A DNA stretch of 64,000 nt from NCBI GenBank assembly GCA_905221615.1, contig CAJNDT010004624.1, forward strand, positions 372,001-436,000. Direction: 5' to 3'. Of this stretch, positions 1 through 64,000 are shown in pieces. The first letter of the stretch is position 1. The number at the start of each line of letters is the position of its first letter. The position numbers and the translations under genes were made by a program. Source of the stretch: Symbiodinium sp. CCMP2592. Its lineage: Eukaryota > Sar > Dinophyceae > Suessiales > Symbiodiniaceae. The notes under the pieces are model-generated. The model was not told the origin of the DNA. It did no database searches and worked only from the letters and a program-made list of their open reading frames with translations.

Positions 1-182
1 AAGCTTACACAGTATGTTACTGCGCAGGAGTTAACAAATCACAAGTCTATGTTGAACAGGTACTTGCGAAAGCTGCTTCACTGCATATTTGGACTGCCTT
101 TATCAGAGATTTCATTGTGGTTAGGGCCTCAGCCTTACAAAACTAGACACTTATCAACGCACTGAGAATCGATTGTGTTGAT

Positions 183-1072
183 TTGCCAGAAAGCTATGGA
201 AGAGGTGTTATAAAGATTGTACCGGACCAAGAGTGCGCAGGTGCCTTCTTGTCCAGAAGAGTTCACAAACTGCGTGCCGTGTGCCCCTCAACTACGCACG
301 AGGTACACCTTCAATGTTATTATACGGATAAAGCGACGACCCCGGAAGAAGTTGGCGAGGAGCTTGAGAGCCTGGGAGCGTTGCCCGCGTATCTGCGTAT
401 CACGCAAGTTGAAGGCGACGCCCGTTCTATCATATCTGTTGTGTTCATGCAGTTATTGACAAGGGGACACTTGCTGCGATGTGGGATAGATACAATGGCA
501 GTCACACAACTCTTGTCATCCAATATCTTGGTAAAGAAGTATCTATTACCGTGCCAGGCATGCCGAGACAATCTTGTCTTGAAACGCCTCTTGAACATTG
601 GCAACGATATAGCCATGAATTTGAAGCGCCCATTACGCGTTGTCATTTGCTCTACCAGCTGATAGATTTGACAGAGTTGCCCAGAGTAGGGTTGCTTATA
701 CCGTCAAAAGTACAGTTGCAGTGTATATGGACGCAAGAGCCATCACCTATTTTACACATTGCTGTCGATGGTGTTCATAAACAGGACTACCTTACGTTGT
801 TACAAGAGGCACTTGCAACTTATGAACAGTCAATCGGGTTTGGAGACACAACAGGACCGGCGCGCTCGATATTGCAAAATATTAAGAAAGCTGACTATGG
901 GTGCTGCCTTGATAGGGACTCATCGAGCCCAGCCAGATACGCTGTTTACGTCATTTCTGGAAAAGATTCCATTTGTGTAGCAAGATTTGGCTTTGCAGCT
1001 GACTGTGTTCAAGTGGCGTTTCAAGGAACTGTCAGTGCAAACTTTGGCAAAGGCTATTTACTTCTTACCTGA
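183..1072 (+). other. Possible coding locus in two frames, unknown function
   Basis: Two overlapping open frames look protein-like in succession. The first (183-662) reads well up to about position 450, through a segment rich in charged residues (EEVGEELESLG). The second (479-1072, ATG at 479) reads well from there to the stop, with MWDRYNGSHTTLVIQYLG near its start and ARYAVYVISGKDSICVARFGFAADC near its end. A single frameshift or a small intron near 445-480 would join them into about 290 residues. I recognise no domain, transmembrane segment or catalytic motif. The first frame has no ATG near its start, so an upstream exon may be missing. Bases 1-182 hold nothing I can identify. It could also be a broken retrogene. 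Confidence 0.3.
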
Positions 1073-1245
1073 TTCCAAGCTGTTTATGGACAAGGCACTG
1101 CATCAAAGTTGAGTTTGCTGGATGTCATCGGGACACAAAGTTTTGTCAACGCCGTCACTGATGCATTCTCACCTTGCCATTGCAAGTCAAAGGAGTGGCT
1201 CATTCCGCTGTGCCACGATAGGTTGTTATCAGCACTAGTCACTAG

Positions 1246-1461
1246 TCACTGCTTCAGTGAGCAAAGCGCACGGCAGGCCGCAGAATCCTCACACAGATCG
1301 AGCTGCAGCAGGTGGTCGCACAGCTTGCAATTCTTGAAGTCGCCTAGCTCGCACCGCCGCCAGCCTTGGTGACGCCAGCCCACGTAGTGCCGCGCCTGCT
1401 GAGACGATGCTTTCATCCACTTAGAGAGATTCTGCAGGCTGCCCAGCGCCCTGAACCACAA
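1246..1461 (-). other. Cys-rich minus-strand ORF, doubtful
   Basis: A 71-codon ATG-started minus-strand ORF carries many cysteines in its second half (CELGDFKNCKLCDHLLQLDLC). The spacing is suggestive of metal binding but matches no family I can name. The plus strand is also open here (1109-1372) but reads as low-quality serine/arginine-rich sequence. There is no splice or promoter evidence. The remainder of 1073-1900 shows nothing recognisable. Confidence 0.15.
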
Positions 1462-1920
1462 GCTTGTTGCCTAGGCATGGTCATGGGAACCTCAGCTTCG
1501 AGTGGGCAGCGACATGTGGGGCGAGGCTCACTCCGTGTCCCACGTTTTTTGTTGTTTTCCGAAAATGGACTTGCAAAGCTCGTCAAAAGTGGATTAGAGA
1601 ATCCCTAGATGCAGGTTTTCAGGCTTGTGGAGGGGCGACTTGGCAAGGCTGCGGTGCATAAATTGTAGACGCTTCAAATAATGCCCGAATTGTGTCCGAA
1701 TAGTGCTTGAAACAGTGCAATGCATTTAGACACTGTGAAGAGTTTCACTTGGACACTGTTTTCGGGCACTATTTTCGAATACTATTCCCGTTCCTGCCTC
1801 CTAGTGTCTTAAAGCACCTGGAGCCAACACACAACAAGCCAAGCGCATGCACAGCCAAAACAAAAACCCGGAAATGGCCCAATGCCAGGCGGCGTTCTCC
1901 AGCAGTTCGCAGTGGCACAA

Positions 1921-2210
1921 TTTTTTTTTTGCGTCTTTTTCGAGACTCCAAGATTAAAAAACAAGTGGAGGCCGAAAAAAAAAGATTCTTTGTCGTGTGT
2001 GTGTGTTTTTCACCTATTTTTTTTTTGATTCTTATTTTAGCGAGTATGGCTTTTCCTTTCTTCGTGTTGGAAAAACGTTTTTTGATGTTTTTTTCCATGA
2101 CACACTTTGATTTCTTTCGTTTGCTTTCAGCCCCTGCAAGCGTCTTCTTCTTTTTGTATTTGTGAGAAAGTTATAGTGTGGTTAAGTTTTTTTTTTTTGC
2201 ATTTTACGTT
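1921..2210. repeat. Homopolymer-rich T/A tracts
   Basis: This stretch holds repeated runs of 8-10 T or A, for example at 1921-1930, 1975-1982, 2018-2027 and 2190-2199, within otherwise ordinary sequence. Open frames across it are Phe/Lys-rich artefacts. I see no gene. Confidence 0.5.
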
Positions 2211-2345
2211 GCAAAATTCGTATTGTGGCGCTCTTTTGTGTTGTTGGAGTCATGCGTGCTTCTATCTTTGCAGAGCTCAGAAAAAAACATTAGAGGTCCA
2301 GAAAAGATCACTGGGGTCCCAAAAAAGATGACTTACGATATTCGT

Positions 2346-2643
2346 CGGGACTGAAAAGATGGAGGTCAGAGAAAAGAGATGCTGGAGTAATCAAGATGAA
2401 CCAAGCGCGGGATCTGAGATACAGGAGTCGAAAAAAAAAGAGTTGTCCAAAAACGACAGGGTGACTCAGCAAGAGCGACACGTCGCGGGACTGAAAAGAT
2501 GGAGGTCGGAGAAAAGAGATGCTGGAGTAATCAAGATGAACCAAGCGCGGGATCTGAGATACAGGAGTCGCAAAAAAAAAGAGTCGAAAAAAAAAGAGTT
2601 GTCCAAAAACGACAGGGTGACTTGGCGAGAGCGACACGCAGCG
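2346..2643. repeat. Two-copy tandem duplication, about 140 bp unit
   Basis: The block beginning CGGGACTGAAAAGATGGAGG at 2346 recurs at 2486. It carries the same following sequence, including GCTGGAGTAATCAAGATGAA and TCCAAAAACGACAGGGTGAC. The second copy has an extra A-run plus GAGTCG insertion around 2577-2596, so its unit is longer. All frames are open through it, which explains overlapping basic, lysine-rich ORFs on both strands; these are not genes. Downstream sequence 2644-3118 holds nothing recognisable. Confidence 0.85.
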
Positions 2644-3123
2644 GTGCTTACAGTTGGACCTCCCATGGTGGAGCATGTCGCAGCACGGAGCAGAAGAGTT
2701 GCACTGCCAGGTCGAAGGACTTGGCAAGACACAAACAAATGGACTGTCCAAGCACTAACACTATTTGGGTTCACCCGCGCACGAGCAAGACAGAACCGCA
2801 AAGATATCATTGCGAATGGTCCAACGCAATGCCAATGGCGGCGCCCTCCAACAGTAAGCAAGTGGAGCGCTTGTAGCACTTGGGTCTCGCAAACGAAACA
2901 AACCTTGCCTTCTACAAGGCATTCGGGGCTTTGGAAGTGGAAGCAGCACAGCTTTGGCTTCGAAGCTCAGCAAAAAGTCGGAGTCCTTTTCAGCCGGAAC
3001 GCCATCCTCGCGGGCTTCGCAAAGCCTGCGGTATCGTAGAGCGCACGCAGTCAGCCAGTTATGGAACTCGAGAACCATCAAGCTGGCTCGTATCGCGGCA
3101 ATGTTGAAACAAAGTGCTGGAAC

Positions 3124-3693
3124 TAAAGGAATTCGACACTGTTGATGTGGGATGGAGCTTGCTTCGCATGGTTGCTTAAGTAAGTTGTCGTTTGTTTTTT
3201 GCCCTGAAGAACCAACACCTGTCAGCAGCGAGAGCAAAAGTGTTTCAAGTCGAGTTTTCTTTCACGTCTGAGCAAGTAGAGAATTTCATGCAGAACGGCA
3301 TGGTATTTGCATGTTTTGAGCATGTCTGAAGAGTCTTGAGCTTGTTTTGTGCCAACTGCCTCAAGGATGAGACTGCAGTTTGAAAGGATCCTCAGGGAAT
3401 CTTTGTGAAGTGCTTGAAGTGCTTAGCAGAAGCACTAGTGTCTCTGAGGGGCCTGAGTTGGTTGTGCGAGTTTGGTTGCAAGCTGTAGTTCAGAAGTTTT
3501 GCTGCAGTGAAAGCGTGACCGAACTGCTTGGCTCAAGCGCGAGTGTGAAAAAGAAGTCCGAGTGCAACGCTTCGCTTTGCAGTTTGTCCTGAGCCACTTC
3601 GTGAAGTTTGTTTTCCGACTGGGAGAGCTTCGTGAGCTTTTGGTTGCAACTTCAAGGTTTTGAACTTGGTTGTGACGGTCTCGAAGTTTTTCG
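3124..3693 (+). repeat. 5' LTR of copia element (570 bp)
   Basis: Matches 11352-11931 almost base for base. The left boundary is set by the target duplication and the right boundary by the primer binding site. The ends read TAAAGG...TTTTTCG, not the usual TG...CA. It contains the 10-base string TTGGCTCAAG, as in the 3' end of the dinoflagellate spliced leader; this may be chance. Confidence 0.95.
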
Positions 3694-3709
3694 TGGTAGC
3701 GGAGCGTGG
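3694..3709 (+). promoter_or_regulatory. Primer binding site, initiator Met-tRNA type
   Basis: TGGTAGCGGAGC begins immediately after the 5' LTR. It closely resembles the complement of the 3' end of eukaryotic initiator methionine tRNA (TGGTAGC/TGGTATCAGAGC type), the usual primer for copia elements. It fixes the LTR end at 3693. Confidence 0.85.
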
Positions 3710-3771
3710 CTCCTGGCTACGCTTCAGCAGAGGACGTGCTTGGTTGTTGCTTGAGAAAAGTGTGAGTGACA

Positions 3772-6700
3772 ATGAGAAGACCAGTGTCTCTGCCAGCCGG
3801 TGGGGATGACTCTTCGTTGTCCAGCTTGGGTGGTGGAAGTCGTGGAAGGAACCGCAGTCCTCCCAGAAGGCCTGCTGACTTGCCTCTGCAGACTCGAGGT
3901 CGTTCGCCTTCAAGGGCTCGTGCTTCTTCGAGGGCGCCTTCTAGGACCTCAGTCCCGCAGAGAGCGCCTACGCCTACCCCGAGTGCGTTTGGTTCACCTA
4001 CGGCACCACAGCAAGTGCAACAGCAAGCAACGAGTTCTGGAAGTGCGCCGCAAGCGCAACCTGTGACGCAGTCTCCTGCGCCAACCTCTGGAGCTTTTAC
4101 TGCTGACGCGGCCTTGAGTGTGATCCAGGCCCAGTCGAGCCAGATCCAAGCACAGTCTGTTCAGATCAGCGAGTTGATGCAGATTGTGAAGGGTCTTGGA
4201 AGACTTCAAGAGCAAACTTTGGCTGCAGCTAGCCCTAAGGCTGCAGAAGAGAAGAGTGGTGAAGAGCCTGCTCCAATGGAGGTCGACAAAGACACCGGAG
4301 GAGTGAGGCACAACAAAGCAGAGCAGTACTTGCCAAAGATTCCCATGTTGAACTTTGAGAAGATGGTTTCGCGGTCCAGCGAGATCAACTACTGGACCGA
4401 GTTTGTTGAGGGAATCAGTTCTTGGCTTGCGTTGTTGGACGACTTCTACCCCGTCGAGCTTTACAGGGCGAGCATCACTGAAGAGGTGGTGCGTCAAGAC
4501 ACCTTGGAGAAGGGACCAGCTGCGAGAAGCGCAAGGTTCCACAACTTGTTGAAGCAGAGTTTGGGAACGTTCCAGCGTGGACTGGATATCGTTCGCCAGG
4601 CAGAGCAGCAGCAGTTGGGGTCAGCTTGTGGGTACGAGGCCTTCAGAAAGCTGAACCTGGAGTTCGGGATACAGTCCCGGATGGAAGCGAGTGCGATTAG
4701 AGAGTCTGTCCTGAACTACCGTCCCGGAAAACATCTGCAGCGCCCTTTGGACATTTATCGGGCGGTCGAAGCAGAGCTCTTGAGAACAGACAGGAATTTG
4801 AGTTCCTATCCGTCTGTGCGCCTATCGGAAGCTGAGAAGGTGATGCTCCACTTCAAGTGCATGCCGGAGAACTGCAAGCACTACGTTCTCTTGCACGGGA
4901 AGAGTGAGACTCTTGAGCAGGTCCTTGCGTCGATCAAGTTTTATGACTCCCACCTTCGGCTCATCGGGTATGAGAAGGAGACTGGGAAGGCCGCTTGGAC
5001 TGAAGAGATGGTGGCTGCCTTCGAGAAGGGCAAAGGAAAAGGAAAGAAAGGAAAAGGAAAGGAGAAAGGAAAAGACAAGGGCAAGAGCACGAGCCCAGAC
5101 AAGAAGGGAAAAGGAAAAGGTGAGAAGGGAAGGTCGCAGTCTGCTTCGCCTACCAAGGGGAAGTGCTTCAACTGCGGTGAGAAGGGGCACTTTGCTCGAG
5201 ACTGCCCCAAGCCGCGGAAGAACGAGAATGGTGACGACAAGGCCTCTGCGAAGGCCAAAGCAAAGAGCGCAGCAGCAAAGAGTACAGCGACGACGCCGCA
5301 AGTGACGATGACGTTTTTGGTTGGAGCTTTGGAGCCGGAGCCCGGCCCTTTCCAAGCGCATGGTCGAGAAGGTTTTCTTTCACAAGGGCATGGTCACGGT
5401 GATTTTCCTGAACAGCGGCATGATCGAGATCTTTTTCATGAAGAATGGCATGTTTCGGGAGATTTTTTACAACAGCATGAAGGGCATGGTCGTTTTGCAC
5501 AACAGCATGGTCACGTTGCAGAACAGCATGGTCACGTTGCAGAACAGCATGGTCACGTTGCAGAACAGCAAGAACATGGTCAGCTAGCAGCTTTGCGTGG
5601 TCACGTTCGCTTTGCAGAAGACACAGGGCATGAGAACGTTGAGCGTGGTCAGTTGTTTCCACAGCATGTTGTCGAGCAGGTGAACAGCATTGGAGCCTCC
5701 ACGTTTTCTTTTGAAGAGCAGTGTGCTTGGTTGATAGACTCTGGAGCTTCATGTCACTTGATCGGGGAGGGCATGCTAGATGGTGGCCACGTCGAGGTCC
5801 TGGAGGAGCGTCCGGTGAGTGTTGAGTGCAGCCTTGCTTCCGGAGAGCCAATAGTTTTGCGTAGGAGAGTTTCCGTGAGAGCCTGCTTTATCACTGATGT
5901 AGAGGGGCTCGTTTGCGCTACTTTGAGTGCTCTCGTTGCGCCAAGCTGCAACCACGCAATCCTCTCTACCGGCCAAATGGCTCAGAGGGGCTGGCAGGTG
6001 TCGATCTGTGCTTCAGGTGTTGTGGTGTCCTTAAGTAACGGCAACCAAGAAGTGAAGCTAGGAACGACAGTTTACAGCAACGTTGGCTGGTGCTACAGCA
6101 TTCCCACAAAGAGCTACAGAAGGGCCTTCTCTGCTGAGATCTCGCTCCCGGGCGATGGACGTGGACTGGGGAACGAACTCCGAGGCGGAGGCCGAGGAGG
6201 GGATCCCCAGGGCGATGGACTTCGCGAACTACCTCACTGGGGTGGTGAGGGGGACGCTGAGCATCGGGACTTGGTCGCGGGTGACTACGCCGAAGTCGAC
6301 CTCGTCGTCGAGCCAGTCAACCTCGCCGCCGGAGGATGTGAGGGAGCCGGGCGGGACACCAATGGTGGAGGAGGCGACGCCGTTTCCTCTGGATGTGGAG
6401 GAGATCGTCGCCCCGCAGGTCTCTGTCACGACAGAGGCACAGGGAGCTCAGGAGCTGGGCGAGGAGATCGCTGGTCCAGCTGTGAGCCTTACCGCGACGG
6501 TCGAGGAGCTCCCGAAGGTTCCAAGGCCGAAGAAAAGGCCTCAACTTCCGGTGTTACCATATCCGGCCACTTCTCTGACACCACAGGAGACAAGGGCAGA
6601 AGTGCAGCCGGTGGCAAAGGGAGCGGCTCTGGGGTGGGGCCTCCATGGCCTCAATCTTCCGAGGCCTCCTCCGGCGATCGTTTTGAGGCCAAGGTTGGTG

Positions 6701-8451
6701 GATCTCAATCCCCCACCATCGCCGCCAGTGGGACCGCTGGTGGAGACGAGGCCGGGGAGACGTCTGCCGGAGCCGCCAGCAGTTCCGAGAAGGTCGAGGA
6801 CACCGGTGAGGCGGAGGACCAGGCCGAGAGGATCACGGAGCCCGGCCTCGGAGAGCGATCTGGAGCTCCTGTAGGTGCCAGCCCGGAGTTTTATGATGGA
6901 AAGGAAAAGAGCGCCGAACCTTCTGATGCGTGGTGGATTGCAAGTGACAGAGATGTGCTGCCTAAGTTCAGCTTGTTTGAGCATGAGTTGCGGTCGCATG
7001 TTCCATACAGCAGTTCCTGCGAAGTGTGCGTGAGAGCTAGGGGTTTGAAGAAAGCCCGCCAAAGGACCGATGTGCACCAGAACGAGGTACAGCTTGATCA
7101 GTTCTGGCATGGGTCGCTGAAGTTCTTGATCATTGTGCATTCTAGGTCTTTTGCCATAGGTTGCGTGAATGGTGATAGGCCGAAGGAAGCGATTGTTGCA
7201 GACATGTCCCAGTGGCTTTTGCATTTCGGTTTGTCCAACAAAGACTGCCTCTTCACTTGTGACGCTGAGGGTTACATGCGTGCGTTGTGGCAGCAGCTCC
7301 TGCAGGATCACCCAACATTCCAAGGTACCATCGAGCAGTTCGCAGCAGGCCGTCACGCCCCTGTGGCGGAACGCGGGGTTCGAGCTTTGAGAGAAGTTGC
7401 CAGTGGGATTTTGTTGCAGATGCAGGACAGCTTTGTTGGGTTGAGGAACAATCGGAAAGCCTTTAGCTTGTTGTTTGCCCACGCTTGCGCAGTGCATAAC
7501 AGATACAACACCATGTCTGGATCCATGTTGTCACCTTTGCAGAGACTGAGAGGGAACCAGCACAAAGCACACCAAACCTACGTTTTCGGTGGGACTGTTC
7601 TTGTTGCGCCACCACCAAGCAAAGCAGCAGCAATCACAGGTCGATTTGCGTATGGAGCCTACCTGGGACCTGTTCTGGGGAAGGCTTCACATTGGGCTTC
7701 GATTCAGCTGAGGCCGGGAGAGGTTGAGATCCTGCCATCACCTGCTGTGAAGATGTTGTTGCCAGTGAGATACGACCTTGAGTTGCTTGGGTTGCTTGGG
7801 AAGAGGTCTGGGAGCATTGTGCATCGACCGCCGCGCTTGCCTGACATTGAGCGTGTCGATGATGAGTTGACCGTGTTGCCGTTGAGCTTGACTGAAGATG
7901 GGAACCCTCCAAAGGATTGGTTGCTTGAGCATGGTCGAACCCGTCGTTGCTTGGCTTGTGAGCGTGGCATGTTCCATGGAGTGAAACATTCAGTGACCTG
8001 TCGGAAGCGTTATCGTGCGTGGCTTGAGGAACAGCGTGAGAATCAGCCGGCAGCCGCCGGACGACAGGGAGGCGAGGAACCTTCAGACGTAGTGCCAGAG
8101 CCCATTGGGATGGATGATGAGGACCCGAGAGTTGAGGTGGAACTTCCAGATGACTATGATGATGTTGAGGTTCGGGATCCTTGGATGCCATCGGTTGATG
8201 ATTATCTCCCCTCTGGGTCACCTCCTTCTGTAGCTTCTGAGGCCGAGCCTTCGGAGGAACAGGGAGAAGCAGAAGAGGATGAAGCCCGAGGCGTCGGTGA
8301 AATCCCGATGGATGTTGATGCATGTTGGTCGGTTGCCTCTTATGATGCACTTGATGCTGTTCCACTTGAGTTTGCGGAGAACTTTGCTGTTGGTTCGAGT
8401 GTCGGGCGAGCGTGTTTTCGAGCATTGAAGATGATGGTTGGACAGAACTGA
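3772..8451 (+). CDS. Copia gag-protease-integrase polyprotein (ORF1)
   Basis: About 1,559 residues from the ATG at 3772. Domains in order: a Pro/Ser/Arg/Gln-rich N-terminus; a helical gag core (about residues 190-430); a Lys/Gly-rich linker; a CCHC zinc knuckle CFNCGEKGHFARDC (about 465-478); a His-rich repeat region (about 525-630); an aspartic protease with LIDSGASCH (about 655); then an integrase with an H-x3-H...C-x2-C zinc site near residue 1070 (HELRSHVPYSSSCEVC) and the DDE core (LDQFW, TCDAEG, VAERGV). Together these package the RNA, process the polyprotein and insert the DNA. Residues from about 790 to 1035 are Gly-rich and odd; another frame reads better there. It ends in TGA overlapping ORF2 by 40 bases. 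Confidence 0.92.
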   Translation: MRRPVSLPAGGDDSSLSSLGGGSRGRNRSPPRRPADLPLQTRGRSPSRARASSRAPSRTSVPQRAPTPTPSAFGSPTAPQQVQQQATSSGSAPQAQPVTQSPAPTSGAFTADAALSVIQAQSSQIQAQSVQISELMQIVKGLGRLQEQTLAAASPKAAEEKSGEEPAPMEVDKDTGGVRHNKAEQYLPKIPMLNFEKMVSRSSEINYWTEFVEGISSWLALLDDFYPVELYRASITEEVVRQDTLEKGPAARSARFHNLLKQSLGTFQRGLDIVRQAEQQQLGSACGYEAFRKLNLEFGIQSRMEASAIRESVLNYRPGKHLQRPLDIYRAVEAELLRTDRNLSSYPSVRLSEAEKVMLHFKCMPENCKHYVLLHGKSETLEQVLASIKFYDSHLRLIGYEKETGKAAWTEEMVAAFEKGKGKGKKGKGKEKGKDKGKSTSPDKKGKGKGEKGRSQSASPTKGKCFNCGEKGHFARDCPKPRKNENGDDKASAKAKAKSAAAKSTATTPQVTMTFLVGALEPEPGPFQAHGREGFLSQGHGHGDFPEQRHDRDLFHEEWHVSGDFLQQHEGHGRFAQQHGHVAEQHGHVAEQHGHVAEQQEHGQLAALRGHVRFAEDTGHENVERGQLFPQHVVEQVNSIGASTFSFEEQCAWLIDSGASCHLIGEGMLDGGHVEVLEERPVSVECSLASGEPIVLRRRVSVRACFITDVEGLVCATLSALVAPSCNHAILSTGQMAQRGWQVSICASGVVVSLSNGNQEVKLGTTVYSNVGWCYSIPTKSYRRAFSAEISLPGDGRGLGNELRGGGRGGDPQGDGLRELPHWGGEGDAEHRDLVAGDYAEVDLVVEPVNLAAGGCEGAGRDTNGGGGDAVSSGCGGDRRPAGLCHDRGTGSSGAGRGDRWSSCEPYRDGRGAPEGSKAEEKASTSGVTISGHFSDTTGDKGRSAAGGKGSGSGVGPPWPQSSEASSGDRFEAKVGGSQSPTIAASGTAGGDEAGETSAGAASSSEKVEDTGEAEDQAERITEPGLGERSGAPVGASPEFYDGKEKSAEPSDAWWIASDRDVLPKFSLFEHELRSHVPYSSSCEVCVRARGLKKARQRTDVHQNEVQLDQFWHGSLKFLIIVHSRSFAIGCVNGDRPKEAIVADMSQWLLHFGLSNKDCLFTCDAEGYMRALWQQLLQDHPTFQGTIEQFAAGRHAPVAERGVRALREVASGILLQMQDSFVGLRNNRKAFSLLFAHACAVHNRYNTMSGSMLSPLQRLRGNQHKAHQTYVFGGTVLVAPPPSKAAAITGRFAYGAYLGPVLGKASHWASIQLRPGEVEILPSPAVKMLLPVRYDLELLGLLGKRSGSIVHRPPRLPDIERVDDELTVLPLSLTEDGNPPKDWLLEHGRTRRCLACERGMFHGVKHSVTCRKRYRAWLEEQRENQPAAAGRQGGEEPSDVVPEPIGMDDEDPRVEVELPDDYDDVEVRDPWMPSVDDYLPSGSPPSVASEAEPSEEQGEAEEDEARGVGEIPMDVDACWSVASYDALDAVPLEFAENFAVGSSVGRACFRALKMMVGQN
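5341..5670 (+). repeat. His-rich coding repeat inside copia ORF1
   Basis: A 21-base unit around CATGGTCACGTTGCAGAACA repeats three times exactly at about 5509-5570. Degenerate copies spread over the whole interval. The products are repeats of the kind QHGHVAE. The region lies between zinc knuckle and protease. Histidine spacing of three to seven residues could bind metal, but that is inference; it may simply be a flexible spacer that expands by slippage. Confidence 0.8.
6083..6874 (+). other. Alternate-frame coding segment inside copia ORF1
   Basis: This 263-codon open frame lies one base off the main polyprotein frame. It encodes well-mixed, acidic and Pro-rich sequence (AMDVDWGTNSEAEAEEG, RAMDFANYLTGVVRGTLSIG) with strongly G/C-ended codons, as expected of real coding sequence. 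The main frame here encodes an implausible Gly/Arg/Asp-rich stretch. I infer that the ancestral polyprotein used this frame and that two compensating indels, near 6130 and 6870, shifted it. A true dual-coding region is the alternative. It sits in the protease-integrase linker, so either version could be tolerated. Confidence 0.6.
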
Positions 8452-10898
8452 AGATGCGTGACCGCATCATCTACCTCCAGAAACCCAGTTTCGTGAGGGA
8501 CGATGCCACTGATAAACCGCTCGATCCCACGAAGACCCGCGAGGGAATGACTAAGGAGATTCGAGCACTCGATTCACTTCGAGTTGGAGACGTTGTGACC
8601 AAGCGCGAGGCGGATGAGTACTGTCGAGATCATGGGATTCGGATCCTCTCCACTCGGTGGGTTGCGGTGGAGAAGAAGGGCGGAGAAACAAAGGAGGACA
8701 TCGTGCGTGCCAGAGTGGTCGCACGTGATTACGCCAGCGGTAGCCCTACAGCGGCCGAGCTGGGGATCTCAAGTCCTACTTCGTCCAATGAAGCGTTCCG
8801 GTCCTTCCTTGTTTTCGTCTCTGCGACTGATTCGGACATTGTGCTTGCCGACGTTTCAACAGCCTTCTTGTTTGCGCTCATTGTGTCGCCTGAGTGTGTG
8901 ATGCTACCACCAAACATTCGCTTCAGTGACAACTCAAGAGTTTTCATGAAGTTGCGGAAAGCACTTTATGGATTGCGATCGGCGTCACTTGCGTGGTACA
9001 AGCATCTGAGCGAGCTTGTGAAAGAGATGGGCTTGCATGCGTCGGATACAGAGAAGAGCGTGTTTTCGGGAGAGTACGAGTTCAAGGGAAAGAAAGTTTG
9101 GATGCTTTTGCTTGCTTACGTCGACGATTTGATGATTGCTTGTAAGGACAGAGAAGCAGCACTCAATTTGATCGAGCGCCTGGGGCGTTCGGTGAAGATC
9201 AAGGTCACAGGGATCCTGTCCCGTGACAAGAAGATCGACTTCTTGGGGAGAGTGATCCAGAAGGTTGAATGGGGGCTCATGTTGGGGCTTCCAGAGGGCT
9301 ACTTCACTTCGGTGTATGAGTCCTACGGCATAAAACGGGGGAGCCCAACGCCGCCAGATCTTAGAAAAATATTGGATGAATCCCTGGAGAAACCCGATTC
9401 CCAGAAACCGTTGTCCACGGAAGCGGCGACGAAATATCGCTCAGCAGTGGGCAAGATCAGTTGGGCGGGGCAAACGAGAATAGACTTGACCTACTTCATC
9501 AGTGTTCTGAGCCGGGGCCAGTCAACGCCTTTGGTTGTACATGAAGCCTGCCTTCGGGCTTTCCTCAGGTATCTGATTTCGGTGGATCACCTCAAACAAC
9601 TCATGAGTGCCGAGGAGTGTTCTGGAAGGGTCGAAGCTTACGTCGATTCGAACTGGGCCCCCGAACGGAATAACGATCGGAGGTCCCTGTCGGGATGTGT
9701 TATCCTCGTCGATGGCTTCCCCATCAAGGCATTTACCCGGACACAGACCAGCGTGGCAATGTCGAGCGCAGAAGCAGAGTTGGTTGCGATCACCGAGGGA
9801 GCCAAGGAAGCGGTAGGAGTTGTTGCTTTGGTTCAGCACATCTGGGGAATGTTTCGCACCTGTCAGGAGCCACCCGCGATCTACTCAGACTCGCAAGCCG
9901 CCATCAATATTGGATCCATGCATGGTTTGCTTCGTCGAGTCAGGCACATTGATCTTCGCGTGTGTTGGACTCAGGCTGCGATTCAGGATAAGTTGATTAC
10001 GTTGTCTTGGGTTCCTGGAGCCCAGAACCCCGCTGATATCTTCACGAAAGCGCTGGGAAAGCCACAAGTGCATTGGGAAAAGCTTGGGATCATCGAGCAT
10101 CTGCCGCGGCAATCTCTCTTGTTGCTTGACCTTGATTTTGATAACGAGGTGCTCTGCACGATGCTTGGAAGAGTGGTGTCTGCCCCCGTCCTTGAGCGCT
10201 TTAGTCGCCAGCTTGACGAGGTGAACCCTTTGAGAAACCGTTGGGTTGTGGTTGAGTTCTGCACCTCAGTGAACTCCGGCATGAAGGTTTCTGCCGAGGC
10301 CTTCAGAGATCTGAAGGTGATTTGCATCACGGAAGAGGAGAATGGACTGTCTGAGGACACTATCGCGTTGACTCGAAACTTTATCGTGCGCATGGTTGAA
10401 CACAAGGTGCGTGTGCTTGTTTGGTCTTCGACCCCGTGCACAGGTGGATGCTTGTGGCAGCATCTTCATATCGGCAGAGCTGGACACGATGCCCGCCTCA
10501 GGAAACTGTGGGGCATCCAGCGCATGCTTTGGAAGAATCTCTGCCTGTTGGTGTCGCCAGTTGAAGGGATTAGTGCCGAGCTTCAGCCGTACTTTGCAGT
10601 CGAGTGGCCCAAGACGTGTCAGTACTGGAGTTGGAAAGACGTTAAGAAGATGCTTGCGAGCCGCGAGCGTCCTGTGATCACCAGCTTCGTTGATGGCTGT
10701 GCTGTCGGCATGATTGGAGCAGATGGAGCATTGATTCACAAGCGTTGGCGTGTGGACACCGACTTCGAGCCACTTGCTTGCGCGTTGAACAGCATCCGTT
10801 GCACCAAGGACCATGTTCATTCCGAGAACTTCAATCTTCGCGAGACGCAGCACTACCCTGTTGCCTTGTGTGACAAAGTGTTGCAATCTTTGAAGTGA
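8412..10898 (+). CDS. Copia reverse transcriptase-RNase H (ORF2)
   Basis: About 828 codons in the -1 frame relative to ORF1, overlapping its end by 40 bases (8412-8451). The first ATG is only at 8454, so -1 frameshifting from ORF1 or reinitiation is likely. The RT domain shows TRWVAVEKK and KARVVARDY-like copia motifs (about residues 78-105), KLRKALYGLRSASLAWY, and the catalytic YVDD (about residue 236). RNase H follows with EAYVDSNWAPERNNDRRSLSG (about 407), SSAEAELVAI, and YSDSQAAINI. A C-terminal extension of about 260 residues after RNase H carries no motif I recognise. It synthesises the element's cDNA in cytoplasmic particles. Confidence 0.93.
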   Translation: MFSSIEDDGWTELKMRDRIIYLQKPSFVRDDATDKPLDPTKTREGMTKEIRALDSLRVGDVVTKREADEYCRDHGIRILSTRWVAVEKKGGETKEDIVRARVVARDYASGSPTAAELGISSPTSSNEAFRSFLVFVSATDSDIVLADVSTAFLFALIVSPECVMLPPNIRFSDNSRVFMKLRKALYGLRSASLAWYKHLSELVKEMGLHASDTEKSVFSGEYEFKGKKVWMLLLAYVDDLMIACKDREAALNLIERLGRSVKIKVTGILSRDKKIDFLGRVIQKVEWGLMLGLPEGYFTSVYESYGIKRGSPTPPDLRKILDESLEKPDSQKPLSTEAATKYRSAVGKISWAGQTRIDLTYFISVLSRGQSTPLVVHEACLRAFLRYLISVDHLKQLMSAEECSGRVEAYVDSNWAPERNNDRRSLSGCVILVDGFPIKAFTRTQTSVAMSSAEAELVAITEGAKEAVGVVALVQHIWGMFRTCQEPPAIYSDSQAAINIGSMHGLLRRVRHIDLRVCWTQAAIQDKLITLSWVPGAQNPADIFTKALGKPQVHWEKLGIIEHLPRQSLLLLDLDFDNEVLCTMLGRVVSAPVLERFSRQLDEVNPLRNRWVVVEFCTSVNSGMKVSAEAFRDLKVICITEEENGLSEDTIALTRNFIVRMVEHKVRVLVWSSTPCTGGCLWQHLHIGRAGHDARLRKLWGIQRMLWKNLCLLVSPVEGISAELQPYFAVEWPKTCQYWSWKDVKKMLASRERPVITSFVDGCAVGMIGADGALIHKRWRVDTDFEPLACALNSIRCTKDHVHSENFNLRETQHYPVALCDKVLQSLK

Positions 10899-11004
10899 GC
10901 CCAATACGTCGCGTCCTCAGCTTAGACTCAGAGACGCCGCAGATCCGCAGCTGGTAACCTCGAGCTGAGTGCCAGTTAGAGTTTCTTTCTTTTAGTGACG
11001 AGCC

Positions 11005-11373
11005 ATGGACGAGCTTCTTTGGCTTCTACTTGCCACGGCAACAGTGTCCGCTGCGGTGGCCAGTTTGGTCACTTGGTGCTTGGTTGCTCCCCGGAAGTCG
11101 GTTAGTTTGAAAACGCAAGTCAGACTTGACGATCCGGATGAATCAGAAGAAGATCTTTCGACAGCTTTGCCTACTACAACTTTGGACGAACATAGCAAGT
11201 TCTTTCTTTCCTCAGCTGGCAAGACTTTGCACCTCTTTCCAACGTGCCCAGGTCGCCACGCCAGGCTGAAGACCTTTCGGGTGTGCATCAATTGCATCAA
11301 CCGCCTTGATTCTGCACCAACTGTCGGAACGAAGCAACCTCCAAGAGGGGGTAAAGGAATTCGACACCGTTGA
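11005..11373 (+). CDS. Copia third ORF: membrane anchor plus Cys/His cluster
   Basis: A 122-codon ATG-started ORF between pol and the 3' LTR that ends 22 bases inside the LTR. Residues about 4-32 form a hydrophobic, Ala/Val/Leu-rich segment that could be a signal anchor. An acidic linker follows (DDPDESEEDLS). The C-terminal half has the pattern H-x4-C-x3-H-x9-C-x2-C within HLFPTCPGRH...FRVCINC, which looks metal-binding. Standard copia elements end at RNase H, so this is an extra gene. I do not recognise the family. The position is like an env gene but it is far too short for a known envelope protein. Confidence 0.6.
   Translation: MDELLWLLLATATVSAAVASLVTWCLVAPRKSVSLKTQVRLDDPDESEEDLSTALPTTTLDEHSKFFLSSAGKTLHLFPTCPGRHARLKTFRVCINCINRLDSAPTVGTKQPPRGGKGIRHR
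11343..11351 (+). promoter_or_regulatory. Polypurine tract
   Basis: AAGAGGGGG lies immediately before the 3' LTR, the expected site for priming plus-strand DNA synthesis. It lies inside the third ORF. Confidence 0.8.
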
Positions 11374-11931
11374 TGTGGGATGGAGCTTGCTTCGCATGGT
11401 TGCTTAAGTAAGTTGTCGTTTGTTTTTGCCCTGAAGAACCAACACCTGTCAGCAGCGAGAGCAAAAGTGTTTCAAGTCGAGTTTTCTTTCACGTCTGAGC
11501 AAGTAGAGAATTTCATGCAGAACGGCATGGTATTTGCATGTTTTGAGCATGTTTGAGCATGTCTGAAGAGTCTTGAGCTTGTTTTGTGCCAACTGCCTCA
11601 AGGATGAGACTGCAGTTTGAAAGGATCCTCAAGGGAATCTTTGTGAAGTGCTTGAAGTGCTTAGCAGAAGCACTAGTGTCTCTGAGGGGCCTGAGTTGGT
11701 TGTGCGAGTTTGGTTGCAAGCTGTAGTTCAGAAGTTTTGCTGCAGTGAAAGCGTGACCGAACTGCTTGGCTCAAGCGCGAGTGTGAAAAAGAAGTCCGAG
11801 TGCAACGCTTCGCTTTGCAGTTTGTCCTGAGCCACTTCGTGAAGTTTGTTTTCCGACTGGGAGAGCTTCGTGAGCTTTTGGTTGCAACTTCAAGGTTTTG
11901 AACTTGGTTGTGACGGTCTCGAAGTTTTTCG
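11352..11931 (+). repeat. 3' LTR of copia element (580 bp)
   Basis: Nearly identical to the 5' LTR. Differences seen: one C/T substitution near the left end, a one-base change in a T-run, one extra A near 11632, and a 10-base duplication of TTTGAGCATG near 11550. The near identity dates the insertion as recent. Confidence 0.95.
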
Positions 11932-11936
11932 GGAAC

Positions 11937-12590
11937 CGCTTTGTCGGCGTCAGACTAATGGTGCCCGTGGCAAATTGTCGTGCTGCGACTAGGAGTACTA
12001 GGATCGGTATTCTGTTGCTTCTTCATCCAGAAAGCCTTGTTTTTCACAAGAACGTGAATGGCGATCCCGTTCGGGAGTCGAACAGTGTGAGTGCTTGCCC
12101 AAAGTATCGGCGGGTGGTGCGTGCAGAAAAATCCTTGGAGAAGTCAGTCAGAATTCAACAGTTGTGCAGCTGCGATTGCTCGATATCTCTTTTAACAAGT
12201 CGCAACGGCAAATGCACCGGATGCCCTGCAGAACTGTGTTCCATATGCAGGCCGGTTCTAGCTTCGCGCGTCGAGCTGCATGTGCTCCCCAATCAGGGAC
12301 CGGTGGTGCTGAAAAGGAGAGCGCTGTAGGCCCGCTTGGGCGGTTGCAAGCCACTCTCCTCGTCAGATCGGAGGCGGTAAAGCCCAATGCGGGGCGGATC
12401 CGTAACTCCAGCAACCCGATAACTGGGTGCCTGGCGTCTATCACAGGGTAAAAGGGACGTACTGTAACTGGTCGCCCGGAGGACTCTTGTTCACGAGCGC
12501 GCAGGAGTAGTTGCACAGGCACTCCACAGTGAGTGACCAAAGCACAGTCGTCGCAGAGCGGCGGTATGCAATTGACCTACACAGGTTTTT
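11937..12590. other. No recognisable feature
   Basis: This is the continuation of the pre-insertion site of the copia element. Open frames are short and low quality on both strands. A short GC hairpin GCCCGCTTGGGC lies near 12330. I see no gene or repeat. Confidence 0.4.
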
Positions 12591-13965
12591 GGAAGGGTGT
12601 TCAAACCCAAGGTTTGGAACTTAAAGTTCCGAACTCAGGGTTCTGGAACTCCGAACTAGTTCGGAGCCTCGAACCCAGGGTTCGAACATGGAAGTTCCCT
12701 CCGAACCCTGGGTCGAACTTTGAGTTGAACTCCAAGTTGAACTCAACTCCGAACTTCTTGAACTGGAGTTGAACCTGGAGTTGAACTCTGAAGGTGAAGA
12801 GTTTGAACCCAGTTTGAACTTTGAACATAGAGTTTCCGAACCCAGGGCCCGAAAGTTTCAACCCAGGGTTCGAACACAGAGTTGAACTCTGAAGGTGAAG
12901 AGTTTGAACCCAGTTTGAACTTTGAACATAGAGTTTCCGAACCCAGGGCCCGAAAGTTTCAACCCAGGGTTCGAACACAGAGTTCCCGAACCAGAGTTCG
13001 AACGTTAAGTTTTCCGAACCCAGGGTTCGAACTCTGGCGGCTCTAAAGAGTTTAAACCCAGGTTTCGAACATAGAGTTTCCGAACCCGGAGTTCGAACAT
13101 GGAGTTTCCGAACCCAGTTCGAACTCTTGTATTATTGCTTCTTGTTCTCTCATTTATTTTCTTCGCAAAAACATCCATTAAGCGATTTCGTGTGGCTTCT
13201 TCTTCTTTTGTTTGTGTTTGCGTTTGAGTTTGTGGTTTCTGTCATTGTAGTGTGCTCTCAGTTTATTTTCTTCGCAAAACTCCCACAAAGCGATTCTGTG
13301 TGGCTTCTTCTCCTTTTGTTTGGTGATTGTTGGTGTTCGAACCCCGTTCGAACTCTGGGGGGGAGTCTAGAACCCGGGGTTGGGCGGTTCATTTGTTTGC
13401 GGCTTTAGCATTCTCGTAGGAGACTTCATGCCCCTTCTGAAGCCCCCTTTGAGAAGAAAGACCCTTCCTCATTGACAATCTTTTTCTTTGTTTTGTCTTT
13501 CTTTGATTTCTTCGCAAAAACCACCATAAAGCGGTTTCGTGTGGCTTCTGCTTCTTTTGTGGCAGGGACTGGTCATTGGCAGCCTTTTTTTTGTTTTCGG
13601 CAAGCTTCTAAAAACAGCGGGGGGGTTGGGGGGGGCGCAGCCCCCCCCCAAACATGGAGTTCCCGAACCCAGGGTTTGGGGGGGCCCGAGGTTCCAACAT
13701 AGAGTTCCCCAAACCCCGGGTTCCAACATAGAGTTCCCGAACCCAGGGTTCGAACTCCCTGGGGGACCGGGGGGGGGTTCCGAACCCAGGGTTCGGACTC
13801 TTTGGGAACGAACATAGAGTTCCGGAACCCAGGGTTTGAACATAGAGTTCAAACTCCAGGTTCAACCTGGGTTCGAGAAGTTCGAACCCAGGGTTCAACC
13901 CTGAGTTCCGGAGCCCCTCCCGGGCCCCCCCGGGAGTTTGAACCCTGGGTTCCGGAACACTCCAA
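12590..13965. repeat. Field of GAACCC/GGGTTC palindromic repeats
   Basis: Dozens of copies of the motif GAACCCAGGGTTCGAAC and shortened forms occur on both strands, mixed with GAGTTTCCGAAC and GAGTTCCCGAACC linkers. One 101-bp unit is duplicated in tandem at 12780-12880 and 12881-12981. The core is an inverted repeat, so single strands could fold into many small hairpins. The motif GGTTCGAAC also resembles a tRNA B-box, probably by chance. C- and G-runs occur at 13615-13690. ORFs here on either strand are repeat artefacts. Confidence 0.85.
13131..13565. repeat. Three dispersed copies of a ~75-bp unit
   Basis: A pyrimidine-rich unit containing TTCTTCGCAAAA, then AAGCG, then GTGTGGCTTCT and CTTTTGT occurs at about 13135-13212, 13250-13322 and 13485-13562. 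The copies are 80-90 percent alike by eye and lie inside the GAACCC field, separated by that repeat. Function unknown. Confidence 0.75.
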
Positions 13966-14680
13966 AAACCTATGCTCGCAATTGACAAACCACCAACTTC
14001 TTGGTGTTCAAGTCCGCTACATTTAGAGCAGTCTTTACTGTTCCAAGCTTCACAAGATTGTCTCATACCCAATCTTGCAGTTGGCACAGCCCAACATCCG
14101 CATGCTTCAGACGTCCAACTCCTCTCCGTTGTTGACACTGCCAAGAATTCATGCAACCCAATGAGCTTCCGGACATATTTTTTGTTCGGTTGTTCCACAA
14201 TACCCCTTCCGGGACGAACATATTTCCTCTTGAGACACCGCATCTCTTCCATTTCCGATTCTGTTTGTTGGATACGGTGTCTTTCTTCTGCTAGTAGCCC
14301 ATCGTCTACATGGATGGAGATACACAGGTTCCTTGTGGCGTGTCTTATTTCTTAGATACTCCGCAGGTGTTCATACCATCTTGTTGCTGCATTCCTCTGT
14401 CCTGGTAGGCATCTTTTCAGCCTCCAGACAACTTCTTCTGACAGGTTTGCTGCACGTTTCATCCAGGAGCTGATCGTTATCAACACCTCCTCCTCCTGTT
14501 AAGGTACCTGCAGATCCACAGACCCCCACACACGCCCCGACCCACACTCAGACCACACTCAGACCTTGACTGGGAGCTTATTCAACGCATGCACAGTCTC
14601 AGTGTTGATTGCGAGGTGTGTTGTCTGTGGTGCAGACAGATCGGCACCCACTGTGTATTGGTCTGTTGGTGGATTGAAAT
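13966..14680. other. No recognisable feature
   Basis: This is ordinary-composition DNA without a convincing ORF, RNA gene or repeat. A 127-codon plus-strand frame at 13972-14355 has no recognisable motif and is probably chance. Confidence 0.35.
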
Positions 14681-14689
14681 GTCTGATGG

Positions 14690-14880
14690 TTGATCGTGGT
14701 GGTGTGTGTGGTTTGTGGCGTGTGTGGTCGGTGGTGTGTGTGTGTGTGTTGTGTGTGGGATGTTTGGTGTGTGTGGTGGTGGGTAGTGTGTTGTGTGCTG
14801 GTGTGTGTGACGGTGTGTGCTGGTGTGTGTGGTGGTGTGTGTGGTGGTTTTGTGTGTGGTGGTTTGTGGGAGCCGTGCTT
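14690..14880. repeat. GT-rich imperfect microsatellite
   Basis: Irregular GTGTGTGG/GTGGT repeats run through this interval. All reading frames are open and encode Val/Cys/Gly/Trp-rich artefacts. Confidence 0.85.
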
Positions 14881-14898
14881 GGTACCGCCTAGGCCCTA

Positions 14899-15195
14899 GG
14901 CGACCCCTCAGGCCAAGAACGCTGGCAAGCAGAAGCTGACGCCTTCTTGGCGCAGGGTGGACTCGGCCCTGGCATTCAAATACCTTTCATTTCCACGGAA
15001 CTCATGCCGCATCTCCATGCGCCTGATCTGGATATGCACAGGTACAGCTTTCACCGGTTGCGTGAGATGTATGATCAGCGCAATTTCCAAATGTTGTACC
15101 TTCTGCACGAGTCCCAATTTCCGCTTAGCGGCAACGACATGCAGCGCCTGCTGGATGCTTGGCCGCCGCAGACGACACTGGACCGCACCCAGTAA
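14899..15195 (+). CDS. Possible host exon, unknown function
   Basis: One plus-strand frame reads as natural protein: GDPSGQERWQAEADAFLAQG, then IPFISTELMPHLHAPDLDMH and YDQRNFQMLYLLHESQFPLS, ending in TAA at 15193-15195. No ATG starts it, so it is likely an internal or terminal exon. It lies between two GT-rich tracts, and the Penelope-like element inserted downstream may have separated it from the exon-like ORFs after 35,395. Another plus frame is longer but poorer in quality. Family not recognised. Confidence 0.35.
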   Translation, partial: GDPSGQERWQAEADAFLAQGGLGPGIQIPFISTELMPHLHAPDLDMHRYSFHRLREMYDQRNFQMLYLLHESQFPLSGNDMQRLLDAWPPQTTLDRTQ

Positions 15196-15617
15196 CAAGC
15201 GGCGTCTGCCCATGCCAGCGCACTGCGACCGTCGACATACGTCGTTGGGTCAATTGCTGCGCCTCCGGCTTAGGTCTGGTTTTTTGGACTTCGTGTGCAC
15301 GATCGAGACACAACAGGACTCCGGGGCTGACCGTTGTTCGACGGAACTAGAACGGCGGCCGGAGCTTTGACTTTGGGCTCCACCGGTGGTCTTGGACAGC
15401 TTTGGGCGACGGCCTTCTGCTGTTGTGGATCGGTCGCTGAGGCCCCGTAGCTCGTGCTGAACGGCCAACACCGGCAAAGCCTGTGCGCCGCAGCTAGCTT
15501 TTTGGCCTTACTTCTAGAACCACCTGTTTCACCGCTGTCTTTTGATTTGGTTTGTTTGTTTGTCTCGTTTGTTGGGGCCGAGTGCTACAGCCGTAGTCGA
15601 CGAGGCCCGCTCACGCC

Positions 15618-15689
15618 AAAAAGAATTTTGTGTGTGGTGGTTTGTGTGTGATGGTGTGTGTGGAGGTGTGTGTGGTGGTGTGTGTTGGT

Positions 15690-15722
<33 letters not shown>

Positions 15723-15772
15723 CTGTGTGTGTGGTGTGTGGTGGTGGTGGTGGTGGTGGTGGTGGTGGTGGT

Positions 15773-15805
<33 letters not shown>
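15618..15805. repeat. (GT)n and (GGT)n microsatellite, insertion site of the large element
   Basis: GTGTGG repeats lead into (TG)n, then about twelve GGT units at 15741-15775, then (TG)n up to 15805. The 370-bp terminal repeat begins directly after it, and the far terminal repeat at 35395 runs straight into another (GT)n tract. This indicates that the large element integrated into a GT microsatellite. Confidence 0.9.
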
Positions 15806-15808
<3 letters not shown>

Positions 15809-16173
15809 CCTCCCTAGCACATGGGAGCAGAGGGTCACTCCTACACTGTTTGCAATTTCGCTTTTCAACATAATCCGACATTGGACATTTACCAAATCAA
15901 CTGTTGCAGGGGGATCAGGCTTCCAGTGACTGACCTGATCCAACGAAGCTAGGTCACTGGAAGGGAAGTGATTGAGGACGCTCAGTCATGTACCTGCACA
16001 ATTTTCGGCAGCCCCCTGTGGTGCCAAGATTAGTCTGAGGACAGGCCCCCTGTGGTGTCCAGATTAGACAAACAATTTGTACGGTTGCCGCAATCTGACA
16101 AACAGTTGCAACATGAACAACATTCCTCTTTTTGTCCTTTGCACTCGTACTCTTGGCCGAATCCATCAGTGTG
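15806..16173 (+). repeat. Left terminal direct repeat (LTR-like)
   Basis: Identical to 35025-35395 except for a 3-bp indel near 16121. It contains a perfect 11-bp stem (CTTCCAGTGAC at 15920-15930 with GTCACTGGAAG at 15953-15963) and a tandemly repeated CCCCCTGTGGTG...AGATTAG block of about 37 bp at 16013-16070. It begins after (TG)n and ends CAGTGTG. Confidence 0.9.
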
Positions 16174-16496
16174 ATCAGCGTGGGTCGTTGAGACTCCAGA
16201 GCAACGGCTTTCCGTCATGGCGCCGTGGTGACCCTCCGGGGAGACCGGTGATGAACCGGGTGTTCAGCCTTCGTTCAGATCGTTCAGATTCTCCCGATGC
16301 TATTTTATCTCTCTCTCTCTGATGCTCGCATGTGCGTCTGACATGAGTGCAGGTGCAGTAATGGACGGCTAATGCAGTAAAGTGCGTCTAGTGAGCAGGT
16401 GCTACCTCGCTAGTCTGTCCTCTATTCGACCGCTTCTTTATTTCTCAGGGACTGCAAGGGCATGTGCAACTGACATGAGGGCAGGCGTGGTAACAT

Positions 16497-18656
16497 GTGT
16501 CTAACGCAAGTGAAGCAGCGCTTCCTCCGGGAAGTAATCGGCCTTCTTCTTTCTTTATCTCCGTCTTCGACATCTCAAGTCCGTCCAGCAGGGACAACCA
16601 GGACAGCCTGCACTTTGCTTGTGCAACTGTGTTTGTTTCACCAACTTCGTTGCAGCTATGTGGCCGGATAAATTTTACCACGCAGCCACCAGCAACACCA
16701 TACGCACCAACAACCCGACCGGTGCTCAATCAGTTTCACCCGAACACCTGGGTACCGCAGTCACAAGGATACCCAGCAATGATGCCAACTGGCATTGCTG
16801 CCACTCAGCAGCACACACTGCCGACGCAACCCACTTCGATCCCCGATGAGCAGACACACAGCTTCCCCATGATGCCATGTGGACACACTGCTCCTATACC
16901 ACAGCATCCGATGGTATACACACAACTCAGCACACCACAGCCCCAGATGCCACAACAACCTCCACCCCAGCAATTCATGTCGCAACATCCCCCCACTTTC
17001 TTGAACCCTGGTCCTTTGCCTACCCATACAACAGTTTTTCCCACGAGCCCATCACCTCTGACACCGCATCACTCCCAGCCTGCCACATACAACATTCCTT
17101 TCACACCACCTGCTTCACAACCCCAACCTGCACCTTGCAGCATCCCTTCCACACAACCCGCTCAACAATCCCATATACCGCCGCCAACGACCCTCCACCA
17201 AGCTTCACAATCTCACCCCACCAATGTTACCACTACCGATGCTGCACACATTGCCCCACAGACACCGGCAATCACCCCCCAACCCCAGCCAATAAGCACA
17301 GCCAACACACCCTCTGTCAGCACATTACCACCCACACAACCACCACCCGCTACGCGATCGGGAGACACTGACCCGCTCGCAGCACGTGCTTCTTCCCACC
17401 ATCCTCCGTTGCCACGCAGGAGACGGCACTCACCCACACGCAGCAGAACCCGCACCGTGAGCACTAGACGCCGACGACGCACACGCAGCAGAGCACGACC
17501 TGCCAGCAGCGGGAGACAGCACCGCCGACGCAGACACCACCGATCCCGCGACACCCGCAGAAGTCGTTCTCGCAGGAACACCAGACGATCTTCGTCGACA
17601 CCTCCGCGGACCTCGGTTGTGCTCCGCAGCTATTCTACAGTGCGTGATGTTGATACCAACAAGTGGCATTACAGAGCCACACAGCTACGTCAGAGGCCAC
17701 CCACCCCACCCAAGGTCCCACAAAGGACATTGGCCTCGCAGGTTCAACGAATCGCCCTCCGCATCAAGGGCAGCCAAGCAGCACAACAGCAGCCCCCAGC
17801 CGGACAGGGCACCTCCTCCCGCCAACAGGCTCAGCACAATCCCTCCAGCTCCGTTCGGACACCTGCCCCGACCTACGATGCATCAACAGCCGTTGCCCCA
17901 TCGGGTCAGCCAACCCTCGAACAACTGGGCAAACAGAGCAGACCACCACAGATTGATGTGGCGCCATTTTCTGAGCTTTACGAACATGAGAAGCCGACCC
18001 CTCACGCCGTCGACATGGAAGAAGCACACAAACTCGCCAAAACTTTGGGCGAGATAGCTGCTGACAGCGATTTCAGGCAGGAGACTTTAGCCGAATTTGC
18101 ACATGCAGTGCTACAATCAGGCACGCGATCAGCGTGCAACGAACTTGGGGCAGTGCTGACGCCAATATCGGACGGCGTGCATACTATGTTATTCATTCCT
18201 TGGGCTGGAGAGCAGCGCAGAGCGTTCGGCACCCGTGCCACTGACCCACCAGGAGAGACATACATCTACACCGCCGGACACGGCACGAGCATTGCAAGTG
18301 CCGCGCGCATTATGCGCGAGGACTTGGTCCGCCCAAGTTCAGTCAGACACTGCTTCGACGACAAGTCCTACCCACCCATTCCCTCTTGCGTCATATACGG
18401 GAATGCGACCCCAGGAGATGTATCGGAAAGCACGGTACATATAGTAACCGATCAATGTACACGGCGGCCGAAGGGCCAACAGGGAGTGATCGTCATCGGG
18501 ACAATACGGACTAAGTATCAGCATTACAAGATGACGTATCGGGACATGTATAGAGAGGCCTTCATCGTGGGGCGAAAGGGTGTTGTGCGGACCCCAGAGA
18601 AGTGGGGATTCCACTCGGGGCATTTCAGCATCGTTGGATTCGGCCTTATTCAGTGA
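16497..18656 (+). CDS. Pro-rich ORF with C-terminal HGTS domain, Penelope-like element
   Basis: The frame is open for 719 codons. No ATG stands at its start; the first in-frame ATG is at 16779, giving 625 residues. From about residue 55 to 300 it is Pro/Thr/Gln/His-rich, then Arg/Ser-rich (about 300-360, RRRRHSPTRSRTRT), suggesting nucleic-acid binding. The last 220 residues look globular: a helical part (EEAHKLAKTLGEIAADSDFR), then YIYTAGHGTSIASAARIMRE, YPPIPSCVIYG and EKWGFHSGHFSIVGFGLIQ. The HGTxxxxAxxI pattern resembles the first strand of ADP-ribosyltransferase-fold enzymes such as PARP or KptA, but the other catalytic residues cannot be assigned. Function unknown. Confidence 0.65.
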   Translation: MSNASEAALPPGSNRPSSFFISVFDISSPSSRDNQDSLHFACATVFVSPTSLQLCGRINFTTQPPATPYAPTTRPVLNQFHPNTWVPQSQGYPAMMPTGIAATQQHTLPTQPTSIPDEQTHSFPMMPCGHTAPIPQHPMVYTQLSTPQPQMPQQPPPQQFMSQHPPTFLNPGPLPTHTTVFPTSPSPLTPHHSQPATYNIPFTPPASQPQPAPCSIPSTQPAQQSHIPPPTTLHQASQSHPTNVTTTDAAHIAPQTPAITPQPQPISTANTPSVSTLPPTQPPPATRSGDTDPLAARASSHHPPLPRRRRHSPTRSRTRTVSTRRRRRTRSRARPASSGRQHRRRRHHRSRDTRRSRSRRNTRRSSSTPPRTSVVLRSYSTVRDVDTNKWHYRATQLRQRPPTPPKVPQRTLASQVQRIALRIKGSQAAQQQPPAGQGTSSRQQAQHNPSSSVRTPAPTYDASTAVAPSGQPTLEQLGKQSRPPQIDVAPFSELYEHEKPTPHAVDMEEAHKLAKTLGEIAADSDFRQETLAEFAHAVLQSGTRSACNELGAVLTPISDGVHTMLFIPWAGEQRRAFGTRATDPPGETYIYTAGHGTSIASAARIMREDLVRPSSVRHCFDDKSYPPIPSCVIYGNATPGDVSESTVHIVTDQCTRRPKGQQGVIVIGTIRTKYQHYKMTYRDMYREAFIVGRKGVVRTPEKWGFHSGHFSIVGFGLIQ

Positions 18657-18924
18657 TGTTCTGTATTACTTTCTTTCTTCTTCCGTTTCTACCTTTCACT
18701 CTCGAGTATCCTTTCTCTTCCAGGCCTGAATCCCGTTGCACATAGCTGTATGCAATCAAGCATTTGCTCCGACCCCGCTTTTGAGCCAAAGAAGAGACGA
18801 TGCAGCTGCATGCTGGATGCATTGCACAAGTAGATGCTGACACTCAAGCCAACTATGTTGTCCATGCACGTGCTATTTGCAGCTTTTGCAGTCACAGGCA
18901 ATTGTAGTGCCCCATTTTGCAACC

Positions 18925-20688
18925 ATGTACAAGCCGACACAGCCTCAGTGGCATACAACAATGCCAACAGGCATCATCGGCACAGCAATCAGTGCGGTGC
19001 AGCGACAAACAGCCTCAACCAGCAGCACCCCAATGCACCCGATTTCCCCACCACCAGGGATCCACAACATCCCACCCCACACCCCACCCATGACCCCAAC
19101 TACTTGGGGTTCAGCTCACCCTTACAGCCACAACACCACTTTCCCCCCTTTCCCTCCACCCCCTCCCCCACCCCAGCAGTTTACCGTCCCAGCTTCACCC
19201 ACCACACTGCCAACACCCACACCTGCCACTCCCCAACACACATTTGTGAGTCCATCTCCGATGACGACTCAAAACCCCAGCATTTCTTCACATACATTGC
19301 CTCAGGCCACCGTCACACCCCAACAACAACAACACACCAATCTCACGCCTGCAAATCCCCAGATACCAAACGACTTCGTTCAAACACCAGAGCATTGGGA
19401 CAACAGACAGCTTTACGGCCTCAACCTACCCAAACACATTCAATCTACACCACATTCAGTGCACAACCGCACGGCAGGCATGCCGATCGCAACAGCACCA
19501 TTGGTCGCATTTCTAAGACACAATTGGTCATCATACTGGCTACGTTACGCCGCACACGGCTTCGACATCCATCTCACATGCAGCAAACATATCAGCGAAG
19601 CCGTCTTTACCACTGAACTTATGGGTCAACTCCGAGCACGGAGAATTGATCTGGACCAAGCAGCCACCGCATTCTGCTGGCAAGAGAAGCTCACACTCGC
19701 AAAACGGCCAGCAATGTCACACCTCATCAAGGAATTGGTGTTATACCTGCAAGAGCTGCAGGACCAGTACAATGACGGCAACAAAAAGGACAAGCAAGAT
19801 GCCAAACCAGACACAGACAACACACAATCGCAACCCACCGAATCTCCAACACCACCACAATCCAGCAAATCACAACCTCATCTTCCACTTCAATCTTCGC
19901 AGCCGACAGAAGCAGACACTCTGGCTGCACACCGTATCAGTGACCTGGAAGCACGACTTTCAACAGCACTGGAGACAATCGAAGCTCTCCGTGCTCCGGA
20001 TGCAAACACTGAGGCACCCAGCACACCAGCACCAAAGAAACCAAAACGAGCCACAGCACCTAGCACTCCTATCAACACGCCCTCTCCACCACCTGACTCA
20101 ATTTCCACAATTGAGATTTCCCCCACCTCAACCACTCGTGGACAGAAACGAGCTACCATAGATGACGCTACACACAACGACACCAGACTTACCACTGGTA
20201 GCCTCTCCCCTTCCACAACAACAGTTGCAGAACAAGATACCAACGCGTTACATGCTTCCCCAGCATCGTCATCCACCACAGGTATGCATTTTCCGGGACG
20301 ATCCCTTCTGGGCGCCAAGCGACAGAAGCAGTCAACTCTCACACCAACGAAGGCGGCACCCCTCGATCCCAAGATGGATCCCCAGCGCATCTTTCAGCAG
20401 CCTACAAAAGCCAGTGTTTGGTTTCAGGATCATTTCACTGGTGTTCACTCTGAATCCGGCATCACCAGATGGTTTGGTGCCATCAAAGGCATCAGCGACA
20501 AACAAAAAACACAGGTAAAAAAGTACCTTGACATTGTTGCTTCGGAATTTCCTTCACTCAGCAACTCACAAGAACAGACACTGCAGACCGCTGCAGTCGC
20601 CTGGGGTGTCCCGCCCAAAGCCATCGACAAATTTGGCTCCCCAGCACTGATCAAACTTGTCGCTATCATCAGTCAGATGACAGAGTGA
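18925..20688 (+). CDS. Gag-like ORF1 of Penelope-like element
   Basis: 587 residues from the ATG at 18925. The N-terminus is Pro/Thr/Ser/Gln-rich and shares a MPTGI motif with the preceding ORF. A globular helical part follows (about residues 190-300 of the open frame: LVAFLRHNWSSYWLRYAAHG, QLRARRIDLDQAATAFCWQE). Next is a long low-complexity linker with a short coiled coil (RISDLEARLSTALETIEALR) and a basic KKPKRATAP stretch. The C-terminal 90 residues are again globular (VWFQDHFTGVHSESGITRWF, then QVKKYLDIVASEFPSLSNSQ). It ends at TGA (20686-20688), directly in frame with the RT ORF. The position suggests an RNA-binding structural protein; the family is not recognised. Confidence 0.65.
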   Translation: MYKPTQPQWHTTMPTGIIGTAISAVQRQTASTSSTPMHPISPPPGIHNIPPHTPPMTPTTWGSAHPYSHNTTFPPFPPPPPPPQQFTVPASPTTLPTPTPATPQHTFVSPSPMTTQNPSISSHTLPQATVTPQQQQHTNLTPANPQIPNDFVQTPEHWDNRQLYGLNLPKHIQSTPHSVHNRTAGMPIATAPLVAFLRHNWSSYWLRYAAHGFDIHLTCSKHISEAVFTTELMGQLRARRIDLDQAATAFCWQEKLTLAKRPAMSHLIKELVLYLQELQDQYNDGNKKDKQDAKPDTDNTQSQPTESPTPPQSSKSQPHLPLQSSQPTEADTLAAHRISDLEARLSTALETIEALRAPDANTEAPSTPAPKKPKRATAPSTPINTPSPPPDSISTIEISPTSTTRGQKRATIDDATHNDTRLTTGSLSPSTTTVAEQDTNALHASPASSSTTGMHFPGRSLLGAKRQKQSTLTPTKAAPLDPKMDPQRIFQQPTKASVWFQDHFTGVHSESGITRWFGAIKGISDKQKTQVKKYLDIVASEFPSLSNSQEQTLQTAAVAWGVPPKAIDKFGSPALIKLVAIISQMTE

Positions 20689-23466
20689 CTCAGGCAGTAC
20701 TTGATTCAACACCGGCAGACACTGGATCACACAACAATTTTCCGACAAAAGCAATTCAAGAACATCATACGCATTCTGGATCAAGGCAGATCCATCTTAC
20801 AATTTGTCGCACCATTGGCAGAACCAGTCTCTACACAATTCCACCAAATCATACTTTGGCTTCAAGGCCTGACCTTGTTACTTCGTACACAGCATTTCTA
20901 CCTCAAACATGAGGAAGGACATTTCTCCAACCTACAGAGACTATTAGCACATTCAAACATTTCTTTTCCATCGTACACACTCTCTTTCTTTCGTCAGCCA
21001 CAGGTGGTATATTGCAGAGTCACCACACAACAACCTTTTCGTGGCTACGTCTACATCGGCAGCACCAGTCACTCTCTCACACAACGAGAGGGCACACGCA
21101 ATCGAAAATTCAAGCAACTTCAACAACACAAGATTGTACAAGCCGAACTTGCCTTACGATGGTGGCTTAAACACAAATGCTACCACCAATACACACCAAT
21201 TGTACTACAAGCCAACATACCCACAGAGCAATTGGAAGCCACGGAGAACACTCTTATACAGCACCACCAATCCAAGCTCAACTTTCCCTACATTACATCA
21301 CACATGAAAGGAGCTTTCTCCGGCTTCACCAAAGCAGCCAACAACAAGCACAACGGCACAGCCACCTTATGGGCGAAGCAGCGCCGAGGCAAACTACACC
21401 ACTCCATTCGAAGCTTCAGCAATTCCCCCTTATTCAAAACCAGGAAACAGGCATGGACCACTGTCTCACATCTTACTTCCAACACTCGCACCAGATTCGA
21501 CACAACAAAACAACTGCTTTGCTCCGACACACCAGCAGCCACCGTTTATGCTTTACACAAACTCTCAAACAACTTACCACGACGCGACCGCAGACACGCT
21601 CACAAAGCTCTCAACACCGTTTTTAAGAAGCGGCGACTAAAACCACCTCCTATCACAAAACCCATTTACCTACAGCCACTCTTACACCCCACCTTCACCC
21701 AACACCTACGACAATATTTGCGCTCTCGTTTAACAAGCAACAAACAACACATTCCACCATTCCACCTACCCAGCACGAAACCGGTCTACAAGAAGCACCC
21801 ACCTATGCAACAACTCCTACACAATTGGCGCGATGCCCACACCACATGGCAACCTGATACACCACCACCCTGTACATGCTCACCATTACAGTCACAAGTA
21901 CCCCAGGAACACATTTTCCACAATCACATTGCTATCCAACTTGCAGAACTACAACCACAACACCAGTTTTTGGCATACTCCGGCAAAAGCAATTGCCTTC
22001 AGAAGCCCACACAGTTGGCGTCACAATTATGCCGAGCCATACGCACATGGCACCGACACTATGGACTACCTTACAACCATCAAACTGCAAAGCAGTTTGT
22101 ATCAGAACAAATACCACAACACAATTCACACTGCATTCAAAACAACATACTACAGGTCAAGATGATCAAGCAAGTCCAACACAAAATACCAACGGGCATC
22201 ATCCATTGCGAAGATCACTTCCCGAACCGACTCACGTGGTACTGCCCAGCACTATACCACACTGCCATACACAACACTTTTTTAGACAAAGAGATTTTTC
22301 GGATGTCGCAGCGCCAACCTCTACAACACCACTTCGATGTCTACACAGACATCCGCAGTCTTCTACCAGCATACACATGGGCGTTTCCACAGTGGGGACG
22401 CATCCCACGTGCCTACATTTTACCGAAAAGAAAGAAGCAATTCACAAAAGGACGTCCTATAGTGGCGTTCATCGACACCATGGGCAGGAAATTATGGGAA
22501 GCCTTAGCAGACGTACTGCAGCTGATGACCCTTCAAGCATGCCCAAACTCCTTTCACCAAGGAGACGGGATAACCCAGCTCAAACAAACAGCGCTCTTTT
22601 TGCATCAGCGCAGAAAACTACACGATTCAACAGATTACATCCTGTACAATCAGGATTTAGCTGGATTCTTTACTTCGGTCGATCAAAGCCGGTTTCTTTC
22701 AGCATACAGCATCATGGTTCGATGGTACAGAGAGAAGAATCCACTGCACTCTTCCAAATTCTTCATTGACCACTCACAGAAAGACCCCACACATCGAGTT
22801 CACAGAGGTAAAAGCAGACAAAAGCAGCAGGAAGCCTCCTCCGGCAACAAACTTTGCATACAATTACAACACATACCACAACTCATCATTGCAGTGCTCA
22901 GGCTCAACTATTTCACTGTCGGTACATCACTCATTGAGCAATTTCGTGGAGCACCTATGGGCTCGCCCTGCAGCCCAGCTTTATGCAACATCGTGGTTGC
23001 TGTAGAAGAGCAGTGTTGGCACCACACATACAAGCAACTTTTCACGAACCACAAGCATTTTCCAGACCACAACAAGCAGGATCAAGCTTACTTTTTTGCT
23101 ACCAGATACGTCGACAACCGCGTCCTTCTATTGCCTGCACAGCTGACCCGACTGCCTCCTTTTGCACAGCTTACTGACGCATCTTTCTACAAACCACCGG
23201 TTCAGCTTGAAACTGAACCGGCCAACATTTTCCTGGGTTTCGCCATAAACCCTCAGCACAGCAGCCTTACGCATCACTGCACTTTCCACAAGGCGGATAT
23301 TTTACACCCACAGTCGGCGACCTCTGTTGCAACACTTCGCAGCAGTTTTCAGGCCCGCACACGCATGGTACGCAGAGTGACAACACCATGCAGCGAGGCC
23401 ACATCAGCCATTCGAGCCATGCGCCATCTGTACATCGCTGCCGGCTATACTGATCAACAGCTGTAA
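20689..23466 (+). CDS. GIY-YIG endonuclease + Penelope-like reverse transcriptase
   Basis: The frame is open for 925 codons directly after the ORF1 TGA and in the same frame; there is no early ATG, so stop readthrough is likely. GIY-YIG motif at about residues 115-145: GYVYIGSTSHSLTQREGTRN with a later conserved Glu in EATENTLIQHH. RT domain: palm motif with Asp in YNQDLAGFFTSVD (about residue 655), EQFRGAPMGSPCSPALCN (about 750), and the catalytic RYVDN (about 805) in place of YxDD. GIY-YIG ahead of the RT is the permuted order described for Chlamys and Naiad Penelope-like elements, where the nuclease cuts target DNA and the RT primes from the nick. The C-terminus ends with AIRAMRHLYIAAGYTDQQL. 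Confidence 0.85.
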   Translation, partial: LRQYLIQHRQTLDHTTIFRQKQFKNIIRILDQGRSILQFVAPLAEPVSTQFHQIILWLQGLTLLLRTQHFYLKHEEGHFSNLQRLLAHSNISFPSYTLSFFRQPQVVYCRVTTQQPFRGYVYIGSTSHSLTQREGTRNRKFKQLQQHKIVQAELALRWWLKHKCYHQYTPIVLQANIPTEQLEATENTLIQHHQSKLNFPYITSHMKGAFSGFTKAANNKHNGTATLWAKQRRGKLHHSIRSFSNSPLFKTRKQAWTTVSHLTSNTRTRFDTTKQLLCSDTPAATVYALHKLSNNLPRRDRRHAHKALNTVFKKRRLKPPPITKPIYLQPLLHPTFTQHLRQYLRSRLTSNKQHIPPFHLPSTKPVYKKHPPMQQLLHNWRDAHTTWQPDTPPPCTCSPLQSQVPQEHIFHNHIAIQLAELQPQHQFLAYSGKSNCLQKPTQLASQLCRAIRTWHRHYGLPYNHQTAKQFVSEQIPQHNSHCIQNNILQVKMIKQVQHKIPTGIIHCEDHFPNRLTWYCPALYHTAIHNTFLDKEIFRMSQRQPLQHHFDVYTDIRSLLPAYTWAFPQWGRIPRAYILPKRKKQFTKGRPIVAFIDTMGRKLWEALADVLQLMTLQACPNSFHQGDGITQLKQTALFLHQRRKLHDSTDYILYNQDLAGFFTSVDQSRFLSAYSIMVRWYREKNPLHSSKFFIDHSQKDPTHRVHRGKSRQKQQEASSGNKLCIQLQHIPQLIIAVLRLNYFTVGTSLIEQFRGAPMGSPCSPALCNIVVAVEEQCWHHTYKQLFTNHKHFPDHNKQDQAYFFATRYVDNRVLLLPAQLTRLPPFAQLTDASFYKPPVQLETEPANIFLGFAINPQHSSLTHHCTFHKADILHPQSATSVATLRSSFQARTRMVRRVTTPCSEATSAIRAMRHLYIAAGYTDQQL

Positions 23467-23591
23467 GCAAAAACACTGTGCCAAGTTGCAGTGCGTGCGT
23501 TCAGAGCCATGCAACTTTGCAACATGTGAGACGCCTTGTACCAATACAGTGTTTCCCGCAGCCATTTACAGGGACTAACTGAGGCATCATC

Positions 23592-24083
23592 ATGCATAAA
23601 AGTGCCATGACTGGCAGATTGCAGCCGAGCCACAAAGCGCTGAGCGGCCGTCCTCGGCCATCCATCTCCAAGCATAGCAGACGCCGCAACGAGCAGCCTG
23701 CGGTTGGCAGCCACACTCAACAGCCGGCGCCTTTACGCTCTCAGTTCCTACGTGTCGCAGAAGACGAAGATTTCCAAGATTACCAAGAGCAACACCAAGA
23801 TCCGCAAGAACAGCAGGACGCAGCAGTGGCTGCACCGGCGACTCCGCCATTTCCACCTCCGCCGCATTCTGGTCCGGATTCATCGGCTGAGATTATTGAG
23901 TTACTAACACAGTTTCACAATTCGTTGCTTGAATCCAATGCCAAGCTGGAACGCTTGATACAGCAGGCCACAACGGTGTTGACTACTCAACACGAAGCCA
24001 CCACTGCCATTATGGCATCATGCAAACAGCAACTTGATATTCTCGAGAGCCTTATGAGGCAAAACACACCAGACTGGTCCTGA
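23592..24083 (+). CDS. Accessory coiled-coil ORF (163 aa)
   Basis: ATG at 23592. The N-terminal 45 residues are basic, followed by a Gln/Asp-rich stretch (DYQEQHQDPQEQQD), a Pro-rich hinge, and a C-terminal heptad-like helix (EIIELLTQFHNSLLESNAKL) of about 60 residues. It probably oligomerises. It lies 125 bp after the RT stop and shares the A+C-rich composition of the element. No known family recognised. Confidence 0.45.
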   Translation: MHKSAMTGRLQPSHKALSGRPRPSISKHSRRRNEQPAVGSHTQQPAPLRSQFLRVAEDEDFQDYQEQHQDPQEQQDAAVAAPATPPFPPPPHSGPDSSAEIIELLTQFHNSLLESNAKLERLIQQATTVLTTQHEATTAIMASCKQQLDILESLMRQNTPDWS

Positions 24084-24233
24084 ATGTGCTGCTGAATCCG
24101 CTGGTATAAAAAGAGCCAGGTAGTGCACACCTCTTGCATTTGACCATTTGTTGCTTGCAGATACGCACCATAACTTCGCCTTCTGAAGTTTTATGCCTCA
24201 GAGTGACACCTATTCGAATCCCGACATAGAGCC

Positions 24234-24494
24234 ATGAGCGAAGCATCTTTTCCGACAAACACAGCGACTACAGCTTCGCCACCCATCGATGAGGCACGAC
24301 GTGAAGCTCTCTCCGAGGCCATCATGGAGATTTTGACACAGCATCGGGACTATGATTCAGAAACTGGAAGCGAACCTTCCACATTCAGTGACGGGGCTCT
24401 ACGCGACCAATTAGCCGAGTTTATTCTTCAAACAACTCGGCAGATCACAGAGCTAAAGCAACGAGTGGAACGACTCGAAGCTTCGCAACAATAG
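24234..24494 (+). CDS. Accessory coiled-coil ORF (86 aa)
   Basis: ATG at 24234. The product is acidic and helical, with a leucine-heptad C-terminus (DQLAEFILQTTRQITELKQR, then VERLEASQQ). A TATA-like TATAAAAAGAG lies upstream at 24104-24114, and a pyrimidine tract with CTTGCAG (24155-24161) could be a splice or trans-splice acceptor. It resembles the 110-residue first ORF of the nested element in being a small coiled coil. Function unknown. Confidence 0.45.
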   Translation: MSEASFPTNTATTASPPIDEARREALSEAIMEILTQHRDYDSETGSEPSTFSDGALRDQLAEFILQTTRQITELKQRVERLEASQQ

Positions 24495-24669
24495 GTGATC
24501 AACCATGCTCATACCGTCATCGGGCACATTGCAGCGGACGGTGAAAACAATGATAGTCGTTTTCGCCAATTGTTACAGTCAGCGCACTCACTTCACATAT
24601 GTTTGTTATGCAGCGATTGATGCACTCTTTCCCGCAGCATTTTGAAAAACAACCAGTTGTGTTAGCATC

Positions 24670-24903
24670 ATGGAACAACGCACCAGATCGCGATCTCCGA
24701 CGGCATCACAATGGAGATGGCATTGGGCCACTAACGGCTCTTCATGGTGGCGAGAGTACTTTATCGCATCTCAAGAGTGGATACGAAAGCATTCGGAGCA
24801 ACCTGATCAGCGTCCGACATCAACGACTCCTACCCAAAAGGAGACAGTATCTACTACATCAACTCCTACATCCAACAAGCGAAAGCGATCAAGAACTCCG
24901 TGA
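24670..24903 (+). CDS. Small basic ORF with NLS-like tail (77 aa)
   Basis: ATG at 24670. The product starts with an SR-like MEQRTRSRSP, has a Trp-rich middle (WRWHWATNGSSWWREYF) and ends in a nuclear-localisation-like NKRKRSRTP. The other plus frame over the same bases is longer but poorer. It could be a nucleic-acid-binding accessory protein; the evidence is only composition and position. Confidence 0.35.
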   Translation: MEQRTRSRSPTASQWRWHWATNGSSWWREYFIASQEWIRKHSEQPDQRPTSTTPTQKETVSTTSTPTSNKRKRSRTP

Positions 24904-25190
24904 GCAGCATTGCTGAGTTGACAATTAGATGCACATTTGCTGCCCCCGGCAGCCAACAATCACACAGCAAAGCTGTGCTGCGAACTCCATCACATCTGAT
25001 GAGGTTCAACATTAAGAGCATCATGTCGAAAGTTCATGCAGGTCTGCGCGGTTTATCAATTGATGTCTCTGTGTGCCTCTCTCTCTCTTCTGAAGATCTA
25101 CGTTTGCACATGCCTCAATGCAGTTGTGACTCCGCAGCCATTTCTCTAACCTACAGTTGCTGAAACACATTAGGACAGTTTTGCACACAA

Positions 25191-25358
25191 ATGGACGAGG
25201 ATGACGACAGCAGCCTATGGGGATCCGAAGAGATTGATACCTTCTTGAGGAAGGACGACACCACCAGATCCTCCCATGCAGTCAGCCACACACACAAGCA
25301 AAAGACAAAGCACACAACGAGGACAAAAAAGAAGAAAGACAACAAAGACAAAAAGGAC
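25191..25358 (+). pseudogene. 5' half of accessory ORF split by the nested element
   Basis: ATG at 25191 opens an acidic then Lys-rich frame (SSLWGSEEIDTFLRKDD, KKKKDNKDKKD) of 56 codons that runs into the left end of the nested DIRS-type element. The matching 3' half lies at 34059-34379, in frame when the insertion is removed. The intact ancestor would have 162 residues. Function unknown. Confidence 0.7.
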
Positions 25359-25620
25359 GACGTTCTCCGCGGGCGGACAGAGTTGTCTTTGATTTATAGT
25401 CGCCCATAGAGGCGACGCGAAACGTAGGAATTTCAAATTTTACAACTTATTTAAAATCCGTGCGCTCTTGATTTCATGTCACACTTTTACTTTGACGTGG
25501 AATCAGTTGTTCGAGTGCAAAAGCCTTTGGCCTAAGTTCAGTGTGTCCGTAGGTCACGTGTCAGCACATGCACATAGCTGGGAAACACATTGCAATGACC
25601 GTTGACTGAACAATTTTTCT
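25359..25620 (+). repeat. Split direct repeat A1 (262 bp)
   Basis: Matches A2 (33541-33802) over its full length with no difference that I can see. It contains a short inverted repeat TCGCC...GGCGA at 25402-25416. It forms the left end of the element. Confidence 0.93.
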
Positions 25621-25628
25621 TTCGTCCC

Positions 25629-25934
25629 ATGGACTTCGGCGACGCCCTCGCCGCTGGTTCTTCAGGCCGTTCCGAGGACAGCTCTACCAGCACCCGCGAG
25701 CTTCACAGTCAGCACATTTACGAACTCCAATTGGAGGTCAACGCCCTCCGTGCTGAAATCCAGACTCTCAGGTCCGCATTGCAGGCTTTGGAAGAGTCCC
25801 TTGCTCGTGCCTGGGTGAACCAGACCGGCCACCACCAACGTCTCTCGTGGCTCGAAGGGATTATTCAGAGCTTGAGGACTGCCTGTCGGGTGTTTCTTGA
25901 GCCTGGCGTGCAGTCTGCCTCAGATCTGCCATAA
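25629..25934 (+). CDS. Coiled-coil first ORF of DIRS-type element (101 aa)
   Basis: ATG at 25629. The N-terminus is Ser/Gly-rich, then a long heptad helix (HIYELQLEVNALRAEIQTLR, SALQALEESLARAW), ending in SASDLP. It starts 8 bases after A1, so the A repeat is probably the leader. It may be the oligomerising structural subunit. Confidence 0.5.
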   Translation: MDFGDALAAGSSGRSEDSSTSTRELHSQHIYELQLEVNALRAEIQTLRSALQALEESLARAWVNQTGHHQRLSWLEGIIQSLRTACRVFLEPGVQSASDLP

Positions 25935-25965
25935 TTTTGACCTTTGCTGACTTTTCAATTGGGAT

Positions 25966-27772
25966 ATGGCGGGTCAGCCTAACTCAGACGCTTTGCTTGG
26001 GCCATCCGAATTTCATGCGGCCTTGGTCGCTGCCGAGAGGCCGCTTGTTCTGGATGCTCAGTCTCTTCTCATCAAGGACTTGTCTTGGCACATAAAGGTG
26101 GGCGAGGCGTCTCGAAAGACTCCTCTTCTCCCCTGGGAGACGGGTCCCCTTTCTTGGATCTTTGGTAGGCCACTCAAGAGGCCGCGTCTGGAGCTACCTC
26201 GGGACCTGTCCCCCGATTCAGGATCTGCTGTTGATGCGGGGGTGCCTCTGGTGCATCCACAGCCGGTGCCCAACTTTGCAAGGGAGCGTCTTAGGATTGC
26301 AGCTCTCCTGGCTACAGACGACAGTTCTCGCTGGGAAGCTCTGAGGAAGTTCAGGACGCTGGTTTTGCTTGACCCGGCGCTGTCTCAGGTGGGGCAGTCA
26401 CTTGCGGCTGAGGCTTTGATTCTGCGAGACGGCGATCAGATGAGGCGAACTTTCTTGGATGTCTTCCATGGCAAGAGTACAGCTACCTTAGTGAAGAGAG
26501 CCTCGTCGCTTTGGAGGTTTGCCAACTTTTGTTTTGACAATGGTCTGGGAAATCCGCTCGGGGCTGGCGAGAAGGTTCTGTACCGATACATGTCGCACCT
26601 CGAGGAACATGGCAAGCCGACATCCGCCTCGGCTTTCCTTCAGGCCTGGAACTTCGCTGTCCACACTTTGAAGCTCTGTAGCCCGGACGCTTTGGGGGCC
26701 TTGTCTGCTAGAGTGAAGGGTGCTGCGCAGCGCATGTACTCCTTGAAGAGGAAGCTTGTTCAGGCAGTACCTTTGACAGTGAAGCAGGTGAAAGGCCTGG
26801 AGTACGTGGTCCTGAAGTCCCCGTACCCCCATTGGCGAATCATTGCGGGTCACCTCTTGATGTGCATAGGGTCTAGCTGCCGATTCGCCGATTCCTTGCA
26901 GCTGACCAGCCTCAAGGTCAGCACTGCTCAGGGTGTTACCCTGGTTGAGGCAGAGAGCTCGAAGTGGAAGACGGCTTCGAGGAAGGACCAGCTCCTTCCT
27001 TTGGCCTCCTTGGGAAAGTTCTTCGCTGAGGAGTCGTGGGGAGAAGTTTGGGCTAAGGAGCGCGAGGCTGCTGGTCTTGGCCTCGGCCCGGCGCTCCCGG
27101 CTTTCTCCGAGGTGACTGGTGAGTGGCTTAACCGTCCTATGTCCACGGGGGAGGCCACTTGTTATCTTAGGGAGTTCATGACCGCGGCTTCCCAGATGAC
27201 TGCTGGTTTAGGGTGTCATTCTCTGAAGTGCACTGTCTTGTCTTGGGCTGCAAAATCCACGGATGTCCCTCTCGCTGATCGACGTTTGCTGGGGCATCAC
27301 AGATCCGGGAGTGGTGTCGCCGCTTACTTATGCGAGGGACGAGCAGACCCGACTCATGAAGGTAGTTCATCTCGTGGTGGAAAAGATCAGGAAAGGAGCC
27401 TTCAAGCCGGATGCCTCGAAGGTCTGGCGCCTCGCGAAGCTGATTGAGTCTGGTGGCACGGAGCTGCTTATTGAACAGACTGTGCAAGGCGATCCCTCTA
27501 TGGAGGAGTCCGATGACGAGGAAGGCGACTTCGGCGACGGGGACATGGCCGCTGGAGGAGCGTGCGCCTCGATGGAGCGATTGAGTGCAGCTGAGCTGGA
27601 CATTGCTAAAGATAGTCGGATGCATGTCTACTCGAGGGTGGTGCACATCCTGAAAGGATCCAAGTTCCTATGTGGGAGGAACCTCTCTCCAAACTATGAG
27701 GCCATCGATCCGGATGTTCCCCTCCGAGACTTGCCGGTATGCGCTCAGTGCTCGCAGAAGTACCAGCAGTGA
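25966..27772 (+). CDS. Tyrosine recombinase, frameshifted near the catalytic Tyr
   Basis: ATG at 25966. The main frame (to 27447) contains a DIRS-type tyrosine recombinase: helical N-terminal domain; box I arginine in HLLMCIGSSCRFADSLQL (about residues 295-312); a lysine-rich loop (SSKWKTASRKDQLLPL); then GCHSLKCTVLSWAAKS and LLGHHRSG (about 415-445). At about 27300-27330 the natural reading moves to the +1 frame (SPLTYARDEQTRLMKVVHLV, then KIRKGAFKPDASKVWRL), which runs on to 27772 and ends with a C-x-x-C motif, LPVCAQCSQKYQQ. The tyrosine in LTYARDE is the likely nucleophile. The enzyme inserts the circular DNA copy. The shift could be a disabling indel or a recoding site. Confidence 0.85.
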
Positions 27773-27832
27773 TTTTGGGATCGAGGGGTGAGTTCTGTGT
27801 CAGAGTCCGAAATTTTGTCGTGTGTTCCTGGG

Positions 27833-28103
27833 CCTGACCTGGCGGAGCCCCAATTGGGCGTTGACCGCTGGGCGTTGAGGGCGCAAGAGCAGGAGCAAAC
27901 TCGCCAGACAATTCGAGCCTCACCTTTGCCAGACCTGGCGGAGTCCCCCTACTGGGGGCGTTGGCCGTTGGGCGTCGAGGGCGTAAAGGGTGGAGGCGAG
28001 TCGCTATGACTCCTCAGATGATTTGAGCCTCACCTTATCCTGACCTAACGGAGACCCCACGTCGGGGCGTTGTCCGTTGGGCGTCGAGGGCGTAAGGTCG
28101 TGG
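27833..28103. repeat. Three tandem ~90-bp GC-rich units before gag
   Basis: CCTGACCTGGCGGAG...GGGCGTTG...GGGCGTTGAGGGCG recurs at 27833-27893, 27927-27993 and 28036-28103. Each unit has a variable palindromic centre, for example CCCCCTACTGGGGG. It forms the leader between the recombinase and gag. It may hold a promoter, packaging or hairpin signal; function is inference. Sequence 28104-28320 shows nothing more. Confidence 0.7.
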
Positions 28104-28322
28104 GGCGCTCTTCACTTTGGGCATTCCGTGGCCTCACCACAGTAACAGTGTGACCTTGTCTCGCGCGAAAGGAATTTTGACTGCAGGCGCGAGTGGGGCA
28201 GGCAGTCCTACGGGCGTTGTGCCGAGCTCTTGGTGGTTCTGATTCTCTGAGCTGCATCCAAAGTTGCCTTGCTGACGACAGTCCTGACTTGTTGGCTAGA
28301 GCGAGGAAGAGCGCAGTTCAGG

Positions 28323-28339
28323 CCGTCCTTGAAGGACGG
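28323..28339 (+). promoter_or_regulatory. Hairpin before gag ATG
   Basis: CCGTCCTT-G-AAGGACGG forms a perfect 8-bp inverted repeat 13 bases before the gag ATG at 28353. It could influence initiation; role unknown. Confidence 0.35.
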
Positions 28340-28352
28340 GACAGTAGCAGCC

Positions 28353-29535
28353 ATGAATTCGACAATTGACAGCGAAGCCACGTTCGCTGCCCGGGCCACC
28401 GAGCTCGGCATGGAGCGCGCTCTCTTGGATTTGCTTGTGAACAACAACGTGAAGACGATGGGCGCGCTAGCCTTTGTGAGCCCCTATCAAATCGGTCAAG
28501 CAGACGAGAAACCTCTTCTTGAAGCCCTCAAAGCCCTGATAGGGCGCGACTTGACCGCGAAGGAGCTGATCCCAGTCAGGCGATTGTGGTTCGAAGCCTC
28601 GACCACAGTGATGGGGGAGTTGAAGCAGAAAGTAGAAAGAAATGACTCTGCTGAACCAGTTCGTCTAGCCATAGCGGAAAGAACAACACGTCTGGATGAG
28701 CAGAAAAAGCGCCTTGTGGGCGTGTGCATCAACAGTGAGTCTGAACCTTCTCACCGCCTTGTGGATGTTGTCTTCCAGCAGGGCGCGGATCAGCAGCTGA
28801 CGTGGTTGCCTTGGGAGAAGTTGACAAGTCGGGCTCATGAGTTGACGCATTCTCGCTCCGACAACGCCATCCTGTTTGATGCTCAGGGCAACATGAGGCT
28901 GACTAAGAAGATGCAGGAGAGCCAGTGTACTCTGACAGGCGAGCTCCAAGCTCGACAAGCGCTTCAGAGGCGCGCGTTGGCGTATGACCTCGCCCGCTTG
29001 TGTGACTATGCTGTCATGGAAACCTACCATGAGGAGTTGTTCCAGCTCCTCACTCGGCCTCCACCTCCCAATGCCCTCTACGTCTCAATGGGCCAAATCC
29101 GAGAAGCTGATAAGCACTTATTCATCAGGATCGCAGAGCAAACCCGGGGCTCTCTCACTGCTCGCCCGGATGGTGCTAAGCCTTGCAACAGCAGCTCGAG
29201 CTTCTCAAGAACCATCCTCAGGTGCAGTTCTTCTTGATGCCACCGCAGAAGCCTCTCCGCTACTCTCCTTATGATGGCAAAGGGGAGGGCAAGAAGGGAG
29301 CTGGAGGCAAGGGAAAAGGGAAAGCATCGACCGGTGCTCCCGCAGGAGGGGCTGCGCAAGTGGACCTCCCATCTGGATGCAGTGCCAAACACAATGGCAA
29401 GCCAATATGCTTTGCGTACAACAGGGCGGGCTGTAAGTTTGCCAAGGATGGCAAGCGGTGCAGACGAGGTTTCCATATATTTGGAAGTGTTTCAAGGAGC
29501 ACAGCTATAGCGCTTGCCCGCTCGGCGGGGCCTGA
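28353..29535 (+). CDS. Gag of DIRS-type element, read in three frames
   Basis: ATG at 28353 (MNSTIDSEATF). The first frame runs to about 29175 through a helical protein (RATELGMERALLDLLVNNNV, EALKALIGRDLTAKELIPVR). Sequence sense then moves back one base to QQQLELLKNHPQVQFFLMPP, followed by a Gly/Lys linker and a CCCH zinc motif CFAYNRAGCKFAKDGKRC...H (about 29409-29475). It moves back one base again at about 29478 to WKCFKEHSYSACPLGGA and stops at TGA 29533-29535. Pol continues in that last frame. Two -1 shifts in a young element are odd: sequencing-type indels, a decayed copy, or recoding. The role is the nucleocapsid-like RNA-binding protein. Confidence 0.7.
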
Positions 29536-32500
29536 CTCGGTGGTGACACTTCTGAGGCTTCGGTGCATGACGCTGCTCCCCGTCTTCAGGCGACGGCCCT
29601 TCTCGACCTTTTCGAGTCGCTGCCTAATGAGGTTGCGCCTCGCCCTGGATCGACTTCTTCAACGAAGGTGTTTCAAGCTGGGGCCTACATTTTCGGTGTG
29701 CTGGCCGGTCTACGCCGGTCTTGCGCCTTGCATGCTGAGAGTATCAAACCCTTTTGCCGTTTTGTAGTGGAAAACACTCCTGAGGAGTTTGTTTTCAGTA
29801 ACATTGCTGTCTTTGCGAACTTACGGACTGAGATGCACCTAGATCCTAATAATCTGGAGGGCACTTTGAACTTTGCCATTGCCCTGTCTTCCTTCGAAAG
29901 CGGACAGATTCGACTTGAAGGCGGGCCGCAGGGTTCTGAGGCCCTTTTGGATGTCAAGCCAGGCGTCTTCTTTGATGCCCGGACTCGACGCCACGGGACC
30001 TGTGACTGGACAGGTCAGCGGGTCGTTCTTGTGGCATTCAGCCTCAGGGGCTCCGATCGCCTTTCTGCAAGGGACGCCCAGACCCTAGCATCCCTAGGGT
30101 TTAGGCCCCCTTACCCGGGTGTAAATAATCTGCATTTGGCAAGCCAGCTTTCAACGTCAGATGCGCCGGCGCATGTCGCTGCAGCTTCGCCCGGCTTTCC
30201 TCCTGTGCCTCCGAATGCTCCTGCCTTTGTTGAGGTGTTCGCTGGCTGTGCTCGCTTGTCAGCTACGTTCGCCCGGGTTGGTTTCAAGGTCATGCCCTTT
30301 GATGGCCCTCGGAACCCGCATCAGCCTGAGCATCCTGTGTGCACGCTTGACCTGACATTGCCGATTTGCCAACAGATCTTCTTGAGCCGCCTCGAGAATT
30401 CCAGTGTCTTCTTGATTCACTTTGGGTTGCCTTGTGGCACAGGATCGCGTGCCCGCGAGGCGCCACTTCCCCAACATCTGCGAGCCCGTGGTGCTCCTCA
30501 GCCTCGCCCGCTACGAGACCATGTGCACGTCTTGGGCCTCCCTTCCTTGAGTCCTCAGGAGTCTGCTAGAGTGGAGGCCGCCAACCGACTGGCCGAGTTC
30601 GTGGTGCAAGTGCTTGTGCGAGCACATGATCAAGGCTGGCGCATTGTCATTGAGAACCCCATTCGTTCTTGGATGTGGAGTGTTCTAGCCCACTTTGTGC
30701 GCGCGCTTGACAAGCCTCGCTTTCGGTCATGGTACTCCGAGCTGTTCACTTTTGATTTTGATCAATGCTGCTGGGGCGGTCGCCGTCGCAAAACTTCCAG
30801 GTTCTTGACCAATGTGCCCGAGCTTCGCTCCTTGGTGGCTTCTTGTCAAAATGATCACCCTCACGAGCCGTACCGCATCTTCAGAGGTGCGGCCTCTTCT
30901 TGGAAATTCGACACGGCTTCCGAGGCCGAGTATCCTTTGCCTTTGTGCGAACAGTACGTTCGCCTCCTGTGCCCGCTGGTCAATGCCCAGCCGCCAAACC
31001 TGCCTAGGCCTTTGGTTCGTCAGGTTCATCGGAAGCCTCCTCTCGTGCCTGAGTACAAATCCTTCACAAATGTCCGCCCTGAAAGTGGTGAGTTTCGCGA
31101 GCTCGCGTCAGATCGGGGTGTTGGCGGGAGCGGCTCAACTCAGGGCTCCACGTTTGGAGTCTTTCACTCTAAGGGTGAGTTCCTTGAGAAGGCGCTGGAA
31201 GTTGAGCACCCCTTTGATTCCGCCTTTGCCATTGACGATCAGACCAAAAGGAACGTCTTCGAGTTGCTCACCATGGGTCTCCTGGGCCCTGCTCGCAGGC
31301 GGATGGACACTCAGAAAAAGCTTTCAGCGTTGAAGCGTGAGCTTGCCGTCGAGGAGAAGCGTTTTCACGCCTCCCTTCCGGAGCACGCCCAAAAGGTGCT
31401 CAAGGGGAAGAACATCTTGTTGTGGAAGAAGCTCCTTGAGGAGACCGGGTTCCCAGACATCACGGTCGCTGAGCTCATGGAGGGCGTCCCACTGGTCGGT
31501 AGGCCTAGTAAGTCTTCCTTGTATGGGTGGAAGGAGCAGCCGGCGACCACAACGTTGGATGATCTTCTTGTTTCCTCCGTGTGGAGGAACCCTGCGCTGG
31601 CGGCGAAGGGCAGAGTTGGGGACGACCCCGTCCTAGCCGAGAAAATCTGGCAGGCTACACTTTCGGAGGTGGAGAGGGGCTTCATCTCGGGGCCCTACGA
31701 TTCGGAAGAGGACGTTAAGAAGGCCCTTGGAGTTTCTCACATCTGCTGCAGCCGGCGCTTTGGGGTGAAGCAAGGTGCAGGCGATGCTTTGAAGTATCGC
31801 CCCATCGACGACTTCAAGGAGAGTGCCATAAATTCTGCCTACCACGCGGTGGATCGCTTGCAGCTGCATGACGTCGACTACTTTGTTTCCTTGATAAGGT
31901 TTCTGGCGAACTCCGTGGACGACTCGGGTGCAGTCAATGTCGAGCTGTCCGACGGGACAGTGCTGAGTGGGGCTGTGCACAGTGACTTTCGATCGGGGCG
32001 GCGCTGGCTTGGACGGTGTCTCGATCTGGAAAAGGCGTATAAGCAGGTTCCCATATTGGCCGCTCACTTGCCCCTAGCCGTCATAATGGTATGGGACCCG
32101 AACACCAGCCGCAACAGATATTTTACCACTTGGAGCATGCCGTTCGGCGCATGCGCGGCCGTGTTTGGATTTAATCGCATATCCAGGTCGCTCTTACATC
32201 TGGCCTCGCACCTTTGCGCCGTCATAGGAGGCGTGTATTTTGATGATTATCCTATGATCGAGCCTGCTGAGTCTTCTAGGATGTGCAGCCTCTCGGTGGA
32301 AACCCTGCTTGACTCCTTGGGATGGTCTTATGCCGTCGGTGACGACAAGGGTCAGCCTTTTGAGGAAACCTTCAACCTCCTTGGCATGCGGCTGGGCGTT
32401 TCTAGAATCATGGATGACATCCTCGAGCTCGAGAACAAGCCCAGCCGGGTCCAGAAGCTCGTTGAGGCAGCCAGGAGAATGGCTGCGAGTGGGGCTGTGA

Positions 32501-33279
32501 GCAAGAGTGACTCTGCATCCCTTCATGGCCAACTGAACTTCATGGTGGGCTTCGCTTCCGGCCGTTCCTTGAAATTTGCTGCGCGAGCCTTGTCAAACCT
32601 TTATCACTTTCCACGGGATCAGCCTGACGAGGAGGTGAAGTCCTTGGGCCGCTACCTTGAGTCTGCGCTTTTGAGCTTGGAGCCCAAGGTCATCAGGCTG
32701 AGGTCAGGCGGGAGGCCGGTGTCAGTCTTCAGCGACGCCTCTTACGAAGATGGCGTGGCGGCATGGGGCATTGTCTTGGCAGACCCTGTCTCTGGTGAGA
32801 GGCTGGTAGCTGGCGGGATTGTAGATGATCACCTTGTGCAGTTTTGGCTTGATGAAGGAGTTGAACAAGTCATTTCACAGGCCGAGGCCTTTGCTTTGGT
32901 TCTGGCAAGGAGAGCTTTCAAGGACCACCTGCAGTGCCGCAGATGCGTGTTCTATGTCGACAATGATGCGGCGCGCTATGTATGCATTAAGGCGAGCAGT
33001 CCGAGCCGAACCCTCCTCTCCTTGGCCTGCTCCTTTTACGCCAGTGAGTCTCATGACGGAGTCATTTCATGGCTGGAGCGTGTTCCTTCTGCGAGCAATA
33101 TCGCTGATCTCCCTAGCAGGGGAGAATGCGCTGAGGCGGCAAAGCTGATAGGAGGCAAGATTGTCGACTGCAGTCAGATTGCATCGGACCTGACTTCGGA
33201 AATTTTGTCCGTGGATGATCTTCCGTGGAGCCTTCTCGCTACGTCCTACAAGGACAAAGCACCTCCGATCTTCTTGTGA
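29536..33279 (+). CDS. DIRS-type pol: 2OG-dioxygenase-like, C5-MTase-like, RT, RNase H
   Basis: Open for 1,247 codons after the gag TGA, in the same frame and with no early ATG. Residue numbers count from 29563. Domain 1: HLDPNN (HxD, about 91) and RRHGTCDWTGQRVVLVAF (about 145), a pattern of 2OG-Fe(II) dioxygenases. Domain 2: VEVFAGCARLSATFARVGF (about 222, SAM motif I), FGLPCGTGSRARE (about 287, Pro-Cys like motif IV of C5-methyltransferases), RIVIENP (about 360) and CCWGGRRRKTSRFLTN. Domain 3, RT: CLDLEKAYKQV, WSMPFGACAAVFGF, YFDDYP (about 892). Domain 4, RNase H: SVFSDASYEDG (about 1053), SQAEAFALVLA, FYVDNDAARYV. RT and RNase H copy the element; the first two domains could alter its DNA methylation, which is inference. 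Confidence 0.85.
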   Translation, partial: LGGDTSEASVHDAAPRLQATALLDLFESLPNEVAPRPGSTSSTKVFQAGAYIFGVLAGLRRSCALHAESIKPFCRFVVENTPEEFVFSNIAVFANLRTEMHLDPNNLEGTLNFAIALSSFESGQIRLEGGPQGSEALLDVKPGVFFDARTRRHGTCDWTGQRVVLVAFSLRGSDRLSARDAQTLASLGFRPPYPGVNNLHLASQLSTSDAPAHVAAASPGFPPVPPNAPAFVEVFAGCARLSATFARVGFKVMPFDGPRNPHQPEHPVCTLDLTLPICQQIFLSRLENSSVFLIHFGLPCGTGSRAREAPLPQHLRARGAPQPRPLRDHVHVLGLPSLSPQESARVEAANRLAEFVVQVLVRAHDQGWRIVIENPIRSWMWSVLAHFVRALDKPRFRSWYSELFTFDFDQCCWGGRRRKTSRFLTNVPELRSLVASCQNDHPHEPYRIFRGAASSWKFDTASEAEYPLPLCEQYVRLLCPLVNAQPPNLPRPLVRQVHRKPPLVPEYKSFTNVRPESGEFRELASDRGVGGSGSTQGSTFGVFHSKGEFLEKALEVEHPFDSAFAIDDQTKRNVFELLTMGLLGPARRRMDTQKKLSALKRELAVEEKRFHASLPEHAQKVLKGKNILLWKKLLEETGFPDITVAELMEGVPLVGRPSKSSLYGWKEQPATTTLDDLLVSSVWRNPALAAKGRVGDDPVLAEKIWQATLSEVERGFISGPYDSEEDVKKALGVSHICCSRRFGVKQGAGDALKYRPIDDFKESAINSAYHAVDRLQLHDVDYFVSLIRFLANSVDDSGAVNVELSDGTVLSGAVHSDFRSGRRWLGRCLDLEKAYKQVPILAAHLPLAVIMVWDPNTSRNRYFTTWSMPFGACAAVFGFNRISRSLLHLASHLCAVIGGVYFDDYPMIEPAESSRMCSLSVETLLDSLGWSYAVGDDKGQPFEETFNLLGMRLGVSRIMDDILELENKPSRVQKLVEAARRMAASGAVSKSDSASLHGQLNFMVGFASGRSLKFAARALSNLYHFPRDQPDEEVKSLGRYLESALLSLEPKVIRLRSGGRPVSVFSDASYEDGVAAWGIVLADPVSGERLVAGGIVDDHLVQFWLDEGVEQVISQAEAFALVLARRAFKDHLQCRRCVFYVDNDAARYVCIKASSPSRTLLSLACSFYASESHDGVISWLERVPSASNIADLPSRGECAEAAKLIGGKIVDCSQIASDLTSEILSVDDLPWSLLATSYKDKAPPIFL

Positions 33280-33299
33280 CTGCATTCGGACGTCTGCTG

Positions 33300-33540
33300 G
33301 GGAATGACGGGTCCGTTGAAGGAAACAGGTTCGCCTGTGTTATCCTTGGATCGTCGGTGGTGCACATGTTTCTCCCCTTGATCTGATCGCAGTCCGAAGG
33401 TGCCAAAATAGCGAAGGTGTCCGAGTGATTGCAAGTGAAGCTTCAATATTTGAAGATTGCTTTTTTTATAACATATTGATTGATTGGGCTATGCCCGAAT
33501 ATATGATTGTTTTTAACCACGTTTCGTAAATCACTAAGAC
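33300..33540 (+). repeat. Split direct repeat B1 (241 bp)
   Basis: Begins GGGAATGACGGG and ends CACTAAGAC. It is almost identical to B2 (33818-34058), with compensating one-base differences in two T-runs. It abuts A2 without a gap. Confidence 0.93.
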
Positions 33541-33802
33541 GACGTTCTCCGCGGGCGGACAGAGTTGTCTTTGATTTATAGTCGCCCATAGAGGCGACGC
33601 GAAACGTAGGAATTTCAAATTTTACAACTTATTTAAAATCCGTGCGCTCTTGATTTCATGTCACACTTTTACTTTGACGTGGAATCAGTTGTTCGAGTGC
33701 AAAAGCCTTTGGCCTAAGTTCAGTGTGTCCGTAGGTCACGTGTCAGCACATGCACATAGCTGGGAAACACATTGCAATGACCGTTGACTGAACAATTTTT
33801 CT
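33541..33802 (+). repeat. Split direct repeat A2 (262 bp)
   Basis: Full-length copy of A1. It is followed by a 15-bp C-rich spacer (33803-33817, CCCGCCCACCCGCCC) and then B2. Confidence 0.93.
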
Positions 33803-33817
33803 CCCGCCCACCCGCCC

Positions 33818-34058
33818 GGGAATGACGGGTCCGTTGAAGGAAACAGGTTCGCCTGTGTTATCCTTGGATCGTCGGTGGTGCACATGTTTCTCCCCTTGAT
33901 CTGATCGCAGTCCGAAGGTGCCAAAATAGCGAAGGTGTCCGAGTGATTGCAAGTGAAGCTTCAATATTTGAAGATTGCTTTTTTTTATAACATATTGATT
34001 GATTGGGCTATGCCCGAATATATGATTGTTTTAACCACGTTTCGTAAATCACTAAGAC
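33818..34058 (+). repeat. Split direct repeat B2 (241 bp), right end of nested element
   Basis: Copy of B1. It ends with GAC at 34056-34058, after which A+C-rich Penelope-like element sequence resumes. Confidence 0.93.
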
Positions 34059-34379
34059 AAAACAGTCAAGAAAACAAAGAAAACACGCAACATCTCACCA
34101 CCATCCCAATCCACAACACAGCAACGACGCCAACATCCACATACTACAAGACGAAAGAGGACACGCTCTTCGCATTCAACATCATCAGCGTCACCTACGG
34201 CAACGTCACACATGGCTGAGGACCACACCGGTCTCCATCTCGAGATCCTTGGTCTTCTGACTCGATTGCACCTTACGATATTGTGCATCCTACTATTCAG
34301 CACAAGCGGTCCAAAACCGCTTGTGCAAAAATGCTGGTACGTGCAGGATTCAGGTGTCGCTGCCATTTCAAGATCATGA
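34059..34379 (+). pseudogene. 3' half of accessory ORF split by the nested element
   Basis: In the frame continuing from 25356-25358, this segment stays open for 106 codons to a TGA at 34377-34379. It encodes a Thr/Ser/Arg/Lys-rich part and then a hydrophobic segment (LGLLTRLHLTILCILLF) that could be a membrane or amphipathic helix. That it is open in the predicted frame supports the empty-site reconstruction. Confidence 0.65.
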
Positions 34380-34579
34380 GTGACTGTCCCAACAGACTCG
34401 CTGTTGGACCCTAATTCTCAGGACGGATTAGGGCTGCAAGATCCGCTAAGCGTGACAAAAAAGCCTGCGCATGCGAGTGTCAGGACGACACCGCTTTGTT
34501 GTTTTGCCAGAGCACACATCATGTCCATGTTGATTTGCATTCCTTGTTCAAGCTTTTGTCGGTTGGTAGCAGCAAAAAT

Positions 34580-34930
34580 ATGACAAAGCGAAAGGCTGCC
34601 GAGGCCGGCCTTCCATGGTACTCCATGGCAGGACAATGTTTTCGGATGACTGTTGAAATTCCACCCGACCGCATCACCAGAGACAAGCACATGTTCTTAC
34701 ACGTGGTGCTTTGTCTGGGCGACAACGTTCTCCAAGCACGCAAGATCTTCTCCTACCGCATCAAGGAGATCACCGGCAGAACTCCTAAAATCCCAGCTTT
34801 CTTCTTCGAACAAAACCGACGACGACTACATGATTGGGATTCAGTCACCACATTAGCCACGTTGATGCCGGTGCTTTTTGTTAGAACCTGTTCGGATCAG
34901 GAAATACGACAATCACCCGATCGCTATTGA
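34580..34930 (+). CDS. Last accessory ORF of Penelope-like element (116 aa)
   Basis: ATG at 34580 (MTKRKAAEAGLPWYSMAGQ); the frame is open upstream to 34496. The sequence is well mixed and looks globular: FRMTVEIPPDRITRDKHMFL, VLQARKIFSYRIKEITGRTP, FFEQNRRRLHDWDSV. It ends 94 bp before the right terminal repeat. No family recognised. The basic N-terminus suggests nucleic-acid binding. Confidence 0.45.
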   Translation: MTKRKAAEAGLPWYSMAGQCFRMTVEIPPDRITRDKHMFLHVVLCLGDNVLQARKIFSYRIKEITGRTPKIPAFFFEQNRRRLHDWDSVTTLATLMPVLFVRTCSDQEIRQSPDRY

Positions 34931-35024
34931 CAGCGAGAAAAGTGCGCCATTCACTCCTATTGCCGCGCATCAGACCTTTCACTCTACTTGAAGCATGTAC
35001 GCCCCATTGGGGCTGTGTGTGTGT

Positions 35025-35395
35025 GAACCTCCCTAGCACATGGGAGCAGAGGGTCACTCCTACACTGTTTGCAATTTCGCTTTTCAACATAATCCGACAT
35101 TGGACATTTACCAAATCAACTGTTGCAGGGGGATCAGGCTTCCAGTGACTGACCTGATCCAACGAAGCTAGGTCACTGGAAGGGAAGTGATTGAGGACGC
35201 TCAGTCATGTACCTGCACAATTTTCGGCAGCCCCCTGTGGTGCCAAGATTAGTCTGAGGACAGGCCCCCTGTGGTGTCCAGATTAGACAAACAATTTGTA
35301 CGGTTGCCGCAATCTGACAAACAGTTGCAACATGAACAAACACATTCCTCTTTTTGTCCTTTGCACTCGTACTCTTGGCCGAATCCATCAGTGTG
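35025..35395 (+). repeat. Right terminal direct repeat (LTR-like)
   Basis: Copy of 15806-16173 with one 3-bp insertion (AAACAC versus AAC context near 35340). It contains the same 11-bp stem at 35139-35149/35172-35182. It is preceded by a short (GT)5 and followed by (GT)n GGTGGTGTG at 35396-35430. Confidence 0.9.
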
Positions 35396-35430
35396 TGTGT
35401 GTGTGTGTGTGTGTCTGTGGTGGTGTGTGT

Positions 35431-35681
35431 GGGCCGGCCTGAACATCCCTCACTATGATGTGTTGCAGCTCAGCACGTCCTTGGAAGTGGATGCTCCCTT
35501 CGTCCAGTATGCGCAAATGATCGCCGCCCTGTACGATTGCAATTTGGTGGTCATCGAGGCCAGTCGCCGCCTGGCCTGGCTCAAGTCGGTGCCTGGCGAC
35601 CCTCGCACGGCGGCCAGCGGCATCCCCTCCTATCATGACTCCCAGGGGCATCGCGGCTACCAAGCGTTCTACCACAACTGA
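35431..35681 (+). CDS. Exon-like ORF, unknown family (copy 1)
   Basis: After the (GT)n tract one frame reads GLNIPHYDVLQLSTSLEVDA, AQMIAALYDCNLVVIEASRR and ends FYHN at TGA 35679-35681. The central CNLVVIEASRR resembles GCNLVVVETYCGW in the next ORF, so the two look like diverged copies. No ATG precedes it after the element, so its 5' part may have been separated by the insertion. Confidence 0.4.
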
Positions 35682-35911
35682 GGACCGAGGGACCGCAGCG
35701 CTTAGAGTTAGTCTGATTCGCCCTGAGAGCTCGTCAGTGCGGAGTTGGAAAGTGCTGCCCTCAGGTGTCCGGCGTTCCTCGTTCCCTGCCTCTTCCATGC
35801 TTCTTATTGCAGCCCTCTTTTGCTCGACTGAAGCCAGGCATTCGCTTGAGCTTCGAAATTTTGCGCAGCCGGCAGAGGTGGCAAGCCCGCCCTCCCCTTG
35901 CATCTCGTGCG

Positions 35912-36226
35912 ATGGCCGTGCCACATTGGCAACGACTTGATGCCGGCATCAATGTCCGAGGAGGTGACATCTTCCACTATGATTTCCGACAAGATGGCAC
36001 CTTTGCCCTCTCAGAGGCTGCCTTGGAGGTCACACTTCTCCTCGCGGCAACGGCCGGATGCAATTTGGTCGTGGTCGAGACCTACTGTGGATGGCAGCGC
36101 CCCGAGCAGATGACATGTCGCATTTGGTTCAAGCAGGTCAGCGATGTCCGCAGTTACATCCGCAACCACACTGACGTGGACTTTGGCCAGCGTCAGGGGT
36201 ACCTCACGTGCTTTCTGAGCGACTGA
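35912..36226 (+). CDS. Small ORF, unknown family (copy 2, 104 aa)
   Basis: ATG at 35912. The product reads naturally: MAVPHWQRLDAGINVRGGDI, ALSEAALEVTLLLAATAGCN, LVVVETYCGWQRPEQ, then RNHTDVDFGQRQGYLTCFLS. It shares the CNLVV(I/V)E motif and order with 35431-35681. A CTTATTGCAG lies upstream at 35804-35813 and could be a splice or trans-splice acceptor. Function not recognised. Confidence 0.45.
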   Translation: MAVPHWQRLDAGINVRGGDIFHYDFRQDGTFALSEAALEVTLLLAATAGCNLVVVETYCGWQRPEQMTCRIWFKQVSDVRSYIRNHTDVDFGQRQGYLTCFLSD

Positions 36227-36421
36227 ACCCGACATAGGGCCTGGAGCGGCTGTGTAAAAATGCTCCGCCCCTCTGTCGCTCAGGTTGGCAGTGCGTCCCT
36301 CACACGCTTTGCTCTTGACTTGGGTGCTCGCCTGTGCTCAAAGAGAGGGGATACTAAGGGGAGGTCGGAGCTCGGACATTCGTCCGTAGCCCTACCAACA
36401 TAGTACCCATTTTCCAGTGCC

Positions 36422-36664
36422 ATGGCAGCCGCCAAGCTGGAGTCACTGGAGGCTGCCCGCCTCTATCATGCCGGGCTCGCTGGAGGGCGCTGGCCTAAAC
36501 CAGGATACATGACACTCACGCAAGCCGTGGTTCAACGACAACTTATGGCGGAGAGCGCTCTCCACCTACAGCTGTACGACGGGATGCTTGTGGTACTGGT
36601 ACAGGCACTCCAGGAACGTGGGCTCCCAGGTCCCGCGTTGAACACCTGGGGTGGCATCGGCTGA
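36422..36664 (+). CDS. Small ORF, unknown family (80 aa)
   Basis: ATG at 36422, six bases after TTTTCCAG, a good acceptor. The product is helical: MAAAKLESLEAARLYHAGLA, QLMAESALHLQLYDGMLVVL. Immediately downstream another frame (to about 36800) reads INDAPVITALFQEVSIPGPF and VFVAHIVVTARSVDTGEHWV before G-rich repeats begin. The pieces may be exons of one gene. Confidence 0.4.
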   Translation: MAAAKLESLEAARLYHAGLAGGRWPKPGYMTLTQAVVQRQLMAESALHLQLYDGMLVVLVQALQERGLPGPALNTWGGIG

Positions 36665-36800
36665 TTAACGACGCCCCGGTGATTACTGCTCTATTCCAGG
36701 AGGTGAGCATCCCTGGACCTTTCGTCCACGGGCATGTGTTCGTTGCACACATTGTCGTCACGGCGCGGTCTGTAGACACTGGAGAGCACTGGGTAGCGGC

Positions 36801-37066
36801 GGTGGGGGGTGGGTGTGGGGGGTGGGTGTGGGGAGTGTGGGTGTGGGGGGTGGGTGTGTGGGGGGTGGGGGTGGGGGGTGGGTGTGTGGGGTGTGGGGTG
36901 TGGGTTTGGGTGTGGGTGTGGGGGGGGTGGGTGTGGGGGGTGGGTGTGGGGGTGGGTGTGGGGTGTGGTGTGGGGGGTGGGGTGTGTGGGGGTGGGTGGG
37001 TGGGTGTGGGGCGTGGGTGTGGGGTGTGGGGGGTGGGTGTTGGGTGGGCCGGGGTGGGGGGTGGGG
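36801..37066. repeat. G-rich GGGTGTGGGG tract (G on plus strand)
   Basis: Irregular repeats of GGGGTGTGGGTGTGG fill this interval. Many runs of four or more G could form G-quadruplexes. Very long open frames on both strands here are artefacts. Confidence 0.9.
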
Positions 37067-37690
37067 GTGCCTTTGCGCAAGGTCATAGCCACCCGGGGCA
37101 TAGTCCGACCTGATACCCGAGGCGGTCATCAACTCTTCGCGACCCGGCGTGGGCGCTTCTTGAAAGAGGGCGGCTTCCGCGACCAACTCTTGGAGATCAC
37201 GGACCTCGAACAGAGAAGTGGGCGCCGCATCGTGATCCGCAAGGAGAATGTGTTTGCCGGGGAGCAGCGTAGAGAGCAGCCACAGCGCGTAAACTTTGCC
37301 CCACCAAATCGGGGCGTCAGCGAGGGCTGTGTCGGCATGAATGGGGACGAAGAGCGCCGAGTGCTTCTCCCCGTGGCGTCCAATCCAGGGTTGATGATGT
37401 GCGGCAGTGTGTGCTTGGCATGCTGGTACGTCGGCACCTCCGCCGTGTCAGTAAAGAGCCACAAGGACTCACACAGGAGGACGCCTGGCTCCATGATCAG
37501 GGGCAGGATCGCCCTCGCAAGCTTCCCGAGGGCCAGTGGGAGAGTGGCATTGCCAACGGCCACATCCGACCCAGCGCGGAAGAGTGTGAGGTCTGCATTG
37601 GTTGTCAGCGGGCGGAAACCATACACGGATGCGAAATCCCACTCATGGTTGCCCACTGCACGCGGTGGTGGTGGCCTCGCTGGGCCAGTA
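37067..37690. other. Non-repeat island, coding strand undecided
   Basis: Several frames are open. One plus frame reads FLKEGGFRDQLLEITDLEQR and RKENVFAGEQRREQPQRVNF. A second reads PEGQWESGIANGHIRPSAEE. A minus frame reads WDFASVYGFRPLTTNADLTL and LPLALGKLARAILPLIMEPG. Each is locally plausible, and I cannot choose between them without expression or homology data. The island sits between G-rich and C-rich tracts. Confidence 0.3.
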
Positions 37691-37993
37691 GTATGCTCTC
37701 CACACCCACCCCCACACCCACACACAAACCCACCCCACCCCACCCATCCCCCCCACCCCACACCCACACCCCGCACCCACCACCCCCACACCCCACACCC
37801 ACACCCAAACCCACCCACACCCCACACCCCACACCCCACACCCCCAAACCCACACCCCCCCACACCCACCCCCCACACCCACCCCCCACACCCACCCCCA
37901 CACCCACCCCACGCCCCACACCCACCCCCACACCCGAGGCGCAACTTACACCCCACACCCCCACACCCACCCCCCACACCCACCCCACCACCC
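37691..37993. repeat. C-rich CCCACACCC tract (G on minus strand)
   Basis: This is the complement type of the 36801-37066 repeat, so the two form a large imperfect inverted repeat around the 624-bp island. It is followed by a purine-rich GGGAGGGGAGGGG stretch at 38015-38057. Confidence 0.9.
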
Positions 37994-38099
37994 CATCCCC
38001 CCGGAGGCGAAGGGCGGGAGGGGAGGGGGAGGGGAGGGGGGAGGGGGGGAGGGGGAGGCCCACCCAAAAACAAGCCCAAGCCATCTAAACCAACATACT

Positions 38100-38345
38100 C
38101 TGGATGGGGGGTGGGTGTGGGGTGTGGGTTTGGGTGGGGTGTGGGGTGTGGGGTCTGGGCTCTGGGGTGTGGGTTTGGGTGTGGGTGTGGGGGGGTGGGT
38201 GTGTGGGGGTGGGGGGTGGGGGTGGGTGGGGGTGGGTGGGGTGGGTTTGGGGTGGGGGCGGGGGGTGGGGGATGGGGGTGGGGTGTGGGTGGGGGGTGGG
38301 GCTTGGATGGGGGGGGTAGGGTGGGCGTGGGAGGGGAAGGGGAGA
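38100..38345. repeat. Second G-rich tract
   Basis: GGGTGTGGGG repeats on the plus strand again. The tract is followed at 38346-38405 by a CCAAACC/CCTAAACC-rich stretch that looks like degenerate telomere-type DNA. Confidence 0.85.
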
Positions 38346-38455
38346 CTTAAAAACCAAACCCAAACCAACAATCCAGACCAAAAACCTAAACCAAGAACCT
38401 AAACCAACATACGGCCACCCTACCCCCCCCATCCATACCTGACACAAGCACCATT

Positions 38456-38696
38456 GGAGTGGTCTTTGTCTCTGAACCATCCACGGATGCCCAGGGTGGA
38501 TTCTCGGTATTTGCGGCTCAACCTGGCCATGCCATTGGCCTCCTTCCCCGTGTGTGGCGCTCCACCGGCGCGGTAGAGGAATTTCTACGTCAATGCGAGC
38601 ATGGGGGCCCAAGAGGCGACCATGGGTTTCGCAGGTATGAGGACCGCCTACGCCTTGATGCGTCGCTGCTCGATGATTGGGCAGCAGAGGTGGTCC

Positions 38697-38698
<2 letters not shown>
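38456..38698 (+). CDS. Exon-like ORF running into the CTG array
   Basis: The frame reads VVFVSEPSTDAQGGFSVFAA, then RSTGAVEEFLRQCEHGGPRG and DRLRLDASLLDDWAAEVVP, before entering poly-leucine from the CTG repeat. The pre-repeat part has normal composition and looks coding; the minus strand is poorer. If translated, the repeat would add a very long Leu/Cys/Ala tract, so an intron or stop by splicing is more likely. Family not recognised. Confidence 0.35.
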
Positions 38699-38747
<49 letters not shown>

Positions 38748-38790
38748 ATGCTGCATGCTGCATGCTGCTGCTGCTGCTGCTGGATGCTGC

Positions 38791-38848
<58 letters not shown>

Positions 38849-39082
38849 ATGCTGCTGCAGCTGCTGCATGCTGCTGCAGCTGCTGCTGCTGCATCATGCT
38901 GCTGCTGCTGCATGCTGCTGCTGCTGCTGTTGTTGCTGCTGCATGCTGTTGCTGCTGTTGCATGCTGCATGCTGTTGCTGCTGCTGCTGCTGCTGCATGC
39001 TGCCTGCTGCTGCTGCATGCTGCCTGCTGCCTGCTGCTGCTGCATGCTGCCTGCTGCTGCTGCGTGCTGCTGCTGCATGCTG

Positions 39083-39123
<41 letters not shown>

Positions 39124-39143
39124 ATGCTGCTGCTGCATGCTGC

Positions 39144-39213
<70 letters not shown>

Positions 39214-39277
39214 ATGCTGCATGCTGCTGGCTGCTGCTGCATGCTGCATGCTGCATGCTGCATGCTGCTGCTGCTGC

Positions 39278-39317
<40 letters not shown>

Positions 39318-39663
39318 ATGCTGCTGGCTGCTGCTGCATGCTGCATGCTGCTGGCTGCTGCTGCATGCTGCATGCTGCATGCTGCTGCTGCATGCTGCCT
39401 GCTGCTGCCTGCTGCTGCCTGCTTCTGCCTGCTGCTGCCTGCTGCTGCATGCTGCTGCTGCATGCTGCATGCTGCTGCATGCTGCTGCATGCTCACGCTT
39501 GCATGCTGCTGCATGCTCATGCTGCATGCTGCTGCATGCTTGCTGCTGCTGCTGCATACTGCTGCTGCATGCTTGCTGCTGCTGCATGCTTGCTGCTGCT
39601 GCTGCATGCTTGCTGCTGCTGCATGCTTGCTGCTGCTGCTGCATGCTTGCTGCTGCTGCATGC

Positions 39664-39706
<43 letters not shown>

Positions 39707-39835
39707 ATGCTGCTGCTGCTGCATGCTGCTGCTGCATGCTGCTGCTGCATGCTGCTGCTGCATGCTGCTGCTGCATGCTGCTGCTGCATGCTGCTGCTGC
39801 ATGCTGCTGCTGCATGCTGCTGCTTGCTGCTGCTG
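38698..39835. repeat. CTG/CAG trinucleotide array, 1.1 kb
   Basis: Over 300 CTG units are interrupted by CATGCTG and CCTGCTG variants. The interruptions create many GCATGC palindromes and a higher-order pattern, for example (CTGCTGCTGCATG)n at 39716-39815. All six frames are open, giving poly-Leu, -Cys and -Ala on plus and poly-Gln, -Ser and -Ala on minus. Confidence 0.97.
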
Positions 39836-40232
39836 CGCTGCCGCTGCGGCCGCTGCCGCTGCGGCCGCTGCCGCTGCCGCTGCGGCCGCTGCCGCTGCCG
39901 CCGCTGCCGCGCGCGGCCGCTGCGGCGGCCGCTGCGGCCCCGGCTGGCCGCTGCTGCCGCGCTGCCGCTGCTGCCGCTGCTGCTGCCGCTGCCGCTGCTG
40001 CCGCTGCTGCCGCTGCTGCTGCGCCGCTGCCGCTCTGCTGCCCTGCTGCCGCTGCTGCCGCTGCTGCCGCTGCCGCTGCGCTGCCGCCGCTGCCACTGCC
40101 GCTGCTGCCGCTGCTGCCGCTGCCGCTGCCGCCGCCGCCGCTGCCGCTGCCGCTGCCTCTGCCGCTGCCGCTGCCGCTGCCGCGCTTCCGCTGCCGCTGC
40201 CGCTGCCGCTGCCGCTGCCGCCGCCATTCCGC
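39836..40232. repeat. GCCGCT/GCTGCC array derived from the CTG array
   Basis: The repeat changes abruptly to CCGCTG and GCTGCCGCTGCC units with NotI-like GCGGCCGC motifs at 39844-39935. It directly continues the CTG array, which suggests point mutation and re-amplification of a CTG hexamer. Confidence 0.93.
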
Positions 40233-40510
40233 TGCTGCCGCTGCTGCTGGTATTGGTGGACATGTTTTGCGTAGTTTTTTTGGCCCCGATGTTCGGGAGA
40301 ACGGTCTCTAACTTCTCAACCCGTGCCCTGTTGACCACACACCGTTTTATCATCTTGCTCCAATCGATTATCGAGGCCGCTCTGCAAGGCGTCCATCGTT
40401 CTCGCAATCGGAGCAAACCCAGTTTGAATTGTTGCTCCGATTACATTCGCTAAACTGCCATGGAAAAACGGTGTACCGTCTGCAATGAGGGTGTCGCCGG
40501 CCTCATCCAT
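40233..40510 (-). other. Minus-strand ORF beside the CAG array, doubtful
   Basis: A 64-codon ATG-started minus ORF (40510 to 40316) reads MDEAGDTLIADGTPFFHGSL and IARTMDALQSGLDNRLEQDD. A second minus frame continues RVEKLETVLPNIGAKKTTQN towards the array. One frameshift would link them into a helical protein followed by poly-Ala or poly-Ser. Possibly a transposon structural protein; not recognised. Confidence 0.25.
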
Positions 40511-40824
40511 TTCATGTTTTGGAATGTTTTGGAGACACAGTTTGTTTCTTGCCCACGCGAGCGGGCGGAGTTAGTTCGTACATGGCTTCAAGCAGAGCAG
40601 ATAGAGCAGTAAAAGGGTGGGTCCGGCCGGCCCTTGAATCCTGAGCTTGAGACTTGTGCCTTGATTAATCAGAGGTTCTTATTAGTAGGGGCCCCCCCCC
40701 GCAAAAAAAGCAACAGAATTAAATTTGCGGGGGCCGCATTAATGGAAAATCATGCCTGGGTTGCTGGGGCTCTTTGGGCTCTATTAAAAACCATAGCAAT
40801 GTATTGAATCTCTATTCGAAAGCC

Positions 40825-41728
40825 GGTTCCCACAGAAGCTTGCTTGTGTATTAAAGAAACAAGCAAGCAATGGCAAAGACCAAAGGCACAGCTCGGCCGG
40901 GACCGGCCGGCTTCCTACAAATGTGAACCCTTTGATAAATGTGTTTCCGTGTGCCTGCGGGCAGGCCCCGTAAGGGGTAGGTCAGGAGAGAATGAAAAAT
41001 TGCTTCCCCGGATAAGCGAATGAATAAGGAAAGCTAGCTTTCTGCGATCCCTGAACTTTTGGAAAAAGCTTGGCCTCGGAGGGCAGCCTCTGCTGGTTCC
41101 CACAGAAGCTTTGCTTGTGAATTAAAGAAGCAAGCAAGCAATGGCAAAGACCACAGGCACAGCTCGGCCGGGACCGGCCGGCTTCCTACAAATGTGAACC
41201 CTTATATTAATGTGTTTCGGTGTGCCTGCGGGCAGGCCCCGTAAGGGGTAGGTCAGGAGAGAATGAAAAATTGCTTCCCCGGATAAGCGAATGAATAAGG
41301 AAAGCTAGCTTTCTGCGATCCCTGAACTTTTGGAAAAAGCTTGGCCTCGGAGGGCAGCCTCTGCTGAAAGGAAAGGGCCGGTTCCCACAGAAGCTTTGCT
41401 TGTGTATTAAAGAAGCAAGCAAGCAATGGCAAAGACCAAAGGCACAGCTCGGCCGGGACCGGCCGGCTTCCTACAAATGTGAACCCTTTGATAAATGTGT
41501 TTCGGTGTGCCTGCGGGCAGGCCCCGTAGTAAGGGGTAGGTCAGGAGAGAATGAAAAATTGCTTCCCCGGATAAGCGAATGAATAAGGAAAGCTAGCTTT
41601 CTGCGATCCCTGAACTTTTGGAAAAAGCTTGGCCTCGGAGGGCAGCCTCTGCTGAAAGGAAAGGGCCGGTTCCCACAGAAGCTTTGCTTGTGTATTAAAG
41701 AAGCAAGCAAGCAATGGCAAAGACCAGT
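40825..41728. repeat. Tandem repeat, 270-288-bp unit, about 3.2 copies
   Basis: Units start with GGTTCCCACAGAAGC at 40825, 41095, 41380 and 41668; the last is truncated after about 60 bp. Each unit contains a 7-bp inverted repeat around GGCCGGGACCGGCC and the string AAGCAAGCAAGCAATGGC. The length steps come from indels near the junction (CTGAAAGGAAAGGGCC present or absent). Minus-strand 60-79-codon ORFs repeat in each unit and are probably not genes. Confidence 0.93.
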
Positions 41729-41828
41729 TTCAAGCTAGTTGCACTAGTAGATTGGAGATCGGCGAGCAGCTCCAGTTGCAGAAATGAAGAGCCACTGCAG
41801 AGCTTTGCATCCCACAAAAATTTCGGGC

Positions 41829-41952
41829 CAAAAACATTTTCTTTAAATGTGGGGTATTTTCCCGGCACGAAATCCTCACGTAATTGAAACGCCTCTTCGG
41901 AGCCACTCCGGAGCCAAAAAATTTTCTTTAAATGTGAGGGATCTTTTTATTC
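41829..41952. repeat. Short dispersed duplication
   Basis: CCAAAAACATTTTCTTTAAATGTG at about 41829 recurs as a near copy at about 41917 (one base shorter), each followed by GGGTATTTT or AGGGATCTTTTT. The function is unknown. Nothing else is seen from 41729 to 42000. Confidence 0.6.
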
Positions 41953-42699
41953 AGAAGCTCGGATTAAGTTCAATTAGAGCTAAAATCGAAACGGCTGAGC
42001 ACTTGTTTTGAATGTATATTTGAAATCAACGTGGTGGTTTCGGCAAGCAATCAAAACACATGAGAACCGTCGTGGTAACCACTTTTGCCAGCGTCAGACT
42101 CCGTCCGGGCCTACCGGTGCGGTATGCCAGGTCTCCTGCATGGAGTCGGAATCGCTGATCGTGCTGGCCGATCAGGCGGGCAGGAGAAGTGCAAGGAAGG
42201 GAGGCTGGTCCGCACACGTGCCGCTGCATCGGGCTTGCTGTTGGAGCAGTTCGTCGCCTGGCGTGGGAACCCCCGCCGCGCAGCTTCGCGAACCGAATGC
42301 CTGCCGCGTCTTGCGAGCTTCTCCCTAACTTTGGAGGAAGGCGACACGCTCGAATTAGATGTGGTGGGCTACACGGGTTCCTGGGCGTTTTGGATTGACC
42401 TGGATTATTGCCGTCGTTGAGGCTGTTGCCTTCCTGCGCGGCGAAGCGCCCCGCCGCCACGTCTGGGATGAAGCCATACCGAGTCAAACCGCTCCCGGCG
42501 ACAAGCCGCCTCATGGTTGTTCCCGCGCAGCACAGCGGGGCGGGACGCGCTAGCAGGACCGGACGGGCCGAGTCGCTTTCCGCTCAGGTGGGCGTTTCTT
42601 CGACAATGACGCGATCGCTTGTGGAAAAAAATGCTGCGAAGCCGGGGCTAGCGTTGCCTGCAATGTTTTCGTGCGCGATCTCTTCAACATCCACCCCGA

Positions 42700-43180
42700 G
42701 CTCTCGCTGTCGACGCCACCCTTGTGGCCTCCTGGCTCCTCGATGCCAGTGGAGCTGCTTGGGTTGGCAGTTGTACGCGAATGGTGATGTTTGACTCGGA
42801 GGGTGGATGTCGGAGACTTAAGATCGGGTATGATTTGTTTCGCTGTGTGAGGCAACGGCTCTTGCACCATTATCGCCGACTGTATGTACAGCTCACTGGG
42901 CGGGTGGTAAAATCGTTACACCGCGAAGGCCAAGAGCTTGCAAGAGGCCTCCAGCTTCCGGCGCCCACGGCTCATCATGTCTATGCATTTCGTGGGCACA
43001 ACATTTGCAATGATGGGTGACAAAGTTCCTAATTACCTTCATCACGCCTCGGTTGTTACCGGTGGTACTTGTTGGTTCCTAAATGCTGGGGGCCACTACC
43101 CCGCTGATCACCAGCGCTGGAAATGCATGTGCGGAGCATCCCAACCCAGCAGGCCGCAAATAACATGGGTGTGCTAGCAC
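42700..43180 (+). pseudogene. Decayed LINE segment upstream of RNase H
   Basis: Two consecutive frames look coding: 42700-43020 (VASWLLDASGAAWVGSCTRM, GQELARGLQLPAPTAHHVYA) and, after a frameshift near 43015, VPNYLHHASVVTGGTCWFLN and YPADHQRWKCMCGAS (to 43177). The second part has a His/Cys pattern like a zinc motif. I read it as the linker between RT and RNase H of a dinoflagellate LINE. The bases from 42001 to 42700 are open in several frames without a clear domain. Confidence 0.4.
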
Positions 43181-43380
43181 ACCGCCGAAAGAGCAGGTCT
43201 TGAGCCACCACGCGATAGGGCGGAGGAGCGCTTATTTTGCAAGCACGTTCCACGCCGTTTTGCCGCACCTCTTGAAATGAATCCGAACGATTTTTTTTTT
43301 TCACGCGCTTCTTTTCCGCCTGCAAGGTAGCTGCCCCAGTATGCTGCCAGAGGCACTTTGTCCAGTCCGTTGAAGAGGCG

Positions 43381-44077
43381 ATGCATAGTCAATTTCGTGC
43401 TTCAACCAACATTTACGTAGCCACTGATGGGGGGGGCAGCAAAAATGATGTAGGTGCTTTCGGGGTGGTTGTTTCTGACGCTGATCTATTTTTTGCCTCG
43501 GGTGATGGTTCGGAGGACCAGTCTCCGTTCAAACAAGAGTTGAAGGCGATTCTATATGCCGCCAAAGGCATGACCCAAGCTGCCAAATGTGGTGCGAAAG
43601 GCCACGTTTGTCTCCTCACTGATTGCCAGACCGCCATCCTGGCTGCACAAGCAATTGACGGCCACACCGCATGCACGTGCCTGGTCAGAGATATTCGCCA
43701 ACTGCTGCAACAAGCGGGGCAAGCAGGCATCGGGCACACCTGGATTTGGGTACCATCTCCTGGCGAATCACCCAGTTGGACCCCTCCCCCGCACATCCCC
43801 GAACCATTGCGCAGATCACATGCGTGCCTTAAATGCTCAAGCTGATGAGGCGGCAGCGAATGTTTTGAGCCGTCGCTTACAAGGATCCTTTCGGCAGAAA
43901 TGGTATGAGTTGGCGGACACCGCCTCGCATTGGGAGTGCCAAAAAATTGACGTTGCCGCTAAGGCGTTTGAACGATTGCATTCGCACCTTACGCAACGTG
44001 TTACCAGAAGCCCTATGGCAATGTGGGCGGTGTTGCATCGTGTTACTGCCCCTGATTTGCGCAATGTCGCATTTTAA
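43381..44077 (+). pseudogene. RNase H domain of a non-LTR retrotransposon, frameshifted
   Basis: The 43381 frame contains an RNase HI-like domain: YVATDGGGSKNDVGAFGVVV (first Asp), FKQELKAILYAAKG (Glu), VCLLTDCQTAILAAQ (second Asp), then HTWIWVPSPGES. The next conserved part, MRALNAQADEAAANVLSRRL, containing the fourth acidic residue, is in another frame (43589-44077), so one indel near 43750-43810 breaks the gene. The second frame continues into a helical tail (FRQKWYELADTASHWECQ) and stops at 44075-44077. The enzyme would remove RNA from the RNA:DNA hybrid during retrotransposition. This copy looks dead. Confidence 0.75.
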
Positions 44078-44129
44078 TTTCATATGATATGACAACAGTG
44101 AATGTGTTTCCCAACGCTGGCTTGCTCGT

Positions 44130-44925
44130 ATGGAGGCTCCGCCTGCCCGCAGGGCTACCTACTCCGAGCTACTGCGCTCGCAGAGGTGCCGGCTTGTTGT
44201 CCTTGCATTTGAGGTTGGAGGCCGCTGGAGTCCGCAGCTGCCCAGTTCGACGCCCCCTTGCTCGCTGCCGGGCCCGTGCCGTGCCTTGTCCGTTGCGGCG
44301 TGCAACCATACCGGCCCTCACTTCTGGATAGTTTGGTTTGCCCCGTGCACCAGTGAGCTGCAGCGTTGGATTCGGGCGTGCAGCAGTGCCTGCTTCTTGC
44401 ATTTCTTGCACAGGGACCGCGGAACTCCAGTCGCAAAAGGTACAACAAAAAACAGCGCGCCCTCGCTTCAGCAAGCCGCCCGGCGTAAGCGTCGCGACAC
44501 CTACCCCGAGCACGCTCGCGGCACTGCCACCTTCTTGTGTTCGCTGTCGAGGTTGGTGGCCGCTGGGGCCCCGAGCCATTCCTCAGGCTCCTCGCGTGCG
44601 TGCAAGCGTTGCGTGCCCACGCTTCCGTAAGGTCGGCTCGTGTGCGGCCTATGTGTCCAACTGGAGCAGCATCATTGCCGTCGCGGCGCAAAGGGCTCTC
44701 GCCAGCACCGTCGCCTCTGGTGCCGGCGAGCCGGCTGCGCATGAGGCCTTGCAAGACGATCGCTGGCTGCACTCCCTTGCCCCGAGCCGACTCCCGCAGT
44801 GCAGGCACGACGTAGATTCCAAGTGCACTGGGTCCGGTTGTAAGAAGGGTGCGCAAAGCCGCTTCCTCGCAGCGTTACTTACGCCCTGCTGGAGGGCGGC
44901 GTGTTGGCTTCACGAGTTGTAGGAG
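44130..44925 (+). pseudogene. Decayed LINE C-terminus, two partial copies
   Basis: LVVLAFEVGGRWSPQ is read at about 44190-44240, and a second related VEVGGRWGPEPFLRLLACV at about 44540-44600, followed in another frame by SNWSSIIAVAAQRALASTVA (about 44655-44715). I associate the EVGGRW...AAQRA pattern with the C-terminus of dinoflagellate LINE ORFs. Two copies of the same motif 350 bp apart mean either a tandem partial duplication or two fragments. Many frame changes show decay. Confidence 0.5.
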
Positions 44926-45005
44926 CTAAAAAATAGGACTGGGGCGCCCTGACCGTCCGCGGGCAGAAAAAAGTGTCAGACAAAAAAAAATAGAAACCTG
45001 TGCTG

Positions 45006-45206
45006 CTAGCTTGCGTGCGAAAGTACCAGCGGGCCGAGCAGATCGTCCACCTCGTCGTCCAGCGCGCGGAAGTGCTCGTCTGTGCCTTTGAGAAAAACTG
45101 GCCAGCGGGGAAGCGCATGGGTCATCGGGCCGGTGGCCGACAATTTCGGGTGGCAGTGGGCCGTCAGGGTCGGGTTTGACGATTGCTGGGATCGCAGGAG
45201 TGGCAC
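45006..45206 (-). other. Possible minus-strand exon, unknown
   Basis: A minus frame ends with GTDEHFRALDDEVDDLLGPL, which looks coding, but it is short and has no supporting signal beyond an open frame. Overlapping minus frames exist. Regions 44926-45730 otherwise hold nothing I recognise. Confidence 0.15.
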
Positions 45207-45734
45207 CAGAGCCGGGTAATGAGAAGATATAAATAGGGCTCAAAATTATGTAAGGCCATGAGATGCATAGCACGGACGTGAAACAGAACGATGACACTTA
45301 GGTAAAACGGTCGTTCTTGACATGAACCCGAGTTGGCTCCAACATTTGTTTTGGATGGCTTTCAGCAATCAGCGGGAAATGGCTGGAGATAAGACAGCAT
45401 CCAATCCACGGCTGTCCGAGCAAATCATTCAGGTGGTATGCAAACCTAGAAGCCCGCTTTCTTGCATTTACAGCTTGCTAATGTGATCTAATGTGGTACC
45501 AAACCGGGAAGGCAAGAAGGGAGTAGCACGACGTAGGAAAATTCCCGTCGCTGGCGCCCTGCCTGGCGCGCAGCACCCGCCGCTCGAGGACGTACTGCAC
45601 GATGCAATCCCTCCCAGCCCCAGCCGCCTCGGCCCGTAGCGCGCAGGTTGCACGGGGACTTGGACTTGCGAGTTAGGTAAAAAGGAAATAACTACCGTGT
45701 CGGAATAAATTGATCGAAACACTAACGTTGCGGC

Positions 45735-45794
<60 letters not shown>
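45735..45794. repeat. (CT)n microsatellite
   Basis: About 29 uninterrupted CT units. A short (CT)5-6 also occurs near 16309-16320 and at 25077-25088. Confidence 0.97.
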
Positions 45795-45798
<4 letters not shown>

Positions 45799-47070
45799 CG
45801 TGCCATCATCAAGAGTCTCGCAATGCAAGGGCACGAAAAACGCAGGCCAGAATGTCAGGAAGCTTAGCGCGAACGCTAAACCTCCTTCATCCTTCGGGCC
45901 CACTGAACTGGACAAGAACTTGCCCGTTGCGGAGTTGTGCTGCGGAATCATCAATCGCATCCAGAAAAGCAAACTTCACGACCCGTGGGTATGGGTGGGT
46001 CTCCGACCTCTTTTTGGCACGATGGTGAGAGCGTGTCCACGTGGACCGGCTTTAAACATGGCGGTTGACTGCATTCTCACATATGTACTGATTTGGTGTA
46101 CAATGTGCAGTTTGTTGCTACCGTTTGCTAAGCCGCAGAGGCGTGTGAGATGTGATGCATTGTGATGCGGTTGACGTTCGTACATAGTTGCACGATGTGT
46201 GGCATCCACACATCCCGTTCTTTGCACAGCTTGTTTCACAGTTCTGACCGTGACCCACGGTCGTTCCTAGGCATTCCTCTGGTGTATGCTTCCCAAATGA
46301 ACATGTTCGTGGGAGGATGCTTAGGGTTCCCAGCTTTCGTGTTCGTGTTAACAACCCGATTCCGGTTTGATTCGACGTCACTGGTGCCGCTGTCGGCTCC
46401 GCAAGAATAGTTGCCTCCGCGACCCACGTCGTAGATCTTCTTGCTATGGGTGCGACGCGTGGACTGTGCTGCTTGACAGCATTCCCATTTCGTCGCCGTT
46501 GCTGCAGTGATCAGAATAGTGGAAGATTAAAACTTAGGGGCCGATGAATGTCAGACAAGCTGCTGCAAGCGGATCGTGGACAAGAATACCATACTCTTCC
46601 TTCCCTGCAACGAAGGCACATTTATAGATTTGTTGCTGAGTTGGTTTGTACGTTCGCTCCTCGCATGAAGCCATGCATCATCGCGAATTGTTTTATCCTG
46701 TACATAAGATTGGGCAAGTGGCGGCTGTGCGATTTGTTCAGACATCTTAGACACAGCACAGCACAGAACGGAAGAATGCAGGATTGATAACGGAATGTGG
46801 TGAGCACAACTAATGGCGGAACCAACTTGTGGGTGTGAGCTGCCACAACAGGCAAGGCGATGGTGATCGTCCGCTGCATCGACCGTCTCCGCTTTGATGC
46901 GCCGGCCGATGCCAACCGGGAGCCTCGATTAGGTTGAGATTTTCGACCGCGGTGGGTTGCATGCGAGCATGGCAGATCATGGCAGTTGTTCTTACGTTGA
47001 ACCTTTGTATTTGGTGCAGCTTTGTTTTGCTACGCAGGCGATGGCAGTCCATGAGTCGTAATTTAGGCTA
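45795..47070. other. No recognisable feature
   Basis: Open frames on both strands are short and without motifs. A plus frame at about 45830-46020 (KPPSSFGPTELDKNLPVAEL) is weakly protein-like but unsupported. Confidence 0.3.
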
Positions 47071-47793
47071 TTGATGTCAGTGCGGTGCACTGTTTTTTCC
47101 TATTGTGGTGTCCATCAGGTCTGTACAACACAGTTATGTGGCACTCCGCTTGGAAGCCCAGTAGCTCCTCAGGTCATGCTTGTGATTCCGGATTGCATCC
47201 AGCACAAGACCAAGATTCTCCAGCGGCACTGTGCGGGCAAACTGCATGTCTCTCGACTTACAGACACCGATGGTTCCACACAACAGACCACGAAGCTATG
47301 CTTGGGACGGCTCACTGGTCACTATTGGGTCCTTGGCCTCAAACTTCTGCAACGGCTGTGCGAACCTGAGGTGGCGCAGCTGGGGAAGTTGGAGAAGAGC
47401 TGGTCGAAGGAGAAATGGGACGAGTGCATGGAACCCCCGGCAGCGATAAGCAGGATATCCGCACCCTGTTTTTGCCGTTGTTTACTAATGGTTGTCACTG
47501 GTAACACTATGGGCGGCGGGCACTGCGGCTCCAGCTGTAGTGCAGTGGACGAAGATAGGGTTTTTGTACACTCCAGACTGCATACGGGAACACCAGCAAT
47601 TGAAGGTTGGGAACTGGATGAATTCTTGAGTCGTGCAGTAATCGCACTCCGGCGCAGCCCCGTGCGCATTTTGGTGTGTTGTCGGATGGAGAAAGGCGCA
47701 GTTTCTTCGTGTCCGGTTTGGCTCAAAGTGACATATTTGTCCCCTCGCGCTTGGTGTTGTCTGGAACCATGTTTTCGTTCATTTATGGTTTAG
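47071..47793 (+). other. Unassigned 240-codon ORF, doubtful
   Basis: This is the longest open frame in the 45-50 kb region. It is Cys-rich and lacks any motif I recognise, and the minus strand is open over much of it. It could be a random frame in GC-neutral DNA. Upstream at 47711-47723 the string GGTTTGGCTCAAA partly resembles the 3' end of the dinoflagellate spliced leader. Confidence 0.15.
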
Positions 47794-48109
47794 GAGTTCT
47801 TCACGAAAGTCAACACCGCTCTCCATTGCAATGTCGTGCAAAATGTGGGATATCATCTTCCGGTTACAGTTCCGCGCGTGTCCGCTGGTCGAAATTTGCC
47901 ACAGCCTCGTTTGCAAAATGTAGTGGTCAGCTGTGTCTGCAGCCAAACCAAGTCGGCTACGTGTTCCGTCAGCGTATACACTGCACACCACTGGGGTCTA
48001 GGCTGATGACTCTCAGTTTCTGCCGTGGTGATAATATAATGGCCCACGGGGAGATCAGTGGATGTTTGTTTTTGAAGTGGGATTCATCCTATCGTGGCGC
48101 AGTGCCTGT

Positions 48110-48200
48110 TGCGCTCTAGCTGAGGAATCGAACCACATACTGGTCGGGACGCCTGATATCTTTTACCACGCGCTCACCAACGCGTCGCTAGTCTGTTTGT
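48110..48200 (-). ncRNA. tRNA-like element (SINE or tRNA pseudogene candidate)
   Basis: On the minus strand an A-box-like TAGCGACGCGTTGG (48190-48177) is followed 42 bases later by a perfect B-box GGTTCGATTCC (48134-48124). A 4-bp CGCG D-stem with an 8-base loop and a 4-of-5-bp T-stem can be drawn, and CTAGC/GCTAG could close an acceptor stem. No convincing anticodon stem is visible. It therefore looks like a Pol III promoter of a tRNA-derived SINE rather than a working tRNA gene. Confidence 0.35.
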
Positions 48201-50560
48201 TACGACTTGGAGTGAAAGTATGACTGAGGAGTGTGGTGACCTTACCTTGATGGCCGGAGCTATCCTTTTCGGGGACATGACAGGTTTCTCAGCCTGAAGA
48301 GCTTCTGCTTCCTGGTCTTCGATGACTGTGACCGTGCAGTTCGAGGCGATGCGACTCTTAGTTGGAATAGCTTCGAGCTTTTGCGGCTTTTTGCACCTTT
48401 TTCACGTACCGACCGCAAGGATGGCAGGCATCTGTCACGATGTACTTCACCCTTTCTGCAGCGAGACCTCGGCCTCGATCCGCATTGCCGGGTTTACGAC
48501 AAAGCCTTCCAAGGAGGGGGCAAGGGACACTGGGAGCGCTTCTTCGTTCGCAGCTTTCTTGCACAGTTCTCGAAGCTTCGAGGAGAGCTTGGGGCGTGGA
48601 GAGCTCGAGATGCATGCATGCATGTTCCTCGTCCGTGGTGGCTTACGTGATTGTCGTTACTTTGTATTAGAACGGCTTCATCGCACTTTGACGCGCGCCA
48701 GTGGAGACTGCATAGTTACAGTACGGCATAGTTTTGGTACTGGACAAGATATCTGGCAGATTCGAGGCAGCAGCTCCAGCGACTATTTCGCGCCAGTCTC
48801 TATATTCCTGATGCCTCGGACGAGTATCATGGCAATTGCTCCGAAGACGATGCCTTTACGCAGGTCCATTGTTGCCAAGAGGTGATGGTGATAGGAAACA
48901 CCAGAGATGGAACCGCTGACGACAAGCATGCTGATGATGGTCGTCGTGGTTGTGGCTGCTGCTGCTGCTATCGCTGCTGGCACTTGGTGGTATTGATTGC
49001 CGGGCTAGATAAATCATTCATACTCTTCATATTTGAGACATGCACAGTCTAGTCGCCAGCGGCATGCATGCTCGAGTCTCCTAGAGTCTCGGGTGGCGCA
49101 GGTGGATGTTGCACCAGAAGGAGAGGAACATGGCAAGTGTGTCAAGTTTCTCCATGCTTGGGTGCTGCTACTTGATGAGATTGGCATGCTCACATGACAC
49201 CTTGCATGCTTGGCTCGCCGCTCCGGGTCCTGGGTTTTGCTTCGCGCCCAAAGCAGTCGACCCACTGTTTCTTTCCAAGGGGCCTGGTACGGAAATGCAC
49301 CGAAAGGCCGGCCCGGCGGCTTGTCGTTACAACCCGAGCGCAACGCTTTCAGAAGCCCCCGGCTGCCTCGAAGACTGTCCTGCAGGTTGGGTACGGTCGC
49401 CAGCATCAAGGACATCCCGCGCATCCTTTGCCAGCTCCCCAAGGTTTTTGAGCAACTTGGCAGGGCATCTCGCCGGAGATCTTGGTCGAGGGTGAATCGG
49501 GTTAAAACTTCAGTTGTTTCGCAGAGTTTGGAGGTTCTTGGCTCTTCGCATACAGGGGTGGCAGAGCTCAAAGTATTTCGCCTGTTTGCGACGTAGTCGG
49601 ATGCCCAAAGATGGAAAGATGGGACTTCAAAAGAAAGCCGAACTCCAAGATCGAAGGATGCGTTCTTGTTCGCCATCACGAAGGGAGCCAGGGCGCAGCT
49701 GCAGGGCAAGATTTCCACGCTCAGACAGCACACGCAAGATTGTCCAGAACGCAGCAGCTGTGCCGAATTGTAAAAACTTCAGGCTCGCATTCAGGCCACA
49801 GGTGCCGGTCATAGCGGTCATGACGATGCTATATTGCCTTAGCAAGCCTTTTGCTCCCAGGACAGGAGGCAGAGGCTTTGGAGCGAACACTTCCGGCGCT
49901 GCAAGAGTTGCTACTGGAAGCAGTGCCCCGTGGACACAAGGAAAGCTTCAGAAGATGAACCTACTAGTAGTAATGATAGCAACAGTAATGTAGTAACGTA
50001 GTAGTACCTGTAGCAGCGACAAAGTTAAAGATTTCACAACACGCTGACCCACCAGAGTAAGACTGACCGTCAAATCCCAGCCTTCCAGTCGTCACCATCG
50101 TTGTCATCACGCCACAACAACGAAATCCTATTCCTCGCCAGGAAACTGCCCCACAATCGCTGTTTTGATTCCTACTTGGTGCTGCTCCTTTCCTTCTATA
50201 TGTGCATCACGTACATAGCTTTCTGGGATGAACCTAGCTGTGGCAGTCGGCAGCACCGCATTCTTGCCCGCCTCCGGCCTGATGCAGAAGTCGATATTGC
50301 AGAGTTAAGCATACTGGCTGTTAACAGTTCAGTGCTTATTGTATTAAGTTTCACAGTGCCAGGTATGTTACTAGTTACCACAACATTTTCAATCCTTTTT
50401 AGACCCGGGACGGGCAAAGCTCGCTGGTTGGGCTTGAGCCTTTGCTACACAACTGAAGCAGTGTCCGCATGAGGACCTTTAGTACAAACAGCTCTTTGGA
50501 CGATGAACAAACACTGTCTACAACAAAACAACGGTCACCAGATGTCTTACTAGAACCGTT
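48201..50560. other. No recognisable gene
   Basis: Several 100-240-codon open frames overlap on both strands (for example 49014-49733 minus and 49210-49596 plus) without recognisable motifs. A small GCT repeat lies at 48957-48968. I cannot support a gene here. Confidence 0.3.
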
Positions 50561-50565
50561 GTTGC

Positions 50566-51053
50566 ATGAATCACGATAATTTTCTCGTAAGGCCGACTTT
50601 GGAGCTCTATGCACAAGAGCAGAGTCTGGACTGGTTTTCAATTCCCAAGTATTCCGCCAAAGCTGAGAAGCTCATGGAAATCGTGACTGAGGACTGCAGG
50701 GGACCTTAGGCGCAGCTTTGTTTGTTGTCTTTTGGGAGCTTTGCTGGAGAGTGGTTTCGCGCAGCCTCCAGGACTTGACAGAGAGGAAGCGGTGCCTCGT
50801 CCTGGTCAAGGATGGGGCCATCTCCGGCCCTCTGGCACACATCTTGTCCGAATGGCTTACAGCACCGACAGGGTATATTTGTGGAAACATGACCAAAGAG
50901 CAGCGGAACGACACCTTGTCCCGATTCCGATCGGGTGACCTAGCTGTTTTGGTGTCGACGAATGTTGCCAACCTGCCGGAGTGCAAGCTGGTGGTTCACT
51001 TTGATGAGTATCGCACACCGCCACCTTGGCATTTCATAGCAAGGCTTGTCTGA
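50566..51053 (+). pseudogene. Dicer/RIG-I-type helicase C-terminal domain fragment
   Basis: ATG at 50566 opens a frame reading TLELYAQEQSLDWFSIPKYS, AKAEKLMEIVTED, up to a stop near 50707. A second frame (50718-51053) continues with RKRCLVLVKDGAISGPLAHI, TGYICGNMTKEQRNDTLSRF, RSGDLAVLVSTNVA, NLPECKLVVHFDEYRTPPPW. This is the helicase motif IV-V-VI region typical of Dicer-like and RIG-I-like helicases. The expected EEGLD-type block between STNVA and LPEC is missing (about five residues), and the final arginine finger QxRGRAR is not seen. The frame break plus deletion suggests a pseudogene or retrocopy fragment. Confidence 0.65.
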
Positions 51054-51221
51054 GAATCCTTCGCGGTATGGCACCATTTTTTTCATTATTACCGACCAGA
51101 GTCCCAGACCTTAAGTCCCAAGGCAGGCGCACCCTCAGACGGCTGCACGTGGGCGGAGTCCCGGTCTGAAGGCTGGCGGTCTATGAACTCAGTGGGTTTG
51201 TCCTAAGACCGTATGGCTGTG

Positions 51222-52031
51222 TCATAAAGCTGTTCTGTTCGCTGCGATGTTGAAAAGCTTAAGTTGCCCACCATCAGGCAATTCCATGCAAATCCAGGTA
51301 GATTCTTCAAGTTGCCACTTTTCAGTGACCTCACCTAGGTAATACTCAACCGTCCTAGCGAAAAGTTCCCCACTATATGAGGAGCCTTGCAGGATACCCC
51401 TACCAATATCCTGAGACCAGTCATGGTCTGCCATACTAAGGAGTACTGTCGAATCGGAAATGATGAGTAGCAGGACTTCAGCTTCTCGATGAGGGCCGAT
51501 GAGTCGAAGGAATTTGCTGACTGCAAGGTGGTCTAGGTGGTCAAACGCGCTAGCTATATCCAGTTTGGCTACAACAAGCGGGAGTCCGTATTCATTAGAT
51601 AACCTAACACACTGTTGGAGACGCATGAGCCCTCAAGAGTTTGGGCCCCTGGAATACAGCTGAACTGACCTGCCCTCATAGGCGGAAATGTGCCCTCACA
51701 CGATAGAGGAGAAGTTTGGTGAAAATTTTGCCCGGAACAGAAGATAAAATAAAACTATTGGCCGAAGATCTTTAGGGGTAGAGGGAGCAACCAGTTTAGG
51801 TATAAAGGTGAGCCTAGAGATAATCCAGTCACGAGGAACTTGAGTAGACCCCAACAGAATACAATTAAAATAGTCCACAACATGGTCTCTTAGGTCAGTT
51901 TGCATTGCAATCTGCAAGAACTCATAACTGATTCCGTCGGCCCCACTAGATATTCCTCGTTTGCAAGTCGCGAGTACTCCATCTACCTCTTCCGGGGTAA
52001 GCAGCCTGGGAGCCATAGCTGGACCAAGCAA
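51222..52031 (-). pseudogene. Non-LTR retrotransposon reverse transcriptase fragment
   Basis: Read from 52031 leftwards on the minus strand. The first frame (52031-51696) has EEVDGVLATCKRGISSGADG, RDWIISRLTFIPKL and PKDLRPI, the RT0-RT2 region. The second frame (51626-51222) has LPLVVAKLDIASAFDHLDHL (RT motif A) and RGILQGSSYSGELF (motif B). A frameshift and a small gap separate them, and the catalytic YADD region that should follow is absent, so the fragment is truncated. It faces opposite to the other LINE remnant at 42-45 kb. Confidence 0.8.
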
Positions 52032-52103
52032 CCATGCAGGTGTATTGCTTCAAGAATGATCCCCAGCTGGCGTTGACGGCTGAAAGAAGAATGATGCCCA
52101 GCT

Positions 52104-53676
52104 TCAAGATGCTGATGTCAAGATTGCAGATTCAACCCATGTCCTGGGACATAGTGCAGTTCCTTGTCTCATGCTAGGCCTGTGGCAGGCATGTGAACAA
52201 GCGCCAGCTGTTACTGTTGTCTTCCCGGGATCTGGACCTGCCAGGCGCTGACCGTGTGCACGATCGGCCCAGCGCAAAAAGTAATCTAAATCCCACATTT
52301 CGGAATTCAGATTTTGTACTGACATGGCAACATCCAATCATCCCAAAGGTCCCAGCGCTTGCAGATTGATCCTCGGATTCGGAGCCACCGATAGCCGATA
52401 GCCGTACAGCAGCCCAAGATCGCGAAGGACAGCTTTGGCGAAACGGCCCGAGACCGAGCTGCGTGAGGAGGATCTCGAGCTGCCGGGCTCTGCAAAGTTC
52501 TTGGCAAGGCAATGCATCGGGAAGTGTGACCTCGCGATGCCCCGAAAGGCCAAAACCAACACCTTATCCGGTCATCCCCAGTGGGATACACTGTGACGTT
52601 GCGTTTTGTGGAAGAGAGGTCCAGGAAGTCGTTTGAGTCGCCACATCTGACTTGCCCGAAGAGCCCAAGCGCACAGCGCTGAAGCAAGGTTCGAGGCAGA
52701 GAGCCGCGCGAAGCGGCCACGATTGGGGCCAGGGCTCCTTGAAGTGGAGGGTGACAGCGGCCTGATTAATGTGCAGCCTGGCAGCTTGAGCATAAGGGTT
52801 TTATGCTTTGGGTTAGGGATTTTCCCGTGACTGCGACGACGAGATAATTCGGAACGGTCCGAGGTGGTGTTGCCGGTCTAGGAATCCATTCGCAGCCGTT
52901 TTCACTCCCACACTGGGTCTGAAGAGCATCCGGTGCCGCGATGATATCTAAGGCACAACTGTCGCGAGCTGGTCAACCGATACTGCGCAGAGGCCGAGTT
53001 TTGAAATACTCACTCGAAAGAGGCTCCAATCTTACAGGCATCTATTCGTTCCCAACCTTGCCTGAGCCTCAGAAGCCATTGGTCCGAAGACTTCAGTCGT
53101 CGAATGTCCACAGGTGCTTGCAGACAGCTTCGTCGTTGACGACATGTTTTGCCGCGACGAGTCGGGGATCTTGAATGTCAGATACCCAACACCACGAGGC
53201 CCCCCGACATTCGATTAAGGCTGTCTTGCAAACGGCTGAAGCCATTACTGCCACTGTTGCGCTTCCTACTTCGAATTTGTTCTTAGTGCTGCTGCGATTG
53301 GTACTGGTGCTCCACAAGTCACAGCTGCTGCGGTTGATGTTGCTGCTGCGAATTAGCGGTCGTACTCATTGTCGTTCCTGTTTGCTTTCTTTTCCTGTCA
53401 TACCTGAACTGACGTCACCCTTAGTAGTATTTCAAGTTACTAGTTCTTTTTATGACTGTTGTAGTTTGGTGCATTGTGTTTACCTGTGTCACCGTTACCC
53501 CTGTTGCCAGCGGTTGGTTCGCTTCAACATGCTTGCACTAAGATATTGATAGTGATAGCCATGATGACCTTTGTGTTTGGTTGTGCTTCCATGGTTGTGC
53601 GCCCCATGCGCCCCTTTTCACGACTTACAGTTCATTGACATGGCATGGTAGTTTTGCTACGGATGATTGTTACCTG
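52104..53676. other. No confident gene
   Basis: Short frames on both strands. One minus frame near 53225-53095 (DPRLVAAKHVVNDEAVCKHL) looks weakly coding and ends at a stop, but splice signals are not clear. Confidence 0.25.
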
Positions 53677-53781
53677 AGGGGCCTAAATAATTACCGATAC
53701 TCTTTTGTGGGTTCCTTATCATAATTATTTTGTAACGGGCCCCAAAACCTTATTCCCTATTCTAATTATTACGGCCCCTAT
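53677..53781. mobile_element. MITE-like element with GGGGCC terminal inverted repeats
   Basis: AGGGGCCTAAATAATTA at the left end matches the complement of TAATTATTACGGCCCCTA at the right end at about 13 of 16 positions. The interior (about 70 bp) is AT-rich. Its GGGGCC and CTTAT motifs resemble the inside of the element at 56894-56991, so the two may be related. Confidence 0.45.
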
Positions 53782-53904
53782 ATTACCTCCGCGCATCTTG
53801 ATGCCATCTCCTTCGTTTTGTGGCGCTTGAGGCTGGGAGACGGTAAGCCGCCAAGATGTGGACTCTTACTGGGCTGGAGACTCTCAGCACGAACCGGAGC
53901 AGCT

Positions 53905-54008
53905 TGGGAGTTCCCGAAACTAGAGGACTCGAATATAGCACTTTGAATAGTAGGATCCTTGCTATAAGAACTCCAAAATAAGGTGCCTCTAATTTGCGAA
54001 AACTCCCA
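53905..54008 (-). mobile_element. Introner-like MITE, copy 1 (104 bp)
   Basis: TGGGAGTTCCCGAAAC and the complement TGGGAGTTTTCGCAAA form imperfect terminal inverted repeats. It has the internal TAGTAGGATCC shared with copy 2. On the minus strand the borders read CAG|GTGGGAG...CTCCCAAG|C, a possible GT-AG intron. Confidence 0.6.
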
Positions 54009-54335
54009 CCTGAGTTGAGATGAGCGTGTAAATCGCAAGTTGGCACCAAACCAAAGGATGATCACCGCCCAGGAGACTTGACAGGCGTGTCTGAGTATCG
54101 GCCGGCTTGTGATCCCGGCGCAACCCGATCCTGAACCCCAAAGCCCTCAATCTTCACAGCCCGAGAGCATAAGTGAGCTGACGACCGCCGGTTGGAGCAA
54201 GGACTCCGAGGAGGTTTTCGACCCGAGCCGCAAGCGGCACCTTGGCAGGTCCTCGCCCGTTTGTGGCTTTGAGTCTCAGGTGTTGCGGGGGCTGAGTGCT
54301 TGCGGGGGTTTCTGACCTTTCGAGGTGGACCAAGG

Positions 54336-54447
54336 TGGGAGTTTCCGAGAATACGGGACGCTAATAAATCTAGAGAGAGACCCTAAATAGTAGGATCCTC
54401 TTTTCGGGACCCAAAGCAAGGTACTCTTATTTTTTCGGAAACTCCCA
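54336..54447 (+). mobile_element. Introner-like MITE, copy 2 (112 bp)
   Basis: Terminal inverted repeats TGGGAGTTTCCGAGA and TGGGAGTTTCCGAAA match at 14 of 15 bases. The interior has AGTAGGATCC like copy 1. On the plus strand the borders read AAG|GTGGGAG...CTCCCAG|GT, a possible GT-AG intron. Confidence 0.7.
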
Positions 54448-54741
54448 GGTTTCGACAAGACTTGATGGCACTCTGGTCTAACACGAGTCTACGCCCTGCT
54501 TTCCAGGGCGAGTCAACAGCCTTCTTAGGTTCCGAGTCCATGGCTGAGGTGAGCAGCTCCCACTTGAAAGCTCGAGCATAGCGAGCTCGACGTTCCATCT
54601 CCTGGGTTTTAGCGAAAGACTCAGGTACACCACGAGAGAGAAGGACGAGCTTCGTTTCCTGTTGCTCGGCTCTGCGAATTGGGGCCTCTGGCGGCAGAAT
54701 GAAGCAGCACTGTCCGATGAGCTCTTCAACCTTAGAAGCCA
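54448..54741 (-). CDS. Possible minus-strand exon, unknown function
   Basis: The minus frame reads MASKVEELIGQCCFILPPEA, EQQETKLVLLSRGVPESFAK and RRARYARAFKWELLTSAMDS, which looks like natural protein. It has an ATG at 54741; the frame continues upstream with lower quality. It then runs directly into MITE copy 2. Family not recognised. Confidence 0.35.
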
Positions 54742-55249
54742 TGTCACACACGTGCAAGCGCTTCCGTGAACGACAGCCTAAGACCCACAATCCGAAAAGC
54801 TTTCTCTCACCTTGTCGATATCCACACAAGGAAGCTTCACGAACACCTGGTGCTTGCGACTCCCCTCCCATGTGTTGAAGTGCCGGCACTATGTCTTGAT
54901 CGCAATTGTGGGAGTTGCAGTTGATGTCCTGCCCCAAGCTTCAGAGCTCTAGTCTAGACTCTAGATTCAATCTCCACCCACAACCCAGAACCTGCAGCAA
55001 GTGGTTGAGTGTGAGGTTCCTAGTCGCCCTACGCCTTCGCCAGACTGCGGCTTGGTGATTCTTTGAGTTTTGTGGCAAGGCGTTCCGCAGGTCAAACCTG
55101 CAGTGCCGTTAGCTGATGTGTGGTTCTCGTGGGCAGTATCTGTCGGGTCTTGCGTGCTGACAGCAATATCTTGCCAGGATTGCTTGGACAACCACAACCA
55201 GCCGACCACGGAAGCAACGCAGCTGGCGCGGGCGAAATTGGTCCCACAA

Positions 55250-55466
55250 TTCAGCCAGTTGTCGGATCATGTTCTGTCCAACACGCCCCTTCAGTAGAAT
55301 GAGCTGCGCTTCCGACCTGAAGCCCTGCAAGGAAGTGTCCCGCAGCCCCGGGTCGAACAGAAGCAGCTGCCAAGCGTATTTCGAGCGTGTCGACTGGTCC
55401 GCCCAAGTCCCGGCTCTGCGACGCTTGGACAAAGTCTGAGAGGCCCTTGGCCGTGGCAGTCGCCAT
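55250..55466 (-). other. Possible minus-strand exon, frame uncertain
   Basis: Two overlapping minus frames are both plausible. One begins MATATAKGLSDFVQASQSRD; the other reads WQLLLFDPGLRDTSLQGFRS and LILLKGRVGQNMIRQLAELW. One may be an exon of the same minus-strand gene as 54448-54741. Sequence 55470-56090 shows nothing more. Confidence 0.2.
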
Positions 55467-56095
55467 ACTTCCATAGTCACTCGTATCGTGACTTGATGAG
55501 TCTGAAAGACCGTTCAGGAGTGCAGCCGGATCCAGACAAAATTCCTTTCGGCTCGAGGTTCTTTGCAGGGAAAGGCATTTGGTCAGGTCGTTTCAAGTCA
55601 AGGGCAGGTTCAGCTCAATGAGAGACTACTGTTTAGGGAGGGGTCTTCACCAAGCAGAAGGGGTTTACGCTGGTGCCCCTCCAGAACAAAAGAAGGCTCG
55701 CTCCATTCGATGCCCAGGATTGGGCCCAAAAGACCTACCGTCAAAGCTGCGACAAGACGCTCGAGCTGCCCACTTGCACTCAAGCCCTTCGAGGTTCATG
55801 AGCGGTCATCCAAGAAGCAGTAACAAAATTGAAAGTTTCATCCGGTCGTCATGCGGCTCTGGAGCTGGGGTCCAAAAAATATACCTCGTGGTTTTGCCAC
55901 TGTTTGGCCATTCTTGCATCGCAAGAACGTGCAACCATGGGTTTTTTCGAGGCGTTATGCTTCTTGCATGCATGGCAAAATGAAAGACATCATCATTGAA
56001 CAAACTGCCGTTTGGCCGACGGTCCAGGGTTGGTGGTGTATTCAGCAGCATGCAAGAAACGGCAGCAGAAGAGCACGCCAAGCGTCTTCTTGCAG

Positions 56096-56182
56096 CTGAG
56101 GTGGGAGTACAAAAGCATGCCGGGAGGAGGCTTCTGCGCTTTCCTTCACATCAAGCCGCTGCAGCTTCGCTTCGAAGGCAAG
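56096..56182 (+). CDS. Possible short internal exon (29 codons)
   Basis: TTCTTGCAG at 56087-56095 and AAG|GTCAGT at 56180-56188 are good acceptor and donor sites. The segment between reads LRWEYKSMPGGGFCAFLHIK, PLQLRFEGK in one phase without stops. The gene to which it would belong is not identified. Confidence 0.35.
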
Positions 56183-56210
56183 GTCAGTAGCAGTACTGAA
56201 GCCGTTGTCG

Positions 56211-56829
56211 TCATCGTCGTTGTGTAAGTGACGTACCGGGACATACCAGGGCTGAGACAGGCTCGCAGGGACGCTGCTTCGGACTCAGGGTTCCCTGTGA
56301 GACGGTCTCGGGTGCAGCTGAGCTCTGCGTCAGGAGAAGCATGCTCATCGAAGAAGCAGGCGCTTCGTTCACCGTCGCTTTGAATTTAGGCTGAACAGTC
56401 TGCAGCACTGCGATTCAGAAGGTTTCCCGGGGCTCTCTGTGCCCGTCCAAAATGCTGATCGACGCCATGTGTGACATATTGATCACCAAGGGTGAGTCAG
56501 GGACACATGCAACAGTCGGTGCCACACGGAGCTCGTAAATTTGAATCTCTGGCTCCCGGCACAGGCAGGCCATGACGTGGCTCTGAGAGCTCTCCAGCAT
56601 CCACAGGTATCTGGACAGTGTCTCAGCGGTCAGCCCGAAGTGCTCGTGCACAAGGATGTAATGGAGGTTGATGGCTGAGTAAATGCAGATCGACGCGGTG
56701 TAGCGTCACGAAGTCTGTTGCTGCTGTGTATAGAACTTCGAAAGCAGCGCCGCCTCACGTGGCCATGTGGTCCTCAGCATCTCACGGGTGGCCAGACGGT
56801 TGGACCCCGAAATCGTGTAGGCAGCATTG
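56211..56829 (-). pseudogene. Minus-strand coding-like stretch with in-frame TGA codons
   Basis: A single minus frame reads NAAYTISGSNRLATREMLRT, KFYTQQQQTS, then TGA, then YTASICIYSAINLHYILVHE, HFGLTAETLSRYLWMLESSQ and IYELRVAPTVACVPDSPLVI, then another TGA near 56415, then TVQPKFKATVNEAP. Protein quality is good either side of the stops. Short introns, a decayed gene or a retrocopy are possible. Family not recognised. Confidence 0.4.
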
Positions 56830-56893
56830 GCCTCAAAGAAGAGAGCTTTCATTTATGGGCCGGCTCTGTGTACGATGCGAGGCAGTAGCTATC

Positions 56894-56991
56894 TGAGAGT
56901 TTCCGAAAAATTAGGGGCCCCTTATTTCGGGGTCCTTATAATAAGGATGCTAGGGTACTATATTGCGGTCCCCCATTTTCGGAAACTCCCA
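56894..56991. mobile_element. Introner-like MITE, copy 3 (98 bp)
   Basis: TGAGAGTTTCCGAAAAA and the complement TGGGAGTTTCCGAAAAT pair at 15 of 17 bases. The interior differs from copies 1 and 2 (GGGGCCCCTTATTTCGGGG). The borders do not give GT-AG on either strand, so if it is an introner it has lost or never had the signals. It also lies within 3 kb of copies 1 and 2. Confidence 0.6.
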
Positions 56992-56999
56992 TGGAGGTC

Positions 57000-57815
57000 A
57001 TTGCATGGAATTTTGTAAGTTGAACAGCGGCTCCTGCTCGGGTGCTCCAGTGCCTGTGCAGAGCTTCTCGGATGCCCCCCAAGGGGCGACTCGCTGTCTT
57101 GATGCGATTTGGTTCGTCCAGAAATCAGAACGCCAAACAGCATGAGGACATCGCGGAGTTGTCGGCGCATGCGGCAGAGAAAGCAGCAGAAGACCACGTG
57201 CCACGGGCTTCTTTCCATTGAGCCTTCGAAGCCTTCGCAGCTCCAAGCCAAGCAAGTTTCTCGATCTTCGGAGTGCCGTGATTGCTCCAGGACTCCAGGC
57301 TCTGGGGCCAGGCCCCCGGGGCTTTCTGTGTAGCCATGGCCCAAGGGCCATCCAACGGCCACGAGCGGCCGTTGCTGGATGGAAACCTGCACCAGTCCTC
57401 TGTGGCCAGCAGCGTCAGTCTTGTGTCTGTGTGCCGGAGCCGCAAAATATGCAACGTGGGAGAGCTTTCCTTACGAGCCTTGCAGCCAGTTTCTAAGAAG
57501 CGGCACAAGTGCCTGATTTATAGCCGGAGTTTCTTCAGAAGCCTACCCCAGATCTTGGTTTTAGAATTGGTTTCAAGAGGCCCTTGCGTTTCATGGTCTC
57601 AGACTGGGTTCGAACGGAGCTAAAGCAGCTTCATTGCATCGCCGCTGAAGCTTTCGCCATTACTGCAGCCGTTGCGTCTTGTGAAATAGAGGCCGTCGGA
57701 AAAGAGAGTTTGGAGCCCAGGGCATCCCGGCAAGTCCTCACCCGCCAGGCCCAGATGCGGGAGGAACACGTGTAAACTTTCGGAAACCCGCTCTCTTGAG
57801 TTGAGGCTCTCGGTG
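57000..57815. other. No confident gene
   Basis: Both strands have overlapping frames of 60-140 codons with patches of plausible sequence (for example plus 57287-57500) but no motif or consistent splice pattern. Confidence 0.25.
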
Positions 57816-59151
57816 ATGCTTTGCGTGGACCTGGGCTGCATCGGCCTCTGCTCTCTGGGGCCGCAAGAACTGAGCTGGGCCGTTGCGAGCATGTGCCAGG
57901 CGTACCCCCTGGGCCTCGAAGGCTTGAACCGGCGGAAATCCCGAACGGAGCGACTTTACGGCATGGCTGCGACTCTTTGGGTGCAGTTGTGGGGCAGCTG
58001 TGTTGCCTTGCCCTTGCTGTGGCTGAACTTCAAGTTGCCAGCTGTTCTCTGCTGTGGCCCAGCCGTGGCAAAGCTCACTTTTCTGTCGATCCTGAACCGT
58101 ACAACTCCTGACACGATCTGGCCAGGTGGCCGGCTTCTGCTTAAATGTTTCTGGGATGCGCCGCTGCTATTGATTAGCTATGCAGCTGATACGGCATTTT
58201 CATCGATTCTGCCTTGGCCTTTCTTCTTCAACGGCAAGAATGGAGAGCTGGTTTCTGACATCAACACGGAACTGTGCATGGGTGGGCGTCCACTGGCTCG
58301 TCATGTGACCCGTGGCAAGTATTGCAAGCATATGCGAACCCTTTGAATTAATTCTTCTCTTCCGCCCTTTGGGTCAGTGTTCTTATACGATTGAGCCGTA
58401 AATCTTTATGCCCCGAACCCACTAGCGGCGAGAGTCTGCATCCTCAAACCTAGGATTGCCCAAGCTGTGAGAGTCGAACCCTAAACTTCAAAGCCGCTTC
58501 AGAGAAAATAGCCGCTTGATGTAAACTCCCTTCGTCCTCAGAGCCTCTTCCAGGTGCCGATTCTGTTGGAGCATGAAGTACATTCCGTGGTGAACATGAC
58601 GGAGGAGTGGCCTGGGCCAGTCGAGGCAGGTTCTGGGTCTACATCTAGGGCAGTCATTTGTAAACCCAATCTCCCCCTTAATAACTTTAGAGTGCTTTTT
58701 TTGGGCATGGCGCTGGGATTTCGGGAAGAGAGAGGTCTACAAACAACATGGGATTGAACAGCTGCAGCTGCCAACTCTGGACACCACACCGCCGAGCCTG
58801 GAGCATCTTCGGGATGGCGTGGCATTCGTCCGGGCTCGCCTCAAGGCCACCGGTGGGCGTGGACGCGTCTACATCCACTGCAAGGGCGGCCGCGGCCGTG
58901 CCTCGTGTGAGGGGCTCAGAGGGCGAGCTTGTTGTAGCGGGAAAGGCCTGGTCAACCAGTCTCATGTCCCCTCCCCTGTTCTCTCCATTGCAGGTATGGC
59001 AGCTGCCTGTCTGATGGCGAACCAAGGCATGGATCTGGAGTCTGCGCTGCGCATGCTCAAAGCAACGCGTCCAGTCGTCGAGCTTGGCGTTGTAAACTAT
59101 CCCAGTCTGCAGGCATTTGCTGCCGAATGCCGGCAGCAAGCCCCAGTCTAG
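57816..59151 (+). CDS. PTPMT1-like dual-specificity phosphatase, four exons
   Basis: Exons as I read them: up to 58304 (ATG 57816, or the later one at 57963), 58554-58625, 58735-58906, 58994-59151; about 296 residues. Introns: 58305-58553 (GT-AG), 58626-58734 (GC-AG), 58907-58993 (GT-AG). Exon 1 has hydrophobic segments (LWVQLWGSCVALPLLWLNF, WDAPLLLISYAADTAF) and ends DINTELCMGGRPLARH. Exon 2 is VPILLEHEVHSVVNMTEEWP; exon 3 has HGIEQLQLPTLDTTPPSLEH and the CX5R signature VYIHCKGGRGRAS; exon 4 is MAAACLMANQGMDLESALRM, LKATRPVVE. This follows the PTPMT1 order throughout (GGxPL, VVNM, LPTxD, HCKxGRGR, RP). PTPMT1 dephosphorylates phosphatidylglycerophosphate for cardiolipin synthesis in mitochondria; the substrate here is inferred. 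Confidence 0.8.
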
Positions 59152-61940
59152 CAAGGATGACTCCACGCGGCATTTCGCCTTTGACCAACACGAGTTTCTT
59201 GAACAGCTCGCGGCACGTTGCAAATGGCATGTGTGTTGAAGTAAGAAGCGAGCGAGATGGGAAAAAGCTGTGACACGTGGGTTGACTCCACACGGACGTA
59301 CTGGAAGACATGCGTCCCTTTTTGGGTGCACTTCGTCCGGTTACTTTGCCGACTTAGTCCCATTGAGTTGTAGGGCCGGCCATTTATTCGGTCCGAATTC
59401 TGTGGGAGTGTTCACTTCCTGCCCGCATCATCACACAATCGCCACCACCATCACATGCGATCACCATATCGTCATGGCCATCGCCATCGCAATCATCCTC
59501 GTCATCATCGTCATCACGTTGTGGTCGTCGTCGTCATGATGAGCACTTTCATCTTTCTCAATTCTCCCCTGCCCTGCAGAATCTGACATACGGCTTGCTA
59601 TTCCCGTGAATGATAACGTGGCGGTACTGACGCACGGAGCACTGTCCACTCCCGTCGGCAGCAGCTCATGAGGTCGTCAGTGCGTGCGACGTGGTGCCTG
59701 AACGCTGGGTCGCGCGCACACGGCTCCGTCCAGGAGTGTCGGCTGATAATTGGCGGTAGCTTGCGGGGAAGGCTTCCTTAGTTTTAGTTATAGGGTGTTG
59801 CCATGATGGCGAAGCGATGATCAATCACTCGACGACACAGCAGTTGCCATTAGACTGCTGGTCCGCAAGCTCACGGCCAAGCACCAAAGGATGCCGACAT
59901 GCAAACCCGTGCCGGAAGTGGAAAGCAACGAGCCCTTACTCATCGGAACGCCTTGAAGCCTGTGCAGTAGGTGCTAGAGCTCGTCAGAGCTTCTAGCTTC
60001 TGGTTTACGGTTTATCCTTGGGGCTGCGTTTGGATGAACAGCTGCATGGTATGTCAGGTTGGTTTCCTAATCTGGGTTTTGTGTCCCGTGCGAGCGGACC
60101 ACCCAATTTGCAGCTGTTCAGCCCAACTTTCAAAGAGAGTGTGCAGCACAAGGCTTGGCCAGATTTTCGAAGTCTCAACCCTAACTTGACATCCCAGCCC
60201 GAAACAATATCTGCAGCGGTAGCGCAACAGATCATGCATTTCTGGAAAAAGTGCACTTTCGGCTCGAGTCCCCTTGGCAAGCTTTCTGGTTCGGCTTTGT
60301 TTGTATGGGCTCTATATAGGGTGCTTGAAGGCAGCGCAGTTGCCCATGTGGCCGTCCAGCTTCCCAACTTCAGTTGCATGTGCAAGTTCTGGTACGTCTC
60401 GAAACGCGTTGGAGGAGGAGGCTCAATTCCAGCGTGACAAAAGTCTTGCTGATGCGCTGAACAAGCGCTTCCAAAATGGAGTCATCGTAAAACTCTTAGC
60501 CACAAGGCCAGGAGGTATTCACAAGACTGGTTTCGATAAGAAAGTTTCGCAAGTCTTGGGTCTCCGGCATGGGCAGCAGCCGGAACAGGAAGGCTATCTG
60601 AGCTTGGGCTGGAATTTGGAAGAGTGGCCAAGGTGCAAAAACCACAGCTCCGGCCATGGAATCGCAGGGAATTGGTTTACGTCGGCCTCATTTGTGAATG
60701 AAGAACTTGCAAGTCCGTACCGAGCTGGTGAAACGGACAACGAGTTGCGTGAAGCAGGGACATCTCTGTACGGCTGCAACCGCTATGCCTGTGGGAGGAC
60801 CCCGGAATCGCATAAGATCCTTGCGGTGTTCCAGCCCAACCCCATCGTGGGTTGTGCCTTCATCGAGGATGCTGGCACGAATCAGGCCAGTGGGGGCGGA
60901 ACACCTAACACACCGAATCATATTGTGAAACTCTGCAGCTTTCCTTGAGCGCCCAAAGCAAGCCAGGCAGGAGAGTTCACTGGTTGCGCGGAAGATTGGC
61001 GAGGCTCGGCCGGCTTGGAAGTATCCAGGTGCTTGAATTCGCCGGATGACTGCACTTTCAAAATGCCTGGTTCTGCATCTTGCTCGCACGAAGTGATCAT
61101 CTTGTGTCAGGTGTGGGAACCAGGACGCTTGTTCCTTTTACTCGCCCGAACAAAGGCTGAAGTTCGTTTATTCAGACCCAGGGCTTTCATAGGCTTTCCC
61201 TCCATTGCCGGAGCGGGGAGTGCGAATTCTTGGGAACCCCGAGCGGCGAGCCCAAGCACTTTGACCTCAAAACCCTGCCAGAAAGAAGTAACAAGTACTG
61301 GTAGCCTCTCGTAAGGATCTTCGAGGAGGCCATGGTTCTTGGCGCGTGGACCGCAAGTTTCTGCCCCCGAAGCTCGACTTTAGTGGCCGCTTTGACCCAG
61401 ATGCGCCGGGCTTGAAGAGGCGCATCGCGCAAAGCGGTGCTGTGGTAGTGACTCTCTATGGGATCTCGGGTTTTGAGTTTGGAGCTCGATGGGCGAAATT
61501 GGTGTCTGAGCGCGGGGGAGGGTTCGCCTGAAAGAGAAAGATGGTTTGGGCTTGGGCCTCCCTCGCAGTTGAGGGGCGGCTTCGACACTTTGCGAAATAC
61601 GCATGGCTGCCTTGTTTCTTTCCAAGGGACGGAACTGAGTTTCGATGTCCAGGTTTGTTGCAGATCAGAAGCGCTTCAACCCGAAGCCGTCTGCCAGCCA
61701 AGTGGCAGCTGGAGTGAGACATCACAACCTCGGGTACAACGAGGTGGGCATGTCTCATAGTCTTTCTGCCTGTTTCTTTTCGATTGCGTTCTGTTCGATT
61801 CCGCTTGCTCCGGTCGGGTGTCCGCCCTAGCTGCCCTAGCTCTCTGCGATCTGCTTCGAAGGGCGAAGTAATCGAGAAAGTTGAAACCCTAAGCTCACGG
61901 AAGATATACGGTGGCGTGAATTCGGACCGCGCCGCTCCTG
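59152..61940. other. No confident gene; short CAT/ATC repeat
   Basis: An imperfect ATC/GTC trinucleotide tract lies at 59427-59540. A 224-codon plus frame at 60274-60948 has some plausible stretches (SLADALNKRFQNGVIVKLLA, HGIAGNWFTSASFVNEELAS) but no recognised domain, and the minus strand is also open. Nothing else is supported. Confidence 0.3.
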
Positions 61941-61943
61941 CAG

Positions 61944-62120
61944 GTTATGGTGCAAGTGGGCACTCCGGCAATGCTCTTTGAAGAGATGCAGAAGCAAGGC
62001 ATCCAAAGCAGGTTCAACATGAATCAGCTGCGGCTCTGGCAGTGCAGAACAAACGGCCTAGCTGCTTTTGCACGTGTGCAGCCTCCGGCTCCGCTGGACG
62101 AGCATGGCCGCCAGGCGTGA
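61944..62120 (+). CDS. Possible PPR-like terminal exon
   Basis: After an acceptor CTCCTGCAG (61935-61943) one frame reads VMVQVGTPAMLFEEMQKQGI, then QSRFNMNQLRLWQCRTNGLA and stops at TGA 62118-62120. The phrase AMLFEEMQKQGIQ resembles a pentatricopeptide repeat helix (xxLFxxMxxxGxx). PPR proteins bind organelle RNA and are numerous in algae. One helix is weak evidence. Confidence 0.35.
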   Translation, partial: VMVQVGTPAMLFEEMQKQGIQSRFNMNQLRLWQCRTNGLAAFARVQPPAPLDEHGRQA

Positions 62121-62379
62121 GGTTGTTGAAACACTGACCCTGGCCTTTCATAGACGGTCCTCCTTGAAGTGCAGAGCTCACGCCAGTTCATGTCATCGAA
62201 TTCGCAAGTCTCGGTCTTGTGCAAGCCTTCAGGTAGAGAGTTGTCGCCACGAAGTCTTTCGGAAGATGCGAGACAGTTACGACAAGGCTTGCGGTCGAGC
62301 CGAGTCCACACCCATCCTGTTTTTCGATTTGGAGGCAGGCACACGTTCCATCCCCTGACCCGAAGACAGGATCCTAAAA

Positions 62380-62450
62380 CTGGACGTGGTAACTTCTATA
62401 TTTTATAAAATTTTGTTACACTACTACATGATATTCTAGTGTATGAAAAA
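62380..62450. other. AT-rich patch
   Basis: TTCTATATTTTATAAAATTTTGTTACACTA-type sequence, far more AT-rich than the surroundings. It could be an intergenic or promoter region for the downstream gene; no defined element. Confidence 0.2.
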
Positions 62451-62957
62451 AGCCTGTCTCGGCAGTTCCTGGGAGGCAGACTCGGAGCCTTTCTCCGCGC
62501 GCAGAATGGTGGAGCTCTTCCCCAGCCAGGGGATTTGCGACCACGGCGCGGCACAGCCACGAAAATGGCAGCACCTTACGGATGGTTGCAGGAAATTTCT
62601 GGATTTTTTCGGCAGTAGTTGGGAGGAATCTTTTTTGAATGCAACAAGAGTTGTTTGATAGTTTTATCTGGTTGCTGATTGCACTCTTCAGGGCTTTGCG
62701 GCAGGACTCAGGGTCTCGGAACGGGACCAAAGCGATTCTTGTATTGACGTTGACAGGGTCCTGCAGTACCACGGCAGAACTGCAAGAGATGCCGAAGGTG
62801 GTTACGAGCTGAGATCGTTCAGATGGCTTTAAGATATCCTAGTGTTACAGCTGATACTGGCAGGGACCTACGAAAGGTAAATTGTTTGCACGGTATCATG
62901 TGGCCTTCTCTGGCGCAGACTTCGGCTCAGATCCGTAGAGTCTGTCGAGGCCTCGGC

Positions 62958-64000
62958 ATGGGCAGCGGTGCCAGCAAGGCACCTGAGACAAAGAGTCCCA
63001 GAGTCAAAGCATCAGTTGATGAAGCTGACGCCAAGCGAATAGAAGGGGCCAAGCATGGGCACCGGTCTGATGAAGACTGGTTCTTTGACAAGCTGAATGG
63101 CTTGGCCGCCGAAGGGGATGCAAATGAAGTGAAGGAGTTGATTGACAAGTGGCCAAAGTGCATCGGCAAGTCGGGTGCCAGAGAAGCAACAGTGACTGCG
63201 GCCCTCGCCGGCAATGCAGAAACTCTAGAGACACTCCTGTCTCTGGGCGTTCGGCCTTACATCGGCCGAGATGATCCAGAGGTGAATCCACTGATGGCAG
63301 CAATCAAGATGCGGCATTGGAACTGCATTGTTCTGCTTGTTGAAAGGGCGTTGAAGTACGACTTTTCGACAGGCTTGCTGCAGGATGGCATGCAGGAGTT
63401 CGTCCTTTCCGGTGACACCGACATGATCGATACATTGGTTACCAAATACAACATCCCGGGAGCCTTGGAAGGAATGTAAAAAGGAAGCCTAGCGGCCTAG
63501 CGTGCTTGTTTAGTTTGGGCCATTCTTTTCCGAAGTCAGGTAATGCGAAGCTCTTGACCACCGCCTTGATGAAGGTGAAAGACCCTGAGAAGGCAGCAGC
63601 GATGTTTGAGAGATTGGCGGAAGGCGCTAAGAGCTTTAACACCGTGTCAACCGTTGCAGAAGAAGAAGGAAGTCTTGGCGGCGAGTTCGCCCCTATCCAT
63701 GCCGCATGCGTGGCGAAGAAGGATTCATTGCACAGGTTCATCCCGTTTCTCGTAGACAAGGGGGTTGACCTGTCACTGTGGGGTAAGATGCTGAGTTTGA
63801 AAACTTCGTATGCCAAGCGCCTACCACTGCACTATGCGGCTGAGAACAAGAGCATGAAGACTGAGACAGTCGTGATGGTTGCAAAGGCATATCCGCAAGC
63901 ATTGTTCGAGCCGGTGAACAATGTTCCCGGCCGGGCCCTGCCGTGCCAATGCTCCAAGCACAACCCGGAAACCCAGAAGGCATTGGAGACGTTCATGTAC
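62958..64000 (+). CDS. N-myristoylated ankyrin-repeat protein (3' end beyond window)
   Basis: The ATG at 62958 gives MGSGASKAPETKSPRVK, a strong N-myristoylation motif (Met-Gly, Ser at position 6 after Met removal); the frame is open upstream to 62823, but this start is preferred. Exon 1 runs to about 63471: EDWFFDKLNGLAAEGDANEV, then ankyrin-type NAETLETLLSLGVRPYIG, NPLMAAIKMRHWNCIVLLVE and DTDMIDTLVTKYNIPGALEG. A short intron (about 63472-63539, ending TCAG) gives exon 2, open to the window end: GNAKLLTTALMKVKDPEKAA, FAPIHAACVAKKDSLHRFIP and RLPLHYAAENKSMKTETVVM. The only donor that keeps the frame is GA (GAATGT), a type known in dinoflagellates. It probably is a membrane-tethered scaffold. 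Confidence 0.8.

Follow-up and report, generated by a model that had tools for sequence, protein, structure and literature searches.

The locus raises the question of whether a block of 19.6 kb within the window (the 64-kb stretch of DNA analysed as a whole) is one giant Penelope-like element (PLE), as the original prediction had it, or a composite. The answer favoured here, with fair confidence, is a multi-ORF PLE of 10.9 kb in an algal, probably dinoflagellate, genome, bearing an endonuclease (EN) in permuted order ahead of its reverse transcriptase (RT), which later received an 8.7-kb insertion of the DIRS/Ngaro type and which would transpose by TPRT with a template jump (Table 1).

Table 1. 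Features of the composite block and its borders (positions in the window).
Feature	Position	Strand	Remarks
(GT)n-rich 5' target flank	15629..15806	+	16 TG units directly at junction
5' terminal repeat (pLTR)	15804..16173	+	370 bp; repeat search and copy comparison
ORF1	16779..18656	+	open from 16494; first ATG 16779
ORF2	18841..20688	+	first ATG 18925; TGA 20686-20688 at end
ORF3	20689..23466	+	same frame as ORF2 past TGA; no ATG before 21304
ORF4	23592..24083	+	163 aa; dN/dS 0.06-0.13; third-position p=8e-9
ORF4b	24234..24494	+	86 aa; third-position p=9e-4; dN/dS 0.03-0.47; weaker evidence
ORF5a, first part	25191..25358	+	split by nested element; dN/dS 0.13-1.22; weak coding evidence
Nested element	25359..34058	+	8700 bp; DIRS/Ngaro-like; GAC at both ends
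Putative tyrosine recombinase ORF, nested	25951..27447	+	resemblance by eye; without Pfam match
Nested ORF	28251..29234	+	ORF list
Pol ORF, nested	29536..33279	+	weak RVT_1 match; methyltransferase-like motifs by eye
ORF5a, remainder	34059..34414	+	to TAA 34412-34414
ORF5b	34415..34930	+	in frame past TAA; third-position p=0.17; dN/dS 0 to 1.16; coding uncertain
Hairpin GCCCC-ATT-GGGGC, then (TG)6	35001..35025	+	body/3' repeat junction
3' terminal repeat (pLTR)	35023..35395	+	373 bp; repeat search and copy comparison
(GT)n-rich 3' target flank	35391..35431	+	sequence

Architecture of the block

The two direct repeats (370 bp and 373 bp) exist as had been claimed, differ by a single 3-bp indel and give the element the pseudo-LTR arrangement of PLEs. 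The 5' repeat terminates in CATCAGTGTG, followed by the body sequence ATCAGCGTGG; at the other end, the (TG) units after the hairpin number six in 8/8 distinct contexts. The repeat folds no better than its shuffles (z -0.64). Neither a hammerhead nor any other ribozyme matches Rfam in the 64-kb window at the gathering score, and at a relaxed threshold 34950-35450 yields no ribozyme, just two chance matches to unrelated families. The predicted A+C bias peaks in ORF1-ORF4 (0.62 over 16494-24080); the rest of the body has 0.54-0.56, the nested part 0.46, and two flank stretches 0.45-0.48.

The ORF3 protein

ORF3 encodes a GIY-YIG-like domain (about aa 106-206) and, further on, a TERT-like region together with an RT (aa 369-925), whose catalytic box is RYVDNR. 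In comparisons of the predicted RT structure, telomerase occupies all of Foldseek ranks 1-14 and VIA ranks 1-16, while the ORF3 sequence has a single match in PDB (E 0.92) and its profile none. The 29-row alignment and tree hold family members only (ORF3 with 28 of 44 RT-region matches, P0001-P0003 left out), and it is by predicted structure that the RT is assigned to the telomerase-sister class, as in PLEs. The GIY-YIG signature residues are invariant across the five domains picked; Pfam GIY-YIG matched three of these, below the cut-off, and unrelated families scored better in two. The signature and the predicted RT structure support the identification as a PLE, and the element is, on these models, an EN-bearing PLE with permuted domains, GIY-YIG being N-terminal to the RT.

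ORF2 and ORF3 lie in one common frame with a single TGA between them in 11/11 copies, and the 205 codons upstream of the first ORF3 ATG are strongly conserved; to judge from the sequence, this organisation resembles gag-stop-pol.

Copies, insertion sites and a model of transposition

The 10.9-kb unit is dispersed in the genome. Other copies of the repeat, when sought in the host genome, were found: all 40 scored candidates (of 699) match it in full and form at least 14 same-strand pairs, 12 of the 40 having no partner among the matches listed. No RT without the accessory ORFs occurs among the ten paired copies, in all of which the whole body accompanies the RT, as the original prediction supposed. 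Nor do the classified repeat copies show it widespread alone as a satellite: one among them (L028) is a solo repeat.

The only (TG/CG) tracts of at least 8 units in the 64-kb window (15692-15721, 15775-15806 and 35392-35413) lie at the block edges, which bears out the (GT)n borders. Insertion into such tracts is supported by (GT)n/(CA)n at 17/17 5' junctions and 11/17 3' junctions of copies, with C4701 a doubtful case. In C4701 the GT tract may belong to the element itself. Chlamys PLEs target (CA)n.

Within a copy, the two end repeats agree in 281/286 informative cells (C2902 left out of this comparison), and variants confined to one repeat amount to 16 columns. On this comparison the end repeats of one copy evolve in concert, like LTRs. 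In the favoured model, the gag-like ORF2 and the EN-RT of ORF3 would be made from one frame via readthrough of the TGA, and the GIY-YIG enzyme would nick the (CA)n strand at the target. The freed CACA end would prime reverse transcription at an internal GUGUG that closes the 5' repeat, so placing the initiation point at the repeat/body boundary, near the start of the anole PLE. The cDNA would extend to the 5' end of the RNA, and its (CA) tail would re-anneal to the hairpin-(UG)n located at the 3' terminus of that RNA; after this single (UG)n-guided template jump the body would be copied and the repeat copied a second time. The product would be (GT)n-repeat-body-(TG)6-repeat-(GT)n, so that an RNA holding a single repeat would give rise to two identical ones; a failed jump would leave solo repeats.

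There is a real possibility, short of an even chance, that the template is instead a circular or tandem RNA with one repeat per unit, around which the RT goes once and re-copies the repeat with no jump. Such a template also predicts concerted repeats and the constant hairpin-(TG)6, which would then be template-encoded; the portion of PMC11167929 that treats them describes tandem and partial-tandem PLEs and proposes a multi-copy mRNA; and a shorter derivative (L056/L059) lies head-to-tail behind one copy, and a diverged relative (L015) directly upstream of the C1935 copy. However, the spacing of the ten fetched copies is that of single units rather than long arrays, and the Rfam searches found no hammerhead ribozyme that could make circles. 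Ordinary TPRT of an RNA with both repeats, which would owe their likeness to gene conversion after insertion, is unlikely: conversion is plausible for direct repeats 10 kb apart and requires no special step, but the agreement observed, across subfamilies, would need it in practically every lineage, and the one-repeat-only variants stay unconverted.

Accessory ORFs

ORF1 consists of a Pro/Arg-rich N-terminal part and a conserved C-terminal domain (about 17973-18653; dN/dS 0.03-0.06); the open stretch ahead of its first ATG has frame-breaking indels in other copies. ORF2 is Pro/Gln-rich, in a gag-like position, with a third-position excess (p=3e-8) and a dN/dS of 0.18-0.31; for ORF3 the dN/dS is 0.06-0.09. 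These ratios, with that of ORF4, indicate purifying selection on ORF1, ORF2, ORF3 and ORF4 (C4701, which has N over part of ORF1, lacks 231 bases in the comparison). Compared with 10/10 copies, ORF5a of the window has lost one base near 34224, which shifts its frame. The ORF1 C-terminal domain has no noteworthy match in Pfam, NCBIfam or PDB, and its assignment to a known enzyme was rejected, the searches with P0004, a relative of the domain (57% identity) from another source, being equally without noteworthy match.

A capture of host DNA between the pLTRs is an improbable source of ORF1, ORF2 and ORF4, which would then be passengers rather than working parts. Rotifer PLEs (Adineta Pen1/Pen3a) do take up host DNA there, according to the relevant part of PMC3846280, but here identical content under purifying selection is present in all ten paired copies, and the occurrence of P0004 in another source likewise argues against capture.

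The nested element

The region 25359-34058 is missing at the equivalent site in all ten paired copies and in C5011 (11/11 checked), and GAC, found at both its ends, is single in the empty sites. Because of these empty sites it is not part of the PLE. Its split direct repeats (A1 25356-25620, A2 33538-33802, B1 33300-33467, B2 33818-33985) have the A-coding-B-A-B order of DIRS/Ngaro elements. One giant multi-gene PLE of 19.6 kb, although all the long ORFs concerned are on one strand between the repeats, has almost no probability left in view of the eleven empty sites and of the separate split repeats and base composition of 25359-34058. Further long ORFs on the same strand, predicted besides the GIY-YIG and RT gene, do exist, but three of the ORFs are those of the nested element.

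C5011, with repeats 19,276 bp apart, was rejected as a second composite, since it has an empty site and the other piece fetched finds no match in the window. The pieces from C198 and C2902 have no window match and are therefore uninformative on the nested site.

The nested element resembles SymbioDIRS-Dnmt3 (PMC5890265, as far as its main text describes it) in the A-coding-B-A-B order, a separate ORF (here a putative recombinase) and a methyltransferase-like part of Pol. It differs in a weak Tet_JBP dioxygenase match at 29596-30198 in the Pol ORF; "TET" has 0 occurrences in that main text.

Comparison with known elements

The 10.9-kb element may, tentatively, represent a telomerase-class element that has converged on an LTR/retrovirus layout (gag-like ORF, in-frame UGA, pol and accessory genes), with jump-regenerated repeats and GT targeting, and the first such in an alveolate. 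A dispersed PLE that combines an EN, several genes and LTR-like ends would broaden the scope of telomerase-related retroelements and, in a dinoflagellate host, would extend PLEs to alveolates. A dinoflagellate host is probable; the spliced-leader marker has 0 matches in the window. It would also offer a natural test of pseudo-LTR formation, an unsettled step of PLE replication, with numerous near-identical copies that make the transposition model testable by sequence reads alone.

Chlamys and Naiad PLEs, reportedly described by Craig et al. in MBE in 2021, are said to carry an N-terminal GIY-YIG before a TERT-like RT, the order seen in ORF3. The present element would differ from them in its length, its at least four conserved ORFs, the ORF2-TGA-ORF3 arrangement and its LTR-like concerted ends. 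The PLE and Chlamys families of Ectocarpus (PMC12477816) are Chlamys-group PLEs of an alga beyond the green lineage, as the present element may be, but Ectocarpus is a brown alga, and the sections of that 2025 paper devoted to these families describe no multi-ORF PLE structure; they state that no PLEs had been reported earlier in TSAR. No paper on a dinoflagellate PLE was recognised among the literature matches listed, judged on titles and abstract openings, and "Penelope" has 0 occurrences in the dinoflagellate genomics review PMC11453091.

Membership of the LTR retrotransposons was rejected, despite the concerted end repeats, on the TERT-like RT and the lack of a Pfam match to integrase or RNase H in ORF1-ORF3. 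The passages of PMC6431247 on PLE structure review these elements as small, at 4-6 kb, and as having one ORF, or two when EN is lacking. The exception is the terminons of bdelloid rotifers; these are EN-deficient, reach up to 40 kb, carry a hammerhead ribozyme and sit on telomeric repeats. The present element resembles terminons as a multi-ORF PLE with a 3' structure that exposes a simple repeat for target pairing, but membership was rejected, since it has an EN signature, lies in interstitial (GT)n rather than at telomeric sites and gave no ribozyme match in Rfam. A hammerhead in the pLTR is typical but not universal in PLEs and gave no Rfam match here; the anole PLE has a hammerhead (PMC11167929 and PMC3846280, in their accounts of pLTRs). 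With canonical Penelope/Poseidon elements, as those two accounts present them, the element shares a TERT-related RT, GIY-YIG, pLTRs and, in the proposed model, internal initiation, whereas the canonical elements have a C-terminal EN and one ORF in 4-6 kb (the length from PMC6431247).

Two elements at one locus

The original prediction described a single 19.6-kb multi-ORF Penelope-like element (PLE) in a (GT)n tract (15806..35395). Its 370-bp direct repeats are real, measuring 370 bp and 373 bp with one 3-bp indel as the difference, and so are its (GT)n borders: the window has just three (TG/CG) tracts of at least 8 units, two of them at the left border and the third at the right. A search of the genome (1.098 Gb, 5383 contigs; the window is C4623:372001-436000) with the 373-bp repeat, in which 40 of 699 first-look candidates were scored, yielded at least 40 full-length matches and two partial ones. 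Grouped by contig, strand and spacing, the full-length matches make up 14 pairs (28 matches) and leave 12 with no listed partner; the repeats lie 10.39-10.52 kb apart in ten pairs, 19.2 kb apart in the window and 19.3-23.0 kb apart in the other three.

The single 19.6-kb element was not borne out. In all ten pairs of 10.39-10.52 kb spacing, which were fetched for comparison, the body is collinear with the window at ~94-99.6% identity and has no space for the 8700-bp segment 25359-34058, window base 25358 joining directly to the post-insert sequence (read base by base in two of the fetched pieces, L045 and L053, and judged by spacing in the others). The same site is empty in the copy on contig C5011, whose repeats are 19.3 kb apart. 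The segment, which has GAC at each end, is therefore a later insertion into a 10.9-kb PLE. The C5011 copy exceeds a plain one by 8.8 kb and contains DNA (L060, C5011:501500-502700) with no match to the window.

Features of the window
Feature	Position (strand)	Remarks
Copia-like element	3766-10895 (+)	Zinc knuckle (1e-7), RVT_2 (3.5e-21); two overlapping ORFs
Left terminal repeat of PLE	~15804-16173	370 bp
First ATG of ORF3	21304	Codon 206
Nested DIRS/Ngaro-like element	25359-34058	Inside ORF5a
Nested Pol ORF	29536-33276
Weak Tet_JBP 2OG-dioxygenase match	29596-30198 (+)	E 1.8e-4 for the piece, below cut-off; profile 62-161 of 164
Right terminal repeat of PLE	35023-35395	373 bp
Low-complexity arrays, G/T-rich and C/A-rich	36801-37069, 37700-38001	Long inverted-repeat arms, ~0.7-1 kb apart
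Imperfect (GCT)n	38698-40249	~1.5 kb; several open frames on both strands
Tandem array	40825-41726	Unit 271-288 bp, 95-97% matches

The nested element has its own base composition and split repeats in the order A-coding-B-A-B, a layout shared with DIRS/Ngaro elements and with SymbioDIRS-Dnmt3 of Symbiodinium (PMC5890265). In its Pol ORF, the Tet_JBP match is followed by methyltransferase-like motifs (recognized by eye) and then by a reverse transcriptase (RT). The first two parts are possibly a base-modifying pair within a retroelement, which is of interest because 5-hydroxymethyluracil is abundant in dinoflagellate DNA. The host is probably a dinoflagellate, judging by a named relative and by the likeness of the nested element to SymbioDIRS.

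Coding capacity of the PLE

Sites that vary among the window and ten copies show an excess at third codon positions in both parts of ORF1 (p=8e-6 for the N part, 3e-13 for the C-domain), in ORF2 (3e-8), ORF3 (2e-32), ORF4 (8e-9) and ORF4b (9e-4), and also, with nine sites, in the 3' portion of ORF5a (1e-3); no such excess was found in ORF5b (p=0.17) or two control stretches (0.32, 0.27). Across six copy pairs, dN/dS is 0.03-0.06 for the ORF1 C-domain (one pair unchanged), 0.26-0.66 for the ORF1 N part, 0.18-0.31 for ORF2, 0.06-0.09 for ORF3 and 0.06-0.13 for ORF4. The coding case is weak for the short ORFs ORF4b, ORF5a and ORF5b, given their ranges over seven pairs (0.03-0.47, 0.13-1.22 for the 5' part of ORF5a, and 0-1.16, respectively). 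Individual copies contain frameshifts and stops, ORF3 being intact in 6 of 11; ORF5a of the window is frameshifted as well as split by the nested element. The ORF1 C-domain has one relative (P0004, from another source, 57% identity), and the catalytic box RYVDNR (D-N) is present in all 29 aligned RT sequences.

ORF2 and ORF3 share a frame and are separated by one TGA in 11 of 11 copies. The 205 codons ahead of the first ATG of ORF3, within which the GIY-YIG-like domain falls, are conserved (3 to 20 silent versus 0 to 3 replacement changes; dN/dS 0-0.05, six pairs), and AlphaFold2 models the post-TGA stretch as mostly helical with fair confidence. The simplest reading of these sequences is that the TGA is read through; an unrecognized intron or initiation at a codon other than ATG could instead be responsible. 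A second in-frame stop, a TAA, separates ORF5a from ORF5b, a doubtful coding sequence, in 11 of 11 copies.

Target site and mode of insertion

All 17 5' junctions (two with identical flank) and one solo repeat start immediately in a (TG/CG) tract, 8 to 142 units long. Beyond the 5' tract, the next 40 bp remain TG-rich (TG/GT making up ≥0.45 of steps) at 11 of the 17 junctions but not at the other six; at the 3' junctions a TG-rich continuation is likewise present in 11 of 17 and absent from six, in one case because another element adjoins. The 3' side of the solo repeat is not TG-rich. Part of the tract may be brought by the element itself, since in four of the 5' tracts the count of pure TG units is exactly 13 and the copy on C4701 has no TG-rich outer flank on either side. 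At the end of the body, a GCCCC/GGGGC-type hairpin of variable loop is followed by exactly six TG units (with a CG among them in one context) and then by the 3' repeat. This order holds in eight of eight distinct contexts, among them those of a diverged neighbour (L015) and of a non-autonomous derivative. The latter (L059:47-~1735; C2646:646446 on) is short and shares the terminal repeats and the hairpin-(TG)6 of the PLE; it adjoins a full copy head-to-tail and, on its own strand, contains no ORF reaching 140 aa.

The two repeats of one copy evolve together. In 13 of the 14 pairs (C2902 left out), the repeats of one copy differ by a mean of 1.15 changes, against 8.1 between copies, and 281 of 286 cells agree at 22 informative columns. 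None of 10,000 partner shuffles, which ignore subfamily relatedness, reached this agreement; despite that limit, five columns support the same point, each with a variant private to one copy and found in both its repeats. If an RNA with both repeats were copied, the 5' and 3' lineages would stay separate. The agreement therefore points either to a single repeat serving as template for both ends at every cycle or to pervasive conversion.

Our preferred model is target-primed reverse transcription within (GT)n, which would start at the repeat/body boundary and make one template jump via (UG)n. These proposed steps would explain why the 3' end is fixed, why three junctions lie in GT, why the repeats are identical and how the solo repeat arose; they may also explain the extra TG at C4701. 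An RNA template that is circular or tandem would do nearly as well. Pervasive gene conversion is a less likely explanation of the likeness of the two repeats.

Comparison with known PLEs

Internal initiation just within the ORF has been demonstrated for an anole PLE (PMC11167929), although its start site is not homologous to the target. An Ectocarpus study of Chlamys-group PLEs states that none had been reported earlier in TSAR (PMC12477816). Terminons are reviewed as telomeric, up to 40 kb and without an endonuclease (EN), and PLEs as 4-6 kb long, with a single ORF, or with two where EN is absent (PMC6431247); the 10.9-kb multi-ORF element is larger than these 4-6-kb PLEs and has more ORFs.
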